A DNA stretch of 35,702 bases, taken from Chloroflexota bacterium. Lineage in GTDB: Bacteria > Chloroflexota > Dormibacteria > Dormibacterales > Dormibacteraceae. Where the stretch lies: the NCBI GenBank assembly GCA_005882135.1, contig VBDR01000058.1:1-35702 (forward strand). Direction: 5' to 3'. The notes under the pieces are model-generated. The model made no database searches. It was not told where the DNA came from and saw only the letters and a program-made list of their open reading frames with translations. This document shows positions 1-35,702 of this stretch, one piece after another; the first letter of the stretch is position 1, and the number at the start of each line of letters is the position of its first letter. Both the position numbers and the translations under genes were made by a program.

Positions 1-32
1 TCCTGAGAGGTCGATGGTAAGCCCGGCGGGCG

Positions 33-38
33 TAGGAT
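33..38 (+). promoter_or_regulatory. -10-like hexamer before the PHP gene
   Basis: TAGGAT ends 8 nt before the ATG at 47. That spacing would start the transcript at or next to the start codon, a pattern repeated before several other genes here. No convincing -35 box is visible. Confidence 0.4.
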
Positions 39-46
39 GCACACCC

Positions 47-739
47 ATGGTTTTGCGAGGTCGAGCCGACCTCCATCTGCACACCACGGCCAGCGATGGC
101 TGGCCCGCACCGCACCAGCTTGTTGATTACGCGCGAGCCACACGGCTCGATGTGATCGCGGTCACGGATCACGACACCATCGAGGGCGCGTTGCGCGCCG
201 CCGATTACGCAGCCGGCTTCTCGAAGCTCCACGTGGTCATCGGCGAGGAAGTCTCGAGTCGCGACGGCCACATCGTCGCGCTGTACGTTGAACGGCGGAT
301 CCGGCCGGGGATGTCGGCCGCAGCAACGGTCCACGCCATCCACGAGCAGGGTGGGCTGGCGGTCGCGGTGCATCCTTTCTGGCGCACGCAGAGGCGGATT
401 CGCAACGGCCGCGTCCACGGGGTGGGCTGGCTGGCGGCGGAGCTCGACTTCGATGCCGTCGAGGTCGAGAACGCAACACCAGGGTTCTACGTCTTTAACC
501 AGCTCGCTCGGCGGCTGAACATGGGGCTTGGGTCGGCCGAGCTCGGCGGCTCGGATGCCCACATCCTCGACGCCGTGGGTCGGGCCTTCACGATGTTTCC
601 CGGCAAGACGCCCAAGGCTCTGCGCACGGCGATCGAAAGCGCGACGACGGTCGCGGGACGTACGCGATACCGCGCGTTGGGCCTGATGCGCTACGCGGCC
701 TGGGGCTTGAACCACGAGCGGTACGTCGCGGTAGTCTGA
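47..739 (+). CDS. PHP-domain phosphoesterase
   Basis: A 230-residue protein of the PHP family, metal-dependent phosphoesterases related to the polymerase/histidinol-phosphatase domain and to bacterial 3',5'-nucleoside bisphosphate phosphatases. Visible metal-binding motifs are DLHLHT (residues 8-13), VTDHDT (about 39-44), the GEE segment near residue 67, HPFW in the middle and GSDAH (about 168-172). These are the ordered ligand motifs of the fold. I chose the ATG at 47 because the first motif follows at once and a -10-like hexamer lies 8 nt upstream; an in-frame start at 14 would add 11 residues without family similarity. The substrate cannot be told from the sequence. It stands alone, followed by a repeat cluster and tRNA-Arg. 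Confidence 0.8.
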   Translation: MVLRGRADLHLHTTASDGWPAPHQLVDYARATRLDVIAVTDHDTIEGALRAADYAAGFSKLHVVIGEEVSSRDGHIVALYVERRIRPGMSAAATVHAIHEQGGLAVAVHPFWRTQRRIRNGRVHGVGWLAAELDFDAVEVENATPGFYVFNQLARRLNMGLGSAELGGSDAHILDAVGRAFTMFPGKTPKALRTAIESATTVAGRTRYRALGLMRYAAWGLNHERYVAVV

Positions 740-747
740 AAAACGAG

Positions 748-876
748 AACTCTTCTCCCTTGTGGGGGTACCCGGCGCAACCGGGGGAATGGGGCCGGGC
801 AAACTCTTCGCACGAGGGAATAGGCAAACTCTTCCCCGCGTGCGGGGAGTACCCCGGGGTAGCCGGGGATGGGGCC
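748..876. repeat. Cluster of two-hairpin intergenic repeats
   Basis: Two related units (748-796 and 827-876) with a partial unit between them (802-824). Each opens with AACTCTTC, then has a first hairpin (CCC/GGG in unit 1, CCCCGC/GCGGGG in unit 2), a second hairpin (CCCGG/CCGGG in unit 1, CCCCGG/CCGGGG in unit 2) and ends GGAATGGGGCC or GGATGGGGCC. Arm lengths change in step on both sides, so pairing is kept. It fills the gap between the PHP gene and tRNA-Arg and has no coding appearance. Confidence 0.65.
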
Positions 877-907
877 TTGGCGGGAACTTCCATACGATGT
901 CTGTGGC

Positions 908-981
908 GCCCGCTTAGCTCAGGGGATCAGAGCATCTGTCTTCGGAACAGAGGGTCGGGGGTTCGAATCCCTCAGCGGGCA
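908..981 (+). tRNA. tRNA-Arg (anticodon UCG)
   Basis: The full cloverleaf can be drawn. The acceptor stem GCCCGCT (908-914) pairs with AGCGGGC (974-980), with discriminator A at 981. The anticodon stem TCTGT/ACAGA encloses CTTCGGA, with anticodon TCG at 942-944. The T stem GGGGG/CCCTC encloses TTCGAAT. CCA is not encoded. A TACGAT hexamer at 893-898 may be its -10 box. Confidence 0.93.
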
Positions 982-1001
982 CTTTTCTCAGCAGGCACTT
1001 T
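971..1001 (+). repeat. Tandem duplication of the tRNA-Arg 3' end
   Basis: CTCAGCGGGCACTTT (971-985, the last bases of the tRNA plus 4 nt) recurs as CTCAGCAGGCACTTT (987-1001) with one mismatch. This resembles the target-site trace left by integration into a tRNA 3' end, but no integrase gene or distal copy is seen in the window. Confidence 0.5.
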
Positions 1002-1090
1002 GGCTAAACGTCGATGGGGCGTCTCGCAACGTGTGACCCAAAAAAAGAGCCTAGATCTGGTCTCCACTCTCTGGTACAAATGTTCGTAAC

Positions 1091-1639
1091 ATGGACGAGG
1101 TCACAGTCGAACAGGTTGTCGCCGTTGCCAATGCGAGACGTAGATACCGCTATGGCGAGGCCCGTACGGTGTGGCTTGCCAGCACTTGTGAGGATCGGAG
1201 GGTCTGTACTGACTGCTTGGTTGAACAAGCTTTAGATGAGTTTCATCGGAGTGACAGAGGCCGACGAATGACCGTGTGTCGTGCTTGCAGGCTCAGAAAG
1301 CAAAAGGCGTATAGAGCTGGACTCTCCGCAGACCGCCGCGCACGCAATCGGCTCGGGATGGTGGCATGGCGTTTTGGACTGACGTCCGAAGCGGTCGCCC
1401 AGATTCTGATCCAGCAACGTAACCGGTGTGCGATTTGTAATCGGCTCATGAAAAGAGGACGAGGTGTTGAAGGTGCCAACCTCGATCACAAGCGCGGTAC
1501 GCGACTACCGAGGGGCTTTCTATGCAAGGAGTGCAACATCAAGGTCGGCCACTTCGAGCATGTCCAGCGATTTTCTGCCGAGTTCATGGCGAAGATGACC
1601 ACATACCTTCATCGCTACGAAAATGACTTGATCCCTTAG
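1091..1639 (+). CDS. Endonuclease VII-like HNH nuclease with N-terminal zinc module
   Basis: A 182-residue protein. Residues about 38-80 hold two CxxC pairs (CTDC and CRAC) around a short basic linker, a zinc module often found ahead of phage HNH nucleases. The C-terminal half has CAICNR, LDHKRG and CKECN, the Zn ligands and catalytic Asp-His of the recombination endonuclease VII (T4 gp49-like) family. Its DNA is visibly richer in A and T than its neighbours, and it sits directly after tRNA-Arg with a duplicated 3' end, which points to horizontal arrival. TACAAA at 1075-1080 ends 10 nt before the ATG and could drive a leaderless transcript. Without a phage or intron context its role, homing or DNA repair, is unknown. 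Confidence 0.75.
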   Translation: MDEVTVEQVVAVANARRRYRYGEARTVWLASTCEDRRVCTDCLVEQALDEFHRSDRGRRMTVCRACRLRKQKAYRAGLSADRRARNRLGMVAWRFGLTSEAVAQILIQQRNRCAICNRLMKRGRGVEGANLDHKRGTRLPRGFLCKECNIKVGHFEHVQRFSAEFMAKMTTYLHRYENDLIP

Positions 1640-1759
1640 GTGGCTTTCGGTGCGCAGTACCAAGTCCCTCAACAGCCGATCGGATGAACCTCTGCTTTCC
1701 GCGTCGGATCCAACTAGGCTTAACCGGCAGATGAGCGATTCACTTTTCGCCGTCACGCC

Positions 1760-2116
1760 GTGAGCTTGCCCCCGGAGGAATTGGCTCGCCAGACCAACGA
1801 GCAGCGCCTTGGTGAAAGCCGCCAGGAGCCTCTCGTCTCCGCACCACCCGGCTCGGTGTCCGTCGCGAAGGGGAGCTTGTCCCCGGATGGCCGTTACCGA
1901 TGGGACGGCCGGGTCTGGGTACCGGTGCCGGCGCTCCTTGCGCCACCGAAGCAGCAGGTGTTTGTCTCTGCCGGTACAGCATTCAAGATCGGCTTCTTTG
2001 GGTTCTGGGGCGCGGCCGTTGCCAGCATTGTGGTGTGGATCTTGGCTTTCATCGTTCTCGGAGCGTGCGGAGCGGTGATCGTTGGGGCGCTTCGCGGATC
2101 GCCCTCGCCGCCCTAA
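1760..2116 (+). CDS. Small single-span membrane protein, unknown function
   Basis: 118 residues from a GTG start. The soluble N-terminal half contains SPDGRYRWDGRVWVPV (about residues 41-56), similar to the WDG-x-x-W pattern of short actinobacterial-type membrane-associated modules (DUF2510-like). A long hydrophobic stretch (about 74-110, rich in F, I, V, A and G) follows, then a short Pro/Ser tail, so one or two membrane helices are likely. There is no obvious ribosome-binding site. I do not recognise a specific function. Confidence 0.5.
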   Translation: MSLPPEELARQTNEQRLGESRQEPLVSAPPGSVSVAKGSLSPDGRYRWDGRVWVPVPALLAPPKQQVFVSAGTAFKIGFFGFWGAAVASIVVWILAFIVLGACGAVIVGALRGSPSPP

Positions 2117-2129
2117 GGCCCAAGCAGTG

Positions 2130-2403
2130 GTGCCGAGCATCCCGCGGCACGTAGTCCTTTTTGCGCGGCGTCAACCTCGTCCGTCACAACCGCATTGCGA
2201 TGCCCGAGCTGCGCGCCGCTCTCGTACGTGAGGGATTTCGCGACGTGAGCACTTACGTGCCAAGCGGCAACGTGGTGCTGTCGAGTCGAGCCACGCCGGA
2301 GGGCGTCGCCAAAGAGGTCAACGGACTCATCAAGAAAGGGTTCGGCTTCGACGTCGTCGTGGTCGTGCGATCGCATGCCGACTTTGCTGGCCATGGCGCA
2401 TAA
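2130..2403 (+). pseudogene. Broken DUF1697-family gene fragment
   Basis: The frame from the GTG at 2130 reads VPSIPRHVVL up to 2159. The next frame from 2161 then reads LRGVNLVRHNRIAMPELR and continues to TAA at 2401-2403. Joined by removing one T from the five-T run at 2158-2162, this is the N-terminal half of a DUF1697 protein (typical start: xxLLRGVNxGGxNxxPMxELR, then TYxxSGNVVxSS). Usual family length is about 175 residues, but only about 90 remain before a stop just ahead of tRNA-Leu. It therefore carries both a frameshift and a 3' truncation. The shift could be a homopolymer sequencing error; the missing C-terminus could not. Confidence 0.6.
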
Positions 2404-2434
2404 CTCGAGCGGTAAAATCAACCGGCTCACAGCC

Positions 2435-2519
2435 GGGCGGCTGGCGGAACTGGTAGACGCGCACGTTTGAGGGGCGTGTGGGGTAACCCATCCGGGTTCG
2501 AGTCCCGGGTCGCCCACCA
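2435..2519 (+). tRNA. tRNA-Leu (anticodon GAG)
   Basis: A class II tRNA with a long variable arm. The acceptor stem GGGCGGC (2435-2441) pairs with GTCGCCC (2509-2515); discriminator A is followed by an encoded CCA (2517-2519). The anticodon stem CACGT/GCGTG encloses TTGAGGG, giving GAG at 2469-2471. The variable arm TGGGGTAACCCATC forms a stem, and the T arm CGGGT-TCGAGTC-CCGGG is intact. TAAAAT at 2413-2418 is a possible -10 box. Confidence 0.93.
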
Positions 2520-2532
2520 TACTTGGCTGGAC

Positions 2533-2538
2533 TATAAT
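2533..2538 (+). promoter_or_regulatory. -10 box of the toxin-antitoxin operon
   Basis: A perfect TATAAT ends 8 nt before the ATG at 2547, so the antitoxin mRNA is probably leaderless. The box lies just 14 nt after the tRNA-Leu CCA end. Confidence 0.6.
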
Positions 2539-2546
2539 TCTGGTCT

Positions 2547-2816
2547 ATGGAGACCATTCCTCTCGCCTCGGCGAAGGCCAAGCTTTCGGAGGTCGTCGAT
2601 CGCGTAGAGCGTGAACAGGATCGCGTGACGATCACGCGTAACGGGCGCCCCGTGGCGATGATTGTCAGCCTGGACGACATCGAGGGGCTCGAGGAAACGC
2701 TGGAGATTTTGTCGGATAAACGCCTCATGAGGAAAGTCCGGGCTGGGATAGCCGCTGCCGAGGCCGGCGACACGATCCCGGTCAAGGTCATCGAAAGGCG
2801 CCTGAAGGCGCGATGA
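2547..2816 (+). CDS. Phd/YefM-type antitoxin
   Basis: An 89-residue protein with the Phd/YefM antitoxin fold. The N-terminus [20 protein letters not shown] followed by [18 protein letters not shown] is the classic DNA-binding and dimerisation part. The acidic and helical C-terminal half (residues about 50-89) would wrap the toxin. Its TGA (2814-2816) overlaps the ATG of the toxin at 2813 (ATGA), the usual coupling in such pairs. These antitoxins normally repress their own operon; the TATAAT box directly upstream would be the site to block. Confidence 0.85.
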
Positions 2817-3094
2817 CCCCACGGCGATGGCAGGTAGTCATCGCCTCGCCCGCCGCTCGCGACATCGATCGGCTACCTATGAGAATCGCCGCCGCGGCAT
2901 TGGAGGCGATTCATTCGATCGCAGCGAATCCGCGCCGTATGGGCAAGCCTCTACACCTCGAGTTGAAAGGTCAATGGTCCGCCCGACGTGGCCCTTACCG
3001 GATCATCTATTCGATCGACGATTCCACTGACACGATCACGATTACCGCGATCGCCCATCGCGCCGACGTCTACCGCCGATCGCGTCGAGGTTGA
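2813..3094 (+). CDS. RelE/ParE-family toxin
   Basis: A 93-residue basic protein of the RelE/ParE toxin superfamily. The N-terminus WQVVIASPAARDIDRL matches the first strand and helix. GKPLHLELKGQWSARRGPYRIIYSID contains the usual L-x-G-xW-xxRxGxYRIIY core, and the C-terminus ITAIAHRADVYRR carries the common HRxDVY(R) ending of RelE-type mRNA interferases. It overlaps the antitoxin by 4 nt. By family it should cleave mRNA in the ribosome; ParE-like gyrase poisoning is less likely given the C-terminal His-Arg-Asp-x-Tyr pattern. Confidence 0.85.
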   Translation: MTPRRWQVVIASPAARDIDRLPMRIAAAALEAIHSIAANPRRMGKPLHLELKGQWSARRGPYRIIYSIDDSTDTITITAIAHRADVYRRSRRG

Positions 3095-3165
3095 CCGGAC
3101 GGCCGACATAGGGCGGTCGCTTACGGGTCCAGACGGCGACGACAGTAACCGAGTCACCACTGACA

Positions 3166-3199
3166 GGATTCCGCCATTCGGGCACGAATGGTCGGATCC
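3166..3199. promoter_or_regulatory. Inverted repeat upstream of the LuxR-type gene
   Basis: CCATTCG (3174-3180) pairs perfectly with CGAATGG (3185-3191) around GGCA, and pairing continues imperfectly to GGAT/ATCC at the outside. It lies about 55 nt before the regulator start. It could be an operator or the terminator of the toxin-antitoxin operon, although no T run follows. Confidence 0.4.
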
Positions 3200-3252
3200 T
3201 CCAGACTGGATTTCGCCGTTCGTGCGCACTTGGTCGGTAGTTAACTTTCAGC

Positions 3253-6087
3253 ATGAGCGCGGGCTTCGTCGGACGCAGGGTCGAGCTGGCTCTCCTGGAT
3301 TCCGTATGTTCGAAAGCGAACGCCGACAACAGACCGGCCGCCGCCCTCATCTCCGGACATCCGGGTTCTGGAAAGAGTCGCCTGCTGGCGGAGCTGCGCA
3401 GCCGGCGGCGAGCCACCCATGTGCTTGGCGTCGTTGGATACGAGTCTGCGTTCCAGGTCCCACTCGGCGCGGCGGCCAACCTGCTGCGCGGGCTCGGCAA
3501 AGTCAGCGATGCGGGCGAGATGTTGCGCGAGTTTCTCTTCGGTCCCCATCCGGTTGACGACCGCTCTCTGGAGCCACTTCGTCTTTTCGAGGCTGCGCGA
3601 CGAGCGCTGCTCGGACTCGAGGGTTCGATCCTGCTCGTCGCCGATGACCTCCAGTGGGTCGATGACCTCTCGCTGGCGCTGTGTTCTTACCTGGTCCGCT
3701 CAGCTGCAGAAGAGGAAATACCGTTCGCCGTCATCGCCGCCACCCGGCCGACCAGTCGGGGATTGGCCTTCCAGGACTCCTTGATCAAGGATCTCGGCGA
3801 AGAGCGAGTGTCGACCATCGACCTCGGCCCACTGGAACCCGATGAAGGTGTTCAGCTCATCCGGCAGCTGGGTCCACAGCTCAGCGCACAGCGGGTTGCC
3901 GAACTCTGGACCCAATCGAATGGCTCGCCCTTCTGGCTTGGCTTCCTCGCCCGCAGCGGTGAAGAGCATGACCTTGCCGACTACGTAGCGACCAGGCAGC
4001 GCGGCCTCGGGCGCGACGGCGCACGAATGCTTGCGCTTCTCGGCGTCGCCACTCGCCCGCTGGCGGCCTCGGAGCTGGAAGCGGTGATGGAATGGGACCA
4101 CGCTCGCACCGAAGACGCGATCGCAGACCTGGAACGGTCAGGCCTCGCGGTCGTGCATGGCGTCGCCGTTGGTCTTAGCCATGACTTGATCCGGGCGTCG
4201 GCGATGGGCCAATTGTCCGCGCCGTCACGTCGCGAGCTCCACGCCCTGCTTGCGACCTTTCTCGAGCGACACGCGGCGGCTGACGTCCAGCTGCTGCATG
4301 AGGCTCTCGTCCATCGTCGCGAAGCCGGCCTTGACGCGGCTGAGCTGGCGCTTCGTGTTCTGCGGTCGCCGCGGCGAAGACTTCTGGGGCGCGAGGGACT
4401 GTTGGAGCTCGCGCGCCTGGCGGACGCGAGCGGATTGGCTGAGCCGGTCGCGATCGCGCTTCGGTTGGCGGTCGCGCAGCTGGCCACCGAGATGGGTGAG
4501 CAGCAGATTGCCCTGGACCGGTGGACCAATCTTGCGTCCGGCGTCACTGATCCGACCCTCCGCACCACGGCTTTTCTTGCGGCGTCGCGTGCCGCGGCGA
4601 GCCTCATGGAACGAAAGGAAGAGGCGTTTTCATTGCTTGAGCTCGCCTTGAGCCAAGCCACTGATGACCCCGTGCTGTCAGTCGAGATCGAGTCGCATCG
4701 GGCGAATTTGCTTCAGGTCCAGAAGCATCGCGCAGGGGAGGGCCGAAGGGCTGCATTCGATGCCGCGGAGAAGGCTCGGCAGCTGTGGGGCAAACCACCC
4801 GTCGAAATCGATTCGCGCGAACGCGATGCTTACGTGGCCGCCCTGCAGGTCGCGTTCGATTCTGCGGTGGTTGAAGAGAATGGCCCTGCCCAGCTGCAGA
4901 TCGCCGAGGAGATGGCTCAGGTGGCCAGCAGCTCAGAGGAGGGTGCGATCTGGGCCGAGCAGGACCGCGCCACAGCCTTGATGTTCGCCGGCCGTGTCGG
5001 GGAGGCCATCGCCAGCGCACGGCGCGCCTGGACGCAAGCGCGGCAGCGAATGCTGCCCATGCTCACTCTTACAGCCGGCTCGTCCCTGGCCAGCAAGCTG
5101 ATCGATATAGCTCACTTTGACGATGCAGACGAGGTCATCTCGGAATGCTTGGAGTTGGAGCGGCGGGTTGCTGGCAGCGGGGAACGATTCGCGATGGCCA
5201 AGGTGGGCAACTGGTCGATCCATGACCTCCGCCACCAGATCTGGTTGTCTCGTGGTGACTGGCGCGATGCGATCGCCAGCCTCGAACGCGAGGTGATCCG
5301 CCAATCGCAGCCGCATTTCCGCATGCATCTCCACTGGCATATCTCAGTCTGGCTGGCCAGGTGTGCCGATTCCGGTCGCAGCGTGGAAGTTGAGCGGCAT
5401 GCCGAGGCAAGCCGGCAAGACGGCGTGGCCGCCGACTGCCGGCGATGTTCGCGCGAGCTGGCGCTCAAGACAGCCGAGTCGTTCGCGCGTTTGGGCCGCC
5501 TCGAAGAGGCGGAAAAAGAGCTGCAAGCCTGGGACGAGAGTGGGCGTCCTGGAGCAATGAACGACATGCTCTGGCGGAGGCATGTGGCGGCTTTGATCGC
5601 GGTTGCCAGGGGCGATCCCGCCGGCATTGCAGAGATCGAAGCGGTCCTGGCGGAGAGGGACCGACTTGGGTTGGCCGGCGCATTGCTGTGGACCAGACTG
5701 GACCTCGCCGGGGCATTGATTGGAAGCGATAAGCGACGTGCAGCTGAGGAGTTTCGAAAAGCTGGTGACGAAGCGGCCGCTGCACGTGCGGCAACCGAGC
5801 AACATCTGGCAGAGCTTGGGCTGCGACGTTTGGGCGTCCACACCTGGCGGCGGGGTCAGGCGCGAGCCGGAGAGAACGCCATGGATAGGCTCAGCGAACG
5901 CGAGAGGGAGATTGCCACTCTGATCGGCGCCGGGCACAGCAATCCGGAAATCGCCGGCAGGCTCTTCTTGTCGCGCAAGACTGTCGAACGCCACGTGTCC
6001 AACATCCTGGCCAGGACTGGTGCGCGCAACCGCACCGAGCTGGCCCGACTGCTCAACGTGCAGGAGACACGCCCGACCTCCCGCTGA
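3253..6087 (+). CDS. Large AAA-ATPase LuxR-family transcriptional regulator (LAL type)
   Basis: 944 residues. The N-terminal P-loop NTPase part has Walker A GHPGSGKS (about residues 35-43) and Walker B ILLVADDLQWVDD (about 126-138), typical of MalT/LAL regulators. A long Ala/Leu/Glu-rich helical-repeat middle section (about 350-860, TPR-like) follows. The C-terminal LuxR helix-turn-helix is at about 877-935, with LSEREREIATLIGAGHSNPE and LSRKTVERHVSNIL as hallmarks. The family binds ATP and a ligand or protein partner before activating transcription. The start at 3253 is supported by the domain beginning FVGRRVEL directly after it and by TAGTTA at 3238-3243, 9 nt upstream. It precedes the repeat-bearing small protein and the sigma factor, which makes them candidate targets; that link is inferred from position only. 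Confidence 0.9.
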   Translation: MSAGFVGRRVELALLDSVCSKANADNRPAAALISGHPGSGKSRLLAELRSRRRATHVLGVVGYESAFQVPLGAAANLLRGLGKVSDAGEMLREFLFGPHPVDDRSLEPLRLFEAARRALLGLEGSILLVADDLQWVDDLSLALCSYLVRSAAEEEIPFAVIAATRPTSRGLAFQDSLIKDLGEERVSTIDLGPLEPDEGVQLIRQLGPQLSAQRVAELWTQSNGSPFWLGFLARSGEEHDLADYVATRQRGLGRDGARMLALLGVATRPLAASELEAVMEWDHARTEDAIADLERSGLAVVHGVAVGLSHDLIRASAMGQLSAPSRRELHALLATFLERHAAADVQLLHEALVHRREAGLDAAELALRVLRSPRRRLLGREGLLELARLADASGLAEPVAIALRLAVAQLATEMGEQQIALDRWTNLASGVTDPTLRTTAFLAASRAAASLMERKEEAFSLLELALSQATDDPVLSVEIESHRANLLQVQKHRAGEGRRAAFDAAEKARQLWGKPPVEIDSRERDAYVAALQVAFDSAVVEENGPAQLQIAEEMAQVASSSEEGAIWAEQDRATALMFAGRVGEAIASARRAWTQARQRMLPMLTLTAGSSLASKLIDIAHFDDADEVISECLELERRVAGSGERFAMAKVGNWSIHDLRHQIWLSRGDWRDAIASLEREVIRQSQPHFRMHLHWHISVWLARCADSGRSVEVERHAEASRQDGVAADCRRCSRELALKTAESFARLGRLEEAEKELQAWDESGRPGAMNDMLWRRHVAALIAVARGDPAGIAEIEAVLAERDRLGLAGALLWTRLDLAGALIGSDKRRAAEEFRKAGDEAAAARAATEQHLAELGLRRLGVHTWRRGQARAGENAMDRLSEREREIATLIGAGHSNPEIAGRLFLSRKTVERHVSNILARTGARNRTELARLLNVQETRPTSR

Positions 6088-6163
6088 GGAATGAGGGAGC
6101 TCACCGATGAACGGTCGAGCTCGCAAGCCGATGCTGGCTGTATCAACCAGGAGGTCGAAAACA

Positions 6164-6448
6164 ATGCAGAACGTCAGCACTTTGGTCAGGCGTCCAGTCC
6201 GGATCGGAACCGCCGCCGCCAGCGGCTTGCTGGCTTTCGTCGCCGGGGCGGTAATCGCAGTGAGCGCGCCGGCGGTGGTCGCGACACTCTCCGCCAGCCA
6301 CGGCTCGAGCGCCACGGTGTCGGCGCCGGCTACCGGCTCCGAGCAGATCGCTCACAACCGGTCGGAGGCGGGGCTCGGTGCCTCGTGGTCGATCGGGGCG
6401 GAGCAGATCGCTCACAACCGCTCGGAAGCCGGTTTGGCGGGCAGATAA
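6164..6448 (+). CDS. Small exported or membrane-anchored protein with two identical peptide repeats
   Basis: 94 residues from the ATG at 6164, chosen over the in-frame upstream ATG at 6107 because AGGAGG (6149-6154) lies 9 nt before it. A short basic N-terminus (RRPVR) leads into a hydrophobic segment at about residues 14-42 that could be a signal peptide or anchor. The tail contains EQIAHNRSEAGL twice, at residues 60-71 and 80-91, exactly 20 residues (60 nt) apart. A strong hairpin terminator follows 12 nt after the stop, so it forms its own short, well-translated mRNA. I do not recognise a family. The layout (export segment plus repeated identical peptide) resembles a peptide precursor, but no cleavage site is evident. 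Confidence 0.6.
   Translation: MQNVSTLVRRPVRIGTAAASGLLAFVAGAVIAVSAPAVVATLSASHGSSATVSAPATGSEQIAHNRSEAGLGASWSIGAEQIAHNRSEAGLAGR
6341..6437 (+). repeat. 60-bp tandem coding repeat
   Basis: GAGCAGATCGCTCACAACCG at 6341-6360 recurs at 6401-6420, and similarity continues through the codons for RSEAGL with third-position changes. The changes are synonymous (CGG to CGC, GAG to GAA, GCG to GCC), which suggests the peptide rather than the DNA is being kept. Confidence 0.75.
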
Positions 6449-6460
6449 GCAACTCCTGGA

Positions 6461-6494
6461 GCGATGGCGAGGTTCAGCTCCTCGCCATCGCTTT
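6461..6494 (+). terminator. Rho-independent-type terminator after the repeat-bearing gene
   Basis: GCGATGGCGAGG (6461-6472) pairs perfectly over 12 bp with CCTCGCCATCGC (6480-6491) around TTCAGCT, followed by a short TTT. It separates the small gene from the sigma factor gene at 6541. Confidence 0.75.
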
Positions 6495-6540
6495 CCGCCT
6501 TGGCGTGGCCGTAGTGGTGCTCTCCCGTCAAACTTAGCTC

Positions 6541-7092
6541 GTGCCCGACGGCGAGCAGCTGGATCCCAAGACTCAGTTTCGGCAGCTGTACGACCAGGAG
6601 TTCCATTCGGTCTATCGCTCGATCCGGGCCGTGGTGCTCGATTCAGCCGCGGCAGAGGATCTGACCCAGGAGACCTTCGTCCGCGCCTACCGAGCGCGGC
6701 AGCGCTACACGCCGACCGCCCCGCCCGGCGCCTGGCTCCGCCGGATCGGCATCAACCTCGCCATCTCGTACCTGAGGCGGCAGAAGCTTGCCCGCTTTCT
6801 CCCCGCGCGTCTATACATCGCCCCCGACCGGCGTGACTACGACCGCGCCGAGGCGCGCGACGTGGTCGAGAAGGCGCTGGCCACCCTGAGTTACAAGCTG
6901 CGGGCTGCGGTCGTCCTCCATTACTACGAAGGATTGACGCGCGAGGAGATCGCGGCGGTGCTTGGAGTGCCGGCGGGCACCGTGGCCTCCAGGATCGCGA
7001 AGGCGGTGGCGATCATGAGAAAAACAATGGGCAGCGACCAGCAGGACGAGACCGCGCGTTCGAGTAGTGAAGGTGCCCTACGTGGAAGATAA
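6541..7092 (+). CDS. ECF-type RNA polymerase sigma factor
   Basis: 183 residues from a GTG start. Region 2 covers about residues 10-80 (FRQLYDQEFHSVYRSIRA, then AEDLTQETFVRAYRARQRY, the usual DLxQExF core and -10 recognition helix). Region 4 covers about 112-165, with the YEGLTREEIAAVLGVPAGTV helix-turn-helix that reads the -35 box. Such factors redirect RNA polymerase to a small regulon and are normally held by a membrane anti-sigma factor, a role the next gene could fill. The terminator at 6461-6494 lies just upstream, so it has its own promoter. Confidence 0.9.
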   Translation: MPDGEQLDPKTQFRQLYDQEFHSVYRSIRAVVLDSAAAEDLTQETFVRAYRARQRYTPTAPPGAWLRRIGINLAISYLRRQKLARFLPARLYIAPDRRDYDRAEARDVVEKALATLSYKLRAAVVLHYYEGLTREEIAAVLGVPAGTVASRIAKAVAIMRKTMGSDQQDETARSSSEGALRGR

Positions 7093-7357
7093 AGCCACTC
7101 GGGGGGGGCAGAGCACGCCCTCCGAAGCAGACGTCAGCCGGATGATCCGGGCAAAGGTTGAAACCTGGAAACCCCGGCATGGCCCGGACTGGTCGGACCT
7201 GATGATCCGTCTTGCCGCCGCCGGGCCGTCGCCGTGGGTGGTCTACACGACCGCAAGCGCCGCTCTCGTCGTCATCCTCATCACCGCGTTCATCATCGGG
7301 TCCTGGCTGCAGATCGGCGCCCTGGCGCCGCAGCCGATCAACAGCCACTTCCACTAA
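7082..7357 (+). CDS. Small one-helix membrane protein, possible anti-sigma partner
   Basis: 91 residues from the GTG at 7082, which has GAAGG 7 nt upstream; a GTG at 7067 would add 5 residues. Either start overlaps the end of the sigma gene, so translation is likely coupled. A soluble, charged N-terminal part (about 1-50) is followed by one clear hydrophobic helix (WVVYTTASAALVVILITAFI) and a short tail. The place and topology match an anti-sigma factor, yet the HxxxCxxC zinc motif of the ZAS class is absent. It meets the convergent minus-strand gene at 7354 with a 4-nt overlap. Confidence 0.6.
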   Translation: MEDKATRGGQSTPSEADVSRMIRAKVETWKPRHGPDWSDLMIRLAAAGPSPWVVYTTASAALVVILITAFIIGSWLQIGALAPQPINSHFH

Positions 7358-8304
7358 AGGAGCTCGATCTCCTCGAAGCTCCCTCGCCGGCGAGCGGCCG
7401 CAACGACGACCGATGCGGCCGCCAGGTCCCAGAGCGCGAGCCCATGGGACTCGAAGAGCGTGATGCCGGGGCGTTCGGGGCGCTCCCATCCGCCCGCGAC
7501 GACCGTCGCCAGCTCGACCGCCTGGCTCCAGTCGAACTTGCCCGCCTCGGCGGCCTGGATGAGATCACCGCTTTCGAGCTGAGCAGCGGCCAGCTGGTCG
7601 ACGACCACGGTCTGCGCGCGCCCGACCAGCTCGGGCGGCAGCTCCGCCCGGTTCGGGAAGTTGGAGCCGATCGCGGCCACCAGGGCATGCGGTTCCACCC
7701 AGCCGGCCTCGAGCACCGGCGTTTGACTGGTGGTGACGGTGACCACGATGTCCGCGCCCGTGACCGCTGCCTCGGCGGAGGGAGCGTCCACCGCCGCCAC
7801 GCCCAGCTGCTCTTCCTGTTCGGCGGCGAACGTGGCGCGGCGATCGGCGTTGCGGCTGAACACGCGCAGCTCCTTGATCTCGAGCACTCGCGACAGGGCG
7901 AGCGCCTGGGTCGCCGCCTGCCAGCCGGTGCCGATCAGGGCGACGGTGGCCTCGCCCGGGACTCGCAGCGCCTTCGCCGCCACCGCCGTTGCGGCTCCGG
8001 TCCGGTAGGCGCCCATGAAATCGGCTTCGATCAGCGCCTCGAGGGCGCCGTCCAACCCGAACATCGCGACCAGGAACCGCACCCGGCCATTCGAGACCGT
8101 GTAGGCCTTGAGGCCGGTGCACTTCCCACCCGGGTAAGACGCGAACATGACGTTCAAAAGCCCACCGGGAGCAAACGCCCTGCGCCGCGGCTCGTTCTGA
8201 GCCTCGCCCTCGCCCAGCTCTCGCATCGCAGCCTCCAGGGCGGCGATGACCTCGTCCATCTCGATCAGGTCCTGAACGTCGCTCTCGCGCAGGATCAGCG
8301 CCAC
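7354..8304 (-). CDS. Ornithine cyclodeaminase / mu-crystallin family protein
   Basis: 316 residues from the GTG at 8304, the usual length and start for the family (LILRESDVQDLIEMDEVI at the N-terminus). The frame stays open upstream to 8670, but that part runs through the palindromic element and is not family-like. The Rossmann motif LIGTGWQA (about residues 122-129) binds NAD(P). GLKAYTV carries the Lys that contacts substrate carboxylate, and GADIVVTVTTS and AIGSNFP are also typical. Members include ornithine cyclodeaminase, alanine dehydrogenase of the archaeal type and ketimine reductases, so the exact substrate stays open. It is divergent from hom, with the palindromic element between them. 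Confidence 0.85.
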   Translation of the reverse strand: MALILRESDVQDLIEMDEVIAALEAAMRELGEGEAQNEPRRRAFAPGGLLNVMFASYPGGKCTGLKAYTVSNGRVRFLVAMFGLDGALEALIEADFMGAYRTGAATAVAAKALRVPGEATVALIGTGWQAATQALALSRVLEIKELRVFSRNADRRATFAAEQEEQLGVAAVDAPSAEAAVTGADIVVTVTTSQTPVLEAGWVEPHALVAAIGSNFPNRAELPPELVGRAQTVVVDQLAAAQLESGDLIQAAEAGKFDWSQAVELATVVAGGWERPERPGITLFESHGLALWDLAAASVVVAAARRRGSFEEIELL

Positions 8305-8326
8305 GGCAGGGAGAATAGCCCCCTGA

Positions 8327-8520
8327 GATGTCACGACCCCGAAACTCCTCGCATCTTCGCGCCCTAGGCGGCCGGGCGCCTGCGGCGCTGAAGCCGGCGT
8401 CGACTCCTGCGCGCGCTCGGTCACGCATCTATGCGATGCGCTCCCTCGCGTGCTCGTCGTCTCCTTGGCTCCGGCCGCCGATGGCGCGAAATATGCTTCG
8501 GAGCTCGGAGTCGTGACATC
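8327..8520. repeat. Long palindromic element, copy A (before hom)
   Basis: A 194-bp element bounded by perfect 11-bp inverted repeats GATGTCACGAC (8327-8337) and GTCGTGACATC (8510-8520). Pairing resumes inward as TTCGCGCC/GGCGCGAA and GGCGGCCGG/CCGGCCGCC. Inside are smaller hairpins, GCGCC-TGC-GGCGC and CGCATC-TATGC-GATGCG. A 237-bp relative lies at 24887-25123. The right terminal repeat contains the hom GTG start codon. It encodes no transposase, so it is MITE-like or a structured RNA leader. Confidence 0.8.
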
Positions 8521-9811
8521 GGCACCTCGTCCCCTGAACGTCGGCCTCATCGGCCTCGGCACCGTCGGCTCGCAAGTCGCTGAGCGGATGCTGTCCTGGG
8601 GCCCGCAGCTCTCGCGGCGGGCCGGCGTCGAGCTCTGCCTGCAGAAGGTGCTGGTGCGGGACGTCGCCAAACGCCGGACGATCGAGATCTCGCCAGACCT
8701 CCTGACCGCCGACCCGTCGGAGATCCTCGAGAACCCGGCCGTCGAGGTCGTGATGGAGGTCGCCGGCGGTGACGAGCCGATGCGCTCCTACATCGAGCGC
8801 GCGATCCACGCCGGCAAGCATGTGATCACCGCCAACAAGGTCGTGATGGCAAAGCACGGCCCCGAGCTGCTGGATGCGGCCGCGGGGAAGAACGTCGACG
8901 TGTACTTCGAGGCGGCGGTCGGCGGCGGCATCCCGCTGATCAGCACCTTTCGGACCGACCTCCAGGCCAACCGCATCGAGCGCGTCTCCGCGGTCATCAA
9001 CGGCACCACCAACTACGTGCTCGGGCGCATGGCGTCCGCCGGACTGCCCATGGCGGACGCGGTGCGCGAGGCCCAGGAAGCGGGCTACGCGGAGGCCGAT
9101 CCGAGCGACGACATCGGAGGCTTTGACGCCACCTACAAGCTGGCGATCCTGGCGTCGATCGCGTATGAGATCAAAGTCCGGCCGGACGAGATCTATCGCG
9201 AGGGCATCGAAGGCATCGAACCGGTCGATTTTCGGTACGCCCGCGAGCTCGGCTATGCCATCAAGCTGATCGCTCACACCCAGCGCCATCCCGGTCGCGT
9301 CGAGGCGCGGGTCCATCCCGCGCTGGTCTCGCTCGAACATCCGCTGGCTCGCGTCGAAGGAGCCGAGAACGCGGTCTTCGTCGAGGGCGACCTCGTCGGA
9401 CAGGTGCTGCTGGTCGGGCAGGGCGCGGGCGGAAGGCCGACGGCGTCGGCCGTCGTGGGCGATCTCATCGACCTGGCACGCTCGATCCGTCGCGGCGTGC
9501 AGAGCCGCCCCTCGTTCAGCTTTGACGACCGGGTCGGCGTGATCCCGATCGGCGAGGTCAAGACGCGGGCCTATTACCGGATCCGGGTCGACGACCGCCC
9601 CGGCGTGCTGGCCGCGATCGGGCAGGTCTTCGCCGAAGAGGGGGTCAGCATCTCGAGCTTCATACAGAAGGACGCGTGGTCGCACGACATGACCGTCGAG
9701 CTCGTGGTGACCACCCATCCCTCGCTCGAGGCCAGTCTTCAGAAGGCGCGTGAGCGAATGGCGCGACTGGAGCCGGTGCACGCGGTATCCGCATTCCTAC
9801 GCGTCTTCTAG
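8513..9811 (+). CDS. hom: Homoserine dehydrogenase
   Basis: 432 residues. It reduces aspartate semialdehyde to homoserine, the branch step to threonine and methionine. NAD(P)-binding GLIGLGTVGSQV is at about residues 11-22, and catalytic-site motifs ANKVVMAKHG (near 108) and EADPSDDIGGFDATYKL (near 200) are present. A C-terminal ACT domain (YYRIRVDDRPGVLAAIGQVF, about 353-432) is where threonine feedback inhibition is normally exerted. The GTG at 8513 is the only plausible start near the fold and lies inside the right end of the palindromic element, so initiation may be affected by that structure. It opens the hom-thrC-thrB-lysC run. Confidence 0.95.
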   Translation: MTSAPRPLNVGLIGLGTVGSQVAERMLSWGPQLSRRAGVELCLQKVLVRDVAKRRTIEISPDLLTADPSEILENPAVEVVMEVAGGDEPMRSYIERAIHAGKHVITANKVVMAKHGPELLDAAAGKNVDVYFEAAVGGGIPLISTFRTDLQANRIERVSAVINGTTNYVLGRMASAGLPMADAVREAQEAGYAEADPSDDIGGFDATYKLAILASIAYEIKVRPDEIYREGIEGIEPVDFRYARELGYAIKLIAHTQRHPGRVEARVHPALVSLEHPLARVEGAENAVFVEGDLVGQVLLVGQGAGGRPTASAVVGDLIDLARSIRRGVQSRPSFSFDDRVGVIPIGEVKTRAYYRIRVDDRPGVLAAIGQVFAEEGVSISSFIQKDAWSHDMTVELVVTTHPSLEASLQKARERMARLEPVHAVSAFLRVF

Positions 9812-9821
9812 CCAGTGCCCG

Positions 9822-10892
9822 ATGGGTGTGATCGCACGCTATCGCGACCGTTTGCCCGTCGGCCCTGCCACGCCTGAGGTCGACCTCGGCGAGGGCTCGA
9901 CCCCGCTCGTGCCCAGTCACAACATCGGTCGCGCCCTGGGCCTCAAGCATCTCTATTTCAAGTACGAGGGGCTGAACCCGACCGGTTCCTTCAAGGACCG
10001 CGGCATGGTCGTCGCGGTCGCGAAGGCGCTGGAGGGTGGAAGCCGCGTCTTCATGTGCGCATCCACCGGCAACACGTCGGCGTCGATGGCCGCCTACGCG
10101 GCGCGGACAGGGGCGCGAGCGATCGTGGTCGTTCCCTCCGGGGCCGGGCCCGCGCAGGGCGCACATCCGGAGATCGCGCTCAACAAGCTATCCCAGGCGC
10201 TCATGTACGGAGCCAAGGTGGTCGCCCTCAAGGGCAACTTTGACCATGCCCTGGAGACCGTTCGCGACCTGACCAGCCGCTACCCGGTCGCGCTCATGAA
10301 CTCGGTCAACCCACACCGCATCGAAGGTCAGAAAACGGCGGCGTTCGAGATCGTCGATGCCCTTGGCGACGCGCCCGACTACCTGGTGCTGCCGGTCGGC
10401 AACGCCGGCAACATCACCGCCTACTGGAGAGGCTTTCGCGAGTACCAGGCGGCGGGTCGGGCCACGCGGCTCCCGCGGATGGTGGGCGCACAAGCGGAGG
10501 GCGCCGCGCCCATCGTCAACGGAAGTCCAGTCGCCAATCCGAGGACCGTCGCCTCGGCGATCCGGATCGGCAACCCGGCGTCGTGGGAGGGCGCGACCTC
10601 GGCGCGCGATGAATCAGGCGGCACGATCGCCGCCGTCACGGACACCGAGATCCTTTCCGCCCAGATCCGCCTGGCCAGCAGCGAGGGGTTGTTCGCCGAG
10701 CCGGCTTCGGCCGCCCCGCTGGCGCTGCTGTTCCGGCTCGTCCGCGAGGGCAAGGTCGAGAAGGACTCGACGACGGTGGTCGTTTTGACCGGGTCCGGCC
10801 TCAAAGATCCTGACGCGGCGCTGAAAAACGTAGAACCTCCGATAGAACTGGACGGAGACGCGCGCACACTCGCTAAGGTCTTGAAGCTGTGA
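9822..10892 (+). CDS. thrC: Threonine synthase
   Basis: 356 residues. A PLP enzyme that turns O-phosphohomoserine into threonine. NPTGSFKDRG holds the PLP lysine (Lys58), CASTGNTSASMAAYAAR is the phosphate-binding loop region, and LPVGNAGNITAYWRGF is the Gly/Asn-rich PLP-phosphate loop. It is the short, class-I-like form found in Gram-positive bacteria and lacks the long N-terminal extension. ATG 9822 is 10 nt after the hom stop. A GTG at 9815 is in another frame. Confidence 0.95.
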   Translation: MGVIARYRDRLPVGPATPEVDLGEGSTPLVPSHNIGRALGLKHLYFKYEGLNPTGSFKDRGMVVAVAKALEGGSRVFMCASTGNTSASMAAYAARTGARAIVVVPSGAGPAQGAHPEIALNKLSQALMYGAKVVALKGNFDHALETVRDLTSRYPVALMNSVNPHRIEGQKTAAFEIVDALGDAPDYLVLPVGNAGNITAYWRGFREYQAAGRATRLPRMVGAQAEGAAPIVNGSPVANPRTVASAIRIGNPASWEGATSARDESGGTIAAVTDTEILSAQIRLASSEGLFAEPASAAPLALLFRLVREGKVEKDSTTVVVLTGSGLKDPDAALKNVEPPIELDGDARTLAKVLKL

Positions 10893-10905
10893 CGGAGCCG
10901 CTGAG

Positions 10906-11714
10906 ATGAGAATCAAGGTTCCCGCCTCGATCGCCAACATCGGTCCGGGCTTCGACTGCATGGCGATGGCGATCGACATGTGGCTGGAGGTCGAGGCCAA
11001 CGAGTCGAACCGCCCGTCGTGGGACTACGAAGGCGAAGGCGCCGACTACCTGTACGCGCATGAGAACCCGTTCACGCGGCTCAACATGAAAGGACGCGTG
11101 CGCAGCGAGATTCCGCTCGGCGTGGGCCTCGGGAGCAGCGCTGCGGCGAGGCTCGCGGCTTCCGCGCTGAGCAGCCCGTGGGACGTGAAATCGCATGTCA
11201 TCGATGCGGGCGCCGACGAGGGGCACTACGACAACGTGGCCGCTGCGGCGGCGGGAGGGATCCGCATCGTTTCCGAAAAGGTGGACGAGAAGCTGCCCAA
11301 CCCGGGCTGGGGGCTCGCGCTCTTCATAGCCCATCAACCGCTGCCGACGGAGAAGGCGCGCACGGTCCTGCCGGATTCGGTTTCGCTGGCCGACGCCACC
11401 TTCAACGCGGCGCGAACCGCGCTGCTGGCGCGGGCGATCATCTCCAAACGCCCGGTGGTGCTGGGCGAAGCCCTGCGTGACCGCCTTCACCAGCCATACC
11501 GTCTCCACCTCTATCCATGGGTGGAGGAGGTGATCCACGTCGCGGAGGCCGCCGGTGCGCATGGCGCGGCGATCTGCGGGGCGGGGCCGAGCGTGTTTGC
11601 CTTCTGCGCGCCGTCGCAGGCGAACCGAATCGCCAAAGCGATGGAGGAAGCGCACCCGCTGCGCGGGCGCGCCCTGGTGACGAAGATCACCGACAAGGGC
11701 ATGTTCCGCACGTT

Positions 11715-11718
<4 letters not shown>
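10906..11718 (+). CDS. thrB: Homoserine kinase (GHMP family)
   Basis: 270 residues, somewhat shorter than the usual 290-310. It phosphorylates homoserine for the threonine synthase encoded just upstream. The N-terminus VPASIANIGPGFDCMAMA is typical. The ATP-binding GHMP signature is PLGVGLGSSAAAR (about residues 70-82), and the C-terminal motif AAICGAGPSVFAF is also present. It starts 13 nt after thrC. Its TGA (11716-11718) overlaps the next GTG start, so translation runs straight into aspartokinase. Confidence 0.93.
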
Positions 11719-12931
<1,213 letters not shown>

Positions 12932-12932
<1 letters not shown>

Positions 12933-12948
12933 GAGGTGCGGCACCTCC
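12932..12948 (+). promoter_or_regulatory. Hairpin that sequesters the Shine-Dalgarno of the next gene
   Basis: GGAGGTG (12932-12938) pairs perfectly with CACCTCC (12942-12948) around CGG. The 5' arm is the strong ribosome-binding site for the GTG at 12950, and its first base is the last base of the lysC TAG. A ribosome finishing lysC would melt it, so the downstream gene should depend on lysC translation. Confidence 0.65.
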
Positions 12949-12949
12949 C

Positions 12950-13963
12950 GTGCCGGTAAACGTTGCGATCGTCGGCCCGGCCGGGGCTGGCAAGACCACG
13001 CTGTTCAACGCCCTCACCTCCGGTCGCGGAGCCGACGGGGTGGGCATGGTCGACATCCCGGACGGGCGGCTCACGCGGCTGGCCGAAGCGGTCAAGCCCG
13101 CCAAGACAACTCCCGCCCAGGTTCGGGTCGAAGACTCGCCTCCCGGAAGCCGCGCCCAGCGCGTGGCCTTCGCGCGCCAGGCAGACGTACTGCTGAAGGT
13201 CGCCCGCTGCTTCGGCCCCGACCCTGATCCCGCGGCAGAGCTGGAAGAGTTCGCACTCGACCTCGTGCTGGCTGACCTGGCCTCGGTCGAAAAGCGTCTC
13301 GAGATAGTGGCCAAGGAGGCGCGCGCAGGCAAGAAGGATGCGCAGGCCGAGACCGAGGTCCTGACCGCCGCCAAGCAGCATCTCGACGCGGGCCAGCAGC
13401 TTCGCACCCTGCAGTTCGAGCCCGATCAGCGCGCGATGCTCGCGGGGATCTTCCCGGTCACCCTCAAGCCTGCCGTGTACGTCGCCAACGCGGCGGAGGA
13501 GCTGCTGCCTGGCGGGGCCGAGCCCGCGGCTAAGGTCAAAAGGCTGGCCGATGCCGAAGGCGCTCCGTCGATCACGCTCTCGGCGCGCCTCGAAGCCGAG
13601 CTGGCCGAGCTCGATCCGGCGGAGCAGGCCGAGATGCGCGCGGGCTACGGCATCGATGAGTCGGGCCTGGGCCGGATCGCGCGCGCCGTTTGGGAGACGG
13701 GCGGCCTCATCACCTACTTCACCGCCGGCGAGCCGGAGGTCAGGGCATGGCCTTGCGAGCGCGACTCCCCCGCCCCGGTGGCGGCGTCGAAGATCCACAC
13801 GGATTTCGAGAAGCACTTCATCCGGGCCGAGGTCACCTCAGTCGATGAGCTGGTCGCCGCCGGATCGATGGAGGCGCTCCGCGCCGCCGGGAAGCTCCGG
13901 GTCGAGGGTCGCGAGTACCGGGTCAAAGACGGCGACGTGATCTTCTTTCGCATCGGTCGCTGA
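12950..13963 (+). CDS. YchF-like P-loop protein with degenerate G domain (DUF933/TGS C-terminus)
   Basis: 337 residues, against about 363 for YchF. The P-loop GPAGAGKTT (about 9-17) is kept, as are RLxxLAExVKPxKTxP, the coiled middle section (ADLASVEKRLE), a YVANAAEE segment matching the unusual NxxE motif of YchF, and the full C-terminal domain (LITYFTAGEPEVRAW, KIHTDFEKHFIRAEV, KDGDVIFFR). What is missing is the switch I stretch (YchF: FPFCTIEPNTG) and the switch II stretch (DIAGLVKGASKGEGLGN), replaced by short unrelated sequence. It probably binds nucleotide but cannot switch in the usual way. A canonical YchF may exist elsewhere in the genome. Confidence 0.8.
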   Translation: MPVNVAIVGPAGAGKTTLFNALTSGRGADGVGMVDIPDGRLTRLAEAVKPAKTTPAQVRVEDSPPGSRAQRVAFARQADVLLKVARCFGPDPDPAAELEEFALDLVLADLASVEKRLEIVAKEARAGKKDAQAETEVLTAAKQHLDAGQQLRTLQFEPDQRAMLAGIFPVTLKPAVYVANAAEELLPGGAEPAAKVKRLADAEGAPSITLSARLEAELAELDPAEQAEMRAGYGIDESGLGRIARAVWETGGLITYFTAGEPEVRAWPCERDSPAPVAASKIHTDFEKHFIRAEVTSVDELVAAGSMEALRAAGKLRVEGREYRVKDGDVIFFRIGR

Positions 13964-13981
13964 GGCGTTCCGACTCCCAGG

Positions 13982-14344
13982 TCAGGAGATTCCGTAGGCC
14001 TGGCGCGTCGACCGCCGCAGCAGGATGATCAGGATCGGGATCCCAACCAGGACCACAGACCAGCCGGCCGCAACGATGACCGCGGCGATCCATCCCCAGA
14101 TTCGCAAACGCCTCAGACCGTAGTAGGCGGCGCCATGCAGGACCGCGGCCGCAAGACCGAAGAAAAAGATCATCACCGACTCGCCGGCCAGCGCCGTGTT
14201 GACGTTGCCCGTGAATCCGCCGTTGACGAGCGCCTGGGTGAGCACGTCACGCCCGGCCGGCGCCGCCAGGTACGCACCGAATCGGGTCAGCTCGACGAGC
14301 CAGAAAACCGCACCGGCGGCAAAGAGGTAGGGCAGCCACCGCAT
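13982..14344 (-). CDS. Small four-helix membrane protein, unknown function
   Basis: About 120 residues from the ATG at 14344 (MRWLPYLFAAG); an upstream in-frame GTG at 14383 would add 13 polar residues. About four hydrophobic helices are visible: LPYLFAAGAVFWLV near the N-terminus, VMIFFFGLAAAVLHG, WGWIAAVIVAAGWSVV and LVGIPILIILLRR, with a basic C-terminus (RRSTRQ). No family is recognised. It is convergent with the YchF-like gene, whose stop is 18 nt away. Confidence 0.6.
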   Translation of the reverse strand: MRWLPYLFAAGAVFWLVELTRFGAYLAAPAGRDVLTQALVNGGFTGNVNTALAGESVMIFFFGLAAAVLHGAAYYGLRRLRIWGWIAAVIVAAGWSVVLVGIPILIILLRRSTRQAYGIS

Positions 14345-14573
14345 GGGCCCGGTCTGTGCCGGCGGTCTAGATTGCAAGCTCACGCCCTATCGTCCGAAAG
14401 ATCTTGACAACAACTACATTCGGGGTTATAACTGCATCCGGGACACAACATATCGTAGCCCACGAACCAGCAGGTTGAGTCCCACGGCCCAACGACAGGC
14501 AGGCGGAACCCTTCCCGAGTCGCACCCCACGACCCAGCACCAGCTCCCCTACCCGCCTGCCTGTTCTATTCAC

Positions 14574-14716
14574 CTCCCCACCCTGTGGGGACGTCGCCCC
14601 AGCCTCCTCCCCATTTATGGGGAGGTGGCCCGAAGGGCCGGAGGGGCCAGCGGTCTCGGCCGGGTGGGGGGATTCAAATGCGATTAACCTCCCACCCTGT
14701 CGGGCGGGTGGGGCGA
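14574..14716. repeat. Intergenic hairpin repeats
   Basis: The 14345-14754 gap has no convincing gene. It holds CCCCAC-CCT-GTGGGG near 14574-14590, a two-hairpin unit at 14604-14648 (CTCCCCAT-TT-ATGGGGAG, then GGCCC-GAA-GGGCC, then GGAGGGG), and a C-rich/G-rich inverted pair around 14690-14712. The middle unit is the same type as the array at 28798-28990, with a different but still self-paired second stem. Confidence 0.65.
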
Positions 14717-14739
14717 ATCGAGCTGGCTTTCACGCCGTC

Positions 14740-14745
14740 TAGACT
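14740..14745 (+). promoter_or_regulatory. -10-like hexamer
   Basis: TAGACT ends 9 nt before the ATG at 14755. No Shine-Dalgarno is present, consistent with a leaderless transcript. Confidence 0.4.
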
Positions 14746-14754
14746 TGCAGATCT

Positions 14755-15123
14755 ATGAGTCGCAAGGGCAAGAAGCGAGCCAAAGGCAAATTCCGCCAGC
14801 CGATGCGACCTCCCGGCCCGCTCACGGGCGTGGCAACGGCGGGCGCCGGCGCCCAGACCTCGACCGTGTCGAGGAGCGTGTCCCAGGCCCGCGTCGGCGG
14901 TGACCAGGCGATGGTGCGGGCCGTCGAGATGTCGCTGGGGGGGCGCAACCAGATCATCAAAGGACGCGGCGGCAGGTTCATCGTCGAGTCCGCCGACCCG
15001 TCGATTCCGCTCGACCGCGTCCCTTACTTCACCAAGGACCTGGTGCGGCTCATGGTGGTCGGCGCGGCCATGATCGTCCTGCTCGTCGTGGGTTCGCTGG
15101 CCGTGCCCCTGGTCGTCAAGTAG
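14755..15123 (+). CDS. Basic single-span membrane protein, unknown function
   Basis: 122 residues. A strongly basic N-terminus (MSRKGKKRAKGKFRQP) precedes a soluble middle section and one C-terminal membrane helix (LMVVGAAMIVLLVVGSLAVPLVV, about 98-120), so it looks tail-anchored with the N-terminus in the cytoplasm. The next gene but one upstream of the M50 protease is a Get3/ArsA-like ATPase, the family that in eukaryotes inserts tail-anchored proteins. That pairing is suggestive only. No family is recognised. Confidence 0.55.
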   Translation: MSRKGKKRAKGKFRQPMRPPGPLTGVATAGAGAQTSTVSRSVSQARVGGDQAMVRAVEMSLGGRNQIIKGRGGRFIVESADPSIPLDRVPYFTKDLVRLMVVGAAMIVLLVVGSLAVPLVVK

Positions 15124-15212
15124 GCGTCACGATCCCTCGCTCCGTCGAGTCGCTGGTGGAGCGAACCGTCGAGGACAACCACGGCAGGCAGCAGGTGGAA
15201 ATCGACCGCACG

Positions 15213-15218
15213 TAAGAT
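15213..15218 (+). promoter_or_regulatory. -10-like hexamer before the ArsA-like gene
   Basis: TAAGAT ends 6 nt before the GTG at 15225, placing the likely transcription start on the start codon itself. It probably drives the overlapping run through selB. Confidence 0.45.
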
Positions 15219-15224
15219 TCGCCC

Positions 15225-16418
15225 GTGCGGGTAGTCCTTTTCACCGGGAAAGGTGGCGTCGGCAAGACATCGGTCGCCGCAGCCACCGCCGTGCGCTGCG
15301 CCGCCGCCGGGTATCGGACCGTGGTCATGAGCACCGACCCCGCGCACTCGCTGGGTGACTCTTTCGACCTCGAGCTCGGCAGCGACTCGGTCCAGGTCGG
15401 GGACAAACTGTGGGCGCACGAGGTTTCATCGCTCCACGAGATGCAGCGTCACTGGGCCAAGCTGCACGAGTACGCCGTCGAGGTCTTTTCCACACAGGGC
15501 CTCGACGAGGTGCTCGCCGACGAGGTCGCCAATCCTCCGGGCATGGACGAGGTCGCGTCCTTGATGTGGATCAAGCACTACACGGCGCGCGGCGAGCATG
15601 ACGTGCTGATCGTCGACTGCGCTCCGACGGGCGAAACGCTTCAGCTGCTGACATTCCCCGACGCAGCGAAGTGGTGGCTGGACAAGATCTATCCGTGGTC
15701 GCGGCGCGCGATGCGTTTGGCCCGGCCCGTGCTGCAGCCGATGATGCACATGCCCCTGCCGTCGGATGAGGTGTACGCGTCGCTGAAGGACCTGCTGGTC
15801 GACCTTGACGGCATGCGCAAGGTGCTCACGGATCCCGAGATCACGACGGTGCGCATAGTGCTCAACCTGGAGAAGATGGTCGTCAAGGAGGCCAAGCGCG
15901 CCTACACGTACCTGAGCCTTTTCGGCTACGTCACCGACGCCGTGATCGTCAATCGTCAGCTCCCGAGCGATCTCCACGACGAGCTGTTCCAGAAGTGGCA
16001 GCGCATCCATCATCGCTACCAGCTCGAGGTCGAGCAGTCATTCGCCGGGATCCCCATCTTCAACGTGCCGCTGTTCGACCGCGAGGTGGTGGGGGAGAAG
16101 ATGCTTGCGCGCATGGCGCGGGCCATCTACGGAGACGGCGACCCCTCGGCTCGCTTCGTGACCTCCAACTCGCAGCGCATCGACAAGGATGGCCAGGATT
16201 TCGTGCTGTCGCTGAAGGTGCCCTTCGTCGAGAAGTCGGCGGTGGACCTGAGCCGGCACAACGGCGAGCTCTTTGTGACGGTCGGAAATTACCGGCGCGA
16301 GATCTCGCTTCCACGCGTGCTGGCGCGGCGCGACACCGCCGGCGCCTCGATCGAGGATGGCGAGCTGCGGGTTCGGTTCGTGCGGCGGCCCGAGGCGGCG
16401 AAGGAGACCAAGAGATGA
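15225..16418 (+). CDS. ArsA/Get3-type ATPase with C-terminal Hsp20-like domain
   Basis: 397 residues. A deviant Walker A, GKGGVGKTS, at residues 8-16, then VVMSTDPAHSLGDSFD (switch I) and VLIVDCAPTGETLQLLTFP (switch II) place it in the ArsA/Get3 family of the SIMIBI class. After about residue 310 comes a beta-rich part (FVLSLKVPFVEKSAVDLSRH, then LFVTVGNYRREISLP) like the small alpha-crystallin-type domain fused to many bacterial ArsA homologues. No arsR, arsB or arsD is nearby, so arsenite export is unlikely and protein targeting is a fair alternative. It overlaps the next gene by ATGA. Confidence 0.85.
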   Translation: MRVVLFTGKGGVGKTSVAAATAVRCAAAGYRTVVMSTDPAHSLGDSFDLELGSDSVQVGDKLWAHEVSSLHEMQRHWAKLHEYAVEVFSTQGLDEVLADEVANPPGMDEVASLMWIKHYTARGEHDVLIVDCAPTGETLQLLTFPDAAKWWLDKIYPWSRRAMRLARPVLQPMMHMPLPSDEVYASLKDLLVDLDGMRKVLTDPEITTVRIVLNLEKMVVKEAKRAYTYLSLFGYVTDAVIVNRQLPSDLHDELFQKWQRIHHRYQLEVEQSFAGIPIFNVPLFDREVVGEKMLARMARAIYGDGDPSARFVTSNSQRIDKDGQDFVLSLKVPFVEKSAVDLSRHNGELFVTVGNYRREISLPRVLARRDTAGASIEDGELRVRFVRRPEAAKETKR

Positions 16419-16663
16419 GCGGCGACCGCGAGCGTGTCATCGAGCTGGTCAACGAGCTGGGCTCGCGGGTGGGGCATGCGCTCGCGGAGATGGTGCCTCC
16501 CGCGGCGCAGGTCCACCTGCTCAACGCTCAGCGCGAGCTGATCACGGCGCTGATGCTCATTTACGAAAACCGGGTCGCCCCGGCGCCGTCGGCCACACGC
16601 GCCAGGCGAGCCCGGGCCCGCCGGCGAACCAACCCGCGCGATCGCAAGATACCCATCGAGTGA
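16415..16663 (+). CDS. Small protein encoded after the ArsA-like ATPase, unknown function
   Basis: 82 residues. The ATG at 16415 overlaps the ArsA-like stop (ATGA), and the TGA overlaps the next GTG (GTGA), so it is translated as part of the chain. Residues 5-52 look like amphipathic helices (RVIELVNELGSRVGHALAEM); the C-terminus is very basic (ARRARARRRTNPRDRK). It may be a partner of the ATPase; no family is recognised. Confidence 0.65.
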   Translation: MSGDRERVIELVNELGSRVGHALAEMVPPAAQVHLLNAQRELITALMLIYENRVAPAPSATRARRARARRRTNPRDRKIPIE

Positions 16664-17370
16664 GCCCATTCCTCGGGCTCATCCTGGGGATCCTGCTCCT
16701 GGTGCCGGCGCTGCTCATCGCGATCCCGGTGCATGAGATGGGCCACGCGGCGGCGGCCTATTTCCTGGGCGATCGCTCGGTTCGCTACTTCGGCTACTTC
16801 TCCCCCGATCCACGCCGATTTCTCGATCCTTTCGGTGCACTGGCTGTTTTCGTCGCGCTGGTCGGATGGGGAAGGCGCGTGCCGGTGCAGTCCAACCGCA
16901 TCAGCACGCTGCGGCAGAAGGTGCTGTACGAGCTGGGCGGCCCGGTGGCGAACCTGCTGGTCGCCGTGGTCCTCGGATTCCTGCTCCGCGCCCTCGTCCG
17001 GGCGGGCCTGCCTTACTCCTACGATCTCGGTCCGGGCCTCCTGCTCGCCGCGCTCTACGCGATCGTGTTCCTGAACCTCTCCCTCTTCGCCTTCCAGCTG
17101 CTGCCGATTCCTGGCCTTGACGGCTGGAACATCATCGAAGCCCTCTTCCGGAATCGCAATCCGCGCTTCTTCTACGACGTCAGCATCAGGCGGCGCGAGA
17201 TCTGGGCGGGCTGCGTCGTGGTCCTGATCGCGTTCCAGTTCTTCCAGCGGGTCAACCTGCTGCAGTACGTGATGGCGCCCTTCTTCGAGCCGGCCAGCCT
17301 AATCTCAGTAGGCACATGCGTCGGATACACGATCCCCGGGTTGGTCTTCCTGTATCCCTGCCTGCTGTAG
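16660..17370 (+). CDS. Site-2-protease-like membrane metalloprotease (M50 type)
   Basis: 236 residues, mostly membrane helices. HEMGH at residues 25-29, inside the first helix, is the HExxH zinc motif. PIPGLDGWNI (about 146-155) supplies the third ligand Asp in the conserved xPxxDG form. This is the two-motif core of compact S2P homologues without PDZ domains, which cut substrates within the membrane. The GTG at 16660 overlaps the previous stop. The 3' end overlaps the start of selA by 55 nt, so the two are likely co-transcribed. Confidence 0.85.
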   Translation: MSPFLGLILGILLLVPALLIAIPVHEMGHAAAAYFLGDRSVRYFGYFSPDPRRFLDPFGALAVFVALVGWGRRVPVQSNRISTLRQKVLYELGGPVANLLVAVVLGFLLRALVRAGLPYSYDLGPGLLLAALYAIVFLNLSLFAFQLLPIPGLDGWNIIEALFRNRNPRFFYDVSIRRREIWAGCVVVLIAFQFFQRVNLLQYVMAPFFEPASLISVGTCVGYTIPGLVFLYPCLL

Positions 17371-18680
17371 GGACTCTCCTCAACGAGCCGGCTTACGCCG
17401 AGCTCGTCAAGGAGTACGGACGCGAGCGGGTCGTCGAGGCGATCCGCGAACAGGTCGCATCCGAGCGCGAGGGGGCCGCCGATGCCGCCGGCAGGCACGC
17501 AGCGGTGGCCGCGAAGCTGCGGACCGTGGCCGCGCCGAGGCTGCGGCGGGTCATCAACGCCACCGGGGTCATCCTCCACACCAACCTCGGCCGCGCCCCT
17601 CTGTCCCAGGCCGCGATCGACGCCCTGGCCGTGGCCGCCGGCTACAGCAACCTGGAGCTGGACCTGGCAAGTGGCAAGCGAGGCGAGCGGGCCGCGCTCG
17701 TGGCCGGCCTCCTCACCGCTCTCTTCGGGTGCGAGGCCGCGCTGGTCGTGAACAACAACGCAGCCGCTGTGCTGCTCGCGTTGACCGCGCTCTGCAAAGG
17801 CAAAGAGGTGATCGTTTCGCGCGGCCAGCTGGTCGAGATCGGCGGCTCGTTCCGGATGCCGGACGTGATGCGGCTTTCGGGCGCGCGCATGGTCGAGGTC
17901 GGCACCACCAACCGAACCCGGCCGGCCGACTACGAAGAGGCCGTCACCCCGCGCTCGGCCGCGCTGCTGCGCGTGCACACCTCGAACTTCCGCGTCAGCG
18001 GGTTCACCGAGTCAGCCTCACTGGCGGAGCTGGCAGGCGTCGCCCGTCGCCATGGCCTGCTGCTGCTCGACGACCTGGGCAGCGGCGCGGCCGAGCCGAT
18101 CGGCGACGAGCCGACTGTCGCGGAATCGTTGAAGCACTCCGACGTGGTCACTTTCTCCGGCGACAAGCTGCTGGGCGGCCCTCAAGCCGGGATTGCGCTG
18201 GCGCGGAGCGAGCAAGGCGTCGAAGCCGTCAAGAAGATGTGGCGGCATCCGCTGGCGCGTGCCCTTCGTATCGACAAGCTCACCCTGGCCGCGCTCGAGG
18301 CGACCGTGAGGCAGCGAGTGACCGGCCACGCGGAGCAGATCCCAGTCGAGCGCATGCTGCACGCGCCGCTCGAGGATGTCCGCCGCCGCGCGGCGATGTG
18401 GTCGGTCAAACTAGCCGAGCGCGGCGTGGAAACCAGGCTGGTCGAGGGTTCTTCGGCGGTCGGTGGCGGGTCGCTGCCAGAGCACAGCGTGGCAACCACG
18501 CTGCTGGCGATCGCCGGTCCTGCCTCCCGGCTCTCGACTGCGCTCCGTCTCGGAGATCCGCCGGTCATCGCCCGCATCGACAAGGATGAATGCTGCCTCG
18601 ACCCTCGCACCATCCTGAAAGGCGAGGACGAGACTCTCATCGACGCCGTCGAGGCCGCGGCGATGACATTGCGTAGATGA
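17316..18680 (+). CDS. selA: L-seryl-tRNA(Sec) selenium transferase
   Basis: 454 residues. The PLP enzyme that converts Ser-tRNA(Sec) to Sec-tRNA(Sec) with selenophosphate. Family motifs include [21 protein letters not shown] at the N-terminus, [56 protein letters not shown] (here [11 protein letters not shown]) and the PLP lysine in [13 protein letters not shown] (Lys284). The ATG at 17316 keeps the whole N-terminal domain although it lies within the protease gene. The TGA overlaps the selB ATG. It implies selC, selD and selenoproteins elsewhere in the genome. Confidence 0.95.
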
Positions 18681-20512
18681 GCTTCGTCGTCGGCACCGCG
18701 GGCCATATCGACCACGGCAAGTCGACGCTCATCACCGCCCTGACAGGGATCGATCCCGATCGCCTGGCGGAGGAAAAAAGGCGCGGGATGACGATCGACC
18801 TCGGCTTCGCGCACATGACACTCCCGGGCGGGCGCGAGATCGGCATCGTCGACGTGCCCGGTCACGCGCGGTTCATGCGCAACATGCTGGCCGGGGCGCA
18901 TGGCCTCGACGCGGTCCTGCTTGTCGTCGCCGCCGACGAAGGCGTGATGCCCCAAACGCGCGAGCATCTCGAGATCCTCGACCTGCTCGAGGTGCGTCGC
19001 GGGCTCGTGGTGTTGACCAAGGTCGACCTCGTCGAGATCGAGTGGCTCGACCTCGTCAAGAGCGAGGTGACCGCTGCGCTGGAGGGAACTTCACTCGAGC
19101 GCGCGCCGATGATCGCGGTTTCAGCGCCCACCGGGCAGGGATTGGGCGAACTCGTCGCCGCCCTCGACGCGCTGCTCGCCGGCTCCGAATCACGCCCCGA
19201 CGCGGGCAGGCCGCGAATTCCCATCGACCGCGTTTTCACGATCAGCGGCTTCGGCACCGTGGTCACCGGCACGCTCGTCGATGGATCGATCAGCGTGGGC
19301 GAGGAGATGCAGGTCGCCCCGAGCGGCAAACCCGTGCGGATCCGCGGGCTGCAGCGTCACAACCAGAAGGTCGAGTCCGTCGGGCCGGGCAGCCGGGTGG
19401 CCGCGAACCTGGGTGGCGTGGACAAGAATGAGCTGTCGCGTGGTGACGTGCTGGCTCGGCCCGGCGCGATGGAACCTGTGCGGAGGGTTGACGCCCGGGT
19501 GCGCGTCCTCGCCTCGGCTCCGCAGCCGGTGCGTCACGGCGCCGAGGTCCTGATGCACACGGGAACGACCGAGGTGGGTTGCCGCGTGATCATGCTCGAC
19601 GGCCACCACATCGCGCCTGGAGCCGAGGGTTGGGTGCAGCTCTACCTCGATCGCCCCATCGCCGCCGCGGCCCAGGACCGATTCGTGCTGCGGGTGCCCA
19701 GCCCCGCCATCACGGTGGCCGGCGGAAGCTTCATCGACGTCGCCCCGCGCAAGCATCCGCGGCATGACTCGGCGGTGCGCGAATCGCTGGTGAGACGAGC
19801 CGCCGGCAACATTCTTGGCGAGGAGCTGCGCAAGTATCCGCGCGGCGTCACGGTCAGCGCGCTGCTCAAGGCGACGGTCGCGCCCCAGGCCGAGGTCGAG
19901 AGCCTGAGGGCACGGCGGATCGGCGAGTGGATCTTCAGCGATGAGGCGTGGCAGTCGATCGCCGCGCGGGCGGCGCATGAGCTCGATGCGTATCACCAGG
20001 CTCATCCATTCCGAAACGGGATGGCGCGCGAGGAGCTGCGGAGCCGGCTCGGCGTCCCGCCGGCGTCATTTCCGGCGGTGGTCCAGGGCCTGATCGACGA
20101 CGGCCGCATCGTCGAGCGCAACGGTTCGCTTGCCTCGCCCGACCACAGCGTTGTGCTCGAGACCCACGCCGGCCCGGCAGCGGAGCTCATGTCTTTGTTG
20201 GGACGTCAGCCGTTCGCGCCGCCCTCGCTCCCGGAGGCGATGCAGAAAACCGGGGCGAGCGATGAGCTCGTCCGTGCCCTCGTCGAACGCGGCGACGTGG
20301 TGCGCGTCGGCGATGACGTCGCCTTCACCAAAGAGGCCTACGCGTCGGCGGTGGTGATGGTCAAAGAGATCATCGCCGCCGGCGGCTCGGTCACCGTCGG
20401 CCAGCTGCGCGATCGCATGGGCGCGAGCCGGCGTCCGGTGCTGGCTCTGCTCGAGCATCTGGACTCGCAGCGCGTGACGCGCCGCGTTGGAGACGCGCGT
20501 GTCCTAAGGTAG
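18677..20512 (+). CDS. selB: Selenocysteine-specific elongation factor
   Basis: 611 residues. It delivers Sec-tRNA(Sec) to UGA codons marked by a SECIS hairpin. The EF-Tu-like G domain has [12 protein letters not shown] (6-17), the switch segment [22 protein letters not shown] (near 58) and TKVD (about 114-117). Domains II and III follow, then a C-terminal series of winged helices (from about residue 380, e.g. [15 protein letters not shown] and [25 protein letters not shown]) that bind SECIS RNA. It is coupled to selA by ATGA. The first UGA selenoprotein is not obvious in this window. Confidence 0.95.
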
Positions 20513-20520
20513 AAAAATGA

Positions 20521-20592
20521 GAGGGAACCAGTGTTCCCTCTATACGCGGCGTCGGCAAAGCCGACCCGGCCTGGCGGCCGGGCAAGCGCCGC
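20521..20592 (+). other. Structured intergenic element after selB
   Basis: Hairpin 1 is GAGGGAAC/GTTCCCTC (20521-20540, loop CAGT). It is followed by a possible three-way junction: outer stem GCGGC/GCCGC (20546-20550 with 20588-20592), arm GTCGGC-AAA-GCCGAC (20551-20565) and arm CCGGCC-TGGC-GGCCGG (20566-20581). Hairpin 1 may terminate the arsA-selB transcript, though no T run follows. The junction could be an RNA element or a dispersed repeat. Confidence 0.5.
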
Positions 20593-20637
20593 TGCTCACC
20601 CTCCTCAAGGTAAGGATTGGTAGAGTTCCCGGCACCG

Positions 20638-21510
20638 ATGAGAATCGCCGACCTGCTTGCGCGAAGCCGACCGAGCATCTCGTTCGAGTTCATGGCGCCT
20701 CGGGACGAGAGCGAGGTGGACGTCCTCGAACGCACAGTGGCGGCGCTTGCGGGCCACGCACCGGACTGGGTCTCCGTCACGTATCGCGTGCGGACAGGCG
20801 AAAAGACACTTGAGCTCGTCACTCGCATCAAGCGGCACTACCACATCGAGGCGATGGCTCACCTCACGTGCGCCAACACCGCTGACCGCACGCGCCAGAT
20901 CCTCAACTGGATGGAACGCGAAGGTGTCGCCAACGTGCTCGCGCTGCGCGGCGATCCTCCGACGACGGGCGAGCCATTCACTCCCGCCGACCCTCAGCTC
21001 ACGCACGCGAGCGACCTGATCAGGCTGGTGCGCGGCAGCGGATACCGCTTTGGCATCGGCGCGGCATGCAGCACCGAGAAGCACCCCGAGAGCCCCGACG
21101 TCGAGCATGAGTTCCAGTACCTGCAGCTGAAGGTCGAATCCGGCGCGGATTTTCTGATCACGCAGCTCTTCTTCGACAATCGGTTCTACTTCGACCTCGT
21201 CGCCCGCGCGCGGGCCGCAGGGATCAAGGTCCCGATCGTGCCCGGCCTCATGCCTGTCCCCAGTCGCCGGTCGCTCGCGTTGATGACCACGATGTCCGGC
21301 GCCTCGGTGCCGGCTGCCCTGCAGGGGGCGATCGACGAAGCGTCCGACGACGATGCGATCCGCGCGCTGGGCGTGAGGCACTGCATCGCCCAGTGCGCCG
21401 AGCTGCTCGAGGCGGGAGTCCCAGGGCTGCATTTCTATACGTTCAATCGGGCACGAGCCCCGATCGCGATCCTGGCCGCGCTCAGGGGCCAGCAGCTCAT
21501 CGCCTCCTGA
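20638..21510 (+). CDS. metF: 5,10-methylenetetrahydrofolate reductase
   Basis: 290 residues, the usual bacterial length. It is a flavin-dependent TIM barrel that makes methyl-THF for methionine synthesis. SFEFMAPRD (with the catalytic Glu near residue 18), VSVTYRV, AHLTCANTADRTRQIL, NVLALRGDPP, ADFLITQLFFDN and VPIVPGLMPV are typical. In many bacteria the first motif reads SFEFFPP. I chose the ATG at 20638 over the in-frame TTG at 20617; TAGAGT at 20621-20626 may be the -10 box. Its methionine role fits the homoserine branch upstream, but it is not in that operon. Confidence 0.93.
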   Translation: MRIADLLARSRPSISFEFMAPRDESEVDVLERTVAALAGHAPDWVSVTYRVRTGEKTLELVTRIKRHYHIEAMAHLTCANTADRTRQILNWMEREGVANVLALRGDPPTTGEPFTPADPQLTHASDLIRLVRGSGYRFGIGAACSTEKHPESPDVEHEFQYLQLKVESGADFLITQLFFDNRFYFDLVARARAAGIKVPIVPGLMPVPSRRSLALMTTMSGASVPAALQGAIDEASDDDAIRALGVRHCIAQCAELLEAGVPGLHFYTFNRARAPIAILAALRGQQLIAS

Positions 21511-21524
21511 ATCGACGGCGCGAT

Positions 21525-21530
21525 TACCCT
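21525..21530 (+). promoter_or_regulatory. -10-like hexamer before the ROK kinase
   Basis: TACCCT ends 9 nt before the ATG at 21540. The same hexamer and spacing recurs at 24874-24879 ahead of palindromic copy B. Confidence 0.35.
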
Positions 21531-21539
21531 AATCGCGCA

Positions 21540-22412
21540 ATGCTGGCCGGGATCGATCTAGGTGGGACCCAGGTGCGCGTCGCGCTGGCGCGTTCCGACG
21601 GCCGCCTGTTCGCGAGCGTCAAGACCAGGACGCCGCTGCTGGCCACGGCGCAGGCGATGGTCGAATGGGCCGCGGCCGAGATCGACAGGCACCGGGGCCG
21701 CGACAAGGTGCGCAGCATCACCATCGCGGCCCCTGGGCCGATCGACGTCAAACGCGGTGTGCTCGTCAATCCGCCCAACCTGCCCTGGCAGAACGTGCCG
21801 CTCGCAGCCATGATGGCCCGCGCCACCGGGGCCAAGGTGCAGCTGGCCAACGACGCCGACATGGCCGGGCTCGGCGAGTTCCATCACGGCGCGGGCCAAG
21901 GCACCAAAAACATGGTCTACATCACGTGGTCGACCGGCGTCGGGGGCGGCCTGATCATCGACGGCAAGCTGCATCGCGGCGCGCACGCCACGGCCGGCGA
22001 GGTGGGGCACATGATCATCGACCCCAACGGCCCCCTCGACAACTGCGGCCAGCGTGGCTGCCTGGAAGCGTTCGTCAGCGGCACCGCGCTTGCGCGCCAG
22101 ACGGGCCGTCCGGCGGCCGAGCTGTTCGCTGAGGCCGCGCGGGGCAACCGCTCCGCCCAGATGGCGGTCGAGCAAGCTGCGCGTTACATGGGCATAGCCC
22201 TGATCAGCCTCACCAACGTACTTGACCCCGAGATGTTCGTGATCGGCGGCGGCGTGTCGCGCTCATGGGGGCTGATCCAGCCGACCATGCTCGCGACGCT
22301 TCGCTCTTCGCCCTTCATCAAGCCCGCTCGCCGGCCCCGCCTGCGCCGTGCCCGCCTGGGTGATCGCGCCGGCCAGGTTGGAGCCGTGGAGTGGGCACGC
22401 ATCAACCAGTAG
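21540..22412 (+). CDS. ROK-family sugar kinase (glucokinase-like)
   Basis: 290 residues. The N-terminal ATP/phosphate loop GIDLGGTQVRVAL, catalytic-Asp segment LANDADMAGLGEFHHGAG, WSTGVGGGLIIDGKL and GEVGHM (sugar contacts) are all ROK marks. The structural zinc motif is reduced: the family's CxCGxxGCxE reads DNCGQRGCLE here, so one of three Cys ligands is gone. The C-terminus is short and Arg-rich (KPARRPRLRRARLGD). Glucose is the usual substrate of single-domain bacterial ROK kinases, but N-acetyl sugars are possible. Its end overlaps the next gene by 22 nt. Confidence 0.85.
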   Translation: MLAGIDLGGTQVRVALARSDGRLFASVKTRTPLLATAQAMVEWAAAEIDRHRGRDKVRSITIAAPGPIDVKRGVLVNPPNLPWQNVPLAAMMARATGAKVQLANDADMAGLGEFHHGAGQGTKNMVYITWSTGVGGGLIIDGKLHRGAHATAGEVGHMIIDPNGPLDNCGQRGCLEAFVSGTALARQTGRPAAELFAEAARGNRSAQMAVEQAARYMGIALISLTNVLDPEMFVIGGGVSRSWGLIQPTMLATLRSSPFIKPARRPRLRRARLGDRAGQVGAVEWARINQ

Positions 22413-23752
22413 CGGCGAAGCCGCTCGGCGACCGGGAGCTGCTTGGCCTGCTGAACCAAGCTGCCTCGAGCCTTGGCGTCAAAGCCTGGGTCGTCGGCGG
22501 CTACGTACGCGACTCGCTGCTGCACCGGTCTCATCCCAACCCCGATGTTGTGGTCGAAGAGGGCGATGCGCTCGCGCTGGCGGGGCGCTTTGCCGAGCTT
22601 GCCGGCGCCCCACCGCCGGTGACCTTCGAGCGCTATGGGACCGCGCAGGTCACGCTGCCCGGCCACCTGGTCGAGTTCGTCAACGCCCGGGCCGAGTCTT
22701 ATGCCCCCGACTCGCGCAAGCCGGACGTGCGCCCGGCGACGCTCGAGGAAGACCTCCGGCGGCGTGATTTCACGATCAACACCCTGCTGATGGACCTCAG
22801 CGGCGAGCTCCACGACCCGCTCGGAGGCGCCGCCGACCTCGAGGCGAAGACGCTGCGGACGCCGGCAGATCCGCTCCGAACTTTCGCCGACGACCCGCTC
22901 CGGATGCTGCGGGGCATCCGCTTTGCCGCCGAGCTCGGCTTTCAGCTCGCTCCCGACCTGATTCCGGCGATGCGCGCCATGAAGACAAGGCTGAGCCCGC
23001 CGGTGATCTCGGCCGAGCGGGTCGCCGACGAGCTGCGCAAGATGCTGAAGTCGCCGCGGCCGAAGCTGGCCCTGGAGCTGCTCGACGACTCCGGCCTGCT
23101 CGAGGTCATCCTGCCCGAGATCTCGGCCTGCAAGGGCGTGCTCCAGAGCGGCTATCACACCCACGACGTATTCGGCCACACGCTGCGGACGGTCGAGGCG
23201 ACGCCCCCGGATCTCCTTCTCCGCGTCGCCGCGCTGTTTCACGACGTCGGGAAACCGGCGACGGCCAAAGGCGATGGCACGTTCATCGGGCACGAGGACG
23301 TCGGGGCCCGTATCGCCCGGGCCGCGCTCGAGCGGCTGCGCTTCTCGGTGAGGGAGATCGAGGTCGTCGTCGGGCTGGTCCACCTGCACCTCCGGCCGGT
23401 GTTTTACAGGTCGGAGTGGACGGACGGCGCGGTCCGCCGCCTCGCGCGGGACGCCGGACCCCTGCTCGACCGTCTGCTCGCCCTGGCCAAAGCTGACATC
23501 GCCGCCTCCGCCTATCCCGAGCCCGAAAAGCTCGACGAGCTTCAGGCCCGCCTGGAAAAGGTCCGCTCGGAGCGCCCGTCCAGGCTCGCGCCGCTGATCA
23601 CGGGCGAGGAGATCATGGCCGTCCGGGGCATCGGCCCTGGTCCTGAGGTGGGCCGGATCAAAAAAAGGCTCGAGGAGCTGGTGATCGATGGGGAAATCGC
23701 ACCAGACCGGGCAGCAGTAATTGATTACTTGGCAACACATTCACAGCTGTAG
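22391..23752 (+). CDS. CCA-adding enzyme / poly(A) polymerase family protein with HD domain
   Basis: 453 residues from a GTG start inside the ROK gene. The nucleotidyltransferase head shows VVGGYVRDSLL, RDFTINTLLMDL, GAADLEAKTLRTP, DDPLRMLRGIRFAAELGF and ERVADELRKML, all class II CCA-enzyme motifs. The HD domain follows (HDVFGHTL, ALFHDVGKPAT). The metal-binding DxD after GGxVRD, usually DxDIVVE, reads NPDVVVE, so the first carboxylate appears to be Asn. Either metal binding is altered or another acidic residue substitutes. It would repair tRNA 3' ends; tRNA-Arg here lacks an encoded CCA and so needs such an activity. Confidence 0.88.
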   Translation: MGTHQPVAAKPLGDRELLGLLNQAASSLGVKAWVVGGYVRDSLLHRSHPNPDVVVEEGDALALAGRFAELAGAPPPVTFERYGTAQVTLPGHLVEFVNARAESYAPDSRKPDVRPATLEEDLRRRDFTINTLLMDLSGELHDPLGGAADLEAKTLRTPADPLRTFADDPLRMLRGIRFAAELGFQLAPDLIPAMRAMKTRLSPPVISAERVADELRKMLKSPRPKLALELLDDSGLLEVILPEISACKGVLQSGYHTHDVFGHTLRTVEATPPDLLLRVAALFHDVGKPATAKGDGTFIGHEDVGARIARAALERLRFSVREIEVVVGLVHLHLRPVFYRSEWTDGAVRRLARDAGPLLDRLLALAKADIAASAYPEPEKLDELQARLEKVRSERPSRLAPLITGEEIMAVRGIGPGPEVGRIKKRLEELVIDGEIAPDRAAVIDYLATHSQL

Positions 23753-23819
23753 ATCAGCCGTTATGCTCCCTTAGGAGGGGGCCGCCCAATTGGGGAGAGG
23801 CGGCCGGGGAGGTACTCGA

Positions 23820-24329
23820 ATGTCTGATACCGCCGTGGAGTCCGCTGGAGCGACCAGCACGAACGGGGGCCCAGATCCGTTGGGGCTGGACCCCAAAGCG
23901 ACCGTCATCGCCCGCGATGATTCGCTCTCAGGGAAGCTTGAGCTCAGGGGCTACGGACAGGTCCTCGGCAGCTTCAGCGGAGAGATCGAGTCTGACGGTG
24001 ACCTCTTGATCGGGCCCGAAGCCCACGTGGAGGCGGACATCCGGGGGGCGCGGATCACGGTCGCGGGTCTTGTCCGCGGCAACGTGATCGCAACCAACCG
24101 CCTCAAGATCACGAGCTCCGGGCGTCTCGAAGGCGACGCCATGGTGGGAGCCCTCATCGTGCAGGAGGGCGGCGTCCACTACGGCGTGATCCGGGTCCAC
24201 CCGGAGGGCGTGCCCGACACGCATCCAGAGCGACTCCCGCAGGTGCAGGCGCAGTCGACCGTCGTAACTTTGAGGACGGTGCCTAACCCAGTCGGGCGGG
24301 TCAGGAAGTTCTGGGGTGAGTTCTTCTAG
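23820..24329 (+). CDS. Bactofilin (polymer-forming cytoskeletal protein)
   Basis: 169 residues. A disordered Ser/Thr/Gly N-terminus (about 1-38) precedes the bactofilin beta-helix (about 39-130), seen as short Gly/Val repeats: GKLELRGYGQVLGSFSGEIES, GDLLIGPEAHVEADIRGARI, VAGLVRGNVIATNRLKI and SGRLEGDAMVGALIVQEGG. Such proteins self-assemble into filaments at the membrane and help place cell-wall or polar machinery. GGGGAGG at 23806-23812 is a good ribosome site for the ATG at 23820. It overlaps the following gene by 14 nt. Confidence 0.9.
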   Translation: MSDTAVESAGATSTNGGPDPLGLDPKATVIARDDSLSGKLELRGYGQVLGSFSGEIESDGDLLIGPEAHVEADIRGARITVAGLVRGNVIATNRLKITSSGRLEGDAMVGALIVQEGGVHYGVIRVHPEGVPDTHPERLPQVQAQSTVVTLRTVPNPVGRVRKFWGEFF

Positions 24330-24864
24330 AAGACCGTCGAAAAAGCCGTCCCGGGCGCGAGGCGAGGCGCCCCGTCCCCGGGCGGCTGAGCGGCCCGCCA
24401 GGCCAACGTCCCCGAAGGGGTCAAAGTCCGCCGCCAAACCGTCTGCTTCCGCGGCCCCTTCGCCGGTGCTCCGGAAGCCGCCTCCGCTGCCGGCGCCGAG
24501 GTCGCTGCCCAGCAGGCCCGCAATACCCCCTGCGCCGAGACCTGGGATCCGCCTGCCAGGCTCGGCCTCATCCCGGCTGACGATCAAGCCGAGCCCGTCC
24601 CAGGGACCGCGGCCGCAGCTTCAGCTGTCGACCAAGGTCCGCCCCGGCGGGTCGCGGCGGCTCAGCGAGGTCGAGCTGGACGAGGACGAGGTCCTGATCG
24701 ACGGCTTCGACGCCACCCTGGAGGGCGAGAGGGTCCGGATCACCGCGGTCCTGGAGCGGACCTGCGTATACGTCGACCGGCGTGGTGACCGCCGCCTCGC
24801 CCGCAAGGGAGACCTCTGGATAGAGGCGGACAAGCTGCCGATCCGGCGCCGCGGCATCTCATAG
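24316..24864 (+). CDS. Basic, proline-rich protein with small C-terminal domain, unknown function
   Basis: 182 residues from the GTG at 24316. Residues 1-110 are low complexity and rich in Pro, Arg, Ser and Ala, likely unstructured. A folded C-terminal part begins at about 115 (LSEVELDEDEVLIDGFDATLEGERVRITAVLERTCV in pieces). Overlap with bactofilin suggests a shared transcript and possibly a partner of the filament. No family is recognised. Confidence 0.65.
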   Translation: MSSSRRPSKKPSRARGEAPRPRAAERPARPTSPKGSKSAAKPSASAAPSPVLRKPPPLPAPRSLPSRPAIPPAPRPGIRLPGSASSRLTIKPSPSQGPRPQLQLSTKVRPGGSRRLSEVELDEDEVLIDGFDATLEGERVRITAVLERTCVYVDRRGDRRLARKGDLWIEADKLPIRRRGIS

Positions 24865-24873
24865 TTCTTCCGC

Positions 24874-24879
24874 TACCCT
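24874..24879 (+). promoter_or_regulatory. -10-like hexamer upstream of palindromic copy B
   Basis: TACCCT ends 7 nt before the element. If used, transcription would begin at the left end of the element and the whole palindrome would be the 5' leader of glpX. Confidence 0.3.
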
Positions 24880-24886
24880 GAGCCTG

Positions 24887-25123
24887 GAGTGTCGCGCCCC
24901 CGAATTTCCTCGCAGCTTCGCCCGCTAGGCGGCCGGGCGCCGAACCACCCCACGAAATCTGTCGATTTCGCGGGGACCCCGGTGTGGGCGCTGAAGCCTG
25001 CGTCGACTCCTGGGCGCGCTCGGTTACGCATCCGCGGGATGCGCTCCCTCGCGTGCTCGTCGTCTCCTTGGCTCCGGCCGCCGATCGGGCGAATCTGTGT
25101 CGGAATCCGAGGTCGCGACACTC
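24887..25123. repeat. Long palindromic element, copy B (before glpX)
   Basis: A 237-bp relative of the element at 8327-8520, bounded by GAGTGTCGCG (24887-24896) and CGCGACACTC (25114-25123). Inner pairing is TTCGCCCG/CGGGCGAA and GGCGGCCGG/CCGGCCGCC. The conserved core from about GCGCTGAAG to CCGGCCGCC is nearly identical to copy A. It has an extra 42-bp segment that itself forms a hairpin (CGAAAT/ATTTCG flanked by CCCC/GGGG). The right end stops 1 nt before the glpX ATG. Confidence 0.8.
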
Positions 25124-25124
25124 G

Positions 25125-26129
25125 ATGATCGAAGAGCCCAAGATCAACCGCAACCTCGCGCTCGAGCTGCTGCGGGTGACCGAAGCCGGCGCCCTCGCGG
25201 CGGCGCCGCTGCAGGGTCGCGGCAACAAAGACGCGGCCGACGCCAGGGCCGTCGAAGCCATACGCACCTCGCTTGCGAGCGTCGACATGAAGGGCACGGT
25301 CGTGATCGGCGAAGGCGAGAAGGACGAGGCGCCGATGCTTTACTTCGGCGAGGCGCTCGGCAACGGCCTCGAACCGGAGGTCGATGTCGCCGTCGATCCC
25401 ATCGAAGGCACAAGCCTGACCGCGTCAGGCCTGCCCGGCGCGATCTCGGTCGTGGCTCTGGCCGAGCGGGGAACCATGTTCACGACTCACGTCCACTACA
25501 TGAAAAAGCTGGTGGTCGGTCGCAAGGCACGGGGCGTGATCGACCTCGAGATGCCAGTGGAATGGAACCTCAGGCGGATCGCCAAGGCCGAAGGGCTGCC
25601 CGTGCAGGAGCTGACGGTCGTCGTCCTCGACCGCGACCGCAACAAGGAGACCATCGCGATGATCCGCGACGTCGGGGCCCGGATCAAGCTGATCTCCGCC
25701 GGCGACGTCGCCGCTGCTCTCGAGGCCGCCCTCGAAACTCGATTCGGCATCCACTGCATGATGGGGTCGGGTGGCGCGACCGAGGGCGTGCTCGCCGCGT
25801 GCGCGCTCAAAACGATCGGCGGCGACATGCAGGCCAAGCTCCACTTCCGCGACGACAAGGAACGCGAGCTCGCGATGAAAGAAGGCCACAAGCCCGATCG
25901 CGTTCTGTGCCTGGACGACCTCTGCTCCGGACAGGACATCTTTTTCGCGGCCACTGGGATCACCTCGGGCGAGCTGCTGAAGGGCGTCCGCTATGAGGAC
26001 GTCTATGCCTACACACAGTCGATGGTGCTGCGCTCGGCCTCGGGCACGATGCGCATCGTCGACGCCTACCACCCGATCGACAAATTGCGGGCGAAAGGCC
26101 TGCTGCCCGAACAGGTCGCAATCCGCTGA
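25125..26129 (+). CDS. glpX: Class II fructose-1,6-bisphosphatase
   Basis: 334 residues, standard GlpX length. It hydrolyses fructose-1,6-bisphosphate in gluconeogenesis. Metal and substrate motifs are VVIGEGEKDEAPMLYFGE, DVAVDPIEGTSL, the MMGSGGATEGVLAACALK loop, and DDLCSGQDIFFAATGIT. The ATG at 25125 sits right after palindromic copy B, and the N-terminus (INRNLALELLRVTEAGALAAA) matches the family start. Expression may therefore depend on how that leader folds. Confidence 0.95.
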   Translation: MIEEPKINRNLALELLRVTEAGALAAAPLQGRGNKDAADARAVEAIRTSLASVDMKGTVVIGEGEKDEAPMLYFGEALGNGLEPEVDVAVDPIEGTSLTASGLPGAISVVALAERGTMFTTHVHYMKKLVVGRKARGVIDLEMPVEWNLRRIAKAEGLPVQELTVVVLDRDRNKETIAMIRDVGARIKLISAGDVAAALEAALETRFGIHCMMGSGGATEGVLAACALKTIGGDMQAKLHFRDDKERELAMKEGHKPDRVLCLDDLCSGQDIFFAATGITSGELLKGVRYEDVYAYTQSMVLRSASGTMRIVDAYHPIDKLRAKGLLPEQVAIR

Positions 26130-26926
26130 GCGCGACCGAAGCAGGGCAGTTCCTGACCGCCGCCAGCAGGGCGCTGGGGCCGGCTCATTGGGAGTGGATC
26201 GCCACGGCTCGTGTGGTCTCCCGGCGGCGGCCCTCGGCTGCGGCTCTGGAGGATGTGATCGACGGTCTCCTTTCAGGCGCCGACCAGGCGATGGTCAACG
26301 CCTTCACGACCGGCTTCCGCGTCACCCAGGTCCAGGCCGCCATCAGCAAGGTGCTGCCCGACAGCACCGGGGTCGCCGCCGCACTCGAGTCGGCGCAGGT
26401 GGTCGCGCTCGCCATCCTGGTCCGCGAGCAGATGGATCCCGCGCAGTTCGCCGCGATCTACCGCCCGTTTGCGACCGTGCTTCCCGGCCCCGAGTACCGG
26501 CCTCCCGGGCCGATCGACCAGCAGATCGCCGGCTTCTTGCGCCGCCTTCCGACCTTGAAGGGTGAGGTGGAGGCCGAGGTCTCGGCCGTTGCCAAGGCCT
26601 TGACCGAGCGTCCCAAGGCCCAGGCCACGTCGGCGGGCCCGGCGGTCGCCGCGATCGGGGCCCAGACCGGGCTCGACCCGGCGGCGAACTACACGGCCGC
26701 ATGGAAGCAGGTCATTACGGCCGTCAGCCAGACGGCCCGCACCCAGGCCTTCCGCGCGATGCAGGACGGCGCCGAACAGGCGGCGCCCCACGACGGTCTG
26801 GGGATCGTCGGCTTCGCGGGCGTGGCGGCCGGAGCGATCTTCATGCGCGATGTGGTGCCGATCGAGAAGGTGCTCCTCCTCTACGAGCCGTTTGCCTCCG
26901 CGTTCCCGTACGAGACGCTCGTCTAG
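26126..26926 (+). CDS. Ala-rich helical protein, unknown function
   Basis: 266 residues if it starts at CTG 26126, which overlaps the glpX stop (CTGA); otherwise 237 from the GTG at 26213. Between 25997 and 26212 this frame has no ATG, GTG or TTG, yet the segment [29 protein letters not shown] looks like real protein continuous with the rest, so CTG initiation by coupling is possible. The protein is mostly helices with Ala/Val-rich stretches and no catalytic motif I recognise. Its stop TAG and the stop of the convergent acyl-CoA synthetase share the palindrome CTAG at 26923-26926. Confidence 0.6.
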
Positions 26927-28563
26927 GCCGTTCTAACTCCGGCCGCTTTCGCCAACCCAAGCTCCTCGACCGACTCCTCGCGCATCTTGAATTTCTGGAT
27001 CTTGCCGGTGACCGTCATCGGGAACGAGTCGACAAACTTCCAGTGGCGCGGGATCTTGTAGGTCGCGATCTTGCCTTTGCACCAGGCGCCGAGCTCCTCG
27101 CCGCTCGAGGTGGCTCCCTCGCGGAGCTTGACCCAGGCCATGACCTCTTCTCCGTACTTTTCCGACGGCACGCCGATGACCTGCACGTCGGCGATGTCTG
27201 GGTGGCCGTAGAGGAACTCCTCGACCTCGCGGGGATAGATGTTCTCGCCCCCGCGGATGATCATGTCCTTGATCCGGCCGACGATGTTGATGTAGCCGCC
27301 CTCGTCCATCGTCGCCAGGTCGCCCGTGTGCATCCAGCGGGCGGCGTCGATCGCCTGCCGGGTCGCCTCCTCGTTGTTCCAGTAACCGCGCATGACCATG
27401 TAGCCGCGGCTGCAGAGCTCGCCGGGAGTGCCTCGAGGCACGACCGCGCCGGACTCCGGATCGACGATCTTGATCTCGACATGGGGATGGACCCGGCCGA
27501 CTGTGGCGACCCTCCTCTCCAGCGGGTCGTCAGTGGTGCACTGCGTCGAAACCGGCGACGTTTCTGTCATGCCGTACGCAATCGTCATCTCCGGTATGTG
27601 CATCACGGTCTGCACTTTCTTCATGATCTCGACCGGACACGGTGAGCCGGCCATGATGCCGGTCCGCAGGGAGCTGAAGTCGAACTCGCTGAACCGCGGG
27701 TGCTCGAGCTCGGCGATGAACATCGTCGGCACGCCGTAAAGCGCCGTGCAGCGCTCTTGCTGAACGGTCTGCATCGTGAGCACCGGGTCGTAAGCCTCGG
27801 CCGGGATCACCATCGTCGCGCCGTGGGTCGTGCAGGCGAGGTTGCCGAGGACCATGCCAAAGCAGTGGTAGAAGGGCACAGGAATGCAGACGCGGTCGTG
27901 CTCCGTGTACTTCAGCGTCTCGCCGATGAAAAAGCCGTTGTTGAGGATGTTGTGGTGGGTGAGGGTGGCGCCTTTGGGAAAGCCGGTCGTGCCCGAGGTG
28001 TACTGGATGTTGATCGGGTCGTCGAACTGCAGCGTGGCCTCGAGCTCGTGCAGGTCGCCTGCCTTGACCCGCGACGCGTCACGTTTGAGCGCGTCCCATC
28101 CATCTTCCAGGACAAGCGCCTCGCGCAGTCCGGGACACTTGCCTTTGACCTCGGCGAGCATGGCTCGGTAGTCGGCCTGGCGAAACGCCGCGGCCAGGAT
28201 CAGGAAGCTCGTGCCCGATTGGTTGAGCGCGTACTCCAGCTCCGATGTCCGATACGCAGGGTTGATGTTGACGAGGATCGCGCCCATGGCCGCGGTTGCG
28301 TACTGGACGACGACCCACTCGTAACGATTCGGCGACCAGATGCCGACCCGATCACCTTTTTTCACGCCGCGCGCAATCAGACCTCGCGCAACTTCTTCAC
28401 ATTGCTGGACGAGCTCGCGGTACGTGGCCCGGTAAGCCTGATGCGCGACAACCAGCGCTTCGCGATCGCCGGTGCGGGCCGCCGTGCGCCGCAGATTGTG
28501 AAAGATCGGCTCGCCGAGAAGCGGCTTTTCGCTCGCGCCGTGGACGTAGCTCAGCTCAGGCAT
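26923..28563 (-). CDS. Acyl-CoA synthetase (AMP-forming, fatty acid CoA ligase type)
   Basis: 546 residues of the ANL superfamily. It activates a carboxylic acid through an acyl-AMP to acyl-CoA. Core motifs are [18 protein letters not shown] (A3 phosphate loop), YGMTETSP (A5), [20 protein letters not shown] (A7), the hinge [15 protein letters not shown] (A8) and the C-terminal catalytic Lys in TGKIQKF (A10). Overall order resembles medium/long-chain acyl-CoA synthetases of the FadD3/AcsF2 kind. GAGG 8 nt before the ATG gives a ribosome site. An inverted CTAC/GTAG pair (28568-28582) sits over the leader and could be an operator. Confidence 0.92.
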
Positions 28564-28605
28564 CGCCCTACCTCAAATGTAGTAGCCGACAAATACTTAA
28601 CCCCC

Positions 28606-28792
28606 TTGACATTGTCCTCGGATCGTCGCACTGTGGAGTCAATTCGTTCTCCGTCCGGGTCCGCCGACAGTTCACGCAAAGGTTGGCCTCCAAAAGTAGG
28701 CAACGGCCGTAGAGCGGCGCAGAAACCAAACGCGTGTCACCCGGTGGCCTCCCGGTCGAGGCGGTGTCCGCTGCAGGCGCCGCCTCGTTTTT
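28606..28792 (+). ncRNA. Candidate small RNA gene
   Basis: On the plus strand TTGACA (28606-28611) is a consensus -35 box, though the hexamer 17 nt on (CACTGT) is a poor -10. A strong terminator ends at 28792, and no plus-strand gene lies upstream to need it. The 150-odd nt between include an imperfect stem-loop GTT-GCCT/AGGC-AAC near 28681-28704. It contains no convincing ORF and matches no RNA class I can name. Confidence 0.4.
28757..28792 (+). terminator. Rho-independent terminator
   Basis: CGAGGCGG (28757-28764) pairs with CCGCCTCG (28780-28787) over 8 bp, followed directly by TTTTT (28788-28792). The orientation is plus; read on the other strand no T run follows. Confidence 0.75.
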
Positions 28793-28797
28793 GTCTA

Positions 28798-28990
28798 CTC
28801 CTCCCCATTCATGGGGAGGTGGCGCCGAAGGCGCCGGAGGGGCTGCGCCGTCCCCATTTAATGGGGAGGTGGCGCCGAAGGCGCCGGAGGGGCTGCGCCG
28901 TCCCCATTGATGGGGAGGTGGCGCCGAAGGCGCCGGAGAGGCTACCTCCTCCCCATTTATGGGGAGGTGGCGCAACGCGCCGGAGGGGCC
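28798..28990. repeat. Tandem array of four two-hairpin repeats
   Basis: Four units with a period of 49-50 bp. Each has a CCCCAT-ATGGGG hairpin (loops TC, TTA, TG or TT) and a second GGCGCC-GAA-GGCGCC hairpin, then GGAGGGGC. The fourth unit has GGCGC-AAC-GCGCC instead, still paired. The array fills the end of the 28564-29006 gap, directly upstream of the membrane glycosyltransferase gene. A related single unit is at 14604-14648. Confidence 0.8.
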
Positions 28991-28992
28991 CC

Positions 28993-28998
28993 GATAAT
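28993..28998 (+). promoter_or_regulatory. -10-like hexamer
   Basis: GATAAT ends 8 nt before the GTG at 29007 and 3 nt after the repeat array, again the spacing of a leaderless start. Confidence 0.4.
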
Positions 28999-29006
28999 TC
29001 GCGCTC

Positions 29007-30278
29007 GTGATCGGAGAGCTCACCGCGGCGCCCCCCGTCCGACGGTCCGCGCTGGATGACCGCCGATTTCGCACGGTGTTGCTGGCGGTCGCCGGCATTC
29101 CGATCCTGGCGACCTACCTCTGGCAGGCGCTGGTTCAACCGATTTTCTTCGGTGGCTACCTGGGCGACTTCCAGGAGAGCTACATGCGGGCGGCCACGCG
29201 CCTCGCGACCGGCCAGGACCCGTACGACCTGTGCGCGACCATGGGTTGCCTCGAACCCACAGGCCCGCAGTACGTCATGCCGCCCGTGCTGGCGTGGCTG
29301 CTGCAGCCCCTGGTCGGGGTCGGCAGCCACCTGATCACGGTGGGAGCCGTCCTCGTCCTCAACGCATCGCTGGCCGTGTTCATCGGGCTGGCCCTGAAGG
29401 CGCTGAAGGTGAAGGAGTGGCAGCTCGCGACGCTCCTGATCCTGGCCACGCTCGCTTTTGAGCCTGTGATCGGCAACATCGCCGAGGGCCAGGTCAACCT
29501 CGTTCTGCTAGGGCTGTCCGGGGTGTGGTTTTGGAGCTGGGTCGAAGGGCGCTGGTGGGGCGGAGCCGCCCTGGGCGCCGCCATCGCATTGAAGCTCATC
29601 CAGGGCCCGGTCGCCCTCCTGGTCATGTGGTCGAGGCGATGGGCGATGTTAGCGGTCGCCGCCGCTGCCGGCTTGGTCTTGTGGCTCGTCGGGGCTCCAC
29701 AGTACCTGTTCGAGTATCTGTTCAAGGTCCTGCCCGCCGTCAGCGCCGGGACTGGATTTTTCGAAAACCACTCTCCCGGCGGCACCATCACCCGTCTGTT
29801 CGAACCGGACTCTTTTTTCAATGTGCGGGGCAGCCCGGCGCCGGCGCGCGTCCTCACCATCCTCATCGCCCTGGCGATCCTGATCGTCACCCTGGCCGTG
29901 CTGCGCCGGCCCGCGACCACATCCGCGGGCCGCGGACTCGAGGCGGCCGCCATCGTGGCGGCGACGCCGCTGATCGCCTCCTACTCATGGGGCACGCACC
30001 TGGTCCTGCTGCTGCTGCCGATGTTCGTGCTCATCACGTGGTCGGTGCGCCGGCGGGACTGGGCGGTGATGGCGCTGGTCGCCGCGGGATGGCTTCTCAT
30101 CGGCCCAGGTCACAAACTCCTGCAGGCGCTCCTCGTCATGGGTTATTCGAACCTGGTCATGCTGCGGCTCCTGGCCGAGCTGGGAGTCGTGGGGATCGCG
30201 GCGATCTGGGTGGCGAGCCTGCTCGCGGTCCGGCGCTCAGCGAACCACCTTGATCCGGCTCACCAGGACCGTGCCTAG
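29007..30278 (+). CDS. GT87-type (DUF2029) membrane glycosyltransferase
   Basis: 423 residues with about ten hydrophobic helices. After the first helix comes the loop GGYLGDFQESYMRAATRLATGQDPYD, with the acidic Asp-Phe pair and the GxDPY motif of the DUF2029/GT87 family of polyprenyl-phosphate-mannose-dependent transferases. Further family-like parts are YVMPPVLAWLLQPL and GNIAEGQVNLVLLGLSGVWFW. By family it would add a sugar on the outer face of the membrane; the acceptor is unknown. The 3' end overlaps the convergent transporter gene by 42 nt. Confidence 0.8.
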   Translation: MIGELTAAPPVRRSALDDRRFRTVLLAVAGIPILATYLWQALVQPIFFGGYLGDFQESYMRAATRLATGQDPYDLCATMGCLEPTGPQYVMPPVLAWLLQPLVGVGSHLITVGAVLVLNASLAVFIGLALKALKVKEWQLATLLILATLAFEPVIGNIAEGQVNLVLLGLSGVWFWSWVEGRWWGGAALGAAIALKLIQGPVALLVMWSRRWAMLAVAAAAGLVLWLVGAPQYLFEYLFKVLPAVSAGTGFFENHSPGGTITRLFEPDSFFNVRGSPAPARVLTILIALAILIVTLAVLRRPATTSAGRGLEAAAIVAATPLIASYSWGTHLVLLLLPMFVLITWSVRRRDWAVMALVAAGWLLIGPGHKLLQALLVMGYSNLVMLRLLAELGVVGIAAIWVASLLAVRRSANHLDPAHQDRA

Positions 30279-31547
30279 GAAGAGAAACACGACCGCGCTC
30301 GAAAAGACGATCCGGTAGCCGACGTTGCCGTGAGGACCGTTCAGCCGGTCGATCAGCGGTCCGCCAAAAAAAGGAATGACCGCCTGCGGCAACGTCAACG
30401 CGATGTGGAACAGGCCCATGTCCTTGGCCGACTCCTTTGGGTTGGGCAGCGTGTCGCAGGCCAGCGCCCAATCGACTGCGAAGTAGAGGCCGTAGCCGAC
30501 TCCGTACGCAACCCCTAGCGCGAAAACAAGCGGGATCGCAGTCGGGTACAGGGCGATGAACACGATCGCCACAAAGGCCTGAGCCGCACCGGCGAGATAA
30601 ACGAAGATCTTGCGCCGGTGAATGCGGTCGGACAGCAGGCCGCCCAAAAAGCCGAATGGAATGGCCGTGACCACGACCACGAGAAGCCAGTTGTCGGTGA
30701 AAGTGGCGGGGTTGGTCGTGGATGGCAGCACCACATCGCGGAAAAAGTTCACGAGGAAGTAGAGGACCGCGGTGATGCCTGACGAGATCATCAGCCTCGT
30801 GAAGATCACCCAGGCGAAATCGCCCTCGTGAAGCGGCCTGAGAAACTCGCGGACAGTTTCACCGAGCGGACGGCCCGGATGGGGGACGACTGGGGTTTCC
30901 CCTTCGCCCCTGGCGGCCCAGACCGTCGGGATGAGGCTCAAGAGGGCCACCAGGCCCATCACGAGGTACGCGGTGCGGCTGCCGCCCATCAAGGACGTGA
31001 CACCCAGGCCGCCGCCGATTCCAAGCTGGGTCATGGTGGCGAGAAAGCCGCTCGCCTTGCCGACTTCCTGGGCCGGCACGACGTCGGGAATGATGCCGGC
31101 GTAGGCCGCACCCGCGGCGTTGAAGAAGAACTGGATGATCGCGTAACCGACGAGCACCTCGGCGTAGTTGTTGGCGAGCATCAAGATGACAAGGCCGGGC
31201 AGGGTGAGAATCGAGCCGGCGACCATGATCGGCCGCCGCCGTCCAAACCGGCTGTGGAGGCGATCGGACCAGGCTCCGACCAGGGGAGGCACCGTCATCG
31301 CCAGCAGGCCGCCGATTCCGAGGGCGACCCCGATGGCCGTGTTCTGCGAGCCCTTCGGCACCACGGAGTCGATCTGGTTCTGGATCAGGACGGTGGTGAG
31401 GGGGATCCAGAGGAAGTTGCTTCCAAACCAGAAGGCGCTGAGTCCGGCGTGCCTGAGGTTGCCGAACCCGGCTGCGGCGCGTCCCTCTACGGCGGCGGCC
31501 GTGGCCACGGGCGCAAGGCTAGCGCCAGGCGCCGAAAAGTGCGACAT
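30237..31547 (-). CDS. MFS transporter, GPH/SLC45 sugar-transporter-like
   Basis: 436 residues with 12 predictable membrane helices. LRHAGLSAFWFGSNFLWIPL at the first helix and GAWSDRLHSRFGRRRPIM, the cytoplasmic loop 2-3 motif (G-x-x-S-D-R-x-x-x-x-x-GRRRP), resemble the sucrose/maltose SLC45-like branch of the superfamily. A matching GGLLSDRIHRRKIFVY appears in the second half. A sugar or drug substrate is possible. The start is uncertain: the ATG at 31547 lies inside a palindrome, and the GTG at 31508 (VATAAAVEGRAAAG) would remove 13 residues with no family content. Confidence 0.85.
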   Translation of the reverse strand: MSHFSAPGASLAPVATAAAVEGRAAAGFGNLRHAGLSAFWFGSNFLWIPLTTVLIQNQIDSVVPKGSQNTAIGVALGIGGLLAMTVPPLVGAWSDRLHSRFGRRRPIMVAGSILTLPGLVILMLANNYAEVLVGYAIIQFFFNAAGAAYAGIIPDVVPAQEVGKASGFLATMTQLGIGGGLGVTSLMGGSRTAYLVMGLVALLSLIPTVWAARGEGETPVVPHPGRPLGETVREFLRPLHEGDFAWVIFTRLMISSGITAVLYFLVNFFRDVVLPSTTNPATFTDNWLLVVVVTAIPFGFLGGLLSDRIHRRKIFVYLAGAAQAFVAIVFIALYPTAIPLVFALGVAYGVGYGLYFAVDWALACDTLPNPKESAKDMGLFHIALTLPQAVIPFFGGPLIDRLNGPHGNVGYRIVFSSAVVFLFLGTVLVSRIKVVR

Positions 31548-31612
31548 GTCTTGGCGGCGGCCTTTGGCCGCCTGCCGCTAATACGTCGCCGCCCTTTCGT
31601 CGCCTGGCGCCT
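31521..31612. repeat. Palindrome around the start of the MFS transporter gene
   Basis: Left arm 31521-31539 (GCGCCAGGCG then CGAAAAG) pairs with right arm 31594-31612 (CTTTCG then CGCCTGGCGC). An inner perfect hairpin GGCGGCC-TTT-GGCCGCC lies at 31556-31572. It fills most of the space between the divergent transporter and YkvA-like genes. It is not obviously related in sequence to the elements at 8327 and 24887. Confidence 0.6.
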
Positions 31613-31664
31613 GTTAATGGGCTTCCTGTGCCGGTAGGAAAGCTGTAACCTTTGGCGGCCCCCC

Positions 31665-32078
31665 ATGCCATCCATGTTTTCGCGGGCAAAAACGGTTCTG
31701 TTCGATGTGCCGAGACACGGCAAACTGGCCTACTGCCTGGTGCGGGACGAGCGGATCCCGGCCGCACCCAAGGCCGTGCTTCTGGGGGCGCTGGGCGTGA
31801 TCGTGAGCCCGCTGGATTTTCCGGCCTGGATCCCGGTGGTGGGTGAGCTCGACATGCTGGCGCTCGGAATCCTTGCCGTCGAGACCTTCATCGAGGCCTG
31901 CCCCGAAGACATCCGCCGCGAGCACGAGGCGGCCCTCAAGGCCAAGCAGAGCGTCTGGGACCGGGATGTCCGCGATACTGTGGCTGCTGCGCGCCACGGG
32001 GTGGGGCGTCTGGTCGATCGAATCCGTTCGCGAGTCCGCCACCGCGACGAATATCAATCCATGTCGGAGGTCGGGTGA
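31665..32078 (+). CDS. YkvA-like (DUF1232) small membrane protein
   Basis: 137 residues. The DUF1232 core is AYCLVRDERIPAAPKAVLLGALGVIVSPLDFPAWIPVVGELDMLAL in pieces (about 21-66), with the family's Pro-x-D-x-x-P and G-x-x-D-D/E-like hydrophobic pattern suggesting one or two membrane-associated helices. The C-terminal part is charged and helical. TAACCT at 31646-31651 may be the -10 box. The ATG at 31674 is an alternative start. rplI begins 1 nt after its stop, so they are probably co-transcribed. Confidence 0.75.
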   Translation: MPSMFSRAKTVLFDVPRHGKLAYCLVRDERIPAAPKAVLLGALGVIVSPLDFPAWIPVVGELDMLALGILAVETFIEACPEDIRREHEAALKAKQSVWDRDVRDTVAAARHGVGRLVDRIRSRVRHRDEYQSMSEVG

Positions 32079-32079
32079 A

Positions 32080-32529
32080 GTGCGGGTCTTGCTGACGAAG
32101 GACGTTGACAATCTCGGGCGAGCGGGGGATGTGAAAGAGGTGGCCGACGGCTATGGCCGCAACTTCCTGCTGCGCCGCAAGCTGGCGGTGGCTGCGGGGA
32201 AGGGAGCGGAGACGGAGGCGAAGCGGCTGCGCGATGCGGCCGTCAAGCGCGAGACCAAGGATCGCAACGAGGCGCAGCTGGTCGCCGACGACATCGACAA
32301 CAAGACCGTTGTGGTGCGGTTGAAGGTGGGGGCGGAGGAGAAGGCGTTCGGTTCGATCACGAACCAGGACATCGCCTCCGCGCTCAAGGCCCAGCACCGG
32401 GTGGAGATCGACCGTCACAAGATCGACCTGAAGGAGCCGATCAAGACGCTGGGCGAGCACCAGGTCTCGCTCAAGCTGCACCGAGACGTGAGCGCTCACG
32501 TCAACGTGATCGTCACGCAGGACCGTTAA
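32080..32529 (+). CDS. rplI: 50S ribosomal protein L9
   Basis: 149 residues, the usual length. The N-terminal rRNA-binding domain begins VRVLLTKDVDNLGRAGDVKEVADGYGRNFL, the L9 signature, and RRKLAV follows. The central charged helix and the C-terminal domain (KAFGSITNQDIASALKAQ, ending in VNVIV) are complete. The GTG at 32080 has GGAGG 8-12 nt upstream. The rpsF-ssb-rpsR genes that often precede rplI are not adjacent here; instead it follows the YkvA-like gene. dnaB follows 10 nt later, a common pairing. Confidence 0.97.
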   Translation: MRVLLTKDVDNLGRAGDVKEVADGYGRNFLLRRKLAVAAGKGAETEAKRLRDAAVKRETKDRNEAQLVADDIDNKTVVVRLKVGAEEKAFGSITNQDIASALKAQHRVEIDRHKIDLKEPIKTLGEHQVSLKLHRDVSAHVNVIVTQDR

Positions 32530-32539
32530 AGCAACCGGC

Positions 32540-35188
32540 ATGGCGACCACGCTTCCACTCGCCGCTGGGCGGGTACCACCGCACGACCTCGACGCGGAGA
32601 TGTCGATCCTGGGCTCGATCCTTCTCGACCCGCTCTCCGTCGCCAAGGTGCTGCAGTTTCTGCACCCCGAAGACTTCTATCGCGAGAACAACGGGCAGAT
32701 CTACCGCGCTGCGCTGGACCTTTTCGCGGCCGGGGAGCCGATCGACAACGTCACCCTGGCGTCGCAGCTCCAGCAGATGGGTTTGCTTGACCGAGTGGGG
32801 GGACGGGCGCAGCTGGCCTCGATGCAGAGCGCGGTGCCCACCTCGGCGAACATCGAGTACTACGGACGCATCGTCAAGGAGAAGGCGTACAAGCGGCGGC
32901 TGATCTCGGCGGGGGGAAACATCGCCGGTTACGGATTTGACGATGGGATCGAGGCCGAGGACGCGATCAACCAGCCGCAGTCACTGGTGTTCGGCGTCGC
33001 CGACGACCGCGACCAGCGCGAGCTGGCCCGGCTGTACGACCTGCTGGGTCCGGCGATGGAGCGGATCTCGCTGCAGATGGAGAGCGGTCAGGGGGTGGTC
33101 GGCATCCCTACGGGATTCCACGACTTGGATCGCATGACAGGAGGGTTCAAGGACAGCGACCTGATCATCGTCGCGGGTCGCCCGTCGATGGGCAAAACGG
33201 CCTTGGCACTAAACGTCGCGCTCCATAGTGCCCTAGAAGCAAAGAAATCGATTGCCATCTTCAGTCTTGAGATGTCCAAAGAGCAGCTCACTGAGCGCCT
33301 CCTTACGGAACAAGCCCAGATTGATGCCCAGCGCATGCACAGAGGCCTATTGACAGAGGCTGAATTTGATCGAGTCTCAAACGCACTGGGGCCACTTGGC
33401 GAGGCCGCGATCTTCATCGACGACACGCCGGTCATGGATGAGCTTACTTTGATGCTCAAGGCCCGCCAGGCGAAGATGCGGCACAACATCGACATGATCG
33501 TCGTCGACTATCTGCAGTTGATGCATGGGCGGACACGCGGCGATGACAACCGGGTACAGGAGGTCTCGTCCATTTCGCGAGCAATGAAGGGCCTTGCCCG
33601 AGAATTGCGCGTACCTGTTCTGGCGATCTCACAGCTGAGCCGCGCTCCCGAGCAGCGCCCTGACAAGCGGCCGATATTGAGCGACCTTCGCGAGTCAGGA
33701 TGCCTGGCAGGCGACACGCCTGTCTACCTGCCGGACACAGGCAGCTACACGCCAATCAAGGATCTGGTCGGCAGGAGTGACTTTCGTGTCTTGGCCCTCG
33801 ACAAGGGCTGGTGGCGACTGGATACGAGAAAGGTCACCAAAGTCTTCGCGACAGGCACAAAGCCAGTGTTCAAGCTCACGACTCAACTCGGCCGTTCAGT
33901 TCGAGCCACAGCTAATCACAAGTTCCTAACGATGGGCGGATGGCGCCGCCTGGATGAGTTGAAACCCGGGGATCACATTGCGCTGCCACGAATTCTTCAG
34001 GGTCCGGACCGCGACACGATGAGTCGGGCGGAGCTCGGGTTGTTGGGCCACCTCATCGGCGACGGCTGCACCCTTCCGACGCACGCGATTCAATACACGA
34101 CCAAAGACCCGACCCTTGCCGAGGAAGTCATTGCGTTAGCGAAGGAAGTATTCGGCGATTCGATTCGACCAAGGATCCATCAGGAACGAACGTGGATACA
34201 GGTTTATCTGCCGCCGACACGGCATCTCACTCACGGCGTGCGCAACCCGATACGAGTCTGGCTCGAAGACCTCGGTGCCTTCGGGCTCCGTTCGTACGAA
34301 AAGCGCGTCCCGGAAGAAGTCTTCCGGCAATCCGCTCTTGGAGTCGCATGTTTCCTCAAGCACCTTTGGGCGACCGATGGGTGCGTCCATCTATCGCACG
34401 GCCTTGCGCACTACGCGAACGTTTACTACGCGAGCAGTAGTCGGCAGCTGGCTCTCGATGTGCAGAGTCTGTTGCTGCGGATTGGAATCAACGCACGAAT
34501 CTCCAATCACTCACAGGGCACGAAGGGCCGCGACCAATATCACGTGACAGTCAGCAGTCAGCACGACATCTATGCCTTTCTGGAGATCGTTGAAGTGCTC
34601 GGCGTCAACAAGACCAAACACAAAGCCGCCATCCTTGATTACCTCGGAGCGAAGCGCGAGAACAGGAATCGCGACGTCATCCCGGCGATAGCCTGGCGAA
34701 TGCACGCCATTCCCGCGATGACCCGTGCAGGCATCACGACGCGCGAGATGTACAGCGGTCTGCAGACATCGTATGCCGGCACGGCTATTTACGAGCAGAA
34801 TCTCAGTCGCGAGCGCGCCCGAAGGCTGGCTGCGGTAGTCGAATCGGATGAACTCGAGCTTTTGGCAACTAGCGATGTCTATTGGGACAAGATCCGAACC
34901 ATCTCACCGGATGGTATCGAAGATGTATATGACTTGACCGTGGATGATCTACATAACTTCGTAGCAGGAAATGTGATAGTCCACAACTCGATTGAGCAGG
35001 ACGCGGATGTCGTCATGTTTCTGTTTCGTCCCGATTACTACAAGTCGGACGAAAAGCCCGGGGTCGCTGAAGTCCACGTGGCCAAGCACCGCAACGGGCC
35101 CACGGGCACGATCGAGCTCAAGTTCCGCCGCGACCACACTCGCTTCTACAACCTGGAGACGAGGCGGCCCGAACCCGGGACCGAATAG
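32540..35188 (+). CDS. dnaB: Replicative DNA helicase DnaB, with intein
   Basis: 882 residues as translated; removing the 429-residue intein leaves a 453-residue helicase, the normal DnaB size. It unwinds DNA ahead of the replication fork as a hexamer. The N-terminal domain (PPHDLDAEMSILGSIL at about residue 13) is complete. The RecA-like domain has Walker A GRPSMGKTALA (about 213-223), FSLEMSKEQL, Walker B MIVVDYLQLM and RELRVPVLAISQLSR. The intein splits LSDLRESG from SIEQDADVVMF, the ATPase-domain strand near the active site. Extein DNA before about 33200 is very GC-rich; from there to the intein it is clearly less so. Confidence 0.97.
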   Translation: MATTLPLAAGRVPPHDLDAEMSILGSILLDPLSVAKVLQFLHPEDFYRENNGQIYRAALDLFAAGEPIDNVTLASQLQQMGLLDRVGGRAQLASMQSAVPTSANIEYYGRIVKEKAYKRRLISAGGNIAGYGFDDGIEAEDAINQPQSLVFGVADDRDQRELARLYDLLGPAMERISLQMESGQGVVGIPTGFHDLDRMTGGFKDSDLIIVAGRPSMGKTALALNVALHSALEAKKSIAIFSLEMSKEQLTERLLTEQAQIDAQRMHRGLLTEAEFDRVSNALGPLGEAAIFIDDTPVMDELTLMLKARQAKMRHNIDMIVVDYLQLMHGRTRGDDNRVQEVSSISRAMKGLARELRVPVLAISQLSRAPEQRPDKRPILSDLRESGCLAGDTPVYLPDTGSYTPIKDLVGRSDFRVLALDKGWWRLDTRKVTKVFATGTKPVFKLTTQLGRSVRATANHKFLTMGGWRRLDELKPGDHIALPRILQGPDRDTMSRAELGLLGHLIGDGCTLPTHAIQYTTKDPTLAEEVIALAKEVFGDSIRPRIHQERTWIQVYLPPTRHLTHGVRNPIRVWLEDLGAFGLRSYEKRVPEEVFRQSALGVACFLKHLWATDGCVHLSHGLAHYANVYYASSSRQLALDVQSLLLRIGINARISNHSQGTKGRDQYHVTVSSQHDIYAFLEIVEVLGVNKTKHKAAILDYLGAKRENRNRDVIPAIAWRMHAIPAMTRAGITTREMYSGLQTSYAGTAIYEQNLSRERARRLAAVVESDELELLATSDVYWDKIRTISPDGIEDVYDLTVDDLHNFVAGNVIVHNSIEQDADVVMFLFRPDYYKSDEKPGVAEVHVAKHRNGPTGTIELKFRRDHTRFYNLETRRPEPGTE
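33701..34987 (+). mobile_element. DnaB intein with LAGLIDADG homing endonuclease
   Basis: 429 residues, Cys388 to Asn816 of the precursor, followed by Ser. Splicing blocks seen: CLAGDTPVYL (block A with Cys1), RATANHKFLT (block B with His), VYDLTVDDLHNFVAGNVIVHN in pieces (blocks F and G ending His-Asn). Between them are two dodecapeptide motifs, LGLLGHLIGDGC and ACFLKHLWATDGC, each with its catalytic Asp. All residues for splicing and DNA cutting appear intact. The insertion point (RESG/SIEQ) is the one used by the Synechocystis DnaB intein. Low GC compared with the host gene indicates recent spread. Confidence 0.95.

Positions 35189-35702
<514 letters not shown>

What the first reader, a model, noticed from the sequence alone, without database searches (positions are those of the whole stretch)
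8327..25123. Palindromic element at two start codons, with compensatory base changes
Copies at 8327-8520 (hom) and 24887-25123 (glpX) share ends, core and fold. Seen directly: at the ends, TGTCACG pairs with CGTGACA in copy A and TGTCGCG with CGCGACA in copy B, an A-T to G-C switch on both arms. Further in, TTCGCGCC/GGCGCGAA in A becomes TTCGCCCG/CGGGCGAA in B, two pairs that each change on both sides. The hairpin CGCATC-N5-GATGCG is kept with a different loop. Pairing, not sequence, is conserved, and both copies end within or 1 nt before a start codon. It may be a transcribed structured leader or a MITE-like element with a preference for gene starts.
Basis: seen in the sequence. Interest (0 to 1): 0.78.

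Follow-up and report, generated by a model that had tools for sequence, protein, structure and literature searches.

The report
Mobile hairpin that keeps operons translated
A roughly 190-base hairpin repeat dispersed in a group of uncultured soil bacteria sits at gene starts, and where it lies inside an operon it usually carries an open reading frame that begins beside the upstream stop codon and ends on the next gene's start codon, so that ribosomes can probably pass through it.

Summary
Copies A and B belong to a dispersed ~190-nt palindromic family; all 80 rows listed (of 81 hits) in GTDB contigs carry Candidatus Dormibacterota or 'Chloroflexi bacterium' MAG titles. No Rfam family reaches its cut-off. 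On 54 copies, 27 of 44 pairs change on both sides (0 of 500 shuffles reach this). Filled and empty sites exist in relatives.

Two results change the reading.

The opposite strand folds better in 90 of 94 copies. So the folded single strand is antisense to hom and glpX.

It stops on the next start codon (GTGA at hom, ATGA at glpX). Its frame is kept where genes on both sides read that way (33 of 41 sites), not elsewhere (5 of 28; Fisher 3e-7).

Best explanation: a mobile palindrome tolerated in operons because translation passes through it. Mycobacterial MIRUs are described as working this way; this is a different, covarying, fully palindromic family. What moves it is unknown.

The parts
8327..8520 (+). 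Inner-arm subtype I.
8328..8516 (+). Open reading frame through copy A, 62 codons, ATG start, stop TGA (8514-8516) overlapping the hom start codon GTG (8513-8515)
8513..9811 (+). hom, homoserine dehydrogenase
   Evidence: Pfam PF00742, PF03447, ACT
7354..8304 (-). Divergent neighbour, ornithine cyclodeaminase/mu-crystallin family
   Evidence: gene limits from the home-made caller
8312..8317 (-). TATTCT, -10-like hexamer before the divergent gene, also present in most empty hom sites (promoter role inferred)
24887..25123 (+). Copy B of the element, S strand, with nested hairpin
24889..25128 (+). Open reading frame through copy B, 79 codons, GTG start, stop TGA (25126-25128) overlapping the glpX start codon ATG (25125-25127)
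24942..24986 (+). Nested small hairpin repeat inside copy B; also found alone elsewhere in the genome
   Evidence: limits by eye
24874..24879 (+). TACCCT, -10-like hexamer ending 7 nt before copy B (promoter role inferred)
25125..26129 (+). glpX, class II fructose-1,6-bisphosphatase
   Evidence: Pfam PF03320

Best explanation
A dispersed, once or still mobile palindromic element of Ca. Dormibacterota. Shown: many copies; filled and empty orthologous sites; one long hairpin whose stems covary, also between copies that share a site. Shown statistically: in operons the other strand (S) is usually kept as an open reading frame. It starts on or beside the upstream stop codon (ATGA, TAGTG, TAAGTG) and stops on or beside the start codon of the next gene (NTGA, TAATG, TGATG, TAGTG). 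Inferred: ribosomes translate through the insert by termination-reinitiation, so it does not cut an operon. That filter would explain its place at gene starts, its orientation in operons and its near absence from convergent spacers. Inferred: the folded R strand (RNA or single-stranded DNA) is the form that is copied or recognised when the element moves. The enzyme is unknown.
For: Family and host: 36 of 61 genomes incl. own match; 81 stretches in GTDB contigs, the 80 listed all titled Ca. Dormibacterota or 'Chloroflexi bacterium' MAG; 8 of 201 phylum genomes incl. own; 4 copies below E 1e-5 in the own genome, of 7 rows. Filled sites: hom 3 of 24 loci and glpX 4 of 23, a ccmF-like junction 4 of 21 and a hydrolase gene 4 of 19. 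Covariation; same-site copies show double changes at 5 of 63, 4 of 66, 4 of 83 and 0 of 71 pairs. Strand: A.C 83 against G.T 15 in the terminal stem of 94 copies; stems P1+P2+P3 125 against 34; opposite strand more stable in 90 of 94; in two other genera A.C 16 against G.T 6, 16 of 17 copies. Context: 48 (+,+), 25 (-,+), 15 (-,-), 1 (+,-), 5 one-sided of 94, against 305 tandem, 47 divergent, 59 convergent pairs; convergent p 7e-4 by site. Frame: length in frame 38 of 48 (+,+) copies, 8 of 25 (-,+), 1 of 15 (-,-); by site 33 of 41 against 5 of 28, Fisher 3e-7. Coupling: 38 of 48 (+,+) copies have the element-frame stop at the 3' end with a start of the next gene within -10 to +12 nt, 24 overlapping or adjacent. 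A third own-genome copy runs from ATGA to GTGA before a DAHP synthase gene.
Against: No expression data; genes were called with a home-made caller on MAG contigs. Of 48 (+,+) copies 4 stop early, 3 run on and 3 fit no class. Openness alone is not specific: S is open through in 9 of 15 (-,-) copies too, and another frame of S is open in 68 of 94 against 78 for this one. In G025 only 3 of 7 tandem copies are open to the end, in G046 0 of 4 copies, 2 of those 4 in convergent spacers, so coupling is not a property of the whole family. Common descent of lengths could inflate the frame result, though several lengths (152, 191, 194, 218, 236, 260) are in frame. Wobble: in (-,-) copies the terminal stem gives only 5 against 2; P8 gives 9 against 7; and in the poorly paired linker between P1 and P2 all three registers tried have more G.T than A.C (77/45, 217/156, 173/13). 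No transposase: 0 of 37 genomes have Y1_Tnp; 8 of 37 have RVT_1, not tracking copy number. No general target-site duplication. The wobble bias could in principle be mutational.
Confidence: 0.7

Rival explanations
1. A cis-acting structured RNA leader: the mRNA of hom, glpX and other genes folds into the hairpin to regulate translation or transcription.
Against: In the stems, wobble tolerance and stability favour the strand antisense to the gene in most tandem copies. The neighbouring genes seen are unrelated. Tandem copies sit at stop/start junctions, mostly without a -10-like hexamer (2 of 48).
Confidence: 0.11
2. An ordinary MITE whose arms are kept complementary by DNA-level template switching (quasi-palindrome correction), with no selection on a fold.
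For: Dispersal with empty sites; no known RNA family; footprint-like short palindromes at glpX in G006, G011 and G013.
Against: A correction process acting on both DNA strands should leave A.C and G.T mismatches equally often; 83 against 15 is seen, with the same lean in two other genera. It does not explain frame keeping by context.
Confidence: 0.14
3. A mobile small gene whose peptide is functional.
For: Open frame of typically 64 codons with a start codon at the 5' end.
Against: Codon positions vary alike in (+,+) copies (0.199, 0.278, 0.209) and others (0.226, 0.208, 0.226) in the 5' arm. The two inner-arm subtypes encode different peptides. No Pfam match to the peptides of A and B. Frame not kept outside tandem context.
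Confidence: 0.05

Closest known systems
MIRU, mycobacterial interspersed repetitive units
   Same: Described as apparently mobile repeats that insert at start codons so that an ORF inside the repeat is translationally coupled (-4 nt spacing) to the gene, with minimal effect on its expression (passages of PMC12548453). G046 also has tandem arrays of a related unit, period 128-130, as MIRU loci do (recalled).
   Different: Another phylum; ~190 nt; one covarying hairpin with a strand preference. MIRU sequence and structure were not compared here; a palindromic MIRU architecture is not recalled.
Rickettsia palindromic elements (RPE)
   Same: ~150-bp palindromic repeats with an ORF, often compatible with translation of the host gene (passage of PMC10969869).
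   Different: Many RPEs fuse in frame inside genes; here the element stands between genes and ends on the next start codon. The RPE peptide is described as conserved; here no sign of peptide selection.
ERIC, RUP, Correia/NEMIS and other bacterial MITEs
   Same: Dispersed palindromic or inverted-repeat elements without their own transposase (recalled; ERIC, BOX and RUP are named in passages of PMC10969869; Correia is recalled).
   Different: Variable but covarying ends instead of fixed terminal repeats; no general target duplication; frame kept by context.

Membership tests
MIRU-like coupled repeats | Insertion at or near start codons | tested here: met
   91 of 94 copies have a neighbour reading away from the element on one side: 76 on the right and 15 more, (-,-), on the left. 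Of 76 right-hand genes 54 had a start called outside the element, 38 of these within 10 nt; in 22 the caller ran into the element. G046: 2 of 4 convergent.
MIRU-like coupled repeats | ORF within the repeat coupled to the downstream gene | tested here: met
   By sequence: 38 of 48 (+,+) and 14 of 25 (-,+) copies; 24 and 10 overlapping or adjacent. Coupling itself not assayed; 3 of 7 tandem copies in G025 and 0 of 4 copies in G046.
MIRU-like coupled repeats | Sequence homology with mycobacterial MIRUs | not tested
   No MIRU sequence was fetched or aligned.
RPE | Located inside genes as an in-frame insertion | tested here: not met
   Copies lie between called genes; a few read on, e.g. L027.
MITE | Conserved terminal inverted repeats | tested here: inconclusive
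   Consensus AGTGTC/GACACT, but ends vary with compensation.
MITE | Target-site duplication | tested here: not met
   Four arm-versus-flank tests, mean best matches 6.46, 6.63, 6.31, 6.61 against shuffled 6.33, 6.46, 6.34, 6.40, at most 1.8 sd; TA on both sides in 13 of 94.
REP/RAYT system | Y1 transposase of the IS200/IS605 type in the genome | tested here: not met
   0 of 37 genomes at E 1e-6; 5 of 14 control genomes ring.
Known Rfam RNA | Match above gathering score | tested here: not met
   Only a tRNA in the whole window; below-cut-off matches only for copy A (best E 0.52) and for two distant loci (best E 0.022).

The most novel reading that the evidence does not exclude
A mobile element class with two codes on its two strands: one strand is selected as a folded single strand (RNA or ssDNA intermediate) that an unknown enzyme moves, while the complementary strand is selected, in operons only, as a translatable bridge carrying ribosomes from one gene to the next.
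Probability: 0.3. Interest if true: 0.85.

Novelty: new variant of a known kind. Interest (0 to 1): 0.62.

Why it matters
It gives a natural experiment on translational coupling: the same insert keeps its reading frame mainly where ribosomes must pass through it. It extends the MIRU idea to an uncultured phylum and to a palindromic architecture, and the one-sided wobble test suggests which strand of a DNA palindrome is used as a folded single strand, a test that can be applied to other bacterial repeats. It also points to an unidentified mobilising enzyme.

Tried and rejected
Target-site duplication or homology of the 5' arm with the downstream gene start: not general, though a few copies (L143, L132, L019, L062) look suggestive. 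TA or CTAG as a general target: TA on both sides in 13 of 94. Autonomous versions with an internal gene: eight one-sided BLAST hits were followed up (the list was cut), and all eight proved to be elements with variant tips, not split ones. RAYT and reverse transcriptase as movers (G004, G009 and G013, rich in copies, have no RVT_1, and G019, with no copy, has one). First overall mismatch count over 60-nt arms (A·C 172, G·T 145) mixed loops with stems and misled me towards a strand-symmetric mechanism; the per-stem counts replaced it. Selection on the peptide. 'All copies start at a transcription start': -10-like hexamer at the expected distance in 7 of 15 (-,-), 4 of 25 (-,+) and 2 of 48 (+,+) copies. 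The 94 full copies are those left from 120 unique profile hits in the loci then held; they come from strong matches to copy A and from an exact 22-base core pattern, so they lean towards close relatives. In the by-site count one (-,-) copy of L116 was merged into a (+,+) cluster. One search folded copies with rarely occupied columns removed (86 of 94 favour R, 7 the other way); one search repeated it on unaltered copies (90 and 4).
Full report
What was checked. Copies A (8327-8520) and B (24887-25123) are as described. Each folds as one long hairpin with z near -7.5. The flanking genes are hom and glpX, and the divergent neighbour of hom is an ornithine cyclodeaminase-family gene. No Rfam family reaches its cut-off.

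The family. Copy A finds relatives in 36 of 61 genomes including its own. An exact 22-base core pattern hits 81 stretches of the GTDB contigs; the 80 rows listed are all titled Ca. Dormibacterota or 'Chloroflexi bacterium' MAG. A 20-base pattern hits 0 viral contigs. A covariance model of the core finds 4 copies below E 1e-5 in the own genome (of 7 rows at E up to 1) and matches in 8 of 201 genomes of the phylum, own included. In another family of the class (G046) a related inner arm sits in a palindrome with different ends and also in tandem arrays of period 128 and 130.

Mobility. Of 24 hom loci 3 hold the element (G000, G009, G013); a fourth copy at hom, from G026, is; 7 of 7 hom loci of that set re-read on the right strand are empty. 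Of 23 glpX loci 4 hold it (G000, G002, G007, G009), in G007 at a different spot. A ccmF-like gene (PF01578) holds it at the junction in 4 of 21 loci (G003, G006, G011, G013), with one more element farther upstream in G005. An alpha/beta-hydrolase gene holds it in 4 of 19 (G004, G005, G011, G016), with one weak partial match in G017. Some glpX regions without the element (G006, G011, G013) hold a short palindrome resembling the two arms alone. No general target duplication was found.

Structure. On 54 copies of 94, one per site where sites were recognised and without nested inserts (lengths 189-196), 27 of 44 pairs change on both sides; score 0.251 against 0.092 for shuffles, 0 of 500 as high; slid structures score 0.041-0.074. 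Copies sharing a site also show double changes: 5 of 63 pairs at hom, 4 of 66 and 4 of 83 at two other sites, and 0 of 71 between two near-identical glpX copies. At hom the subtypes differ, so some copies there may be separate insertions or conversions.

Which strand folds. If the mRNA strand were selected to fold, G·U pairs should outnumber A·C mismatches on it. By context the terminal stem gives 32 and 4 in (+,+), 19 and 5 in (-,+), only 5 and 2 in (-,-). The opposite strand is more stable in 90 of 94 unaltered copies, by 9-11 kcal/mol on average in the three larger contexts. In two other genera the count is 16 against 6, and 16 of 17 copies. A first count over longer arms showed no bias (172 and 145); it mixed loops with stems. 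So the folded strand is most likely R, antisense to hom and glpX. Whether it is RNA or single-stranded DNA is not shown.

Place in the genome. Of 94 full copies, gene pairs read along S are (+,+) 48, (-,+) 25, (-,-) 15, (+,-) 1, one side unknown 5. The background in the same loci is 305 tandem, 47 divergent, 59 convergent. Counted by site, convergent spacers are avoided (p 7e-4) and S orientation prevails in tandem pairs (41 against 12, p 8e-5). A -10-like TANNNT lies 9-16 nt before the border in 7 of 15 (-,-), 4 of 25 (-,+) and 2 of 48 (+,+) copies.

The reading frame. Copy A reads ATG...TGA for 62 codons, the stop overlapping the GTG of hom. Copy B reads GTG...TGA for 79 codons, the stop overlapping the ATG of glpX. 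A third own-genome copy starts inside the upstream stop (ATGA) and ends on the GTG of a DAHP synthase gene (PF00793) after 57 codons. Over all copies, the length from the element's start codon to its last base is a multiple of three in 38 of 48 (+,+), 8 of 25 (-,+) and 1 of 15 (-,-) copies. By site it is 33 of 41 (+,+) against 5 of 28 of the other two classes, Fisher 3e-7. In 38 of 48 (+,+) copies the stop lies at the 3' end with a start of the next gene within -10 to +12 nt (most often -1, 13 copies, and +2, 11 copies); 3 run on, 4 stop early, 3 fit neither. In (-,+) it is 14 of 25, 5 stopping early. Upstream, the element's start lies -1, +2 or +3 from the upstream stop in 24 of 48. Openness by itself is weaker evidence: shuffled elements are open in 35% of cases, this frame of S in 78 of 94, another frame of S in 68 of 94, and S is open through in 9 of 15 (-,-) copies. 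The peptide shows no sign of selection and no Pfam match.

Interpretation. The simplest account is a mobile palindrome that survives inside operons when ribosomes can pass through it. R-oriented reading is rarely open (R 'through' 3 of 48 in (+,+), 7 of 25 in (-,+), 4 of 15 in (-,-)), which would keep R-oriented insertions mostly to promoter-proximal positions. Limits: no expression data, a home-made gene caller, fragmentary MAG contigs, and lineages in which coupling is weak or absent (G025 3 of 7 tandem copies, G046 0 of 4 copies).

Compared with the literature. A 2025 review describes MIRUs as apparently mobile repeats that insert at start codons so that their ORF couples with -4 nt spacing (passages of PMC12548453). 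A MITE review describes RPEs as ~150-bp repeats with ORFs, many fused in frame with host genes (passages of PMC10969869). So the principle is known; the family, its covarying fold, the strand preference and the context-dependent frame were not found described in the searches made (of which only listings were seen beyond the two papers named).

Noticed in passing
window 24946-24975; L337, L338 (G000:C16): A separate ~30-nt hairpin repeat (CACCCCACGAAATC...GATTTCGCGGGG), nested in copy B and found alone at two places on contig C16 (3 exact matches in the own genome), in what looks by eye like a ribosomal-protein region (not searched). A variant lies at L006.
   Followed up: partly
L238 437-1057, L239 1998-2491 (G046): Tandem arrays of a related unit, period 128 (4.9 copies) and 130 (3.8 copies), reminiscent of MIRU-VNTR loci.
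   Followed up: no
glpX upstream in L205 (G006), L201 (G013), L203 (G011): Short palindromes at G007's insertion point that look like the element's two arms without its interior: excision footprint or pre-existing target.
   Followed up: no
window 32540-35185: DnaB helicase with an intein carrying a LAGLIDADG domain.
   Followed up: no
L061 (G005:C366) and the ccmF-like site of G003, G006, G011, G013: Elements with the same unusual end (AGGATCACG) at two neighbouring gene starts that share GTGATCCT; may reflect a local hop guided by end homology.
   Followed up: no
copies in alignment A2: Two inner-arm subtypes occur on the same outer stem and even at the same site (hom: G000 and G009 subtype I, G013 subtype II), suggesting conversion or replacement of the tip.
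   Followed up: partly
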